From positions 3,782,001-3,846,000 of the forward strand of contig NC_087381.1 in the NCBI RefSeq assembly GCF_963675165.1: 64,000 nucleotides of DNA, read 5' to 3'. The stretch's first letter is position 1; each line of letters begins with the position of its first letter. Under the pieces are notes generated by a model. The model saw only the letters and a program-made list of their open reading frames with translations. It did no database searches and was not told the DNA's origin. This document shows, piece by piece, positions 1-64,000 of this stretch. This DNA is from Halichondria panicea. Taxonomy: Eukaryota > Porifera > Demospongiae > Suberitida > Halichondriidae. The position numbers and the translations under genes were made by a program.

Positions 1-1071
1 GGTGTGATGGTAGCACATTTAATTCCCACATTGTACTTCTTGATGGCTTCAGCACAGTCCACAGTCACTACAGAATAAGGCGAGAATTACAATACACATG
101 TAAAGCCAATAATGAACACAAAACATGAAAATAAAGAAATTTAATGTGTAAAAAAAGACAGTGAGCGCATGACTCCTACACGTACTGTAAGGGTGTCCAA
201 ATTAGTTAAAACTGTTGTATGTGCACATGTACACTTGATGACTAAATAAATGTACATCTAGCTAATATTAACTTATTGCATGTACCTTGATCGTTGGTCT
301 CATCACGGTACTCCAGACCGAGATCATAGCTTTTAACGTCCAGATCCACAAAGGGAAAGATGAGTTTTTCCTTGATCAATTCCCAGATGATCCTGTTCGC
401 ATTGGGTGTAAAACACACAGTGAATAGCAAGGTACATGTAGTAGATCACTGTTGCAAGCAAAAGGATAGTCTCATGGATCAGCCGGACCTTCTTAGGAGG
501 GGGCTGATCCATGAGACTAGCAAAAGGAATTCTATTAACAGCAATTAGTAGTGGGCAAGTACATGTTGATAGTGGTGTGATCACTGCTCAGGAAGTAGCC
601 ATGTAACAGCTATCAACACAGGAAATTGACGCACAGACAGCAGCTTAAGGGCTATGTTAGAGACTTAGCAGGGAGAATGGATTACTGTTGCAACCATACA
701 TACTGTATATAGGAGGTTATAACAATTGTTCAAGTCATTAGTAATACAAACTACAAAGGTCAGGGAATGGTGGTGAATGGTTGATTGCAGATGCACTGGT
801 AGTGAGGTCAAAATCACCTGGTCATTTCATCACCCTTTGCTTCAACCACTGTGCCACCTGCATGCGGAAAAGACTGTAAATTTAGCACAGTAAACAACTA
901 CAGATACAAGAAGGTAAGGTAGCTTTTATACATGCAGTCCTCTGTGCACAGCACACCCTTGACACACCCTCACAACAGTTAAGTTAGCTAGTGAACACAA
1001 GTCATAACACTCAGTATGTAGTCCTATGATTAAAGCTCAACTTTACCGTTTATCTTTGTTGCTGAGGCCAT
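1..1071 (-). CDS. NADP-dependent isocitrate dehydrogenase (IDH1/IDH2 type), 5' exons only
   Basis: Oxidative decarboxylation of isocitrate to 2-oxoglutarate with NADPH production. Minus-strand exons are 1047-1071 (start codon 1069-1071), 818-857, 286-392 and 1-67; the rest lies beyond the left edge. Phases close across all three introns. The protein begins [10 protein letters not shown] and continues [44 protein letters not shown] and [18 protein letters not shown], which is the conserved amino end of animal NADP-IDH, including the substrate-site ATITP segment. The first exon codes only eight residues and shows no mitochondrial presequence, so a cytosolic or peroxisomal IDH1-like form is likelier than IDH2 (inference). 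The gene is divergent from the eIF4E-binding protein gene, about 2 kb apart. Confidence 0.93.
468..518. repeat. perfect 17-bp inverted repeat (hairpin) in IDH intron
   Basis: Arms 468-484 and 502-518 are exact reverse complements separated by a 17-base loop. It lies in the intron between the IDH exons at 286-392 and 818-857. It may be a tiny foldback element or an RNA hairpin in the intron; no function is assigned. Confidence 0.8.
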
Positions 1072-1730
1072 TGCTCTTAGTAGAAATAGTGAATGCTCTC
1101 TGAAAACTGGAGATGTAGTTCTTAGGGCTGAAAGCAAACCTGCACCAGGAGTCTATAGTCAGGAAGTGACCTTTCCATAGGCCATGTGTACAACCACATA
1201 ATTATAATGATATTCATTAGACTACACCACACGTGAGGCATACATGGGATTTCCCCAACTAGCCTTTTCATCCAGGGCACAATTATGAAAAATGAAAGTG
1301 GTTGGTTTATATGTACGTGCCAGTGGTGCTTTCAGTACTGCTGTACAAGTTGTATGCAGATCAATGTACCCATTACATACAATCATGTAAGAATATTATA
1401 AATTACAACAGCTTGTTGCTATAGCCTCTTCGGTTCTTTTTACAAAAGTACACCTTGATTTATATTTCCACTTATTCAATTGAAGCACTATAAATTAATA
1501 TTATATATAATTATATGCTTGATCAGAAGCTGCGGCTACTAAATGTTTCATTTTGCTGGCAGAGGAGGCTACAATTCCATGAATTCAGAGGCCATTGCCG
1601 GAGTTTGAACAGTCCGTGCAAAAGTGACGGCTCACTAGTACGAGTATGTCTAACTGTTATTATAATGCACAGAGGGAAATTCTTTTTATATCTTGGGCCA
1701 ATTTTTATACCTTGATGAATGGCTAATAAT
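1072..1730. other. 5' flank of IDH; no gene seen
   Basis: AT-rich sequence upstream of the IDH start codon. No ORF with family resemblance or convincing splice structure was found. It presumably contains the IDH promoter, but no specific element could be assigned. Confidence 0.4.
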
Positions 1731-2210
1731 TACCGTATAGTAGGTATAATTATTTCGAGGGTATAAATTTTCGCGGATATAATTTTTGTGGAATAGCGCC
1801 TTTTTGCAGCATGCATGCATGCAATATTCACGGTTAGACACTAATTGATAAGATCTACATGGGAAGTACATGGGAAAAATGCCTCAGAGCAGGTATGCTA
1901 TGGGACTTAGTATACATGCAAATTTACTTAGTATACCTAGTATTCCGTTGTCAAGTAATTGTATTGTAGTCAAGCGGTTTGCGCATGCGCACTAGTATCT
2001 AAATGAGTTAGACACTGTTTTGGAGGTGTCTATGGGATTTAGAAGCCCAAAGGCACTGATTTAGTATCCCGAGCGTAGCGAGGGTACTAAAGTAGCTGAG
2101 GGCTTCTAAATTACATGGACACCGACAAAACAGTGTCTATTATTTATAAATGTATACGGTTCATGCTAATTCGCAAAAACCACGAACAGTTATACCCTCG
2201 AAATACCGTA
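1731..2210. mobile_element. MITE-like element with TACCGTA ends and internal hairpin
   Basis: The left end reads taccgtatag followed by ttcgagggtata. The right end carries the reverse complement, tataccctcgaa then taccgta. Terminal inverted repeats are imperfect, about 40 bp. Inside, 2009-2139 forms a long imperfect hairpin: tagacactgtttt pairs with aaaacagtgtcta, and tttagaagccc with gggcttctaaa, around a short central loop. No coding capacity. It is probably a non-autonomous element, with the inner hairpin possibly a second insertion. Confidence 0.55.
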
Positions 2211-2405
2211 TAGAGGGTAATTTTCGTGGAGCAAAATATTCGTGGTTTTTGTGGTTGAAGGTCTGCCCACGAATGAAGTGACCTTGCCTACCTTTACGTA
2301 CCTGCAGTGCAAGCAGCAACCACGAAAATATTATCCACGAAATGACTAAATATTGCTCAACCCCACGAATATTTTGCCCCCCGGAAATTACCCGCTATAT
2401 GGTAT
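2204..2405. mobile_element. about 200-bp TIR element (MITE), TACCGTATA end
   Basis: The left terminus taccgtatagagggtaattt is matched in inverse by ggaaattacccgctatatggta at the right end. The inverted match continues inward through gcaaaatattcgtgg, giving terminal repeats of about 45 bp with a few mismatches. It abuts and slightly overlaps the neighbouring element at the shared taccgta motif. Non-coding. Confidence 0.65.
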
Positions 2406-3088
2406 ATGTAGCTTTAGTGATTACAGTCTCGCACCAGCCATGTTATCGACCTAGCGTTCAAATAGAAAACATTCGGGGCTGGTGCGCGAGACTACAAGTG
2501 ATATAGCTAGATTTAAGTTTTAACCCCCAGGCCCCCCCCTCCCGCCTTGCTATAAGATTAGCTAGATAGTTTATATAAAATTAAAACTAACCTGAAGTAG
2601 AGAATTTTAGTACACTAGCCATTTTTCGATGAGCACAACTGGCCAGTACGTAGGTGATGCTTTAATTTCAGTTTTTGAGAAGCTGTTTGCTTTGAAAGAC
2701 CACACACAAACTGAGAAAAATAATGATATTTATGGCTGTTGTGCTGCTGCACTACACGTGTACAAACAGACACACCCCCCACAGAAGGGGAAGCCCGTGT
2801 TCATTAATTAGAAGCTGCAGCACATGGTAATACAAGTTCATGTTGATTGTTGCCAGGATTGTTGCGTCACCAGATATATCAGGACTCATACTCTTTCGTA
2901 CAAAGCTAGCTGATCTCTCCTCTCTTCCTTGCGTCCTGTCCGAAGTTGCACTTGTCGTGGATTAAGTTCAAGTGTATTCGGCTTGACTGGTAGATTATGA
3001 CAAGCTTCCCTCTTGGCTAACTAAAACCAACTCATAGTCGAGTCGTACCTACTATACTAGAACAAGACCACAAGAACACTGAGCCGAG
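2406..3088 (+). promoter_or_regulatory. upstream region of the eIF4E-binding protein gene
   Basis: This stretch between the MITE and the 4E-BP start codon should hold the promoter and 5' UTR. No TATA box or defined motif can be claimed. A 60-codon open frame at 2629-2811 has no recognisable homology and no supporting splice context, so it is not annotated as a gene. Confidence 0.35.
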
Positions 3089-5413
3089 ATGTCTACAGCC
3101 CCAAACTTAGAACGTCAGACGAGCGACAGTCTGAGTATTCCTGATCGCCGTGTCGTCATCAAAGATCCCACTGAAATGCCTCTAGACTACTCCACAACCC
3201 CTGGGGGCACGATGTTTTCAACCACTCCAGGAGGTACGTAAGTTTAACAATCTATTTATAAAGTATTATGGCTTCAGTAAGCGGTTTGTTCGGTTATTAT
3301 GTTTGGTTTTCGGTTTAATTGGCAGTGTAGTGCTTAACGTACGTACGTACATACAGTACGTGGATGTTATTGACCACCTGTTTGCTCAATCAGCAGTTAC
3401 TCGATTGACGATTTAATATTCATAGTTTGTGTTGAGCACAATGAGCAACATGTAGTAAACCAACGTGTGTGTCTCGGAAGAGAAGAGTGCTCATATACTT
3501 GGGACGGTCTCGCTATACGAGTGTTCATCATATTCAATAATGTTGGGGTGTGTCAGTAACAGCAATAACTATTAATAGATCTAGGTAATGGTCGAAATGT
3601 CACGAATCGTCAATTAAGTTAAAAACGATTAATTAGCTTATGACCAGAGTGCTGAAAATGCCTTCTGAGTGGAAGAATTGAGCTAAAGTGTCCTTAGTAT
3701 AATTATACGATTATACGAACACGTACGTCCTCCAACTTTGAAGTCAAACCATTACAGTCTGCAGCAACCAGAGCCACTAGTTCTAAGGAATGTGTCTGCC
3801 TTCATCCACCACCACCACCACCGCCAAAATCTCGATTGAACCTGATTAAAGCTTTGCTATTACTTTTAATAAGTACATGCATGTACATGTATGTATGTAT
3901 GAGTCTAGAGGTACAGTAGACTCTCACTATTCCGGCTCTACGGCCATTTGGTTTGGCACAAATTGCTAGCTAGATGTTTACTTCACAAAACTCACCCTGA
4001 AGTACGGCCACTTGCTATTCCGTATACTGGCCAGTGCTGGCTGTCCCAAACTAGGTAATTTTATTATACGTTGCCGGATATGATGTTTTAGGTGTGGTTT
4101 GGCAGGGATTATACTTAAATTAGAGAGCAGAATGATTCATTACCCTCGAGACAAGAACTGCAAAATTAGTCATTTAAGCCCCAGCTAACGAGAGTGTACT
4201 GTATAATATTATTATTATACAACGTGTACTAGCTAGTGTAATAATTATGTTATTACAGTAACTTGGTCGGGACAAGAACTATAAGATAATTATGTAGAGC
4301 TGTCACTGTTGTCACAAATTACCCTGTATAAATGTGACTTGTGTGTCTGTGTTGGCACTTAATATAGTCAATCTGTCATCATGCAGCATAATAATGCCTT
4401 GGTGCGCATGCGCAAGCAAGGTATACGGTTTGTGTGTCTGTGTAGACTGTACAGCTGCTCAAGGATCAATGAAGTGCAAGTAAGAGTTCCGATAGGCTTC
4501 TAGTCATGAATTTTTATTCCAAAATAATGCTTTGTTCACGAGTTATGCCTAGTTTTGCTTACTTGGAAAGTCATTGCAGCCTTTTCGAAGAGTGCGTAGC
4601 AAAACTTGTTCACCGAGTGTTACTACTCTACTTAGTAGTTAGCTTTGCACTAGAACGCTAGCTATTGGTAGCTGAAAGAGTGCAAGTGGACGCAGCCATT
4701 AATTTTAGACTTGAACTTTTGGCATCAATCGTTTTTAACACAATCATGGTCAATCATTATCATTTCCCACTCTTTGAGTTTGCATGCAGCTATTAAATTA
4801 ATGGTCATCATAATAATTATAATGTGCTATTAGGGAGCGCTACAGTGCTTATAATTTCATTATAGCAAGTGCTGCATGTTTTTCACTAAAATACCTTGGG
4901 CTGTCGTATGTCGACCTATGTCTAGATCTCCTTGTATGTGTATAATATATATAACTAAAATTCGTGTCCAACTTATATAGGAACAAGGATTATTTATGAC
5001 CGAAAGTTTCTGCTCCTCATGAGAAATTCACCTCTAGCCAGAACTCCACCCCCTAAACTGGCCTCAATTCCTGACATCATCAACGAAGATGCTGACCCTC
5101 CAGAGGAGAAAGAGGAGACCATGAGTCCAGAACCACCTGCCCCCAGTAAAGGTGTGATGTGTGTCTGACTGACTCCCTTAATATTGGGATTATAATGTGT
5201 ACATCTACGTATATTTAACCTTCATATCCACGTGCTTTAATTGACTATTAGCCACACAGAAAACTAGGAGTTTTATTCGTCACCATGCATCTTATAATTA
5301 GTGTACAACCGTGTTTTCAACTCTGTAGGCCACTTGTGATTGAACTGATGTCTACATTTGTATTTTCAGGTGTTCCTGAGAATTCTGAAACAGAGTTGTT
5401 TGCAATGGACTGA
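3089..5413 (+). CDS. EIF4EBP: eIF4E-binding protein (4E-BP), mTORC1-regulated translation repressor
   Basis: Binds cap-binding protein eIF4E and blocks eIF4G recruitment; phosphorylation by mTORC1 releases it. Exons are 3089-3233, 4981-5151 and 5370-5413, giving 119 aa, close to the usual 118-120. Exon 1 holds the paired phosphorylation motifs YSTTPGGT and FSTTPGG. Exon 2 begins [12 protein letters not shown], the canonical eIF4E-binding motif Y-x4-L-hydrophobic, and continues [10 protein letters not shown], matching the Ser65/Thr70 sites of vertebrate 4E-BP1. Exon 3 ends with FAMD at the carboxy terminus, a TOS-type raptor-binding motif (F-x-M-D). All elements of the animal protein are present in order. 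Intron 1 is 1.75 kb and carries a dispersed repeat. The gene is convergent with COPS4. Confidence 0.96.
4391..4870 (+). repeat. dispersed hairpin-ended repeat, copy in 4E-BP intron 1
   Basis: It starts gccttggtgcgcatgcgcaa, continues with the tatacggt motif, a GT/CT-rich tract and the 'ctgctcaaggatcaatga' block, then the 'gcgtagcaaaacttgt' and 'agctattggtagctg' blocks. The same ordered blocks occur at 7485-8080, 31025-31622 and, inverted, at 14367-16027 and 47562-48772. This copy is diverged and its right boundary is uncertain. Confidence 0.6.
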
Positions 5414-5879
5414 GAAAGTTTTCGGATAAATAAGTGAACTTCTTGTTGGACAATGTGTCATCATGAAATTTTTTTCGTATGTTTTCTATACAATATTATG
5501 TATACGTGTATTGCCTTTTTTTGTATTGTGACTTTTGTGACCTCAGTATTTATTCATTCGAGTGGAATCTTCTTGTGCACGTGGCTAGCTGGCATGTGAG
5601 TCATGCATAATTATACTGCATGTATAACGATGGTGCGTGGAGTGCACATGTACATGCACATGCACAATCAAGTCCAGTACTAATAATTATTATAAACACT
5701 GTACGTGGCGTGGCCTTGAGATTTCAATGCGAGAGTAATCTGACATTCGAATAGGGCACAAATCATTAAGCCCAAAAATTAATTAGATGATGCTCTAAAA
5801 TAAATTAACTTACACAGTTAAACAATCTCAAAACTCAGTTACAGGTATGTACATGTATTGTTCTGCACACTATGTAGTT
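5414..5879. terminator. convergent 3' region between 4E-BP and COPS4
   Basis: The two stop codons face each other 466 bp apart. A plus-strand AATAAA lies at 5799-5804 and a minus-strand AATAAA (TTTATT on plus) at 5549-5554. If used, they would give overlapping 3' UTRs. No other gene is visible. Confidence 0.5.
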
Positions 5880-8800
5880 TCAGAGAGACATCTGCTGATC
5901 CAGAGAGGATGCCACCCACGAGGAGTGGTGGTGATTGATCTTGTCCACTATGGAGTTAACTAAGCAGCATACACTGTGTATCTTGTTGTCCCACGAGGGA
6001 AGAACCTCTTGCTCTGTGTGATAGTGCATTGTAGAGTAAAACGTGCATGCAATACGCATGAGCCCTATTTATACAAGCACTAATTTGGGTAAACTAGTCT
6101 GCAATTGTCTCAAGTACTCACTTTTAAAATAAACTATGCCGTCAATTTGATCAATAGTTCCATTCATTCGTCTCTCAGCAATCATCCTAGCCGAAACTTT
6201 CTCAGCCTACAATGTACATAAATAACAACGAAAGTATGCACGCATGGAGACTAGCAACAATCCACAAAAATATATAGTACATGTACACTTGCACACACCT
6301 TTGTTTCTACAAAGCACAATGTATATACACTGGACCAACCTTAGCTGGAGGAATGGCCAATAGTCTACCTAGTTCCTCGAACGTAATGTTATTGTACAGC
6401 TTGCTGGCAGACAGAATATTGTGTTCTATAACAGCTTGATCCAGAATACTAGAACCTGATATCGTATATCATGATCAGCACACACACAATTAAAGTGTTG
6501 TAATGATAATACATGTAAAGTGAATACTTACCATCAGCAGTGGTTGCTTTTTGATGGCTAGCTAGCAACACTGAGAACTCTTCTAACTCATTTAGTCGAA
6601 TTATCCTCTCCAGATACCTTCATCATACGATGTACATGTGTAATTATGCAGGTTGATAAAACACCCTACACTATGCAATTAAGTTGTTGCAACCACTGTG
6701 TGCATACAGGTGTCTTAAATACCAGCATTGTCATACTTTTGTACACATGTTCTGTTGCTACATTGTATAACATAATAAATATTGTTTCAATACCATTGGC
6801 TCATATATCTGCAACTATCACATGTTCAGAGCTTACACCTGTTGTACATACATTGATTGTACTGCTATATAATATCTCACATTTTTTCCAGAATGTTGAA
6901 AGCTGGTAGTTGTTGACATCGTTCATCTTTGTACAGGGTGGAAAGTTGCTTTGATCTCTGCTGACCTGGGATATACATTATACATGTAAGGCAGTGACAT
7001 AATAGTTATAATTATGTGACTAAAATGATTGTCTAACGTACTGTACATGTACATTTCACCACCCTTATTAAATTTCAAAAATAGAGCGTACTACGTGTAC
7101 ATAAATTGTATACATGGGTCGATACACATTCACCAATTGGTAATCCCTGCCATGTAACATTTATTGCACTAACCTGCTTGGGAGAGTATGGCACATACAG
7201 AGGCACAGCGCAGTGACTGCAGCCTCTCACTGGGGTGAATGGCAGGCTCATAAGACAAATGGATGTAGCGCCGAGCAGCATCGTTGAACTTACGTCTGAA
7301 ATCGGCCATTCTTGCACAGCAAACCTTGGTAAAAATTACAGCAATTAGTAGGCAATTAGTATAATTATTGAGAGCATGATAAATTGTCCTGTTCCTCAGG
7401 TAGACAATTAGAAGTGTAAAACTATAACTATGGACTGCACAGATGTACATGTACTATGATTGTACATGCCTGATTGATACATCATTATGCCTCGGTGCGC
7501 ATGCGCAAGCGAGGTATACGGTAGTGTGTGTGTGTGTGTGTGTGTGTAGACTGCTATTATAGCTGCTCAAGGATCAATGAACTGTAAGTAAAAGTTTCTA
7601 TAGGCTTCTAGTAACGTTTTCTTGGATTTTAATTGTGGATTTGAAAAATAATACTTTGTTCTCGAGTTATGCCTACTTTTGCTTGGAATGCCACATTGCA
7701 GCCTTTTCAGAAGAGTGCGTAGCAAAACTTGTCCATGGATTGAGTGTTGCTACTCTACTTAGTAGTTAGCTCTGCACTAGAACGCTAGCTATTGGTAGCT
7801 GCAAGAGTGAAAAGAGAGCTGCAAGGCTCTGCTGATATGCAGCCATTCATTTTAGACTTTGATATCGATCGTTTTTAACAACAATCATGGTATATCATTA
7901 CCCACTCGTTGAGTTTCTGTGTGACTCTACATGCAGCAAAATTTATAAAATTGTTCATCATGATAATTATGTGTGTATAAAAGCTATTACTATAATAGCT
8001 AGTGGCTTTATGTTATTATGTTGTGTAGCTTTGAAACCTCCACCGAGGCATCAGCACCCGCGGTGCTTTCATTCTACCAGGTTTCTCGCAAGTGTTCAAG
8101 TGATGGCGACTCAGATCGTTATGTTCTTATAAGCTAACGTACTCCAGAACTTCATAAACCGTACCTTGTAAATAATGTGCAGGTCGTTTCTGTCCACCTC
8201 TGACTGCAGCAAAGCTGCTCTGTTGATGTAAGCCTCAGCAGCTACGTGATTCTGCTCTTCCAAATACAGCTGAGCTATCCTTAGGTACACTTCCATCTTG
8301 AAGTCCGAAGGGTATATTCTATGTGGTAAAGGTAATCACATTTAATTTACATGTGCGACTACTACGTGTGTACATAGTATAATTATAACGTTAGCAGTAT
8401 ATGAAATAAGCCACTAAACAAGGCTACATGTATATACAACCTCTAGTGGTAAAGAATTGACTGATACTAACTTTTGCCCGGAGTCCATAGGAATTGCACA
8501 CAGCAGTTCAGCACTTTCCGTCCAATTCTGCTCAGCTTCTAAAATCTTTGACAGTGACAGTCTTACTTGAGTGGCCTGGCAAAATAATTGATAATAACGA
8601 TTAAAAAATTGTTAAGTTACCTGTTCCTCAAAGGAGACACTTCTGGATTGCATTTTGGAGAGAGTGAACAGGCACATGGGTTTAGCCACACTTTTCTCTA
8701 GCTCAGGGATCTTCTCACAGAAAAATGTCATGACTGCCTTAGATGACACAATTCCCAAACTCTCGTCCAGTGCTGTATACCAAAACAAAATTAACACATC

Positions 8801-9381
8801 TTTACAAGCGGTATTGCTTAACCCATGTGGGAGCATTTAATTAATACAAGATACGAGTGGCACCCAGAAAAACCCCCAAATTACGTTCATGGCATCTTTA
8901 TTGACATGTACAGCTGCACCTACATTGTAGCTAGCTATGCATCAAATGCATGCTCATAATAATAATTATAGGCCGAAACAATACTTGACAATACAAACAC
9001 GCCTTTTTACAAGTACCATAGAAGTTTGGACTTTACCGAGTCGGCACTAAAATTACAGTACTCACGCAGTCAACACACATTTCATACTGCATAAAATCGT
9101 GCTTGAGCAAATGCAGCTGAGTGGTCTATGCATACTGTGGAAAGGACAGTTGACCAGACTAGCATTAATTCATGCATGCTACCGGGGTAGCTATACTCTC
9201 AGCTACATGTAGCTAGTCCCAATGGTCTACCAGCATTGACGAAGACCTCCAAAGCTGCCCTCAGGTCATTCCCTTCCTTGCACTCATCTAATAAGGAAGA
9301 AAATACCTCCCTGTACTTTTCAACTACATTCTTGGCAGTAGACTTGACGTTCTTCAGCTTGGACTGTGCAATAGACGCCAT
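5880..9381 (-). CDS. COPS4: COP9 signalosome subunit 4 (intact copy)
   Basis: Subunit of the COP9 signalosome, which removes NEDD8 from cullins. Ten minus-strand exons: 9231-9381, 8621-8772, 8472-8575, 8165-8318, 7174-7324, 6881-6965, 6532-6617, 6340-6455, 6122-6206 and 5880-6013. They total 1218 bp, 405 aa plus stop, essentially the length of human CSN4 (406). Recognisable stretches are [75 protein letters not shown] and [16 protein letters not shown], covering the helical repeats and the PCI domain in the usual order; the carboxy end is [17 protein letters not shown]. Introns 4 and 5 are enlarged; intron 4 contains a dispersed repeat. The start codon is 153 bp from the divergent TRPA start. 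The left breakpoint of the segmental duplication lies in intron 5. Confidence 0.97.
7485..8080 (+). repeat. dispersed hairpin-ended repeat, full-length copy in COPS4 intron 4
   Basis: About 595 bp. The left end is gcctcggtgcgcatgcgcaa followed by gcgaggtatacggta, with CCTCG/CGAGG pairing as a hairpin, then a GT microsatellite at about 7526-7548. The right end is accgaggcatcagcacccgc then ggtgctttcat, with gcaccgcgggtgc-type pairing. No coding capacity. Its duplicate is at 31025-31622. Superfamily is unresolved; hairpin-bearing ends could suggest Helitron-like non-autonomous elements. Confidence 0.65.
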
Positions 9382-9533
9382 TTTTTTTATATTTTAAATG
9401 AACTTTGAACTTTGGTCTTGGATTATAGGGCGTGGTCAGCTTGTGTGTGAGGTCATACAGTGCAGCCAGTTAATTTTCTAACATCACATCATTTCAGATT
9501 CAAAGATCAGAGAACAGGTAAAAAGAGTTGACT
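9382..9533. promoter_or_regulatory. 152-bp bidirectional promoter interval, COPS4 / TRPA-like
   Basis: The interval between the divergent start codons of COPS4 (9381) and the TRPA-like gene (9534) must contain both 5' UTRs and probably a shared promoter. It contains a GGGCGTGGTC box (GC/CACCC type) and TGAGGTCA. In the second duplication copy homology stops inside this interval at TGAGGTCAT (about 33376), so the TRPA side was cut away. Confidence 0.6.
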
Positions 9534-12500
9534 ATGGCCAACAAGAGTACAAGTCAGGAAGGCATTTTTCTGCAAGACCTTTCACTGCAACTGCATGAAG
9601 TAAGGTGTTGGTTAGATCAATAAAAAGGCTATACTCTTGACTCAAAAATGCAGTTGGTTTTTCGATGTTGTATACTGTACGTATTGCAACACATTACGAA
9701 GCCAGAGGTCTTCTCTTTTGTAGGTTGAAATGTTATGTTTGGTTTCCTGGTATCGCATAGTTAGAGGGTCACATCTCGATTGCAGGCCGCTTAAATTACA
9801 TTGTTTCTAGCGGCCTGTAATCGAGGCTATGGTTTGACCTCTATTTAGGACGCAACATGAAAAATAATTGTCAACACAGCAGTCACTATTTTTAGAGGTC
9901 AGAGAATTGTTGCCTAAGATCGAGGGTGCCCCATATTTGGAGGTTCGCCTTAAATCGAATAAGTACGGTAGGTACAAGAGGCTCTCTGTACTGAAATTAT
10001 TCTTGTTGCCAATGTCAACAGTGATGATTTTGTGAGTGTCTGTACAAGAGTGACGGCATGTGTGCATTTCAGGCGAATCCAACAGTGTCGCTCAAATAGA
10101 AAAAGAAACAACTATAATTCCAGTATGACGGTTTTAATTATTGGAGTGGCGCTTAGCATTAGATAGTAGTCCATGAAGCTATAATAGATAAACTGTAGAT
10201 GTATAATTACCCGAGGCCGTGCCGCGGCCAGCGGGTACAGTAGTCCGTTGGTTTGTTTGTTTGTGTATTTTTGCGTCCTTTTTCGAGGTACGTATATACA
10301 GCTAAAGTAATCCTGTACAGGAACAAAATTTCATTGCTCATAATTATTACTTAGCCAGGTTCCATGCTTCTTACATACTATACCATTTGTATTACTCCAA
10401 ACAGCTGAGGGTTAGCACTTCAGTGCTCTAGTTTTACTATGTATAAATTATAACCTTGATTTCAAGACATATAATTATTATGTAGCCCCCAATTAAAAAT
10501 TGACTTGGCGCTTCCATTAGGGGGGTGCTGTAATTAGAAAAAAGACGATAATTAATTGTCACTGTGTATACAATTGTGACCGGGCCTAGGAAAACAACCC
10601 TTATGGAGCAAACTAGTAATGTTCAGTACACTACAAAGTAAAATAATTAGAGCTATTTTAGGATTTTGGTTTTCTTTCATAAGAAGTACATAACTTCAAT
10701 ATCTCCTCTAACTTTAAAAAAAAATTTTTTATCCGAAAATTTTTTTGTATAGCCGTTACAAGGCAGCCATTGAATTTTTTCATGCTGTTCTTGAATGCGG
10801 ATAGAACTTGGAACATTAGTTTCTCAAAACGGTAGGTCAATACTGTCCCCCTTTCACCCGAAAATATTTTAGGGTAGGAAGGTGCAAAGTGAGTGATATT
10901 GTAATCAATTTGAAGCTTAAGCACTGCTTTATTTAATTAAGCAATAAAATACAATTAATTAGTTTGCTCCATAAGGGTTGTTTTCCTAGGCCCTGTTAGC
11001 CTCCTTCGCAGCCTTTCCTTTTTCTGTTCTTTGTCACACGGTTAATAAGATAAAATACGGTAAGAATTGGAGGAACAAAGAAAGAAAGAAAGAACCGTCT
11101 AAGAAAAAGGAGAGCCTGCCTCGCTAAGTCGCGTGACGGTGGCACAGTGAAAATGAGCGTGGGCTTTCAGTAGATGGGCCGAGCCTGACAGGCAACAAAG
11201 CCACAGGATGCCTACGCATTGCAGACTTACTTTTATATGCAAGTCTGGAGATATTATCATAGACGATGGCTTTAATACCTAGCATAGTGAAGTCTGAAGA
11301 CTAAAGGTCTATCTTTGAGCCTATCCTCAAGCCTCAAATTGAGGCTTGAGTTATTATTATTGAACAGTAGTCTAGTCTAGAAACAGTGTATTTGAGAATG
11401 ACATGACAATGTTGCAAGGTTGTGATCTCATGAGTACTGACAGAATGAGACTAAACCATACTAATTTGCAATTGTGTGCATGAGACAGTTTTCACAGAGG
11501 CACGAGCACCAATGTCGAATTTTCCCTTAGTTCGTAATCTAATTTGATGTTAGAGATCGATAGGGTCTAGTCAATTCCATAGTCGTACAATCCTATTGTT
11601 TTTGAGGTTCTGCTCCTTTTGGAAACTTTCTGGCAGTAGAACCAGCTCTATAGTGGATACGAAAATAAAACCTGCAGATAAGCACTCATCAGGTCTACAT
11701 TGTCTGCTGTAATTTGAGACACTCGGCTAGGTCGAACGTGAGGTCTTGAGAGTGGGAGCACATTGAGTTTCATAAGGCGAGTCTGTAGTTCTGCTGTAGT
11801 TCTACTGTAATTATCCAAGGATAAAATTAGTTGCCCTTGCCCTTCTAGTTTGGATAGTGTGATTGTGCCAGGGCAATCTATATAGCTTCTTCTTCTTCAT
11901 TATGACTTGGACTAAAACATTCCTTCTGATGACATGAAGGGATCTGTCAATTTTGGCATGTCAGAAGTATTGCTGTGAGTTGTCCAGGATCTGGGATAGG
12001 TTCCTTCTTTGCCCAGGTCCTTTTGACAAGGGCTATTATCAGATACAGTAGTACTCTAGCCTTTCATACTTCATCTTGTAGAGCTAACTTCTACATACTG
12101 GTCTGTAGCTTCACACACGTACACTAGTAATGTATAGTACACTGCTTTGCCTCTAGTTCCTGGTAAATACGCTCCAAGTACTGTGTCACAGTGTGTGGGA
12201 GGACAGATATTGCGGTTTACTCTTGCCCACGCTCAATTAAATTTGGCTACGTCAGTAGCAGATCACAAGACTTAGCGGGGCAGGCCTTCCTTTTTCTTAG
12301 TGGCTTCCTTTTTTCTTTCTTTGCTCCTCCAATTATTCCCGTATGGTGTTAACATTGTGACAAACAACAGAAACAAAATTATAACTGAAAAAGGAAGGCC
12401 TGCGAAGGAGGCTAAGGCCCTGTCACAATTATTCTAAGATCATGGTTACAGTGTAGGTGATTTCGAAATTACACTGTTCAAAGTGTTTCGATATCACCTA

Positions 12501-15500
12501 ATCATAATAATTAAGATCATGGTTAGAACCATGGTCTTAAGGTTACGGTCAACCGTTTGCTCATTAATTATTCATGAGCTAGATCTAGTGATCTTTTCCA
12601 GCTAGAATGAGCTGGGAAACGCAGTGGCTCGAATAGACACTTGTAATCCTATCATCGTGTGCCTGTTCACATGTATACATGTATGTATAGCCTTTGACTG
12701 ATGAAGAAACCAATCACACCAATAGAGATCGTAGTGAAGAGTTCAAAATTATTGAAGAGGTAGGTAACTTTTTCGTGAGTCTAAAAATGTTTGTGTTGTG
12801 TTTGTGAATTTTTTAGTCAGAGTACTTAGTCTAGAGCACCCATGCCTCGTTTTGTTGCAAAATCAGTGCCTGAAGAATTCTTTCGAAAATGATCCACTAT
12901 GCAGTCAGTATTATACATGTACATGTACTTGCAGTGACTTGTGACCCTTAATGAATGTACTCGTATACATGTACATGTACCGTCATGCTTTGTTACAGTA
13001 CTCATAATTCTTCTTTAATTGTAAGCGACATACTTCTGAAGGAAGTCAGTCGATTTGTCACGTACAGTATGTAATGTGAAACCTGCCTATTGTAGTCGCC
13101 CTATAAGCAGGCCACCCTCTATAATACAGCACATGCACATGTACAAGTCATGCTGTGAATTTGCCATATCATAGGTAATTATTGAAGGTGAGGATAATAT
13201 GTTGGACGATGTTCGAGAATGGCTAAGTCGCACCAAAGAAGCTGTCACATTAGCCAACGAAAAAGGAGCGACTGCACTGCATCTCGCAGCGTCTAGCTTT
13301 AGGATTGAAGTTGCAAAACTGCTGTTGGAGAATGGTGCAGGTAATGAACATGCATACTATTGCTCTGTGTGACCCGACAAAGGTCCCTGTGTTCTCTCCC
13401 CATTTTGTCAAGTATAATTATAGTGGATGTACATGTATCTGTATAGCGCTCACTAACATTTCTGCCATGAGCACTTCTTAGTATTTGTACATGCAAGTGC
13501 ATTTATTAACATGTAACATAATAATTATGTGTCAGTCAAGTCCTAGCTGTTACATGTACTTATTCAGGTTTCATAATTATGTGATTTGATCACATTATGA
13601 TATTCACTGCAGATCATAGAATGGTTGACCAGGAAGAGAAAACAGTGCTACACTATCTATGTGCACTTCCCAGTGTGAAAAACATCACTGCGTTTTTCAA
13701 ATTGCTCCAGGAGAAGTAAGAACATAACTGTTAAAATTTGTCAAGCTAATTAAGTTTTAAAGCTAGCCACGCTGCGGGATAGCTGGATGACTTAATTAAG
13801 TGATGATGAATCATGAGCAATTATTGCACACATAATTACTGTGCAATAAGACGTTTAAACATGACTGCATTCGATGAATCTCATTGGGCCTGGCTGTAGG
13901 TAACATGATCAGCAATGAACGTATACTGTACAGTTTGTTTTTCATGCTTACATGTACGGAACCAATTAATGTACATTGTACCCTGTATATTGATGCTACA
14001 CAGTTTGTATCAATTTAATTCACAGGATTGATGTTAATGATGTTAAGGCCGGTGATGATGAAAACATGACGTCACTTCATTTTGCTGCTGAGAATGGTCA
14101 TTTGGAGGTTGTCATTGAGCTGTTGAAAATGGAGGCTGACATGAAAGCTCGTGATGATATTGGAGACACACCTGTCCACAAGGCCGCAGAGGCAGGACAG
14201 ACCAAGTAGGGGAACATGTACACTGTCCAAATTTGTTCTAGTTTTAAAAAAAAGTTGTTTGAAAAGTGCAATGCTGTAACGCACAGTTAGTAGCTATAAT
14301 GTAGTATAGCAAAATAGTGGCCATTGTTTTTCAAGTCTGTCAAACAGAGATGCTTATAATTATAATGAAAGCACCGCGGGTGCTGATGCCTCGGTGGATG
14401 TGCCAAACGTACAGTACATCCAGTCTAGAGAGTAGAATACCACAATAGGTGAGTAGTTGTATTTCTAAATGTATCTCGATCGATTAAGATTGGAACATTT
14501 CTAAGAAATTAGTGCTGATACCATTGTACAGGTGAATAAATATAAGCTACAACATTATGCAAAAATATTTCCCCAAAAGTTGTTGTAGTGGGAAATCATT
14601 TTAGGTGAAAATGGGGTGATCGTGTGTAACATCAAGTATTTCTGGACAAAATGTTCTTATCAAAAGTTGACAATTTATTCAATCTTACGTAATTTTTCGA
14701 CCTTAGCCGTAAGATTTTTTTTAACCTTACCGAAACGGCACTAAAAATTAGCGATTTTGAGCACTGCGGAGGATGTGTAGATAGCAACATCGAACCTTTC
14801 ATAAGATTAGCCAAACTTGTTGTGACTAAGTTCCAAACCTTAGCCGGAAACCGTTGGCCTTTTCTCTCCCTAACCGATTGCCCACTACACGTATAACAAT
14901 TGTTTACTCTTTTTATTAATCACCACAAACCCACCACCTTATGTTGTCATGGACATTTTTTTGAATATTTTGTAGCTTATTTAATCACCTACACAATGGT
15001 ATCAGCAGATTTTCTTGGAATTATAAAGCCCCGTTTACACGAGGCCTTTAATCCGGGTTGGAATCCGGATTAAACCTAACCGCGTTCGTGTAAACGGCCC
15101 TTATCCGGGTTCTAATTCGGATTAGCCAACCCACCTTTGGAGGTGGTTCAGATTGTGTCAGAAGCGGTTTAGCTGTGAGTAAGCACAAAGGGCTAATTCT
15201 GAGGCAGAGGAGGTACGACATACGCGTGTCATCCGTGTGTCTTTAACACACACTTTCCGAACTTTGACCTAAGGAATGTGTGTCTAAAACGTTTCCTTTG
15301 ATACGCGGATGTCGTACCTCCTCTGATTCTGAGGTGTTGTACATGTTGGTGGGTGTTTCTAGAGTAAGCCTGTAGCTTCCTATCAGCCAATGTTTGCGCA
15401 AATGAAATTAGTGGTCATTTTACTATGTCCACTACTCAGAAAAATCTGACCAGGATTCGACCAGGATTAGGTGTCGTGTAAACGGGGCTATATTATATTT

Positions 15501-18500
15501 AGTGCAACTAACATGTACAGTACTCTGCACATTAAATTTTGTGGTATTCTACTCTCTAGACAATTATGACATAAAACTACTACGTGTAGCTATTGCTAAT
15601 ACACACATGATATCATGATCGATGACCGTTGATTTTTTTTGTCACATTAATTTTGCTGCATGCAGACAGAATCACAGGAAAACTTGAAGATGATTGACCA
15701 TGATTGTTGCTAAAAAGGATACCAAAAGTATAAAACTATGGCTGCTCTTGCAGCTCTCTTCTCACTCTTGCAGCAACACCAATAGCCGTTCTAGTGCAGA
15801 GCTAAGTAGAGTAGCAACACTTCATGGACAACGCATTCTTCTGAAAAGGCTGCAATGGCATTCCTATTATTTTGCAAATCCACAAATTAAAATGACTAGA
15901 AGCCTAGATAGAAACTCGATTACTACATGTAATTAATTCTTGAACAGCTGTAGCAGTCTACACACACACACACACACACAAACACACTACCGTGTACCTC
16001 GCTTGCGCATGCACACCAAGGCATATAATTATGTAGTGTGGTGCTAACTGCTGACAAATAACGTACGTATGTATCCACTCGTAGAGTTCTGAAAGTGTTC
16101 TTCAAGAAGGATGCCTCATGTGCCACACTTTCTGGCTACAATGATGAGACCCCATTGCATAATGCTGTGTATGGGGGACACATAGAAACCATCAGGTTTA
16201 TCCTAGAGCACAAACCCAATGTCAATACCAGGTGAGTATCTTGCTCTGTCAGCACAGGCCGTGGGCCAATAAACATTGAGCACCCAGCACTAGTGGCACA
16301 CACTCATACATACACTGTGGATATACATGTAAATGCACTTGCAATAACCATAGATTGAAAAGGAAGGGGATTGGAAACGCAAATTTTTGCGTGAAACACT
16401 CCGCGTTATAGGGCGTGGCTAAAACTACAAAGGGATTATTTTATAATCAGCATGCTCATTACCTGTCTTGGCTGCCATACAATGTGCTGTACATAGAAAT
16501 GGTGAAATTGATCACTTTTAATGTTGAATATTTTAAAAAGTAAAGAGAATATAGCTCTAAAAGGTCGACTAAGCAACGCAACCACTATCACTAAACAAAT
16601 AAATGCTATAAAAGAAGGAATAGCCCTTACTATGAAGTCGTGAGAGGTCAAGGCCCGTGGTGTGTCTAAAAGTATACTAAAGTTTGAAGGACTATACTGC
16701 AAACGTTTATGAACAGTAAAGCTTATCCATGGCATGAAACCATTCTATATAGCACTTAGATACATAATAACCAAGTCAAGCAATGTCTTTTGCTGTTTAG
16801 GCTTCGCAGCAGGGAAAGAGAAAAGTTGACATGGAGTAATTCAAGCTATACTCAACAAAAACTAAAAACAGAGTAAAGATAGCGGACTTAGACAAGTTAG
16901 AGCTTGTCAGTGGTGTAAACTTACTTCTCTAGAGTAACCTCCCAGCGTCTGAGTGATCGCTAGTGCATAGGAGAGCTAGAAACAGTTGAAATACAACCAG
17001 AGTACGGTCAAAACAAAAATAATCGCGAGCGCGAAATCATAACGCGGAGTGTTTCAACCATTTACACAGGGAGGCCTGGTCGTTTCCAATCCCCTTCCTT
17101 TTCAATCTATGCTATTCAGTCTCTACATGTGCTGTATAGATATGTATGTACATATACATGTATGTGGGCTTCTCTGGGGTAGTCAATTACATTACCTGTA
17201 AGTAACTTATCTGGGTCAGTTACCGTTGCAAGCTAGGTGTTTGTTGGGTCGTAGCTTATCAGGTTTTCTCACTTTTTGTAGGCTCATGCATGCAGTGATT
17301 ATCTATAACCTTAATTGTCACAATTTTCAGCACTAGCCTGAACACTATTTTGCTTCTGCCACATACATGTACATGCATACATTACAGGTCCACTAATGAT
17401 GAAACTCCTCTCCATTTGGTAGCGATTGAAGGGAGCATTGAAATTGCCCAGCTTCTTCTCAATGAAGGTGCTGAGGTCAACCCTCCTTCCAACAATAAAT
17501 TTACAGTAAGATGTGTGATTACGTAAATGTATAATAACTGATAATTCACCTGCACACGGGTAGTGATGTAAGACCTTGATTGTTGGTTAGTGCTTGTACA
17601 GCCAATTTATTAATACATGGCGCCATTCAATTACCGTATTTTATCGGACAGCAAAAAATAGGAATTGTCCGGGTATAATTGGAACAGATTTTTATAGAGC
17701 ATGCGAAGTGTCCGGAATAATTAGAACAAGCAAGCAGCTGCATGCGAGCTAGCTAAGTTTAATAGAACAGGGTACGACTGAATAGTTGCACTAGCTATCT
17801 AAAACTAGCTAATTAAAGCTATCTAACTGCAGTACTGTAAGTCTTACTTGCCGTCTATGAATGATAACTCAACTTTTCAAGGTATTGTCCGGATATTTAG
17901 AACAAATGTAATATTAAAGTACTGGAGTGTCCGTTGTATTAGAACAACGAAAATTGCCCAAAAGAGTGTCCGGGGTAATTAGAAGTGTCCGATATATTAG
18001 AAGATATACGGTACCTGGACTGTTAAATGAATGTAATTTTGTACAAGCAAATTTACCTATAATATATAGACGTTGTACATGTACATGCATGTACCTACTG
18101 TGTACGTGCTAGCCTCGTCCCCAGGCCTAGTTGTCTCTATTATAACTCTAGGTCGCCAACTAGGCCTGGTAAAGATTTTATATGATCGTGCCTGTCATGT
18201 TGGTAAACTGTACCGTAAAACATGTTGTAAAACTAGTTGTGCGTGGCTTAATCTTACCAAAACCACTGCACTGAGAGCTAGCTATAGCTACCGTAGCTTT
18301 ATAAACTAAGACCATGCATATGCTACTTCTAGTGTCAGAAGGCACATGTAGATCCTTAATATCCAGATGTTACAAACATATTCCAGAACTTGGCATGTAC
18401 ATGTAGCATTAATTTGAGACAACTCGACCTGGGACGAGGCTACATGTACATATGTGTGTACATGGCGTGCTTTCAACTTGGTGTGACAGTCTAATCATGA

Positions 18501-21500
18501 TGTTCCAATCTCTCCTCCAGAAATCTCCCTTCCACAAGGCTGCTTACTACGGTCAAACAAAGTTGGCAATCTTTCTTCTGGAGAAGAATGCTGATGTCAG
18601 CAATGCAGCATTCAGAGATGTCATCTCCGAGGGCTATGAGTAAGTCTATTATAATTATACTTAAGTAGTTAATGTTGTGTGCTTCAGGACCATTGCTAAG
18701 GCAATCATTGAAAAGCACCAGTGGCCACTCGCTCTTCGTGGGAGATACAAACGCCGGGAAAAGTATACGACAGCTTTGAGGGAACTGATTGTGAAAATGC
18801 CAGGTATTGTGATATGAGACCTATTCGTATGTGTACGTACATGTAGCTTGCTGTGTGCATGTACATGCATGTACTGTAGCTTTTATGTTATTAACAACAA
18901 ACCATTTACACATGCATGCTTTACAATTGTCAACGTTTTCTTCAGCTGTTGCAGAGCAAGTGCTAGATCACTGTATCGTTGAAAGTACTCATATTCATGA
19001 AGACACTGACTACAGCGTTGTTTACAACTATGAGTTCCTCGAAGATGTTCACGAGGGCTCTGGCTCTACGTAAGAATAATTACACACCTGGCTTACATGT
19101 ATACATGTATATACATTTCTACCGGTACATGGTATAATTATACAGTATACATGTAAGTTTTTAAAGCTAGTGAAGTCCACTCTAGACCACTTTAAGTGTG
19201 ATGCAGTTACAATAATTATAATTACATGTATTATCTCACTGAAGACACTGAAGACACATGTACATGTAGTTGTTCGAAAATAGAAAATAGAGTTTTGCCA
19301 TTATTTTATTACTTTCTCTTTTACAGAGAAGTCTCAGAGGTGAGGACGAAGAATATAGTGAAATCTGCTGTAGACGAAACAGATAGTGGGGGGAAGAAAA
19401 AGAAGACACATAATGCTCATGGTTGCAGCTATGAAGAAATTTGTAGCAGAGACTCTCCTCCCACTTGGGGTCCTTCTGCATTCAGCAAGGCAAAACATCC
19501 TCTGCAAATCATGGTACAGTTGAGCCTCGATTATCCAAACCCCTGAATTCTCGATTATCCAGATGAAAGATTCGGCTACATTTAATAGCAAACACGTACA
19601 GTACTTGCACATGCGATTTAAGTGTCCACGTGGTTGAATAAGTGAGCTAGCTGTCTGAAAATGCATGTTCTATGCTTTGTGATTGCAGGTAGATCGAAAA
19701 GAGTTAAAACTGTTGAAACATCCAGTTGTCGGCTCTCTACTTCATTACAAGTGGAATAAATTTTGGTTGATTGGGTACATTGTCAATCTACTGACCTACG
19801 CCGTGTTCCTATCTCTGCTCACTGCTTTTGCCCTGCTAGTACCCAACCCACAGTCTCCTCAGTGTAAGCGCTGGGTACTCGTGTCATTGTGTAATGCAGC
19901 AGAGGCACTATATGATTGTACATGATAATGTTTATATTCTAGTCAATATTATTTTGTGATTGCAAGTGCATCTACATGTACGTATTGGCATGTATAATAT
20001 TGCATAATTATAGTACAACATTTTAATTTACATTGTAACTGTGTTGTAAAGTTTGTATTTATTCTGCAGGTGTGAACAGCACCGTGCTTACAGAAAATGG
20101 AACATTGGTCTACTGTCCATTAAGTGATATACTTTGATAAGGCCTGTATGAAGTTTATACTACACGTATTTGTACTGCAGGTATTAACAGCACAGTGCTT
20201 ACAGAAAATGGAACATTGGTCTCCTGTCCATGTAAGTGAGAGTACGTGCACACTAGAAGGTACACATATACTATATATAAATGAAAGCACCGGAGCCAGA
20301 GAGATACATGCTGTGCAGACGTCACACACACAAATTTGACCTACACCACCATTAGAGTACTTGTGAACTCCTCGCAGCCTTTAAAACCAGTATCTCTGGC
20401 TCCTAGTGAGTGAGGTGTTCTTGTTTAATGTGAGGTGTGACGCTAAACAGGAACACCTCCTTAGGGCCAAGATACAGGCTGTGCAACTCAACTAGGCACC
20501 CAGATATGACTAGCCTCGATTCCAGACCGCGAAGAGAAAGGCGGCCTGGTATACTTTGTATGCACATGCGCGAAATAATTGACAGCAATTTCATCATACA
20601 AATTGTAAAAAACCGGACAAAGTTACAAAAAGGATAATTATGACAATGTGACCACAATGGCAGCTTTCAGAGACACTAATCAAAGTAAATAATTATGCTG
20701 CAGCAGTGTTGCTTCTTCTAGCTCTGTTTATCTAAGAGGCAGTTCAAGAAGGCCTCCCAGACAGCTAGAGCTGCCAGCTAGGAAGAGTGGTGGACTAATA
20801 CATCAGTAGATCATTAGTGAATAACTTCCCGAGTGTCGAATTAAAGCTTGCATTCAGGAGTGATCATTAGCTTCTTGATCTTCAGCAATGACTTCCTGTC
20901 GAACATAAAGGCAAGATTTGGTAGCAGAAGACTTTCCTGGTCCATATTACCACAACCTCATCACGTCAGGGGACCCACAGGAACACATGCTTTTCCCCTA
21001 ACATCTGTAGACTTGGCTTGATACAATAAAGGGCGTAAGAACTCAGTTATCTTTGCACAATACTTCTATGTAACTTTACGCTCTCAACAACAACCCCGCA
21101 ATAACCACGCCCATTATTGGCCGGCTTCTTCCGGTTGTTCCTGTTTAGTGGCCCTACATGTGCATATGCACATCGAGGCATAATTATAGAGTATCAATTA
21201 TCATGCATGTAAAATTAATAATTAATGCAATGCATAAATTATTATAATATAAAGCTGTGTGTAGCCTCCCCACTGTGCAATTAATGTCATTTTCTCCATG
21301 TAAATTAGTCAAGCACTATATTTATCTTGCAGCTACTACAGATGAGTTAAAGGCATTTATCATTGCATCATCGGCTATTGTACTGCTCTTGGCTTTAGCT
21401 CGGTTTTTCTTTGAGATAATCCAGCTCTACACCAAAAGATTGTCTTACCTTACTGACTGGATTAACTGGGTAGAAGTCATTCAATATGTCACTACAATAG

Positions 21501-24112
21501 TATTTGTGGTGGTGTATAATACAGACAATTTCTGTGTCTTGAACTGGCAGTGGCAAATTGGAGTGATTTCCATATTCCTTGGGTGGATTAATCTCATCGT
21601 GTTTTTTTCAAAGCTACCGTTTGTAGGGATTTACGTTCTCATTTTGATTAAAATTTCCATTACCTTCTTCAAGATGCTGCTCTTGACCGTGCTGTTGATA
21701 GTGTCCTTTGGGATACCATTCTTCATGGTTTTCTTTGACGCAAATGCCATTGTAAGTCATTGTACGTGCATAATGTATATGTAGAGCTTTTTATGGTTTG
21801 CACATTTGCACTTACATAGCTTTAATCATTACAGCGTTCTCCATTTTCGGATGTTCCCCGATCGTTGCTGAAAGTGATGACCATGACAACTGGTGAGCTG
21901 GACTATGACACAATTTTTCGTCTGGACCCGTCTGGTGGAAGTGATGATGCAGAAGAAATACGTTTTCCTCCGATTTCATTTATTCTCTGGATCATGTTCA
22001 TCATACTAATGCCAATCATCCTTACCAACATGTTGGTATGTTCGTTCGTACTGCTTGTTCTAAACGGAACGTTACGTTATCAAATTAACGTTTCTGTTTG
22101 CCACAAATACAAATGTAGTAGCAATGTGTTTTCCACTCTATGCAGTATGGAGACAGTTTTTTTTCTTCTTATTCTCACAGACTAGTTTAGCAGTTAGGGA
22201 CACTGAGGAAGTTCAGAAGGAAGCACAACTGCAAAAGCTTGCACTACAGGTAAGCCAAATGGAAAGCACGTAGAAGTGCTGTTGCCTCGGTATGACTAAG
22301 TACTTTAAAAGATTAGATTAGATTACCTCACCTTGCATGCGCAGTCAGTGAGTCATGTGCACCATGAAATTAATGTGTATTCGTATTTATTATTGCAGCA
22401 TTTTGCTGGTTCCTAGCTGTCTTACTTAATTATAATTATGCTAGTGCTTATTTATTTGCTTTAATTGTGCTACATGTACAAATGCTTTTGAAATTGGCTA
22501 GCACAAAGGATTTTTAGAACCTCCTAAATTCAAGAAAACGTCCCTTTAACTTAATATAACAAATGTACGTAAATGCCGGCTAAACTTGTTTCAAAAACAT
22601 GTGTACCCTAGCTACATGTATATGTATAATTATTCAGATTTGACTCTTTCACAATAATTATGTAGGTTGATCAAGCATTGTCGATGGAAGAACTGGTAGT
22701 TATTTTTCAGAAATGGTTCAAGTGTTGTGTGCCTAAAGGTTGGAAGCGGACTAAGCCATGGCGAAAAATATTTCCAAATAAAGAATGCAGCACAATTAAG
22801 AAACTTGGATTCACATTGTGGGAAGGAGAGCGTTATGATGATATTCAAGCCATTACTCGTGTTCTGTCCCCTCCTGAGGTATACATGTAATTGTGTTCTT
22901 GTAAAGTCTTAGTGAGTCACTGCTCTGATTGAGACACATACATGTATGTATACGTAGGCTAGTTTTCCATGACAATTGGTGTAATCATTTTGACCACCCT
23001 GTGTGTGTAATGTCCATTAACAGTGTCAGAATAAAAATTAAGGTTTTCGCAACTGCAGAATGCAAACAAAGAAGTGCTGGATATAGTTAACACACTAAAT
23101 GAGAATGTATCTAAAATTGAAACTTCACTTCAGGAATTCAAGATATCTGTGGTGGGTAACAGTGTTTCTTTCTTAATTAAACGTTAGCGTGCAATTAGAA
23201 GCCTTGCGATGCTTGTTACTCGTGCTATATTAATACATGTACATACGTATACATGACGGGTTGTATTATTGCACTCTTAACCATACTATAATCAAAGAAT
23301 TAATAGCACTCGTAACAGGCATTGGTGAGTAGTATGGGGGCCAGACCTTTATCTCGGGGGGCAAAATCAAAGTAGAGCTAGGATTAGGTCTGGATACTCT
23401 TGCAGCATTTCCGTGTGCTCTAGTGGAATGTGGCCAGAGCCGATTCCTATGTCATGTGAATTTTAATATGAAAATAATGATGAATGACATCTAATGTCGT
23501 AAGTCTCTACGTTCCAAGAGCGCACGGAAATGCTGCAAGAGTATCCAGACCTCTTCTCCTCTCTTTCTTCCCCCTGAGAAAAGGTCTGGCCCCCAGACTA
23601 CTATACGTAAATAACATGCATGCACTCAGTGCTGCCTTGTGCACAGGCACAGAGAGACTTATACTCGTTACTATTAATTCAGAACATGTATTGCACTCAA
23701 CTGCTTTTATTCAGATCGAGGAGGTCTGACATGCATGCACGAATCACTACAAGTTCAGTGCATTGATGTCTTGATCGCAGTCACGTGATAACATCTACAG
23801 GCTAATGGCTAACTTTTAGTGATTTGTGCACGTATGTTGGACTAGCTTGTCATCGACACATGCATACAATGCATGCAGAGTTTACTAAAATTAATCATGC
23901 ACATGTAGATCATTATACTTTGTCATTATTGCAGAAGGAAAATGATGATAAAATACGCAGTATGGATAATACTCTCAAGGTTAGGTTGTCACCAATAATT
24001 ATTATGATTGTGTCTAGTTATGTATCTCTAATTCTTTCGAGTGCAGTTACTTTTGGAAAAAGTTGGAGGGGAGAAAGTTGGAAGCAGGAGGAATCGTTTT
24101 AATACGATTTAA
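9534..24112 (+). CDS. TRPA-like ankyrin-repeat cation channel, copy 1
   Basis: Twenty plus-strand exons: 9534-9599, 12691-12759, 13175-13340, 13613-13715, 14026-14205, 16085-16231, 17388-17505, 18521-18639, 18688-18803, 18946-19069, 19327-19513, 19689-19863, 20181-20231, 21333-21751, 21835-22035, 22181-22249, 22666-22878, 23059-23151, 23935-23979 and 24047-24112. Sum 2727 bp, 908 aa; every phase closes. Exons 3-8 encode about seven ankyrin repeats (ATALHLAA, MTSLHFAAENGHLEVV, DTPVHKAAEAGQ, ETPLHNAVYGGH, ETPLHLVAIEGS, KSPFHKAAYYGQ). A TRPA-type linker follows (EQVLDHCIVES, NYEFLED, KHPLQIM, LKHPVV). Exon 12 is S1, exon 14 S2-S5 (WQIGVISIFLGWINL), exon 15 the pore helix (MTMTTGELDYDTIF) and S6; a coiled-coil tail ends the protein. 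It is shorter than vertebrate TRPA1 because it has fewer ankyrin repeats. After S6 it reads SLAVRD where copy 2 has SLAVGD. Exact TRPA membership is by recognition, not phylogeny. Confidence 0.92.
9775..9825. repeat. inverted repeat of the CTCGATT-GCAGGCCGC family
   Basis: Arms 9775-9790 and 9810-9825 pair with one mismatch (ctcgattgcaggccgc against gcggcctgtaatcgag). Related CCTCGATTCCAGGCCG words occur near 20515, 52892 and in the cluster at 44866-44930. It is a small hairpin repeat in TRPA intron 1. Confidence 0.6.
10208..10445 (+). repeat. dispersed element in TRPA copy 1 intron 1, related to junction filler
   Basis: The left end runs taattacccgaggccgtgcc and, after a short GC-rich part, tagtccgttggtttgtttgt. 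The right end is gcacttcagtgctctagttt. Both ends recur in opposite orientation around the duplication junction (29797-30572), where the interior is longer. It is therefore a short deletion derivative of the same repeat. No coding capacity. Confidence 0.6.
10572..12430. mobile_element. TIR element interrupted by a nested element
   Basis: The outer terminal repeat starts aattgtgaccgggcctagga and continues with aaaacaacccttatggagca. Its reverse complement lies at about 10961-10995 and resumes at 12415-12430 (ggccctgtcacaatt). The outer right arm is thus split by the insertion at 10996-12414. Outer length without the insert is about 430 bp, so a MITE. Confidence 0.7.
10996..12414. mobile_element. 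nested 1.4-kb non-autonomous DNA transposon with long TIRs
   Basis: Flanked by an 8-bp target duplication AGGCCCTG (10988-10995 and 12415-12422). The termini are ttagcctccttcgcagcctt on the left and its inverse, gcctgcgaaggaggcta, on the right. Inverted similarity continues about 130 bp, including the AAAGAAAGAAAG tract and the 'cctgcc-cgctaagtc' block. No transposase ORF was found in either strand. The 8-bp duplication would fit hAT-like elements, but the termini alone do not prove it. Confidence 0.72.
15027..15490. mobile_element. TIR element with AGCCCCGTTTACACG ends, copy 1 only
   Basis: The left terminus agccccgtttacacgagg is matched in inverse by tcgtgtaaacggggct at the right end, giving about 464 bp. 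The interior is rich in 'aatccggattaa' words. The matching interval in TRPA copy 2 (near 48250) lacks it, so it inserted after the duplication or was lost from copy 2. It carries a nested element at 15205-15325. Confidence 0.7.
15205..15325. mobile_element. 121-bp MITE nested in the previous element
   Basis: The termini cagaggaggtacgacat and atgtcgtacctcctctg are exact inverse matches. It is flanked by the direct repeat attctgagg (15196-15204 and 15326-15334). The CAGAGG end and 8-9 bp duplication fit a hAT-type or MULE-type MITE; the two cannot be separated by eye. Confidence 0.7.
16349..17110. mobile_element. hAT-like 760-bp TIR element in TRPA copy 1 intron 6
   Basis: The left end catagattgaaaaggaagg is matched in inverse by ccttccttttcaatctat. 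The left flank carries the 8-bp word GCAATAAC. The orthologous element in copy 2 (49095-49858) has this word on both sides, so it is the target duplication; here the right-hand copy has been deleted. Present in both duplication copies, so it predates the duplication. Confidence 0.75.
17634..18011. mobile_element. TA-flanked MITE, 'TCCGGGTATAATTGG' family, copy A
   Basis: 378 bp flanked by TA (17632-17633 and 18012-18013). The ends are ccgtattttatcggacag and, inverse, gtccgatatattagaagata. TRPA copy 2 at about 50372 has the clean empty site (caattacctgg), so this copy inserted after the duplication. The TA target fits Tc1/mariner-type mobilisation. Sister copies are at 24220-24600 and 44149-44536. 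Confidence 0.82.
18111..18440. repeat. inverted-repeat element with AGCCTCGTCCC ends, TRPA copy 1 intron 7
   Basis: The left end tagcctcgtccccaggcct pairs with the right end acctgggacgaggcta. About 330 bp, non-coding, also present at about 50460-50795 in copy 2, so older than the duplication. Confidence 0.6.
20070..20120 (+). other. duplicated cassette exon 13a without a splice donor (TRPA copy 1)
   Basis: 51 bp matching exon 13 (20181-20231) almost base for base, both preceded by CTGCAG and starting GT(G/A)TTAACAGCAC or the GTGAACAGCAC variant. After CCAT, exon 13 continues GTAAGTG but this copy reads TAAGTG: one G is missing, so the GT donor is gone. If it were included by read-through, translation would stop seven codons beyond the shared part. 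It encodes the S1-S2 loop with NST and NGT glycosylation sequons. The same dead exon exists in TRPA copy 2 at 52443-52493. Confidence 0.85.
20403..21152. repeat. composite inverted-repeat sequence in TRPA copy 1 intron 13
   Basis: Gctaaacaggaacacc (about 20442-20457) recurs inverted as ggttgttcctgtttagtggc (about 21133-21152). Just left, agccagagagatac and gtatctctggct form another inverted pair (about 20294-20402). A CTCGATTCCAGACCGC word lies inside. Present in both duplication copies (copy 2 about 52790-53525). Probably old degenerate elements. Confidence 0.45.
23332..23607. mobile_element. about 276-bp TIR element in TRPA copy 1 intron 18 (inverted relative to copy 2)
   Basis: The ends agtatgggggccagacctt and aaaggtctggcccccagact are inverse repeats. 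Inner repeated words 'gctgcaagagtatccagacc' and their inverse make a near full-length palindrome. The same element with its flanks lies in opposite orientation at 55655-56007 in copy 2. Confidence 0.75.
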
Positions 24113-24219
24113 CTGTCGAAATTTGTTAGATCTATTATAGGGGTTTTACTTATTAATTGCTGTATAATTAATTATCAGGTGCATACTTATTAATTTTGTT
24201 TCTACTCCACAATAATGTA

Positions 24220-24600
24220 TACGTATACCTTCTAATTTATCGGACAGGAAAAAATAATTATTTTGGAAATTGTCCGGGTATAATTGGAATAGAGCATGCG
24301 AAGTGTCCGGAATAATTAGAACAAGCAAGCAGCTGCATGCGAGCTAGCTAAGTTTAATAGAACAGGGTACGACTGAATAGTTGCACTAGCTATCTAAAAC
24401 TAGCTACTCAAAGCTATCTAACTGCAGCACTCTAAGTCTCCGTCTGTGAATGATAACTCAACTTTTCAAGGTATTGTCCGGATATTTAGAACAAATGTAA
24501 TATTAAAGTACTGGAGTGTCCGTTGTATTAGAACAACGAAAATTGCCCAAAAGAGTGTCCGGGTAATTAGAAGTGTCCGATAAATTAGAAGATATACGGT
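24220..24600. mobile_element. TA-flanked MITE, 'TCCGGGTATAATTGG' family, copy B
   Basis: Starts taccttctaatttatcgg and ends gtccgataaattagaaga then tatacggta. Very similar to the copies at 17634 and 44149 throughout. The matching place in duplication copy 2 (near 56426) is an uninterrupted TA-rich empty site, so this insertion postdates the duplication. Confidence 0.8.
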
Positions 24601-24910
24601 AATAATAATTATTATTATGTTGAATTGATGATCTCTAGTAGTCAGCACTTGTTGATCGATCGAGCTCCTAATTTATTTATTTATACAGCGCGGATCTTTC
24701 GAACAGTGGACGTTAATTATATCTACCGTATATAGTACACAATTTTTGAGGGGCTTAATTTTCGCTGATTTCGTGGGTAATAATTAGCAATCCTACACAA
24801 ACATTGTAGAATTATCTGCTATAACGAGCAATTAAGATTATAAAGGCGTGACTTCCGGGTAAGCAGTCATATTATTTCCATGAACATTGTGCAAAGAAAT
24901 GCTTTTAGAG

Positions 24911-25637
24911 GCCATGCACTCAGGTAGGTTAAGGCTGTTTTTTTTTTGAAATTGAAGAAAATGTGTACTATTAAAAACTACAATTTTTTGTAAAAAATCT
25001 CGTCAATTACACATTATTTTTCACAAAATGTATTGTAAACAGGAATACCTTTCATCTGATAACATTATTACCATGGTTACTATCTTGGTATGTGCGTTAA
25101 CTGTGACCAAATACAACTTACCTTAACAATAGTTTTGAATACGCTGCCTCCAATACCAAGTTTTAGAAAGCTATATTGGTATCAAAGAAAGCTTTTAGTG
25201 AGATCTACTAGAAACCATCCGGATATTTGGTATGAACTCATTCTAGCTCTGATTACAGCAAATTTATTGAAAAAAATGCTTAAAAAAATGTGAAAATTTA
25301 TGATTTGTTTGCCTATTGTACAAAATACGTGATAGCAGCCCTAAATATCCACTTGGTTTCTATTGCACTGTAGTAAGAGCTTTCTTTTGATACTAAGATT
25401 GTACCATGAAAGTGATTATTGGAGGCAGCGTTCTTTGGTTTAAGTAAATGGCAAGTTAACGTACGCAACAAGGCAGTAACCATGGCAACGATGTTATCAT
25501 CCTGATCCATTTTACGTATATAATATGAATCCCGAATATAAAGGTACATATTGAAACCATTACACAATGACAATGAATGCAATGCACCCTCATTTATGGC
25601 CCATATTTATGAAACGGCCTTAACCAACCTGAGCATG
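24911..25637. mobile_element. about 730-bp foldback element, copy 1 only
   Basis: The left end cactcaggtaggttaaggc pairs with ggccttaaccaacctgag at the right. Further inverse pairs inside, such as accatggttac with gtaaccatgg and aaagcttttagtgagatcta with an imperfect partner near 25370, make the element one long imperfect palindrome. The orthologous position in copy 2 (about 56735) has only a short GCATGCAT run. Open frames at 25090-25293 and 25313-25582 are the two arms and not genes. Confidence 0.75.
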
Positions 25638-25952
25638 CATATATTCCACGAAAATAATAATTATTAGTGCCTCAAAAATTTCGCTATAATAATTATGGTA
25701 TATCTTGCTATAATAATAATTATAGGTTTTAACATCAGTAACGACACATCAATAATCGGTTTAGCTATAGGAAGTATAATAATTTATTAATACTCGTAAA
25801 AATGATATGAATATTGTGATGGTGAAACAGCGGCAACAACAATTAAGATGTTATAGTGTATGATAATTATAGCTACATGTATATACTTAAGGTTTGTTCA
25901 ACACAAACACGTATACACACAATGATACAGTGTATAAACAGCAACAGTGATT
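25638..25952. other. intergenic, 3' of both TRPA copy 1 and the GPCR pseudogene
   Basis: AT-rich spacer with repeated ATAATTAT words. No gene or structured element seen. Confidence 0.4.
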
Positions 25953-28900
25953 TTACAAACTTGTCCCCTCGATTTGGTACTCTCGAACATCAGGCACACT
26001 GTCAGTAAACTTGATTCTCTGCTCTTCAAACATCGATTTCCTTTCAACATCTAGTAAAATAATATTATTATCACCACATGCATGCAAACAAACATGCACC
26101 CAGGGTCCGTCAAGCAGGGAATTATACCCATTCCACAATTAAGACGAATCTAATTATAGGCTAGCCTGCAATTCTTCTGAGAGTGGGCCTGGTAATAATT
26201 ATTAACGATTGCATGTGTTAATCTCACCCCGGTATCTGGGAGCTAATTTGGATAACATCGTATAATTATTATGCCAAAGGCGTATACGCCTTGATTATGC
26301 TCAGTAAAACAATGTCATAACGAACGGAAGTGGGTTGAAGGAATTAAGTAGATAAAAAGTTCGGAATGCTTGGAACCCCTTGATAGCATTCTGATAGCTA
26401 TCCCTTAGCCTTTATTCGGAGGTGGTTGTTAACAGAGGTTCCACTGTACAATAATTTTCTAACTGATAAACTTACTTTCAATGCCATTGCTAAGGTCTAC
26501 TTTGACATGTTCTGAGCTCCCATTTTGAAGAGCTGACACTGACATGCCGTCAATGTGCTCTCCTTTCTCAACGTGTGGTGTTGAACCATTGCCAACATTC
26601 ACTACTTTCTGAGATTGTACTACATACTCTTCATAAGGTGGTGGTGACTGTGATGGTGTATTGTCACTAGTCTCTGGTAGCTTGATATCTGTGATTGCAT
26701 TAATTGACAGCAACTCAAAAATGTATCAGGACGCGTAATCATCTGCATGACTGCTTCGGTATGTACCTGACTTCGAACCTCGTAATGTTGATGTTTTGAA
26801 CGAGCTCAACCGCTCCTGCAAAATTTGAATGATTTATATAAAGTAAATAATTATAATACTTACAGTTGGTTTCATCATAAACTTACCAAAATGCTAGATT
26901 TGTGATCTAAATCAGAAGATGAGAAGTGTTCGCTAAGAAACTCTGATTCTGACAATTTGCCCCTCCACCACCACTTCTTGTAGCCTTCTCTAACCTGCAA
27001 AAAATCCATAACCATGCCAGTCAATTTCAACTTCACACTATAATTACATTCAATGCTGTACTATTAACGAACCTGTTTCGACAATGGAACAAATAAGATG
27101 AATATTATGAAGCCCTAAATAAATGGAGAATCCTATGTTGATCTACAAGAGTGACAAGAATTTCTAACTAGTGCTGGCTGACTTAAAGGCAAATGAACTC
27201 ACCAATATAATCAGTATGACTGATGCAATGAATGCCCAAACAAACCCAGTATCATAACGAAGCCAACACCTACAGTATATACACATGTATTGCAGTTGCT
27301 TGCAAGATTACGATGATATACATACGTACAACAAAGACGAGATATAATTACAGTCTATATAGATATAAACGTACGCATCACTGCTTCCATAGTGGGGTTC
27401 TCCATCTGAACCTCTCAGGGCAAAGCCCAGTGGAACAGTTAAGCACAGGTAGAGCAGAGGCAAACCTACATGTACATGCATGAAAGACATTACTTTCCAT
27501 ACATGACTTGTACCTCATAAACTGCAACTGTGAATTAAGGTATCAACTGACTATAGCTGTGCTACTTCTTAACAACTCCCTATACTGCTATACCTGTACA
27601 TGCACTGCAAGTTGTGTATAATACTCACCATAGCTCACTAAAGCAAAGAATGCCATGTACAGTTTTGGCCTTTTGACGAACACTTGCACAAGAACAACAT
27701 ACAAAACAACCCCTTCCATGAGCATCCACATGAATGTAACCAGGAAGGCATAGTGCAAAACAACAGCAATTGACTGACAAAACACCTAGAGGAAGGAGAA
27801 AGTTAATGGTTTGTTTATAAATTGTCTCATAAGAGACTTACAACATTGTCTGTCTTGTCCACTGTGGTGACAAACAGCAGTTGCGCAATAAACAAGCATC
27901 CACACAAGTTGACGTGGATAAAATTACGCATTCCCCATAGCGACCTGTTGTCATGGGCAGCATGAGATAAGCATGCATTTATGTGCATACATGCATAGTA
28001 CATATAGTATATAATCATACAATGTGCATACATGTACATGCATGTAATTATATGCATGCATGTACACGTATTTACAGCTTAATTGACTATTGTGAGGGCC
28101 AGGATAGCCAACACAAGACAGACGAGAGAAATGGACACACTGACATAACTAACAATTTAAAGTTGACGTTTAATTTCTGGGGTTGTCTACAACGAATGAA
28201 TGCAAGTCATAAGATTATTGTCTATATGCATGTGCATTAATTCTTACATTTGTTCCGGGGCTCAGAAGAATGGCGAAGTGTGTAAGATGAGTGCACTCAA
28301 ACAGACACAGTGTCATTGCTCAGCTCATCATTCCTTGTACAACTTTCATTGGACCAGGCATGCCTGTGTGTCGATCAACAAATCATTCAAGGTAAACATG
28401 CTAAAGATAAACTTGATCTGTATACTCTAGCAAGAAATGCATAATTTTTTTGGTGCAATAGTTGAATATTAGACTTGCACTCTATTTATTATTATAAGTA
28501 GTTTCAGATAACCGTCAACGTCGCCATGGAAAGTTACTCACGATGTTAAGTTAATCCAGCTGAGTATTGTTGTCCTACGGATAATAACAAAAAGAATTAT
28601 GATAATTATACAATTATGTACTAATGGGAAAGCTCGTAAGCTAAGCGGATAGATATCTAGTACTGACATTCGTGTGCCCAGTGAGACTATTATAAATTGT
28701 ATCTGATTCATACCAAAAACCTCACACTGTTAGTTGTACGTGCATGCAATTGAGGTTCGTAAAGTTTTACATAAAAATATAGTAAATTCGTGGGTATAAA
28801 TGTTTGCGGTACATGCAAAAACGTACCACAAACATTTATACATGTACCCTCGAAATAATTATACTCGCTACATGTATATACGGTAATGTAGCTAGTATAA

Positions 28901-29130
28901 GCGAAGTATAATTATACGCAATAATAATAATAATAATTATGGCGTGCAATCCTTCCGCATGTTTACTGCAAATTTTTTGAGGCAATTGGGAGAACACAGT
29001 CCATGTGCATTCTAATTACGACAGTTGGTGCTTGCATTAGGGCGGTTCTATAATTAGAACGACTACGGTAAACACTTCAGAACTCACAGTTTTGTTGACT
29101 ACAAGCTGATAACGCACTGGGTCACTAATA
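25953..29130 (-). pseudogene. adhesion GPCR, decayed and 5'-truncated copy 1
   Basis: Aligns exon by exon with the intact gene at 57023-63694. Surviving exon equivalents: 25953-26050, 26476-26688, 26767-26815, 26887-26994, 27073-27114, 27203-27269, 27375-27465, 27629-27785, 27842-27944, 28083-28186, 28248-28363, 28542-28574 and 29088-29130. Lesions: (1) about 304 bp deleted near 27125, removing the TM6 exon and most of the exon before it; (2) in the TM1 exon, GAA became TAA and the splice donor GT became TT; (3) a 2-bp deletion in the GPS exon; (4) an 11-bp deletion in the exon at 28542; (5) an 860-bp deletion at 29130 removing two exons and part of a third. The 5' end was never included in the duplicated unit. 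It cannot encode a receptor. The 3' tail exons (PPPYEEY motif) remain open. Confidence 0.93.
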
Positions 29131-29724
29131 TGTACATCGTAAATTGTCATTGTAGTAGCACTTCTAAAACAAGCCCATGCAGTTATACATGTAGAGCTCT
29201 TGAAAATGTGCAATTACTGGTCCTGAAGACGTACACCCAATTCGATACTCTGTTCATTGTACATAAAATCCCACAATGGCCTGAGATGATCTTCAAGGAT
29301 AGAACCAAACATGCAGACGTATGATGATAAAAATACTACGCATTTCCTGTCAACAAACAAAAAAGGAGTGGATCTGCAAAGAAGCCAGAGTTCACAAAGG
29401 CTGTCAGGCAGCACATCTTTGCAACGATTTCTGACTCTTATACAGTAGCTACATGTAACAAAATAGTAGCTAGCGCACAAGTATTAAAAACGTTGTGCTA
29501 ACAGATGATGCTATGCACGATTCTGATAAAACTGCTGAGTAAAATTAAAGATAACTCAACTCAAAAAAGAAACTTCTAGTCCAATCAAAATCCAAGAGAA
29601 CATGGCTAGAAGCCTATACAGAAGCTGTTAGTTTTTATCGCATTGCAATCGTTGAGCAGTATGTTACAGCTGAAATATACACCTTGTGCGGCTACGCCTC
29701 GAGACAAAATTACAGTGCAGTAAT
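29131..29724. other. right end of duplication copy 1 (former GPCR intron)
   Basis: Matches 61831-62272 in copy 2, including the 'aaacaagcccatgcag' and 'gcctcgagacaaaattacag' blocks, up to gcagtaat at about 29724. Beyond that, the two copies are unrelated. No coding sequence. Confidence 0.75.
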
Positions 29725-30576
29725 CCAGTTGCTATATGTGTAGCATAATAACCACAAAGTCATAATGCACTAACCACAAAACGCCCCTCTGACAAAACTA
29801 GAGCACTAAAGTGCAAACCCTCGGCTGGTGACATGATTATAAAGAAACCAGAAGACTGATAATATAATGCAGTGCATATAGTGATGTTGTTATCATCATC
29901 ATGCATGACTTGCACAGCAACTCAGGAGCAATAAAACTAAACCAGACTGGAGGCATGCTGAAACATTTGAGAACAGGTAGTAGTACTATAAATATATGCA
30001 CTGTGGATTAGGATCACAGCAAAGAAGCATGGAGTCTCAGAGAAGTATGGCTCCAGGTCCTGCATGGATCCCAGTCAGCTAAAGCAAGCTTTCTGCTTTA
30101 GTGACCCTGTTCCAATATTGTTCCTGGTATATACAGCTTTCTACTTTAGTGACCCTGTTCCATTGTTTCTGGACCTGGTACAGGATCACTTCAGTTATAA
30201 GTAACGCATGTGCAAGTTCTGTTCAAGCTACATTTTGCTCGCTTTTATTAGACAACGAAGCTTTAACACCGAAAGCTGCCACTATTAGAAGTACTGACTT
30301 GTTGTGTGGAGGCTACCCATGCTGTAAACGCAGTGCTAGAGCATCCAGGTAAGCAGACCCAGTCACAAGCTTCTTAGCTTTTGCTCGTTTTTATTTGACA
30401 ACGAAGGTTTAACATGAAATTCTGCCACTATTAAAATTAATAACTTGTTGTATGAAGGCTATCCATGCTGTAAACGCAGTGCCATGGCATGCAGGTGAGT
30501 AGATTCACACATTACAAACAAACAGACCAACGGACTACTATACCCGTGGCCGCCCACGCGCGCCTCGGGTAATAAC
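29725..30576 (-). repeat. junction filler: dispersed element between the two duplication copies
   Basis: Contains ctagagcactaaagtgcaaa near 29800 and ggactactatacccgtggcc with the cctcgggtaat end at about 30572. These are the inverse of the two ends of 10208-10445. Inside are two tandem duplications: 'ctttagtgaccctgttcca' twice (about 30088-30160) and a block of about 140 bp twice (30233-30360 and 30375-30500, 'gctgtaaacgcagtgc'). Unit 2 homology starts at about 30577. Non-coding; the 83-codon frame at 30101-30352 lies across the tandem repeats and has no family resemblance. Confidence 0.65.
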
Positions 30577-31024
30577 TGTCTAACGTACTGTACATGTACA
30601 TTCCACCACCCTTATTAAATTTCAAAAATAGAGCATATTACGTGTACATAAATTGTATACATGGGTCGATACACATTCACCAATTGGTAATCCCTGCCAT
30701 GTAACATATAGTGCACTAACCTGCTTGGGAGAGTATGGCACATACAGAGGCACAGCGCAGTGACTGCAGCCTCTCACTGGGGTGAATGGCAGGCTCATAA
30801 GACAAATGGATGTAGCGCCGAGCAGCATCGTTGAACTTACATGTACGTCTGAAATCGGCTATTCTTGCACGGTAAAAATTACAGCAATTAGTAGGCAATT
30901 AGTATAATTATTGAGAGCATGATAAATTGTCCTGTTCCTCAGGTAGACAATTAGATGTGTAAAACTATAACTATGGACTGCACAAATGTACATGTACTAT
31001 GATTATACATGCCTGATTGATACA

Positions 31025-31065
31025 TCATTATGCCTCGGTGCGCATGCGCAAGCGAGGTATACGGT

Positions 31066-31096
<31 letters not shown>

Positions 31097-31622
31097 AGAC
31101 TGCTATTATAGTTGCTCAAAGATCACTGAACTGTAAGTAAAAGTTTCTATAGGCTTCTAGTAACGTTTTCTTGGATTTTAATTGTGGATTTGAAAAATAA
31201 TACTTCGTTCTCGAGTTATGCCTACTTTTGCTTGGAATGCCACATTGCAGCCTTTTCAGAAGAGTGCGTAGCAAAACTTGTCCATGGATTGAGTGTTGCT
31301 ACTCTACTTAGTAGTTAGCTCTGCACTAGAACGCTAGCTATTGGTAGCTGCAAGAGTGAAAAGAGAGCTGCAAGGCTCTGCTGATATGCAGCCATTTATT
31401 TTTTAGACTTTGATATCGATCGTTTTTAACAACAATCATGGTATATCATTACCCACTCATTGAGTTTCTGTGTGACTCTACATGCAGCAAAATTTATAAA
31501 ATTGTTCATCATGATAATTATGTGTGTATAAAAGCTATTACTATAATAGCTAGTGGCTTTATGTTATTATGTTGTGTAGCTTTGAAACCTCCACCGAGGC
31601 ATCAGCACCCGCGGTGCTTTCA
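31025..31622 (+). repeat. dispersed hairpin-ended repeat, duplicate of 7485-8080
   Basis: Same boundaries, internal blocks and longer GT microsatellite (about 31068-31098) as the copy in the intact COPS4 intron. It was carried along by the segmental duplication and is not an independent insertion. Confidence 0.75.
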
Positions 31623-32761
31623 TTCTACCAGGTTTCTTGTAAGTGTTCAAGTGATGGCGACTCAGATTGTTATGTTCTTATAAGCTAACGTACTCCAGAA
31701 CTTCATAAACCGTACCTTGTAAATAATGTGCAGGTCGTTTCTGTCCACCTCTGACTGCAGCAAAGCTGCTCTGTTGATGTAAGCCTCAGCAGCTACGTGA
31801 TTCTGCTCTTCCAAATACAGCTGAGCTATCCTTAGGTACACTTCCATCTTGAAGTCCGAAGGGTATATTCTATGTGGTAAAGGTAATCACATTTAATTTA
31901 CATGTGCGACTACTACGTGTGTACATAGTATAATTATAACGTTAGCAGTATATGAAATAAGCCACTAAACAAGGCTACATGTATATACAACCTCTAGTGG
32001 TAAAGAATTGACTGATACTAACTTTTGCCCGGAGTCCATAGGAATTGCACACAGCAGTTCAGCACTTTCCGTCCAATTCTGCTCAGCTTCTAAAATCTTT
32101 GACAGTGACAGTCTTACTTGAGTGGCCTGGCAAAATAATTGATAATAACGATTAAAAAATTGTTAAGTTACCTGTTCCTCAAAGGAGACACTTCTGGATT
32201 GCATTTTGGAGAGAGTGAACAGGCACATGGGTTTAGCCACACTTTTCTCTAGCTCAGGGATCTTCTCACAGAAAAATGTCATGACTGCCTTAGATGACAC
32301 AATTCCCAAACTCTCGTCCAGTGCTGTATACCAAAACAAAATTAACACATCTTTACAAGCGGTATTGCTTAACCCATGTGGGAGCATTTAATTAATACAA
32401 GATACGAGTGGCATCCAGAAAAACCCCCAAATTACGTTCATGGCATCTTTATTGACATGTACAGCTGCACCTACATTGTAGCTAGCTATGCATCAAATGC
32501 ATGCTCATAATAATAATTATAGGCCGAAACAATACTTGACAATACAAACACGCCTTTTTACAAGTACCATAGAAGTTTGGACTTTACCGAGTCGGCACTA
32601 AAATTAATGTACAGTACTCACGCAGTCAACACACATTTCCTACTGCATAAAATCGTGCTTGAGCAAATGCAGCTGAGTTGTCTATGCATACTGTGGAAAG
32701 GACAGTTGACCAGACTAGCATTAATTCATGCATGCTACCGGGGTAGCTATACTCTCAGCTA

Positions 32762-33114
32762 GACTCGCTGGCCACTCCCATCATCACTATCTTGAGGATT
32801 GGGACTGGTCAACTGCCAATCTGCGAGTTGTTCTCATTACCGATTTCGGTAATGACCAATCACAGTGCAGAAGCAATGTCATGTGACATATTTCGCCCAC
32901 GTAATTCGTTGTAGTTGGGCTGGGTCTTATGTTGTATTAGATAAACCACGGGACATAACCCACATTCACTTGATAGTTACACAACTTTAGTCAACCGCAC
33001 AAACCACAAGATGATGTCATACAACTAATTAAAATTCCACAAGAACAACTCGCAGATTGGCAGTTGACCAGTCCCAATCCTCAAGATAGTGATGATGGGA
33101 GTGGCCAGCAAGTC
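32762..33114. mobile_element. 353-bp MITE with about 72-bp TIRs in COPS4 pseudogene intron 1
   Basis: The left end gactcgctggccactcccat continues into a 72-bp arm whose inverse ends the element (ggccagcaagtc) with a single mismatch. The flanking sequence actctcagcta occurs on both sides, while intact COPS4 intron 1 has it once: a direct empty site and an apparent 10-11 bp target duplication. Long arms and a duplication near 9-11 bp suggest a MULE-type element. No ORF. Confidence 0.85.
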
Positions 33115-33376
33115 TAACTCTCAGCTACATGTAGCTAGTCCCAATGGTCTACCAGCATTGACGAAGACCTCCAAGCTGCCCTCAGGTCATTCCCTTCCTT
33201 GCACTCATCTAATAAGGAAGAAAATACCTCTCTGTACTTTTCAACTACATTCTTGGCAGTAGACTTGACGTTCTTCAGCTTGGACTGTGCAATAGACGCC
33301 ATTTTTTATATTTTAAATGAACTTTGAACTTTGGTCTTGGATTATAGGGCGTGGTCAGCTTGTGTGTGAGGTCATA

Positions 33377-33520
33377 GATACTAGTAATTAGAACGAAAAA
33401 GAGCATGCGCAATGTGAGCGTGACCAGAAGGGGAGGGGCTGCTGGTTGCTTAGTACTTAGAATACTCTGTTATAGTGCAGTGGGGGAATGGCAACTCTAA
33501 AGGATTTTTTCCTCCTTGAT
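33377..33520. other. start of the transposon island
   Basis: Homology to copy 1 ends within the bidirectional promoter at about 33376. The following 140 bp (agcatgcgcaatgtgagcgt and a GGGGAGGGG box) match nothing else in the window. Confidence 0.4.
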
Positions 33521-33524
33521 CTTG

Positions 33525-34356
33525 ATTTTTTTCCTATTGTTATTGAGAAGAATAATTATTGTGCAAGTTAATCATCTGCCAGAGAAAAAAACAGTATCTG
33601 TGCCTAGTCATTTTCCTCGTGTCGAATTTAAACCGACCGAGCCACTTAAAAGCTTAATTGTTCAGCACATTCAGTATTTACTCCGTGGATTTTGCTGAAA
33701 GCAGAAAGATGAGGATGGTATTGAAACAGGGGATTCTCAGGAGGCATACAACACAGCTCAGTGTGCTTGTTACAATGGAACAAATCAACCAAAAACCTGA
33801 CTTTGTTCAGAAGTATTTTGGCTCCCAACGATCCTTTGGCTTCCAAATTCTTCAAAAATGGATGAAAACCACACGCCCTGTCATACCCTAAATACCTCAA
33901 TCTTTCAAGATCGTGTACGTTCCTACCAAACGTAGTGTATAGGAAAATGTAAGCTTGAGTGGCCGATTCGCATGTAAACATTTCGGTAAAGTTGACAATG
34001 ACTCCATATGGTCTTACAACAGCGAAAAGTCCGGCAGTTCGGTCATAAAAACGATTAATATTTCCAGCTTTCTTACAACCCACCAGAACAGTGTCATCAT
34101 CATTGTCAGGAAGAGGTGCTTCTTCAGCATGTTTTCGCCGTACATACTGGTGATCCATCAAACTTGGAACAAGAGAAGTGGACTCCTCGCAATGTGCTGG
34201 GCTAAATTTTGACGGTATTTTACTCTTTCCTCCAAGCACTGGTGTTTCAGGACAACACTGGGTAATATTTAATACTCGAGTCTCACGATACCTGTCCAGC
34301 TTTAGCTTTAGTCTTTGGCAGTGCACACATTGGCCGGCAGATCTTCTCAATGCCAT
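33525..34356 (-). pseudogene. KDZ-type transposase (Kyakuja-Dileera-Zisupton) fragment, frameshifted
   Basis: A 236-codon frame begins at 34356. It holds an amino-terminal cysteine pair (CVHC), FTEMFTCESATQAYIFLY, YLGYDRACGFHPFL, VDLFHCNKHTELCC and NTECAEQ. This order of a D-containing strand, FH-x3-H-x3-CC and the N-T-E-x2-EQ helix resembles KDZ superfamily transposases. The frame stops at 33646, but an alternative frame continues (FKWLGRF, KMTRHRYCFFLWQM) to about 33525. An extra TTAA at the junction explains the shift. Family assignment is by recognition; upstream parts of the protein were not found. It lies on the same strand as the tyrosine recombinase fragment 1 kb away. Confidence 0.6.
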
Positions 34357-34483
34357 CCAAAGAACAGTAACCTATGTACATGCATGCATGCGTAAAAATA
34401 TTATACAGTCACAATAACCAATTATCATGCTGTAACTTTATAATGCGACTAAGGTGAGTATAATTATACAGAGTTAGTGTTAG

Positions 34484-35070
34484 GGGGGCCGGTGGTTAGG
34501 TAAGGGGTATATAGGTAAAGGGTATAGGTTAGGTATATAGGTATATAAGGGTTAGCATGTGTTACGGGGATGGTATAATTATAGGTATAATTATAGGTAA
34601 GTGTTAGGGTTAGGGTTAGGCTTATATGGGTAAGAGGATGTATTATGGGGGTTGGTTATAGATAACGGTTAGGGGATAGTTGGGTAGGGTTAGCATGTGT
34701 TAGGGGGATGTTAAGTAAGTGTTAGGGGGTTGTTAAGTAAAGGTTAAGGGGGATGGTTAGGGGGTTAGGGGGATGTTAAGTAAGGGTAATTAGGGGGATG
34801 GTTAGGAGGGTTAGGGTTAGGATGTTAGGTAAGAGGTAGGGGGTAAGGGTTAGCACGTGTTATAGGGTTAGGGGAGGGTTAGGTATGTATGTAGGTTAGG
34901 GTTAGGGTTAGGGGGATGGTTAGGTAACTAGGGTTAGGGTATAGGGTTAGGGTAAGGGTTAGGTTAGTATAGAGTTAGGGTAATGGCTAGCATCATGGTT
35001 AGGTATAGTTTAGGTTAGGTAGTTTGGTTAGGAGTTAGGTTAGTAGGTATGGCTATAATAGTTAGCATAT
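34484..35070 (+). repeat. degenerate telomere-like (TTAGGG) array
   Basis: About 590 bp of plus-strand sequence built from TTAGGG, GTTAGGG and drifted forms (GTTAGG, TTAAGG, GTAAGGG), with roughly 15-20 exact TTAGGG units, several adjacent. It fits an interstitial telomeric sequence or a short-unit G-rich satellite. The G-rich strand is plus. It sits between two minus-strand transposase fragments. Confidence 0.85.
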
Positions 35071-35199
35071 TGGGGAGAGGGTGAAGGTAATGGGGGAAAT
35101 AGTTATAGTTCGCGGTGTCTATAATGGTATTTAGAAAAAATTTGCATATTCAAGCTTTGAAGTGGCCACTGCTAATGAGGTGTCTATCCAACTAAGAAA

Positions 35200-35242
35200 C
35201 CTGCTAGCAGGTCACTATCTGAGTTAGTGACCTGCTAGCAGG
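35200..35242. repeat. 18-bp perfect hairpin with palindromic arms
   Basis: Arms 35200-35217 (cctgctagcaggtcacta) and 35225-35242 (tagtgacctgctagcagg) are exact inverse repeats around 7 bases. The sub-word CCTGCTAGCAGG is itself palindromic, so several folds are possible. Confidence 0.8.
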
Positions 35243-35332
35243 GCTCTAACTAGTACCCACAGGTTTCTAACTAAAACCACAGATGCATGAATATAATTAA
35301 AATCAGACAGATTACAATCAGCACAAAATTAA

Positions 35333-36022
35333 TTAGAAGACAAATTGATTGTTATAATTATTAGTTCCACCAGAAATAGAAATAGTAGGCAGCATGGTCT
35401 TCTGAGCAGTTTTGGTTTCTTTGCTTTTCTGAACAGGTTCAGCAGGCTCAGCAAAAGATCGCACATCATCAAGGCATTTTCGTTTTGGCACAGACTTCGT
35501 GTTAAGAACATCAGATGTTATTTCCTTCAGCTTGTTGGAAGCCCTTTTGTATGCTCTGACCCCGTCTGTGCTTGAATGGCCAGTCCTACTCATGATGAGT
35601 TGTTCGTCAATTTGTGCATCAAACAATCTTGTTGCCAAAGAAGCTCGCAGAGAATGGTTAGTGTAATGACCACTAAATCCCGCATCTTGCATCAAAATAG
35701 GAACAACTTTAGAGAGAAGATCATGCCCGAGGGGAGTGACAGAATACCATACATTTCCTTTGGGTGAGCGCAAAGGGGTCAGGTAAAACGCATTATTAGG
35801 CCTCTTCTCAGGACATTTGGAATTATACAACTTGAACAATCTTACAACACACCTATGTGGGCTGTCTTTGTTTGCATATTGAACTACCTCTTTTGGCTTC
35901 TTCTTTCTGTCGGCCAGGCCTCCTTGATTTGTTTTAGAGACATCTTCTTGATAGACCAAATAAGGACGATTCCCTGGGGGCTCAAAAAGCTGAATTTGTG
36001 CTGGAGAATGCCTTATTTTTCA
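35333..36022 (-). pseudogene. tyrosine recombinase domain, Crypton/DUF3504-like, 5'-truncated
   Basis: Open on the minus strand from about 36022 to the stop at 35333. Contains EDVSKTNQGGLADRKKKPKE, RCVVRLFKLYNSKCP, AFYLTPLRSPKG, then YTNHSLRASLATRLF, RTGHSSTDGVRAYKR: the H-x2-R, G-H and tyrosine positions of the tyrosine recombinase active site. This is the domain seen in Crypton elements and in KIAA1958/ZMYM-like animal proteins. The amino half, which should bring the first catalytic arginine, is missing; a stop codon lies just before 36022 and the piggyBac gene starts 17 bp further on the other strand. A serine/lysine-rich tail follows the domain. A decayed fragment is likelier than a working gene. 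Confidence 0.7.
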
Positions 36023-36038
36023 AAACTTTTGAATCCAA

Positions 36039-39000
36039 ATGGAGCTGATTGGACTCCTTGACACTGTCAGCGAGCTTGAGCACACTGTCAGAGAGCTTGA
36101 GGAGGACCAGGAAGTCTGTTATGACCATGACGAGCCCAGTGATGACGATTTTGAGACAGATCTGGAGAGTGATTCAGGTTTGTGTCATTGCACCATTAAA
36201 TAGTGGTTGGGGAGGCAGCATTGTGATGCCCTAACGATATGTGGCCTCTTTTTGGCGGAGGCGTCATGTGCATGCCTTTTGTGGCTCCTCCTACATTGTG
36301 TGAGCCTCTTTTTGGCGTCGCCTTGACTGCAGTACTGTACTGTACCCTAACCCCCAGTTGTTAATGATATTCATAGCACCACACGCGTGCATTACGCCCA
36401 CATATTGATATTCATGGTTGTTGTGGTTTGTTGGGCTCCTCCCACGAGCCTTTGATGTGGACGAGCCTTTTCCTCTGCTGTACTGTACCTATGTGCCCTA
36501 ACCCCCCCCAGTAGTTAATTATATTCATAGCACCACTAGCGTGCGGTACGCCCACATAATGACATTCATGGTTGTTGTGGTTTGTTGGGCTCCTCCCACG
36601 AGCCTTTGATGTGGACGAGCCTTTTCCTCTGCTGTACTGTACCTATGTGCCCTAACCCCCCCCCCCCAGTAGTTAATGATATTCATAGCACCACTAGCGT
36701 GTGGTACGCCCACATAATGACATTCATGGTTGTTGTGGTTTGTTGGGCTCCTCCCACGAGCCTTTGATGGGGACGAGCCTTTTCCACGAGCCTTTTCCTC
36801 TGCTGTACTGTACCTGTGTGCCCTAACCCCCCCCCCCAGTAGTTAATTATATTCATAGCACCACACTCGTGCGGTACGCCCACGTAATGACATTCATGGT
36901 TGTTGTGGTTTGTTGGGCTCCTCCCACGAGCCTTTTCCTCTGCTGTACTGTACCTATGTGCCCTAACCCCCCCCCCCCCCCAGTAGTTAATGATATTCAT
37001 AGCACCACTAGCGTGTGGTACACCCACGTAATGACATTCATGGTTGTTGTGGTTTGTTGGGCTCCTCCCACGAGCCTTTGATGTGGACGAGCCTTTTCCT
37101 CTGCTGTACTGTACCTATGTGCCCTAACCCCCCCCCCCCCCCCCAGTAGTTAATGATATTCATAGCACCACTAGCGTGTGGTACGCCCACGTAATGACAT
37201 TCATGGTTGTTGTGGTTTGTTAGGCTCCTCCCACGAGCCTTTGATGTGGACGAGCCTTTTCCTCTGCTGTACTGTACCTATGTGCCCTAACCCCCCCCCC
37301 CCCCCCCAGTAGTTAATGATATTCATAGCACCACTAGCGTGTGGTACGCCCACGTAATGACATTCATGGTTGTTGTGGTTTGTTAGGCTCCTCCCACGAG
37401 CCTTTGATGTGGACGAGCCTTTTCCTCTGCTGTACTGTACCTATGTGCCCTAACCCCCCCCCCCCAGTAGTTAATGATATTCATAGCACCACTAGCGTGT
37501 GGTACGCCCACGTAATGACATTCATGGTTGTTGTGGTTTGTTGGGCTCCTCCCACGAGCCTTTGATGGGGACGAGCCTTTTCCTCTGCTGTACTGTACCT
37601 ATGTGCCCTAACCCCCTCCCCCCCAGTAGTTAATGATATTCATAGCACCACTAGCGTGCGGTACGCCCACGTAATGACATTCATGGTTGTTGTGGTTTGT
37701 TGGGCTCCTCCCACGAGCCTTTGATGGGGACGAGCCTTTTCCTCTGCTGTACTGTACCTATGTGCCCTAACCCCCCCCATTAGTTAATGATATTCATAGC
37801 ACCACTAGCGTGCGGTACGCCCACGTAATGACATTCATGGTTGTTGTGGTTTGTTGGGCTCCTCCCACGAGCCTTTGATGTGGACGAGCCTTTTCCTCTG
37901 CTGTACTGTACCTATGTGCCCTAACCCCCCCCCCCCAGTAGTTAATGATATTCATAGCACCACTAGCGTGTGGTACGCCCACATAATGACATTCATGGTT
38001 GTTGTGGTTTGTTGGGCTCCTCCCACGAGCCTTTGATGGGGACGAGCCTTTTCCTCTGCTGTACTGTACCTATGTGCCCTAACCCCCCCCAGTAGTTAAT
38101 GATATTCATAGCACCACTAGCGTGTGGTACGCCCACGTAATGACATTCATGGTTGTTGTGGTTTGTTGGGCTCCTCCCACGAGCCTTTGATGTGGACGAG
38201 CCTTTTCCTCTGCTGTACTGTACCTATGTGCCCTAACCCCCCCCCCCCCCCCCCCCAGTAGTTAATGATATTCATAGCACCACTAGCGTGTGGTACGCCC
38301 ACGTAATGACATTCATGGTTGTTGTGGTTTGTTAGGCTCCTCCCACGAGCCTTTGATGTGGACGAGCCTTTTCCTCTGCTGTACTGTACCTATGTGCCCT
38401 AACCCCCCCCCCCCCCCAGTAGTTAATGATATTCATAGCACCACTAGCGTGTGGTACGCCCACGTAATGACATTCATGGTTGTTGTGGTTTGTTAGGCTC
38501 CTCCCACGAGCCTTTGATGTGGACGAGCCTTTTCCTCTGCTGTACTGTACCTATGTGCCCTAACCCCCCCCCCCCCCCCCCCCCAGTAGTTAATGATATT
38601 CATAGCACCACTAGCGTGTGGTACGCCCACGTAATGACATTCATGGTTGTTGTGGTTTGTTGGGCTCCTCCCACGAGCCTTTGATGGGGACGAGCCTTTT
38701 CCTCTGCTGTACTGTACCTATGTGCCCTAACCCCCTCCCCCCCAGTAGTTAATGATATTCATAGCACCACTAGCGTGCGGTACGCCCACGTAATGACATT
38801 CATGGTTGTTGTGGTTTGTTGGGCTCCTCCCACGAGCCTTTGATGTGGACGAGCCTTTTCCTCTGCTGTACTGTACCTATGTGCCCTAACCCCCCCCCCC
38901 CCCAGTAGTTAATGATATTCATAGCACCACTAGCGTGTGGTACGCCCACATAATGACATTCATGGTTGTTGTGGTTTGTTGGGCTCCTCCCACGAGCCTT

Positions 39001-40917
39001 TGATGTGGACGAGCCTTTTCCTCTGCTGTACTGTACCTATGTGCCCTAAACCCCCCCCCCCCAGTAGTTAATGATATTCATAGCACCACTAGCGTGCGGT
39101 ACGCCCACATAATGACATTCATGGTTGTTGTGGTTTGTTGGGATCCTCCCACGAGCCTTTGATGTGGACGAGCCTTTTCCTCTGCTGTACTGTACCTATG
39201 CGCCCTAACCCCCCCCAGTAGTTAATGATATTCATAGCACCACTAGCGTGTGGTACGCCCACATAATGACATTCATAGCCTGTCCCCCACCTGCACTGGC
39301 GAGCACTCTTGTGGTACTCTAATGATATTCATGCTTTGTTTCCGTGCAGATGCTGCAGTGGAGGATGATGACGAAATGGTCGATGGCATGGCTCCGACTC
39401 CCAAACGGAGGAAGCTGGCGAGGGACAATGGACTCCAAAAAGCTAAGTCCACAGGAAGATACCCCGTCTTTGGCGGTGTGGTCGGTCCTGTCGATCAACT
39501 TGATCCGTCTGTAACTCCATGCCTAGATTTTGTTAAGTTACTTTGGCCCGATAGTTTGTGTGAGTACATAGCCGAACAGACCAACCTGTACGCTAGGCAG
39601 TGTGGTGCTAAGGGTTGGTCAGCTACAAACAGTGCCGAATTGTGGGTGTTTTTGGGGATTGTACTAGAGATGGGCATTCATAGGCTCCCTGAAATTACGG
39701 ACTACTGGTCCAAGGATCCCCTTTTAGGTGTACAATGTGTGAGCAATGTAATGTCGCTCAAAAGGTTCCAAAGTTTATGGCGGTATCTGCACTGTGAGGA
39801 CAATACGTCCATCACTGATGCACGTAAGGTAACTAGCAAGCTAAAAACTGTTTTAGAGACTCTTAAAGCCAACTACTTCATGAGGTATAATCCCAGTCAG
39901 GAGCTTTCCGTTGATGAGATGATGATAAAGTACAAGGGTCGTAAAAGCGGGAAAATTCATATGCCCAAGAAGCCTGTTAAACTGGGGTTCAAGGTATGGT
40001 GCTGCTCATGTTCATGCTGTGGGTATCTCTGTGTGTTTGATGTATACAGTGGTAAGCTCACCGATTCCTCTGGGAAAAAGATAGCTGTGAAAGGGCTTGT
40101 GAAAAATGTAGTCCATCGTTTACTCACTCCTTTTTATGGTCATCAGCATGTTGTGTACATGGACAACTTTTACACGTCCGGTCCATTGATAGAAGAGTTG
40201 GCTAAGCAAAATGTGTTTACTGTCGGCACAATTTTGAAGAATGCTGCTGGTTTCCCAGCAAGTCTTAAGGATGTGGTACTCGACAAAGGTGACTATACGT
40301 CCATGACTGTTGGTGATATTTCTTACTCTATGTTTAACGACCGTAGAGTTGTGTCCTTTGCAACAAATGTGTTCCCTGACCATATGCCCCACACTGTAAT
40401 GCGAATGCACAAAGACGGTACCCTACGCTCTCAGAGTGTCCCCCCCTGTCTCCCTGCATATAACATGTACATGGGAGGAGTTGACAATACAGGGCGTATG
40501 AGGAAAACCTATGGGTACGATAGAAAGTGTCGGCGGTATTGGTTCAGGATTTTCTTTCAATTCCTTGACGTTAGTGTGAATAATGCATACATTCTATACA
40601 GGCACAACTGTGTCAGGGTGGGTTCAAAGGCCATGCCTTTGAAAGGGTTTCGATTGGAACTAATTCATAGTCTATTGGGTGTGCCACGTACTCGTAGCAG
40701 TGCCTCAGGTCTGGCCAGTCTAAATATCGTTTTCCCCCCATCACAGGGCGCACGTGTGAGTGCAAATAGTGTCGGAGTGTCTCGTGGGCGCTGTCAAGTG
40801 TGTGTTCGGGAGAAGATCCCTAGCAGAGAGCAGCAACACACTGCAATGGCATGTCCCCACTGTCGCATAAGAATATGCAAAGGACACTCTGTTATCGGAC
40901 ACACATGTGCTAGCTAA
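36039..40917 (+). CDS. piggyBac-family transposase, two exons, apparently intact
   Basis: Exon 1 is 36039-36177 and exon 2 39350-40917; phases match, giving 568 aa, normal for the family. Exon 1 encodes an acidic amino end (DDDFETDLESDS) joining DAAVEDDDEMVDG in exon 2. The DDD catalytic motifs are visible: SVDEMMIKYKGR, VYMDNFYTSGP and MGGVDNTGRMRKTYGYDRK. The carboxy end is a cysteine/histidine cluster (CQVC, CPHCRIRICKGH, HTC), as in piggyBac proteins. A start inside the repeat at 39250 would also be open, but the spliced start gives the typical acidic leader. The 3.17-kb intron is nearly all minisatellite. A plus-strand AATAAA lies at about 41008. TIRs and TTAA boundaries were not found, so the element itself may be immobile. 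Confidence 0.88.
36340..39285. repeat. 19-copy minisatellite, about 159-bp unit with a variable poly-C tract
   Basis: Each unit reads through agttaatgatattcatagca, a variable GCGTGNGGTACGCCCAC word, gacattcatggttgttgtgg, ctcctcccacgagcctttga, ctgctgtactgtacctatgt and GCCCTAA followed by 7 to 22 C. Nineteen units counted; period is about 153-168 bp depending on the C-run. The open frames it contains on both strands repeat with the unit and are not genes. It fills the piggyBac intron (36178-39349). The first and last units are more diverged. Confidence 0.95.
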
Positions 40918-41933
40918 TGTGCTGTGTAACTGATTTTTGTTAGATGGTACTCTCCTGGTCTAAATTGGCCTTGGAGAGGGGAGGAAAGGGGTATTATTTC
41001 AATGATTAATAAAATTGTGATAAAGAATTCAGTTGTATATGAGAGGCCCTAACCCACTCTGTTGTAAATTCTGTTGTAATTATCTCTTTCCTTGGCAATC
41101 TGTTGTAGAAATTACAACAATGGGTAAGGAATCGTTATGATGAATTAGATGAAGTTGTATGTGAGCTCCTCCCTGACAAACAAACTGTAGTCTAGGTAAC
41201 CGCCTTATCAGTCAAGTAGGCTAAAAATCTGTGTCCTTTGATGTAAGCTTTGATGTCTCTTTGTGCATATGTAGTTATAAAAAAAAAAAAAAAAAAAAAA
41301 GAAACCTTTGACTAGCTAGGAAGAGTAGCAGCAGTAGGCAGCAGTAGTAGTAGCAGTGCAAGCAGGACTAGACTAGATTAAAAAGTTGGTGGAAAGAATA
41401 ACTGACCGTTTGGACGTCACCTGGCTGCCAGACTTTCATCTGGACTCTTCCCCCTGAGTAGCTGGCCTTTCTCTAAGCCACAAAACTGAGCAAGAAGCTG
41501 AAGAAGCAGCTAGACAGAGACATGTACCTAGCCTTGAGAATTGGGAGGCGTGGCTCAACTAGTTAGCCCAGCCCAGAGGAATTGTTACCGTGGGTACTGA
41601 ACAACCGTAGAAGTAGGGCTACCCCTGGCTTTACTGAATTAACTAGCTGTGTCTGCTGTCTAGTTGGACCAGATTTAGCTAGATAATGGGGTAGAGAATA
41701 GTTGAGCGGTGCTGTGTGTAGCTTGAACTGTACTGGCTGGCAAGAATCTAGTAAGCACCCTATGCACTGATAACTCGTCAGAATGGAGGGTATGTTCTAG
41801 GGATCTGGACAGCTGTACATCCAAAGGAGCCAGGGAGTGCCAATCATCTTCTCCCAGTCTCTGACACGCTAAACAAAAGGAGCTAGAACTGGGAGTCCCA
41901 GCTAGAATTGCTAGCCGGATCTAGACTAATAGA
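40918..41933. other. 3' flank of piggyBac; no gene assigned
   Basis: Holds the likely polyadenylation signal (about 41008), a GGCCCTAACCC word like the minisatellite, a run of about 22 A at 41280-41301 and an AGCAGTAGT tract. An open frame after a TAG acceptor-like site at about 41111-41195 (reading RNRYDELDEVV) is not recognised and unsupported. Confidence 0.4.
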
Positions 41934-43592
41934 ATGACTTGGAGGCGTGGTGAGGCCGGATCCACACTAATTGATCGACCTAAAGACGCTCCTGTTCCAG
42001 ATTTCACGAATGGCAAGGAAAGGGCTATCCCTCTCTCTTCAATCTATGATCAGACTCAAGCTTTTAGGTTGAGGCGGGTATTCGAGACTATAGTCACGGT
42101 AGATCTACCTGCAACAAGTTCTCATCCAGGTATGCCCATAGGTGTGTATAAGAGTAGGGTTAAAAGCTAGTATAAAAAGATAATATAATAAAATTTTTTT
42201 ATACAGAGCTAAGTCCACCAGTCAAAAAAATACAAATAATGTATTCGAATGGTCAAAAGTTAAAGGTTGCAGAATATGCAAGACATCATGGCATTCGTTG
42301 TGCTGCAAAACGTTTTGGTATTCCTTCATCGAAGAAATTGACAAGGTACCATTAAAACCATCAAAACTTCTAAGAAAGAACAGAAAAGGCCAAGGACGAA
42401 AGGTCACCTATCCAAATCACGTTGAGGAAAAATTGAAGCAATGGATACTCGAAAAACGTGACGAGAGCTTCATTCCTGTAAGCACTACAATGATTAGAAT
42501 GAAGGCACTTTCGCTAATAAAGCCATACTTAAAGCATCTGATGGTTGGCTAAGAAGATTCTTGAGACGTAGTAATCTTGTTTTACGTGCCAGAACATCAA
42601 TGGCTCAAACTCTTCCTTCTGATTTGGAGAACAAAATTGCTCAATTCCGACAGGCTGTTTATGAAATGAGACTTAATGGCGACTTTGAGTATGACTTAAT
42701 TGCGAACATGGATGAAACTCCTGTTTTTTTTTTTACATGGTTCCTTCAAAGACAGTTGACACCAAAGGTAAAAGGAGTATTCGAGTTAGGACAACTAAGT
42801 CCGAAAAACAGCGCATCACTGCTGTTTTATCTTGTACGTAATCAGGCAAAATGCTCCCTCCTATGGTTATATTTAAAGGAAAAACGCAGCGAGTAATTAA
42901 GGATATCTCCAATTCTCATGGTGCAGTTGTTTCCTTTCAAAAGGAAGCGTGGATGGACGAGATGCAAATGATCAAATGGATCGACGATGTATGGATCAAG
43001 TATACTAAGAAAAGGTGCTCGCTGCTTATTCTCGACTCCTGCACCGCACATCTGACCATGCGTGTACAAGACTCATTCAGACTTTCAAACACGAGTGTAT
43101 TGGTTATTCCAGGTGGGTGTACATCAGTGCTCCAGCCACTAGATGTCAGTATCAATAAGCCAGTGAAGTCAGTTTTGCGGAAATGTTGGGAGACGTATAT
43201 GATAGAGCAAGTGGATACTAATGGGATATATCACATAGCATTAGCAAGCCGACAAAGCAACATCTTGTCAACTGGATTTGTGAAGCTAACGAAACGCTGG
43301 ACAGCAATCCCACGATTGTCAAGAAATCATTCCTCGTGACAGGAATATCTAACGCTCTAGGAGGACACAAAAGTGAAATGATCAGAGACAGTGTTGTTCA
43401 AAAAGAAATGGAGTTGAAATATTTGGAAGTGAGTCAATGGGCTATTGTTCTGAGAATCAAAGTGACAATGATCCGTTTTCAAGCTCTGATGAGTCAGCAT
43501 CTGATCATGATACGCCATTGCACAGTGATGATGATAGTGACTCTATCTGTTCACCTGACTTTGAACCCCTATCAGATATTGATTGTGACTGA
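41934..43592 (+). pseudogene. pogo/Tigger-type (DDE_1) transposase, frameshifted
   Basis: A first exon 41934-42129 splices in phase to 42207. Then come a pipsqueak-type HTH (KLKVAEYARHHGI, AAKRFGIPSS), a CENP-B-type HTH (KLKQWILEKRDESFIP) and the DDE domain: DLIANMDETP, LLILDSCTAHLT and LQPLDVSINKPVK, which supply the three acidic positions. An acidic tail (SDNDPFSSSDESASDHD) ends at about 43592. The reading frame changes at about 42350, 42545, 42730 (a 10-T run) and 42840, and again after 43200. It is a recognisable but inactivated transposase of the centromere-protein-B/jerky group. Confidence 0.85.
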
Positions 43593-44017
43593 AAACTGTA
43601 TAGGTACGTACCAGGTACATTCTTAATATTTATTCAAGCAATACTGTTACAAAGATGCAATACAGTGTTAGGCCACTCCAAGTGATACTCTGGTTTCTGG
43701 TCCTGAAGTTTTTCTAATTGCATGCGGGCGGGCGGCTTTTGTCATTATCAATTTCACCTTATGAATCTCATTATTTTTCAAAATTAATGAATATCATTAT
43801 CACACTATTTTGTACCACATGGACCATTCTGCGCATGCATATATATAGTAGAGATAGAAATCCAAGAATAAAATCTGATGCGGGCGGTGGACCAGAAACC
43901 AGAATATCACTTGGAGTGGCCTTATGATAAATGTGACAGTGAAAACTGTATAGGTACGTACCAGGTATACATTATTTTATTCAAGCAATACTGTTACAAA
44001 GATGCAATACAGTGTTA
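43588..44017. repeat. 80-bp direct repeat flanking a 251-bp MITE
   Basis: A block beginning ctgaaaactgtataggtacg and ending gatgcaatacagtgtta occurs at 43589-43670 and again at 43938-44017. Between them, 43671-43921 is a TIR element with ends ggccactccaagtgatactc and its inverse gatatcacttggagtggc-type right end. The direct repeat is far longer than a target duplication. Confidence 0.75.
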
Positions 44018-44020
44018 TGA

Positions 44021-44800
44021 TTAATTAATACTAACTAGCTTTAGGTCCATCAGATCAGAGTCCACCAGTACCATTTTCTTATCCAACAACAAATCAGACA
44101 ATTTATCAACCATTTTCTTCTTTGCCTTGAAGGTATAGATGCAGGGTACCGTATATCTTCTAATTTATCGGACAGCAAAAAATAATTATTTTGGAAATTG
44201 TCCGGGTATAATTGGAACAGATTTTTATAGAGCATGCAAAGTGTCTGGAATAATTAGAACAAGCAAGCAGCTGCATGTGAGCTAGCTAAGTTTAATAGAA
44301 CAGTGTGCGACTGAATAGTTGCACTAGCTATCTAAAACTAGCTCTCAAAGCTATCTAATTGCAGCACTCTAAGTCTTACACTTGCCGTCTATTCAACTTT
44401 TCAAGGGTATCGTCCGGATATTTAGAACAAATGTAATATTAAAGCACTGGAGTGTCCGTTGTATTAGAACAACGAAAATTGCCCAAAAGAGTGTCCGGGG
44501 TAATTAGAAGTGTCCGATAAATTAGAAGATATACGGTATTTCTAGTCCTCCTTGGAGAAGAACAGAACGTTGTCTTCTACCACTTTTTTCACAAGAAATG
44601 TAACCACCACGTTGAATAAAATGCCAGAATATTCGAGATAATTCCCTGGGCACATGTCCAATTACAGTGTCATTTTTAATAACACCAACTGCAAAAGCTA
44701 TCCTCTGGATTTCCATTTTCCTGTTTTGTCAACAGCTGTTCTCCTATTTGTGGATTCCACACATCTTTGTAGACATGGAACCCGCGTACACAACTTCTAA
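44021..44800 (-). pseudogene. HIRAN-like domain gene fragment interrupted by a MITE
   Basis: Minus strand, two pieces. The upstream piece (about 44540-44800) reads VYKDVWNPQIGE, then after a one-base shift AVGVIKNDTVIGHVPRELSR, FWHFIQRGGYISC and RRQRSVLLQGGLEIP. The downstream piece (44021-44146) reads YTFKAKKKMVDKLSDLL and stops at 44021. The 'NP-x-D-x-AV, IGHVPRELS' pattern resembles HIRAN domains, which bind DNA ends in helicases of the HLTF type; this is recognition, not a search result. The two pieces are separated exactly by the MITE at 44149-44536. Dead gene or fragment. Confidence 0.5.
44149..44536. mobile_element. TA-flanked MITE, 'TCCGGGTATAATTGG' family, copy C
   Basis: Ends ccgtatatcttctaattt and aaattagaagatatacgg are exact inverse repeats, flanked by TA at 44147-44148 and 44537-44538. 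Its interior matches copies A and B. It splits the HIRAN-like frame. Confidence 0.88.
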
Positions 44801-45885
44801 ACTGACAAAAAACATTTTAGCTGCAGAGCTGCACGAAAGTTGCAGAGCTAGCCTCGGCCTAGCCTCGAATCCAGGCCGTATTTTAATCGGCCTGGTCTCG
44901 AGGCTAGCCTCGGCCTGGAATCGAGGCCGTGTACATACCTTAAATGGGGAATATTCGTTCTAATTACTATGGGACACCCTAATACAAGGGACACTTCGAC
45001 TTTAACGTAATTTTTCTTGCTCTATTCCAAGGGACGTACACTGCAAGCCGTAACAATTTTTTTGTGTCCCGGTAATTCGGGTGAATACGGTATACATTAT
45101 TGCATTTGGGAATTGTCTTCTATTGTTGAATTTTGCCCATGCAATTGTCATGTACACTGTACCTGTACAATATATGACAGTCACATGTCATGTAGTGCCT
45201 TTCATTCTATACATGTAGGTGTACTAGCGCCTTGTTAACCCATTCACAAGTTTTAGAATAAATCTGTTTGATGATCCCATTCTCTAGTAACTCTAGTGTA
45301 TCTATTCACAAGGGAGTTGTGATAGAGTTAGCCTCGTCCCCCCGGCTAATGTAATGTTAAATAGAGCCTGGTATTCGTTGTCAGGGTTTCATTAGAAGTC
45401 ATGTAGCTACATGTACACTGTAAAATCTACTGAAGATAGATTTACTGACCATCTAGAGGCTAAGTGTGTCTATCTGCTAGGGTTTCATTCTTGTATTATG
45501 AGTGGTACGATAATAATGAGTTTACAATTACGTAGCAGCTTAGTATTAATTATGAGCACCCAGTCTAACTACTTTGGGTACGAGTCAGTATTATCATCGT
45601 AACACTTACTGTACATGTATGCAGGTACATACATTGTACATGTATATACTGTTACATAATACTTATTCATGTATTTAAAATATGCCTCAATGATGAATGT
45701 TCTGCTCCATGCACATGCACAGGGTTCTCAGTTATTTGGACCTCATAATATGGACAACTGTAGTGTTGAGTTTAAAGTGAGCTTCGATCTGTATGTTAAA
45801 TGTATATAAATTATACTGCATGTTCACATTGACCACCTATCATCGTGTACCTGTACCATGTTCACATGTATACATGTATGTATAG
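44801..45885. other. spacer between the transposon island and TRPA copy 2
   Basis: Contains a cluster of GCCTCG-ended hairpins at 44866-44930 and a degenerate element ending gaatacggtata near 45090. Homology to TRPA copy 1 begins at about 45838 (ctatcatcgtg). A possible replacement first exon lies at 45750-45776 (ATG, nine codons, then GTGAGC, phase 0), but nothing else supports it. Confidence 0.4.
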
Positions 45886-48800
45886 CCTTTGACTGATGAA
45901 GAAACCAATCACACCAATAGAGATCGTAGTGAAGAGTTCAAAATTATTGAAGAGGTAGGTAACTTTTTCGTGAGTCTAAAAATGTTTGTGTTGTGTTTGT
46001 GAATTTTTTAGTCAGAGTACTTAGTCTAGAGCACCCATGCCTCTTTTTGTTGCGAAATCAGTACCTGAAGAATTCTTTCGAAAATGACCCAGTCAATATT
46101 ATACATGTACATGTACTTGTAGTAACTTGTGACCCTTAATGAATGTACTCGTATACATACATGTACCGTCATGCTTTGTTACAGTACTCATAATTCTTCT
46201 TTAATTGTAAGCGACATACTTCTGGAGGAAGTCAGTCGGTTTGTCACGTACAGTATGTAATGTGAAACCTGCCTATTGTAGTCGCCCTATAAGCAGGCCA
46301 CCCTCTATAATACAGCACATGCACATGTACAAGTCATGCTGTGAATTTGCCATATCATAGGTAATTATCGAAGGTGAGGATAATATGTTGGACGATGTTC
46401 GAGAATGGCTAAGTCGCACCAAAGAAGCTGTCACATTAGCCAACGAAAAAGGAGCGACTGCACTGCATCTCGCAGCGTCTAGCTTTAGGATTGAAGTTGC
46501 AAAACTGCTGTTGGAGAATGGTGCAGGTAATGAACATGCATACTATTGCTCTGTGTGACGCGACAAAGGTCCCTGTGTTTTCTCCCCATTTTGTCAAGTA
46601 TAATTATAGTGGATGTACATGTGTCATGTATAGCGCTCACTAACATTTCTGCCATGAGCACTTCTTAGTATTTGTACATGCAAGTGCATTTATTAACATG
46701 TAACATAATAATTATGTGTCAGTCAAGTCCTAGCTGTACATTACATGTACATGTACTTATTCAGGTTTCATAATTATGTGATTTGATCACATTATGATAT
46801 TCACTGCAGATCATAGAATGGTTGACCAGGAAGAGAAAACAGTGCTACACTATCTATGTGCACTTCCCAGTGTGAAAAACATCACTGCGTTTTTCAAATT
46901 GCTCCAGGAGAAGTAAGAACATAACTGTTAAAATTTGTCAAGCTAATTAAGTTTTAAAGCTAGCCACGCTGCGGGATAGCTGGATGACTTAATTAAGTGA
47001 TGATGAATCATGAGCAATTATTGCACACATAATTACTGTGCAATAAACCGTTTAAACATGATTGCATTCGATGAATCTCATTGGGCCTGGCTGTAGGTAA
47101 CATGATCAGCAATGAACGTATACTGTACAGTTTGTTTTTCGTGTATACATGTACAGAACCAATTAATGTACATTGTACCCTGTATATTGATGCTACACAG
47201 TTCGTATCAATTTAATTCACAGGATTGATGTTAATGATGTTAAGGCCGGTGATGATGAAAACATGACGTCACTTCATTTTGCTGCTGAGAATGGTCATTT
47301 GGAGGTTGTCATTGAGCTTTTGAAAATGGAGGCTGACATGAAAGCTCGTGATGATATTGGAGACACACCTGTCCACAAGGCCGCAGAGGCAGGACAGACC
47401 AAGTAGGGGAACTTGTACACTGTCCAAATTTGTTCTAGTTTTTAAAAAAAAGTTGTTTGAAAAAGTGCAATGCTGTAACGCACAGTTAGTAGCTATAATG
47501 TAGTATAGCAAAATAGTGGCCATTGTTTTTCAAGTCTGTCAAACAGAGATGCTTATAATTATAATGAAAGCACCGCGGGTGCTGATGCCTCGGTGGATGT
47601 GCCAAACGTACAGTACATCCAGTCTAGAGAGTAGAATACCACAATAGGTGAGTAGTTGTATTTATAAATGTATCTCGATTGATCAAGATTGGAACATTTC
47701 TAAGAAATTAGTGCTGATATCATTGTACAGGTGAATAAATATAAGCTACAACATTATGCAAAAATATTTCCCCAAAAGTTGTTGTAGTGGGAAATCATTT
47801 TAGGTGAAAATGGGATGATCGTAAAAGTAATGTGTGTAACATCAAGTATTTCTGGACAAAATGTTCTTATCAAAAGTTGACAATTTATTCAATCTTATGT
47901 AATTTTTGGACCTTAGCCGTAAGATCTTTTTCAAATCTCTTCCTTACCGAAACGGCACTAAAAACTAGCGATTTTGAGCACTGCGGAGGATGTGTAGATA
48001 GCAACATCGAACCTTTCATAAGATTAGCCAAACTTGTTGTGACTAAGTTCCAAACCTTAGCCGGAAACCGTTGGCCTTTTCTCTCCCTAACCGATTGCCA
48101 ACTACACGTATAACAATTGTTTACTGTTTTTATTAATCACCACAAACCCACCACCTTATGTTGTCATGGAAATTTTTTGGATATGTTGTGCTTATTTAAT
48201 CACCTACACAATGGTATCAGCAGATTTTCTTAGAAATGTTCCAATCATAAGATATTTACATTTAGTGCAACTAACATGTACAGTACTCGCACATTAAATT
48301 TTGTGGTATTCTACTCTCTAGACTGTACAATTATGACATAAAACTACTACGTGTAGCTATTGCTAATACACATGATATCATGATCGATGACCGTTGATTT
48401 TTTTTGCTGCATGCAGACAGAATCACAGGGAAAGTCGAAGATGATTGACCATGATTGTTGCTAAAAAGGATACCAAAAGTATAAAACTAATGGCTGCTCT
48501 TGCAGCTCTCTTCTCACCCTTGCAGCAACACCAATAGCCGTTCTAGTGCAGAGCTAAGTAGAGTAGCAACACTTCATGGACAACGCATTCTTCTGAAAAG
48601 GCTGCAATGGCATTCCTATTATTTTGCAAATCCACGAATTAAAATGACTAGAAGCCTAGATAGAAACTCGATTACTACATGTAATTAATTCTTGAACAGC
48701 TGTAGCAGTCTACACACACACACACACAAACACACTACCGTGTACCTCGCTTGCGCATGCACACCGAGGCATAATTATGTAGTGTGGTGCTAACTGCTGA

Positions 48801-51800
48801 CCAATAATGTACGTATGTATCCACTCGTAGAGTTCTGAAAGTGTTCTTCAAGAAGGATGCCTCATGTGCCACACTTTCTGGCTACAATGATGAGACCCCA
48901 TTGCATAATGCTGTGTATGGGGGACACATAGAAACCATCAAGTTTATCCTAGAGCACAAACCCAATGTCAATACCAGGTGAGTATCTTGCTCTGTCAGCA
49001 CAGGCCGTGGGCCAATAAACATTGAGCACCCAGCACTAGTGGCACACACTCATACATACACTGTGCATATACATGTAAATGCACTTGCAATAACCATAGA
49101 TTGAAAAGGAAGGGGATTGGAAACGCAAATTTTTGCGTGAAACACTCCGCGTTATAGGGCGTGGCTAAAACTACAAAGGGATTATTTTATAATCAGCATG
49201 CTCATTACCTGTCTTGGCTGCCATACAATGTGCTGTACATAGAAATGGTGAAATTGATCACTTTTAATGTTGAATATTTTAAAAAGTAAAGAGAATATAG
49301 CTCTAAAAGGTCGACTAAGCAACGCAACCACTATCACTAAACAAATAAATGCTATAAAAGAAGGAATAGCCCTTACTATGAAGTCGTGAGAGGTCAAGGC
49401 CCGTGGTGTGTCTAAAAGTATACTAAAGCAGTTTGAAGGACTATACTGCAAACGTTTATGAACAGTAAAGCTTATCCATGGCATAAAACCATTCTATATA
49501 GCACTTAGATACATAATAACCAAGTCAAGCAATGTCTTTTGCTGTTTAGGCTTCGCAGCAGGGAAAGAGAAAAGTTGACATGGAGTAATTCAAGCTATAC
49601 TTAACAAAACTAAAAACAGAGTAAAGACAGCGGACTTAGACAAGTTAGAGCTTGTCAGTGGTGTAAACTTACTTCTCTAGAGTAACCTCCCAGCGTCTGA
49701 GTGATCGCTAGTGCATAGGAGAGCTAGAAACAGTTGAAATACAACCAGAGTACGGTCATAACAAAAATAATTGCGAGCGCGAAATCATAACGCAGAGTGT
49801 TTCAACCATTTACACAGGGAGGCCTGGTCGTTTCCAATCCCCTTCCTTTTCAATCTATGCAATAACATACTATTCAGTCTCTACATGTGCTGTATAGACA
49901 TGTATGTACATATACATGTATCAATTACATTACCTGTAAGTAACTTATCTGGGTCAGTTACCGTTGCAAGCTAGGTGTTTGTTGGGTCGTAGCTTATCAG
50001 GTTTTCTCACTTTTTGTAGGCTCATGCATGCAGTGATTATCTATAACCTTAATTGTCACAATTTTCAGCACTAGCCTGAACACTATTTTGCTTCTGCCAC
50101 ATACATGTACATGCATACATTACAGGTCCACTAATGATGAAACTCCTCTCCATTTGGCAGCGATTGAAGGGAGCATTGAAATTGCCCAGCTTCTTCTCGA
50201 TGAAGGTGCTGAGGTCAACCCTCCTTCCAACAAGAAATTTACAGTAAGATGTGTGATTACGTAAATGTATAATAACTGATAATTCACCTGCACACGGGTA
50301 GTGATGTAAGACCTTGATTGTTGGTTAGTGCTTGTACAGCCAATTTATTAATACATGGCGCCATTCAATTACCTGGACTGTTAAATGAATGTAATTTTGT
50401 ACAAGCAAATTTACCTATAATATATAGACATTGTACATGCATGTACCTACTGTGTACGTGCTAGCCTCGTCCCCAGGCCTAGTTGTCTCTATTATAACTC
50501 TAGGTCGCCAACTAGGCCTGGTAAAGATTTTATATGATCGTGCCTGTCATGTTGGTAAACTGTATCGTAAAACATGTTGTAAAACTAGTTGTGCGTGGCT
50601 TATAACCTTACCAAAACCACTGCACTGAGAGCTAGCTATAGCTACCGTAGCTTTATAAACTAAGACCATGCATATGCTACCTCTAGTGTCAGAAGGCACA
50701 TATAGATCCTTAATATCCAGATGTTAAAAACATATTCCAGAACTTGGCATGTACATGTAGCATTAACTTGAGACAACTCGACCTGGGACGAGGCTACATG
50801 TACATATGTGTGTACATGGCGTGCTTTCAACTTGGTGTGGCAGTCTAATCATGATGTTCCAATCTCTCCTCCAGAAATCTCCCTTCCACAAGGCTGCTTT
50901 CTACGGTCAAACAAAGTTGGCAATCTTTCTTCTGGAGAAGAATGCTGATGTCAGCAATGCAGCATTCAGAGATGTCATCTCCGAGGGCTATGAGTAAGTC
51001 TATTATAATTTTACTTAAGTAAGTAGTTAATGTTGTGTGCTTCAGGACCATTGCTAAGGCAATCATTGAAAAGCACCAGTGGCCACTCGCTCTTCGTGGG
51101 AGATACAAACGCCGGGGAAAGTATACGACAGCTTTGAGGGAACTGATTGTGAAAATGCCAGGTATTGTGATATAAGACCTATTCGTATGTGTATGTACGA
51201 TGTACATGTAGCTTGCTGTGTGCATGTACATGCATGCACATGTACTGTAGCTTTTATGTTATTAACAACAAACCATTTTTAATACACATGCATGCTTTAC
51301 AATTGTCAATGCTTTCTTCAGCTGTTGCAGAGCAAGTGCTAGATCACTGTATCGTTGAAAGTGCTGACAACAATGTTCATGAAGACACTAACTACAGCGT
51401 TGTTTACAACTATGAGTTCCTCGAAGATGTTCACGAGGGCTCTGGCTCTACGTAAGAATAATTACACACCTGGCTTACATGTATAATTGTATATACATTT
51501 CTACCGGTACATGGTATAATTATACAGTACATGTAAGTTTTTAAAGCTAGTGAAGTCCACTCTAGACCACTTTAAGTGTGATGCAGTTACAATAATTATA
51601 ATTACATGTATTATCTCACTGAAGACACTGAAGTACACATGTAGTTGTTCGAAAATAGAAAATAGAGTTTTGCCATTATTTTTATTACTTTCTCTTTTAC
51701 AGAGAAGTCTCAGAGGTGAGGACAAAGAATATAGTGAAATCTGACGAAGCAGATAGTGGGGGGAAGAAAAAGAAGACACATAATACTCATGGTTGCAGCT

Positions 51801-54800
51801 ATGAAGAAATTTGTGGCAGAGACTCTCCTCCCACTTGGGGTCCTTCTGCATTCAGCAAGGAAAAACATCCTCTGCAAATCATGGTACAGTTAGCCTCGAT
51901 TATCCAAACCCCTGAATTCTCGATTATCCAGATGAAAGATTCGGCCACATTTAATAGCAAACACGTACAGTACTTGCACATGCGATTTAAGTGTCCACGT
52001 GGTTGAATAAGTGTACTAGCTGTCTGAAAATGCATGTTCTATGCTTTGTGATTGCAGGTAGATCGAAAAGAGTTAAAACTGTTGAAACATCCAGTTGTCG
52101 GCTCTCTACTTCATTACAAGTGGAATAAATTTGGGTTGATTGGGTACATTGTCAATCTACTGACCTACGCCGTGTTCCTATCTCTGCTCACTGCTTTTGC
52201 CCTGCTAGTACCCAACCCACAGTCTCCTCAGTGTAAGCGCTGGGTACTCGTGTCATTGTGTAATGCAGCAGAGGCACTATAATTATGATTGTACATGATA
52301 ATGTTTATATTCTAGTCAATATTATTTTGTGAATACAAGTGCATCTACATGTACGTATTGGCATGTATAATATTGCATAATTATAGTACAACATTTTAAT
52401 GTACATTGTAACTGTGTTGTAAAGTTTGTATTTATTCTGCAGGTGTGAACAGCACAGTGCTTACAGAAAATGGAACATTGGTCTACTGTCCATTAAGTGA
52501 TATATTTTGATAAGGCCTGTATGAAGTTTATACTACACGTATTTGTACTGCAGGTATTAACAGCACAGTGCTTACAGAAAATGGAACATTGGTCTCCTGT
52601 CCATGTAAGTGAGAGTACAATGTACGTGCACACTAGAAGGTACACATATACTATATATAAATGAAAGCACCGGAGCCAGAGAGATACATGCTGTGCAGAC
52701 GTCACACGCACAAATTTGACCTACACCACCATTAGAGTACTTGTGAACTCCTCGCAGCCTTTAAAACCAGTATCTCTGGCTCCTAGTGAGTGAGGTGTTC
52801 TTGTTTAGTGTGTGGTGTGACGCTAAACAGGAACACCTCTTTAGGGCCAAGATACAGGCTGTGCAACTCAACTAGGCACCCAGATATGACTAGCCTCGAT
52901 TCCAGGCCGCGAAGAGAAAGGCGGCCTGGTATACTTTGTATGCACATGCGCGAAATAATTGACAGCAATTTCATCATACAAATTGTAAAAAAACGGACAA
53001 AGTTACAAAAAGGATAATTATGACAATGTGACCACAATGGCAGCTTTCAGAGACACTAATCAAAGTAAATAATTATGCTGCAGCAGTGTTGCTTGTTCTA
53101 GCTCTGTTTATCTAAGAGGCAGTTCAAGAAGGCCTCCCAGACAGCTAGAGCTGCCAGCTAGGAAGAGTGGTGGACTAATACATCAGTAGATCATTAATGA
53201 ATAACTTCCCGAGTGTCGAGTTAAAGCTTGCATTCAGGAGTGATCATTAGCTTCTTGATCTTCAGCAATGACTTCCTGTCGAACATAAAGGCAGAAGACT
53301 TGCCTGGTCCATATTACCACAACCTCATCACGTCAGGGGACCCACAGGAACACATGCTTTTCCCCTAACATCTGTAGACTTGGCTTGATACAATAAAGGG
53401 CGTAAGAACTCAGTTATCTTTGCACAATACTTCTATGTAACTTTACGCTCTCAACAACAACCCCGCAATAACCACGCCCATTATTGGCCGGCTTCTTCCG
53501 GTTGTTCCTGTTTAGTGGCCCTACATGTGCATATGCACATCGAGGCATAATTATAGTGTATCAATTAGCATGCATGTAAAATTAATTAATGCAATGCATA
53601 AATTATTATAATATGAAGCTGTGTGTAGCCTCCCCACTGTGCAATTAATGTCATTTTCTCCATGTAAATTAGTCAAGCACTATATTTATCTTGCAGCTAC
53701 TACAGATGAGTTAAAGGCATTTATCATTGCATCATCGGCTATTGTACTGCTCTTGGCTTTAGCTCGGTTTTTCTTTGAGATAATCCAGCTCTACACCAAA
53801 AGATTGTCTTACCTTACTGACTGGATTAACTGGGTAGAAGTCATTCAATATGTCACTACAATAGTATTTGTGGTGGTGTATAATACGGACAATTTCTGTG
53901 TCTTGAACTGGCAGTGGCAAATTGGAGTGATTTCCATATTCCTTGGGTGGATTAATCTCATCGTGTTTTTTTCAAAGCTACCGTTTGTAGGGATTTACGT
54001 TCTCATTTTGATTAAAATTTCCATTACCTTCTTCAAGATGCTGCTCTTGACCATGCTGTTGATAGTGTCCTTTGGGATACCATTCTTCATGGTTTTCTTT
54101 GACGCGAATGCCATTGTAAGTCATTGTACGTGCATAATGTATATGTAGAGCTTTTTATGGTTTGCACATTTGCACTTACATAGCTTTAATCATTACAGCG
54201 TTCTCCATTTTCGGATGTTCCCCGATCGTTGCTGAAAGTGATGACCATGACAACTGGTGAGCTGGACTATGACACAATTTTTCGTCTGGACCCGTCTGGT
54301 GGAAGTGATGATGCAGAAGAAATACGTTTCCCTCCGATTTCATTTATTCTCTGGATCATGTTCATCATACTAATGCCAATTATCCTTACCAACATGTTGG
54401 TATGTTCGTTCGTACTGCTTGTTCTAAACGGAACGTTACGTTATCAAATTAACGTTTCTGTTTGCCACAAATACAAATGTAGTAGCAATGTGTTTTCCAC
54501 TCTATGCAGTATGGAGACAGTTTTTTTCTTCTTATTCTCACAGACTAGTTTAGCAGTCGGTGACACTGAGGAAGTTCAGAAGGAAGCACAACTGCAAAAG
54601 CTTGCACTACAGGTAAGCCAAATGGAAAGCACGTAAAGGTGCTGTTGCCTCGGTATGACTAAGATTAGATTACCTCACCTTGCATGCGCAGTGTGAGTCG
54701 TGTGCACCATGAAATTAATGTGTATTCGTATTTATTATTGCAGCATTTTGCTGGTTCCTAGCTGTCTTACTTAATTATAATTATGCTAGTGCTTATGCTT

Positions 54801-56317
54801 TAATTGTGCTACATGTACATGTACAAATGCTTTTGAAATTGGCTAGCACAAAGGATTTTTAGAACCTCCTAAATTCAAGAAAACGTCCCTTTAACTTAAT
54901 ATAACAAATGTACGTAAATGCCGGCTAAACTTGTTTCAAAAACATGTGTACCCTAGCTACATGTACATGTATAATTATTCAGATTTGACTCTTTCACAAT
55001 AATTATGTAGGTTGATCAAGCATTGTCGATGGAAGAACTGGTAGTTATTTTTCAGAAATGGTTCAAGTGTTGTGTGCCTAAAGGTTGGAAGCGGACTAAG
55101 CCATGGCGAAAAATATTTCCAAATAAAGAATGCAGCACAATTAAGAAACTTGGATTCACATTGTGGGAAGGAGAGCGTTATGATGATATTCAAGCCATTA
55201 CTCGTGTTCTGTCCCCTCCTGAGGTATACATGTAATTGTGTTCTTGTAAAGTCTTAGTGAGTCACTGCTCTGATTGAGACACATACGTGTATGTATACGT
55301 AGGCTAGTTTTCCATGGCAATTGGTGTAATCATTTTGACCACCCTGTGTGTGTAATGTCCATTAACAGTGTCAGAATAAAAATCAAGGTTTTCGCAACTG
55401 CAGAATGCAAACAAAGAAGTGCTGGATATAGTTGACACACTAAATGAGAATGTATCTAAAATTGAAACTTCACTTCAGGAATTCAAGATATCTGTGGTGG
55501 GTAACAGTGTTTCTTTCTTAATTAAACGTTAGCGTGCAATTAGAAGCCTTGCGATGCTTGTTACTCATGCTATATTAATACATGTACATACGTGTATACA
55601 TGACGTGTTGTAGTATTGCACTCTTAACCATACTATAATCAAAGAATTAATAGCACCGAGTAATGGTAAATTAAGTCTCTCTGTGCCTGTGCACAAGGCA
55701 GCACTGAGTGCATTTACGTATAGTAGTCTGGGGGCCAGACCTTTTCTCATGGGGAAAAAAGAGAGAAGAGGTCTGGATACTCTTGCAGCATTTCCGTGTG
55801 CTCTTGGAATGTAGAGACTTACGACATTAGATGTCATTCATCATTATTTTCATATTAAAATTCACATGACATAGGAATCGGCTCTGGCCACATTCCACTA
55901 GAGCACACGGAAATGCTGCAAGAGTCTCCAGACCTAATCCTAGCTCTACTTGATTTTGCCCCCGAGATAAAGGTCTGGCCCCCATACTACTCGCCAATGC
56001 CTGTTACGATTACTATTAATTCAGAACATGTATTGCACTCAACAATAAACTCTGCATACAATGCATGCAGAGTTTACTAAAATTAATCATGCACATGTAG
56101 ATCATTATACTTTGTCATTAATGCAGAAGGAAAATGATGATAAAATACGCAGTATGGATAATACTCTCAAGGTTAGGTTGTCACCAGTAATTATTATGAT
56201 TGTGTCTAGTTATATAATTATTTTATGTATCTCTAATTCTTTCGAGTGCAGTTACTTTTGGAAAAAGTTGGAGAGGAGAAAGTTGGAAGCAGGAGGAATC
56301 GTTTTAATACGATTTAA
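45886..56317 (+). CDS. TRPA-like ankyrin-repeat cation channel, copy 2
   Basis: Exons equivalent to copy 1 exons 2-20: 45886-45954, 46361-46526, 46810-46912, 47223-47402, 48831-48977, 50126-50243, 50875-50993, 51046-51161, 51322-51451, 51703-51883, 52058-52232, 52554-52604, 53697-54115, 54199-54399, 54544-54612, 55011-55223, 55404-55496, 56127-56171 and 56252-56317. All donors, acceptors and phases are kept. Differences are few and in-frame: two extra codons in the exon at 51322, two fewer in the one at 51703, and scattered substitutions (IRF to IKF; LLLNEG to LLLDEG; NFW to NFG-type in S1). After S6 it keeps SLAVGD. Exon 1 of copy 1 has no equivalent here, since the sequence left of 45838 is unrelated. 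The start codon is therefore unknown; the body of the channel (ankyrin repeats, S1-S6, coiled coil) is complete. Confidence 0.9.
47562..48772 (-). repeat. dispersed hairpin-ended repeat, duplicate of 14367-16027
   Basis: Same position in the intron after the exon at 47402 as in copy 1, but without the AGCCCCGTTTACACG element. It shows the older state of this intron. Confidence 0.6.
49095..49858. mobile_element. hAT-like TIR element in TRPA copy 2 intron, with both 8-bp target duplications
   Basis: Ends catagattgaaaaggaagg and ccttccttttcaatctat, flanked on both sides by GCAATAAC (49087-49094 and 49859-49866). It is the ortholog of 16349-17110. The 100-codon minus-strand frame inside shows no transposase motif. 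Confidence 0.8.
52443..52493 (+). other. duplicated cassette exon 13a without splice donor (TRPA copy 2)
   Basis: Same structure as 20070-20120: a 51-bp near-copy of exon 13 (52554-52604), acceptor present, donor GT lost (CCAT followed by TAAGTG). Its presence in both paralogs places the exon duplication and the donor loss before the segmental duplication, unless gene conversion spread it. Confidence 0.85.
55655..56007. other. inverted segment (relative to copy 1) carrying a TIR element
   Basis: It reads, in opposite orientation, the sequence of 23312-23672, including the unique flank gtgcctgtgcacaaggcagc as well as the TIR element. Homology in normal orientation resumes at attactattaattcag. 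The TIR element here ends agtagtctgggggccagacc and ggtctggcccccatactact. Confidence 0.85.
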
Positions 56318-57022
56318 CTGTCGAAATTTGTTAGATCTATTATATAGGGATTTTGCTTATTAATTGCTGTATAATTAATTATCAGGTGCATTTATTATTA
56401 ATTTTGTTTCTACTCCACAATAATGTATAATAATTATTATTATTATGTTGAATGGATGATCTCTGTCAGCACTTGTTGATCGATCGAGCTCCTAATTAAT
56501 TAATTTATACAGCGCGGATCTTTCGAACAGTGGACGTTAATTATCTACCGTATATAGTACACTATTTTTGAGGGGCTTAATTTTCGCTCATCTCGTGGGT
56601 AATAATTAGCAATAATTATTAATATAATACATTGTAGAATTATCTGCTATAACGAGCAAAGATTAAAGGCGTGACTTCCGGGTAAGCAGTCATATTATTT
56701 CCATGAACATTGTGCAAAGAAATGCTTTTAGAGGCATGCATGCATGCATGCATGCATATTCTACGAAAATAATAATTATTAGCCTCGAAAATTTCGCTAT
56801 ACACAATATGTAATATTAACATCAATAACGACACATACAATAATCGGTTTATAGCTATAGGAAGTATAATAATTATTTATTATACTCGTAAAAATAATAT
56901 GAATATTGTGATGGTGAAACAGCGGCAAGATGTTATAGTGTATGCTATAATTATACTATTATTGTTCAACACAAACACGTATACACACAATGATACAGTG
57001 TATATAAACAGCAACAGTGATT
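56318..57022. other. intergenic, TRPA copy 2 to adhesion GPCR (convergent)
   Basis: AT-rich spacer equivalent to copy 1 but without the MITE at 24220 and the foldback element at 24911. A GCATGCAT run at about 56735-56757 marks the foldback insertion site. No gene seen. Confidence 0.5.
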
Positions 57023-60000
57023 TTACAAACTTGTCCCCTCGATTTGGTACTCTCGAACATCAGGCACACTATCAGTAAACTTGATTCTCTGCTCTTCAAA
57101 CATCGATTTCCTTTCAACATCTAGTAAAATAATAATAATTATTATCACCACATGCATGCAAACAAACATGCACCCAGGGTCCGTCAAGCAGGGAATTATA
57201 CCCATTCCACAATTAAGACGAATCTAATTATAGGCTAGCTTGCAATTCTTCTGAGAGTGGGCCTGGTAATAATTATTAACGATTGCTTGCGCATGTGTTA
57301 ATCTCACCCCGGTATCTGGGGGCTAATTTGGATAACATCGTATTATGCCAAAGGCGTATACGCCTTGATTATGCTCAGTAAAACAATGATGTCATAACGA
57401 ACGAAAGTGGGTTGAAGGAATTAAGAGATAAAAAGTTCGGAATGTTTCGAACCCTTGATAGCATTCTGATATAGCTATCTCTTAGCCTTTATTCGGAGGT
57501 GGTTGTTAACAGAGGTTCCACTGTACAATAATTTTCTAACTGATAAACTTACTTTCAATGCCATTGCTAAGGTCTACTTTGACATGTTCTGAGCTCCCAT
57601 TTTGAAGAGCTGACACTGACATGCCGTCAATGTGCTCTCCTTTCTCAACGTGTGGTGTTGACCCATTGCCAACATTCACTACTTTCTGAGATTGTACTAC
57701 ATACTCTTCATAAGGTGGTGGTGACTGTGATGGTGTATTGTCACTAGTCTCTGGTAGCTTGATATCTGTGATTGCATTAATTGACAGCAACTCAAAAATG
57801 TATCAGGACGCGTATGGTTAGCTTAACACACCATGATCATCTGCATGACTGCTTCGGTCTGTATGACTGCTTCGGTCTATACGACTGCTTCGGTACGTAC
57901 CTGACTTCGAACCTCGTAATGTTGATGTTTTGAACGAGCTCAACCGCTCCTGCAAAATTTGAATGATTTATATAAAGTGCAATATTATAATACTTACAGT
58001 TGGTTTCATCATAAACTTACCAAAATGCTAGATTTGTGATTTAAATCAGAAGATGAGAAGTGTTTGCTAAGAAATTCTGATTCTGACAATTTGCCCCTCC
58101 ACCACTTCTTGTAGCCTTCTCTAACCTGCAAAAATCCATAACCATGCCAGTCAATTTCAACTTCACACTATAATTACATTCAATGCTGTACTATTAACGA
58201 ACCTGTTTCGACAATGGAACAAATAAGATGAATATTATGAAGCCCTAAATAAATGAAGAAATTACAAATCATCATAACCACAAAAAGTGTTTCTGAGAAT
58301 TTACCTGCAATCCGACGAAGATAGAAAAAATGAAGGCAAGGGCTATGGTTTCAGTGAAAACTGCCACTCCAATGATCCATGGAATACCCATACAAATAAG
58401 TAACACCACACTCGATTTCAGCCATTGACTGCAAGGAAATTAGAGTACAATATCCAAGGCAGCAACGGACAACCCACAACTTACGCTATGCTTGTCAAGC
58501 GGGACTTTTGCGACTGGCGCTTGGTATGCTTCCTCATAATGTACACAGACATGATGAAGAATCCTATGTTGATCTACAAGAGTGACAAGAATTTCTAACG
58601 AGTGCGGCTGACTTAAAGGCAAATGAACTCACCAATATAATCAGTATGACTGGTGCAATGAATGCCCAAACAAACCCAGTATCATAACGAAGCCAACACC
58701 TACAGTATATACACATGTACTGCAGTTGCTTGCAAGATTACGATGATAATTATACATACGTGTACGTACAACAAAGACGAGATATAATTACAGTCTATAT
58801 AGATATAAACGTACGCATCACTGCTTCCATAGTGGGGTTCTCCATCTGAACCTCTCAGGGCAAAGCCCAGTGGAACAGTTAAGCACAGGTAGAGCAGAGG
58901 CAAACCTACATGCATGACAGGCATTACTTGCCATACACGACTTAAACCTCATCAACTGCAACTGTGAATCAACTGACTATAGCTGTGCTACTTCTTAACA
59001 ACTCCCTATACCTGTACACTGCAAGTTGTGTATAATACTCACCATAGCTCACTAGAGCAAAGAATGCCATGTACAGTTTTGGCCTTTTGACAAACACTTG
59101 CACAAGAACAACATACAAAACAACCCCTTCCATGAGCATCCACATGAATGTAACCAGGAAGGCATAGTGCAAAACAACAGCAATTGACTGACAAAACACC
59201 TAGAGGAAGGAGAAAGTTAATGGTTTGTTTATAAACTGTCTCATAAGAGACTTACAACATTGTCTGTCTTGTCCACTGTGGTGACAAACAGCAGTTGAGC
59301 AATAAACAAGCATCCACACAAGTTGACGTGGATAAAATTACGCATTCCCCATAGCGACCTGTTGTCACGGGCAGCATGAGATAAGCATGCATTATGTGCA
59401 TACATGCATACTATAATCATACAATGTGTATACATGCAATTATATGCATGCATGTACATGTACATGTATTTACAGCTTACTTGACTATTGTGAGGGCCAG
59501 GATAGTCAACACAAGACAGAAGAGAGAAATGGACACACTGACATAACTAACAATTTCAAGTTGACGGATAATTTCTTCGGATGTCTACAACAAATGAATT
59601 GCAAGTCACATGATTATTGTCTATTGATGTATATATCATGTATACCGTATTTACTTGATTAAACGCCCAGGCGTTTAATTTATATCAAAGTCTGTAAAGG
59701 GGCGTTTAAACGAGATGGGCGCTTATTTGAAATTGTTAAGTCTATTCCTGCATAGCAGCAGTTATTATGCTCTTTTTGGCTGCTGCCACAGCTCTCAGCT
59801 TAAATCTTAAGTCATAGGAGTGGTGTTTCTCCCTCTGTGTCCTCTCTGCCATCATAAATAGTATTCTATCCTGCCATTGTTTCAGCTTTTTCCACGTGCT
59901 AATTCAGCTCCACCCACAGTGCCACGCCCCATATATGGGCGATTATTTAAGATGGGCGTTTATTGACAAAGACAGAGCTTTTACCATGGGCGTTTAAACA

Positions 60001-63000
60001 AGGAAGGTGTTTAATCAAGTAAATACGGTATGCATGTACATCAATTCTTACATTTATTCCAGGGCTCAGAAGAATGGCGAAATGTGTAAGATGAGTGCAC
60101 TCACAAACAGACACAGTTTCATTGCTCAGCTCATCATTCCTTGTACAACTTTCATTAGACCAGGCATGCCTGTGTGTCGATCAACAAATCATTCAAGCTA
60201 AACATAATTATGTTAAATTGATCTGTATACTCTAGCAAGAAATGTATAATTTTTTGGTGGAATAGTTGCATATTAGATTTGCACTCTATTTATAATTACT
60301 ATTATAAGCAACAGTTTTAGTTTCAGATAACCGTCAACGTCGCCATGGAATGTTACTCACGATGTTAAGTTATAGAAGACACAATCCAGCTGAGTATTGT
60401 TGTCCTACGGATAAAAACAACAAGAATTATTATAATATATCAGGTAATTATGCAATTATGTACTGATGGCAAAGCTCGTAAGCTAAGCGGATAGATATCC
60501 AGTACTGACATTCGTGTGCCCAGTGAGACTATTATAAATTGTATCTGATTCATACCAAAAACCTCACACTGTTAGTTGTACGTGCATGCAATTGAGGTTC
60601 GTAAAGTTTTACACAAAAATATAGTAAATTCGTGGGTATAAATGTTTGCGGTACATGCAAAAACGTACCACAAACATTTATACATGTACCCTCGAAATAA
60701 TTATACTCGCTACATGTATATACGGTAATGTAGCTAGTATAAGCAAAGTATAATTATAAGCAATACTATGGCGTGCAATCTTTCCGCATGTTTACTGCAA
60801 ATTTTTTGAGGCAATTGGGAGAACACAGTCCATGTGCATTCTAATTACGACAGTTGGTGCTTGCATTAGTGCGGTTCTATAATTAGAACGACTACGGTAA
60901 ACACTTCAGAACTCACAGTTTTGTTGACTACAAGCTGATAACGCACTGGGTCACTAATATTAAGGTTGGACGCATCACAGTTGTCGCACAGCACACTGGA
61001 GCTGATGACTGGCATCTTTTCACTATAATTATGTACATAGATAAACATTAGCATGCGGCTTCCATGATAGTGGTGGTGGATATTGAACATATAATTATAA
61101 TCTCCAAAAAAATGATTCTTGATATAAACAGACCTGTCTATTCCAGGGCCGGATGGGAGGGCATTGGACAGATTCTTGAAGAAGAATGATGCAACTTTGA
61201 CTGAATGAATTAATGCAGAGCAAGAGTTCGGCACAGTTTCAACATCGGGTATTTAAATTGCACGAGAATTACTAAAATTATTGTGCTGGTCACATACTAA
61301 AATGCATACATAATTATTTGTACATGTACATTAACATGTGCACAACTATTGTAACAACGAGTGTTGCAAGCGTGCGCTTGCTAATGCCTCTCGCCATGTT
61401 ATGCTTTCTTATTTATAATTATGCCTCAGTTGCGCATGCGCAGCGAGGTATACGTACGGTAGTGTGTCTGTGTCTGTATACAGACTAGCTGCTACAGCTG
61501 TGAAGGAGGCTAGCCTGCATGCAACTAAACGTATATCATGATCATGATCATAATAGCTAGTAGCTTGGACACATCCACCGAGCCATCAGCACCCGCGGTG
61601 CTTTTATTAACTATACATGTACTATATGTACAGCAGTGTACATGTATGTATGTGCAATAATAATGCATGTATTGTACGTACCTCCTTCTCCAAAGTCAGA
61701 AGGTAGAGTAATGATGTTGCCACCTATCGAAATGCCTTCAAAACGTCCGGAGCTTCCATTAGTCACCATCAATTCTACAAAAACATGTTATTTTGTATAG
61801 TGAAAACTAATTAATGATTCCAGTACATTGTAAATTGTCATTGTAATAGCACAATTATTATTCGAAAACAAGCCCATGCAGTTACACATGTAGAGCTCTT
61901 GAAAATGTGCAATTACTGGTCCCGAAGACGTACCCCCAATTCGATACTCTGTTCATTGTACATACAATCCCACAATGGCCTGAGATGATCTTCAAGGATA
62001 GAAGCAAACATGCAGACGTATGATGATAAAATACTACCCATTTTCTGTCAATAAACAAAAAAGGGGTGGATCTGCAAATAAGTCAGAGTTCACAAAGGTT
62101 GTCTGGCAGCACATCTTTGCAATGTTTTCTGACTCTTATACAGTCAAAATCCAAGAACATGGCTAGAAGCCTAAAAGCTGTTAATTTTCATCACGTTGCA
62201 ACCGTTGAGCAGTACATTACAGCTGGAATATCGTTGCGGCTGCGCCTCGAGACAAAATTACAGTGCAGTAATAGAACTTACATCCACAAAATAGAAGTGT
62301 CTCGAAAATTTCGCGCTATACGGTATATTATATCAACATAAATTATTTTGCTACGCACGAGTCTGAAGAGGCCTTCAAAGTAAGCAAAACTAGCTATAAC
62401 TCAAGTGCAAATGCACAACTGATATTCAATTACTAGTATTAAGCCTATAGAAGCTCTTCCTTGCACTTCATTAATCAGTGAGCAGCTGTAGCAGCCCAGA
62501 TCGACAGACAGACCGACAGACCGACAGAGAGACAGACACAGACACACACGCTTTCATTAGTTTTTTTATTTGTTCAAGAAAGTATAAGCACAGAGAAAAG
62601 AGCCATGCTTGACGGTACTAAAACTCAAAGCGCCGGCAGAAACACGGAAGGTGCTCTCCAACAAGATGGCTATAAGCTTCCATGGGTCCACGGGCGCGGT
62701 TTAGATACATTTTATCCAAGAAGAGCTTGCAACTCCAGTAAGGGACCTCGAATGGTCAACGCTGGAGTCAAGGAAGCTCTTGAGCATCTGTAGGAGTCGA
62801 CGTGTTGCTCAACTAGCTCTTTGACGGCTGCAAAATTCGGCATAGTTTTGTTATTTTTTGCAGTCTGCATCGTGGATTGAATTGTTGCTAGGGGGAGGTC
62901 CTTTTATAGTGCTGCCGTCACGTGGTATAAGTCAGATATGCCACACCTACTCGGAGGATATGCACCCCATATATCCTCTTAGGTGTGGTATATCCTATAC

Positions 63001-63694
63001 ATATAATTATGTGATCATTAGATTAGCAGTAAACTGAAACTATACTAATCTATTTTTAGCATCCAGTCCACACCATCATAACAACCAACTTCCTTTCAGA
63101 GTTTACCCTAATAAGGAAATGAAACCAAGGTGCGGCATTGCACCCACCTACTGTACTTAAATGTATCTGCAGTTTGAATATACCTTTGGTTACCAGGCAA
63201 CTATGAACACTGTGATTGGAATGTAGAGTGAGTTTAAGCACTACACCCATCAACCAATTAGCTTCCTTACAGTATGTCTGTGGGAAGTGCATGTACACAA
63301 CAACATGATGACAAAAGGAACATAAAAGAGACACTGGGCGCCCACTGCAACAACACTACTGAAACACTAGCTGTCACAGGCATGAATGTGTGCAGTTAAA
63401 ATAACTAAAACAAGCACTTACGGAATCCATCGGTCTCTAGCTTTGGCTCCCTGTCATCATATACTCTGAGAGCAAACTGGTCCAAAGTGTTGAGCACACT
63501 ACTTACTGCTTCTTGGTCTGCATTCTACAGTCAACACACCATTAATATTAAAATGCACGCAAACAAAGCCACTGTGACTATCATATCTTAATTGGGCCAA
63601 CTAAGAAACAATAATAATATATAACTAAGATAACTAGGATATCAACATAGTTACCTTAATGTTATAGACAGGTATAGCTTTTTCAGATTTTTCT
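57023..63694 (-). CDS. adhesion G protein-coupled receptor, intact, 5' end beyond window
   Basis: Minus-strand exons: 63655-63694 (tentative), 63422-63524, 61682-61774, 61134-61200, 60917-61022, 60361-60404, 60052-60169, 59481-59584, 59256-59358, 59043-59199, 58815-58905, 58633-58699, 58485-58573, 58305-58428, 58203-58244, 58021-58125, 57901-57949, 57553-57765 and 57023-57120. All phases close (590 codons from 63524). Order: GAIN-domain part, GPS motif (LDCVFYNL, HAWSNESC, VCECTHLTHFAILL, cleavage expected at HL/T), then seven helices: TM1 (LEIVSYVSVSISLF), TM2 (NFIHVNLCGCLF), TM3 (HYAFLVTFMWMLMEG), TM4, a CW in loop 2, TM5 (WAFIAPVILIILIN), TM6 (IPWIIGVAVF), TM7 (GLQGFIIFILFVPLSKQVR). The cytoplasmic tail has an SPPPYEEY motif. 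The decayed relative at 25953-29130 supports each exon boundary. Confidence 0.93.
57841..57900. repeat. three 18-bp tandem units at a GPCR splice donor
   Basis: The word gactgcttcggt recurs three times in about 54 bp directly next to the donor of exon 57901-57949. The decayed copy 1 has a single unit here (near 26750), so the expansion occurred in copy 2. Confidence 0.75.
59645..60028. mobile_element. TA-flanked MITE in adhesion GPCR intron, copy 2 only
   Basis: The left end ccgtatttacttgattaaac and right end gtttaatcaagtaaatacgg are exact inverse repeats, flanked by TA. Copy 1 near 28225 lacks it. About 384 bp, non-coding. Terminal CCGTAT is shared with the other TA-flanked family. Confidence 0.85.
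61424..61608 (+). repeat. short dispersed hairpin-ended repeat
   Basis: Begins gcctcagttgcgcatgcgca, then gcgaggtatac and a CTGTGT tract, and ends ccgagccatcagcacccgcg with gtgctttta. It is an internally deleted copy of the 7485-8080 family. Confidence 0.65.
61831..62272. other. right end of duplication copy 2 inside the GPCR intron
   Basis: Homologous to 29131-29724 and ending at gcagtaat. To the right the sequence is unique and continues the GPCR gene. This locates the right-hand breakpoint of the duplicated unit. Confidence 0.75.
62273..63421. other. large GPCR intron, unique part
   Basis: Holds a diverged piece of the dispersed repeat (62340-62480), a GACA/ACAG microsatellite (about 62499-62550) and a 62-codon plus-strand frame at 62605-62793 without recognisable family. 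A near-palindromic word pair 'tatgccacaccta' and 'taggtgtggtata' lies at about 62938-62992. Confidence 0.45.
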
Positions 63695-64000
63695 CTGCAT
63701 TTAGGGTACTAATTTTGGCGGATTTGTAGCAAATTCATTACCACAATGTATTAGTCAAAAGATGTACAAGTATGAGTTTTAAGGTTGAATGGAAAGTTTG
63801 GATTCAGATACAGATGAGAAAAGGGCTAGCTTATAATTATATACTCTCAAAAGTACATTAGAAAAAAAGGAAATTTTTGTTTTATATTTTTAATGAGATT
63901 CATAATTTTTTAATTGCTATTAGCGCGTACTTAATTTAGCGTTAATCACCAATTTGCTAAAATTAGTACCCGTTTATAATAGTAGGCACTGTACGCAAAA
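63695..64000. other. right edge, GPCR intron or upstream sequence; no feature seen
   Basis: AT-rich sequence. A CTAAATTAAGTAC-like and 'ggtactaattttggcg' inverse pair (63704-63969) suggests another TIR element, not delimited. Confidence 0.3.

Follow-up and report, generated by a model that had tools for sequence, protein, structure and literature searches.

Two direct tandem copies of a COPS4-TRPA-adhesion GPCR block, with cut border genes and a mobile element at the seam, in Halichondria panicea

The window analyzed here, meaning the whole stretch of 64,000 bases (C5:3782001-3846000, with zero N), contains three kinds of genes, namely COPS4, TRPA and an adhesion GPCR, and the genome searched for related sequences comprises 131.5 Mb in 39 contigs. 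Comparison of the window with itself by BLAST, a check of the kind that the first-pass annotation had proposed, revealed two units, U1 (7032-29724) and U2 (30578-62272), which are direct tandem copies of each other. The chain of matches links 7024-29724 to 30571-62272 in direct orientation and includes four matches of 2-5 kb at 96-98%, far above chance, with a block length of about 23-32 thousand bases per copy. COPS4 was identified by PDB matches to COP9 signalosome subunit 4, and the adhesion GPCR by Pfam matches to GPS and 7tm_2; both are minus-strand genes. TRPA, a plus-strand gene, has an Ion_trans Pfam match, and all nine solved sequences listed for it are TRPA1, to which its ion-transport core is closest (the query was the U2 core, from which U1 differs by 5 bases in the two blocks used). 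The features are as follows.

5880..9381, minus strand: complete COPS4, 10 exons, 405 codons open, all introns GT-AG, with exons 6-10 lying left of U1 (PDB matches and spliced model)
7032..29724, no strand: unit U1, with COPS4 exons 5-1, TRPA copy 1 and the GPCR 3' part (self-BLAST chain and edge alignment)
13178..23151, plus strand: TRPA copy 1, with putative ankyrin-type repeats, S1-S6 and C-terminus; 17 of 17 tested coding blocks open (block comparison)
26749..29131, minus strand: GPCR pseudogene, 3' part (exon comparison of U1 with U2)
29469..29682, no strand: copy of genome-wide repeat C at the right edge of U1, with a partial counterpart at about 62144-62230 in U2
29725..29791, no strand: fragment of dispersed repeat B, starting at the left terminus of the family (repeat comparison)
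29796..30575, plus strand: complete copy of dispersed mobile element A, about 780 bases, with a TAATAA end (genome-wide matches)
30578..62272, no strand: unit U2, with COPS4 exons 5-1, TRPA copy 2 and the GPCR 3' part continuous with its 5' exons (self-BLAST chain and edge alignment)
30719..33304, minus strand: COPS4 pseudogene, exons 1-5 only (exon comparison of U1 with U2)
32760..33116, no strand: element of 357 bases within COPS4 pseudogene intron 1, with terminal inverted repeats of 75 bases and flanked by a 9-base target-site duplication (32751-32759, 33117-33125)
46364..55496, plus strand: TRPA copy 2; 17 of 17 tested coding blocks open (block comparison)
57818..63524, minus strand: adhesion GPCR from the GAIN region to the C-terminus, 16 modelled exons, 514 codons open, GT-AG introns (Pfam and spliced model in U2)

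We then examined the edges of the units base by base, which placed the left edge at 7032/30578 and the right edge at 29724/62272, within a few bases of the coordinates that the first-pass annotation had given. The left edge falls in COPS4 intron 5, where U1 runs on into ordinary COPS4 intron sequence, while U2 begins directly after the mobile element. On the right, homology ends at U1 position 29724, and U2 continues past 62272 into the remainder of a GPCR intron, between exons 63422-63524 and 61682-61774, with zero exons modelled in between. As the last 143 homologous bases lie partly within a genome-wide repeat, the right edge is less certain than the left; repeat C is fuller in U1 than in U2, which blurs it. 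Dating the units from their repeat-C end was abandoned, as this stretch is a genome-wide repeat. Overall, the order COPS4, TRPA, GPCR occurs twice in the same orientation, as first annotated, and the two copies are adjacent and meet at a single seam, as in a tandem segmental duplication. The border genes are complete on the outside and cut at the seam, the far 5' end of the GPCR having been followed as open frames only. This complementary truncation had also been recognised at first pass, and it holds on closer inspection, with COPS4 whole at U1 and the modelled GPCR part open in U2.

All 15 genome-wide matches to COPS4 fall inside the window, with exons 1-5 represented twice and exons 6-10 once. 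The U2 copy retains all five of exons 1-5 and lacks the 3' half of the gene. Its exons 2-4 are identical to those of U1, exon 1 carries a 1-base deletion that causes a frameshift, and exon 5 shows a 10-base deletion that removed its acceptor, together with a 6-base insertion. As the exon-1 lesion concerns a single base within a run of three T, a sequencing error is conceivable there, but hardly in exon 5. Moreover, the 357-base element in intron 1 has an empty site as its U1 counterpart, indicating that it entered the U2 lineage only, and the presence of such a target-site-duplicated element in U2 alone shows that the units have had separate histories.

The GPCR is cut in the opposite sense. 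We take the upstream part of its model to be the GAIN region. Its 5' exons extend past the end of the window as open frames to the right; three of these upstream frames were compared with Pfam, giving one calcium-binding EGF match above the cut-off, one Reelin subrepeat below it and one frame without a match, and several further frames appear EGF-like by eye. A first exon was not found among the open frames followed to the right of the window. Outside both units, the GPCR core gave only short matches of at most 166 bases (40 scored of 304 candidates). When the U1 copy was compared with U2 over 15 exons, four (Gb, Gc, Gl and Gm) were absent and five others were damaged: Gd lacks its first part, including the exon start, Ge and Gf (the GPS exon) have deletions of 11 bases and 2 bases, respectively, Gg (the TM1 exon) shows a GAA to TAA change together with loss of its donor, and Gp (the last exon) is shortened. 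No damage was seen in exons Gh, Gi, Gj, Gk and Gn, while Go contains a 3-base insertion. By eye, the absent exons Gl and Gm correspond to parts of TM5 to TM7. Thus both cut copies carry several lesions, as had been claimed; they are unprocessed pseudogenes, with introns kept and disabling changes when compared with an intact parent.

The TRPA gene lying between them presents a different picture. The test set consisted of 17 coding blocks, each with a frame conserved with paralogues on another contig (C7), and all 17 were open in both units, in line with the first-pass claim. Candidate N-terminal ankyrin repeats were recognised by eye in open frames conserved with the same paralogues. Fifteen of the blocks (761 codons) showed neither indels nor stops between U1 and U2, with dN of 0.0054 and dS of 0.0167, and the remaining two contain in-frame 6-base indels within frames that are open in both units. 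At the gap rate of nearby non-coding DNA, about 21 indels would be expected in the 2,592 coding bases, as against the 2 seen (Poisson 1.6e-7). That indels are far rarer here than in neighbouring non-coding DNA is the best evidence we have, drawn from sequence comparison, that both TRPA copies probably stayed useful. The excess of silent over replacement changes is modest (9-10 replacements among 18; P 0.01-0.03). The open TRPA blocks and the decayed cut copies together support the earlier proposal that one new gene and two pseudogenes were produced. A second tandem pair of TRPA genes was found on contig C7, with roughly 90% identity in most of the blocks aligned. A search of the pair for 15 blocks recovered 14 from both copies; the remaining one, Ct_b, is present in the left copy and has a further match in the stretch separating the two, but gave no match in the right copy. 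In the left copy, one block contains an early stop that perhaps falls outside the exon. This TRPA subfamily therefore appears to have undergone recurrent tandem expansion in the genome.

The two units differ by 322 substitutions over 16,770 aligned positions (1.9%). A 253-base match at 23328/55722 with 32 differences represents a partly palindromic element whose orientation is opposite in the two units and which raises this figure; its exclusion brings the mean to about 1.8% (290/16,517). Divergence amounts to 0.9% on the COPS4 side, 1.7% in TRPA and 2.9% in the GPCR, and reaches about 5% in the last two 1-kb bins, but the slope is not smooth, as values of 1.2-1.7% occur at 25-27 kb. In 14 of 21 one-kb bins it lies at 0.4-1.7%. 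One clean copying event without gene conversion fails to explain this pattern, because an even level would then be expected; gene conversion or mixed ancestry is a likely cause.

Between the units lies a seam (29725-30577) that belongs to neither of them and consists of the repeat-B fragment followed by the complete element A. The start of repeat B at the seam coincides with the start of all seven B copies that were fetched, whose upstream flanks differ by eye. Element A has at least 39 near-complete copies elsewhere at 96-99% among the matches listed, some of them in head-to-tail arrays. These findings bear on the possibility of a false (heterotype) duplication, in which the units would be two alleles that the assembler joined at a repeat. 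The low substitution divergence in many bins would also be possible for alleles of a variable animal, and a seam element with so many near-complete copies would offer a suitable repeat. Nevertheless, according to the part of the report on such artefacts considered here (PMC9516828), gaps between duplicated pairs are a mark of false heterotype duplications. The present locus resembles those cases in having neighbouring, near-identical copies and cut genes at the seam, and differs from them in that no gap separates the copies and the cut copies carry disabling lesions. Moreover, it is exactly the two cut genes that carry the lesions, their modelled counterparts being free of them, one of the cut genes is a COP9 signalosome subunit of which no other copy was found in the genome, and the contig measures 7.6 Mb. 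Altogether, we regard a false duplication as very improbable.

The age of the seam was approached through element A, by aligning the window copy with 27 of the 39 others, 28 in all. The window copy differs from the majority by 2 substitutions and has no private ones, and each of its two indels recurs in another copy; among the remaining copies, private substitutions number 0-8, with many copies at 0 or 1. Zero private substitutions in 777 bases compare with 7.5 expected at the mean divergence of the units (P 6e-4) and with 3.5 expected at the COPS4-side divergence, the latter being a weak contrast (P 0.03). The window copy is thus probably younger than the divergence between the units. This estimate concerns one copy, and conversion between A copies would mimic such youth. 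Since element A seems younger than the unit divergence, the edges observed today may be secondary. The first-pass annotation had presented the locus as direct evidence of how a tandem duplication gave rise to one new gene and two pseudogenes; as direct evidence on the making of the duplication, this claims too much, because the edges may have been reshaped afterwards. A chance later insertion of A at the seam seems improbable in our estimate, as A ends where U2 begins, and for this reason we believe that A was involved in either the making or the trimming of the seam. We rejected the idea that A, together with its downstream flank, was carried from U1 into the GPCR intron by read-through transposition, as by inspection the U1 site 7031/7032 is without A and U2 is not followed by the right part of B at 62273.

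The youth of A also bears on how large the original duplication was. It may have been larger, with complete COPS4 and GPCR genes in both units, and a later deletion at the seam, with A at its edge, may have taken the 3' half from one COPS4 copy and the 5' part from one GPCR copy. That element A fills the seam as far as U2's first base, and looks younger than the unit divergence, is in agreement with such a course, and the lesions in both cut genes could then predate the cut. It requires, however, one more event than the simple model, and no chain of repeats past the unit edges was found in the window, although this is no real test, as the deletion would have erased such a trace. We consider this larger duplication possible, with the balance somewhat against it. 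In another variant of the tandem duplication, it is conceivable that an unequal exchange between diverged homologues, one with B in the GPCR intron and the other with A in COPS4 intron 5, produced the arrangement, so that unit divergence would in part be old allelic divergence. This would account for the absence of A and B from the matching sites 7031/7032 and 62272/62273, as well as for a young A between diverged units. Nevertheless, after a recent join the cut genes would have had little time to gather their many lesions, and A and B belong to different families, so that, judged by inspection, likeness between the two would not have guided the exchange; we therefore see this origin as rather unlikely.

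Taken as a whole, the locus is very likely best explained by a tandem duplication with cut border genes and a kept TRPA. The block from COPS4 intron 5 to the GPCR intron would have been duplicated in direct tandem, or alternatively a somewhat larger block would have been duplicated and later trimmed at the seam, resulting in two COPS4-TRPA-GPCR copies side by side. Once divergence of the units was under way, the seam may have been made or remade by repair, deletion or unequal exchange involving element A.

The strand relation of the COPS4 and GPCR pieces, which lie head to tail on the minus strand, was missing from the first-pass annotation, as was the mobile DNA at the seam. In this geometry, transcription from the COPS4 promoter side in U2 would cross the seam and reach what is left of the GPCR in U1. 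COPS4 intron 5 is of phase 1, and so is the GPCR intron that holds the right edge, a match to be expected by chance in about one case in three. Given the shared strand and the matching phase, the seam in an undamaged state could have coded for an in-frame COPS4(1-237)::GAIN-7TM chimera; possibly such a chimera once existed, and it would now be dead, with both halves broken. A fuller scenario, in which a young element made or remade the seam, the first form of the seam encoded a COPS4-GPCR fusion driven by the COPS4 promoter, and the fusion died while TRPA was kept amid repeated tandem expansion, appears to us quite unlikely.

Tandem duplications that cut their border genes, and that can join them, are well described (PMC5460883); as far as the part of that report considered here goes, the duplications segregate among 15 lines, and 24 of 76 chimeras have raised expression. 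Our locus resembles those cases in that the edges of the tandem copies lie inside genes and the seam can join the 5' part of one gene to the 3' part of another. It differs from what that part describes in the decay of its cut genes and in the mobile element at its seam. In addition, HINE/DINE-1 rolling-circle elements have been linked to gene duplications, as stated in the portion of PMC4067079 considered here. Element A shares with the elements described there the lack of a long open frame (all are of at most 89 codons) and head-to-tail arrays elsewhere in the genome, and perhaps also the rarity of clear target-site duplications and a 3' stem-loop. Candidate target-site duplications were seen in 7 of 28 copies, six of them in CAAA-type repeats and one in unique flanks, and the seam copy showed no clear one; the 3' stem is predicted with a z-score of -1.57, with 12 of 200 shuffles as good. 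Unlike the elements of that portion, A yielded no pair of subterminal inverted repeats, as no exact inverted word of 6 or more bases was found between its first 60 and last 120 bases. Assignment of A to HINE/DINE-1 is therefore not claimed.

The process is well known and fairly ordinary, and the present case is an unusually complete example with a mobile-element seam rather than a new kind. A single 55-kb stretch holds the parent genes, the cut copies, the kept copy and the seam, so that the order of duplication, decay and mobile-element activity can be worked out by dating one against another. The case also serves as a warning that a present-day seam can be younger than the duplication itself. 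Together with the pair on contig C7, it suggests that this TRPA subfamily has undergone tandem expansion more than once.

Both U1 and U2, the direct tandem copies of the COPS4-TRPA-adhesion GPCR block, have a segment of the TRPA S1-S2 loop doubled in tandem (111 bases; 20055-20273 and 52428-52612, respectively). As the doubling is common to the two units, it therefore predates their duplication. Self-BLAST of the window also identified a partly palindromic segment of approximately 365 bases, 94% identical between 23297-23661 and 55672-56022, whose opposite orientation in U1 and U2 suggests that it was flipped after the duplication. The same comparison detected a reversed fragment resembling the 3' end of the dispersed mobile element A (10206-10264, 87% match), located in U1 with COPS4 on one side and TRPA on the other, and three copies of a repeat of approximately 380 bases, at positions that do not match between the units:

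17637-18013, first copy
24222-24601, second copy
44150-44538, third copy

The stretch unique to U2 relative to U1 (33377-45851) contains a minisatellite (36351-39276; 18.4 copies of a unit of approximately 154 bases) and mobile-element frames. DDE_Tnp_1_7, of piggyBac type, was found in an open frame of 556 residues, and HTH_Tnp_Tc5 and DDE_1, each on its own frame, are of pogo/Tigger type. Moreover, a DUF3504 frame also gave a phage-integrase match, and a KDZ match scored just under the cut-off.

A further TRPA tandem pair is present on another contig of the same genome (C7:3439001-3489000; loci L054 and L023-L026), with copies approximately 24-28 kb apart and approximately 90% identical across most aligned blocks. 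Of the 15 coding blocks sought, 14 were detected in both copies; the left one has a stop close to the start of one coding block, and the S2-S5 block of the right one shows two 3-residue gaps. This pair is older than that in the window.
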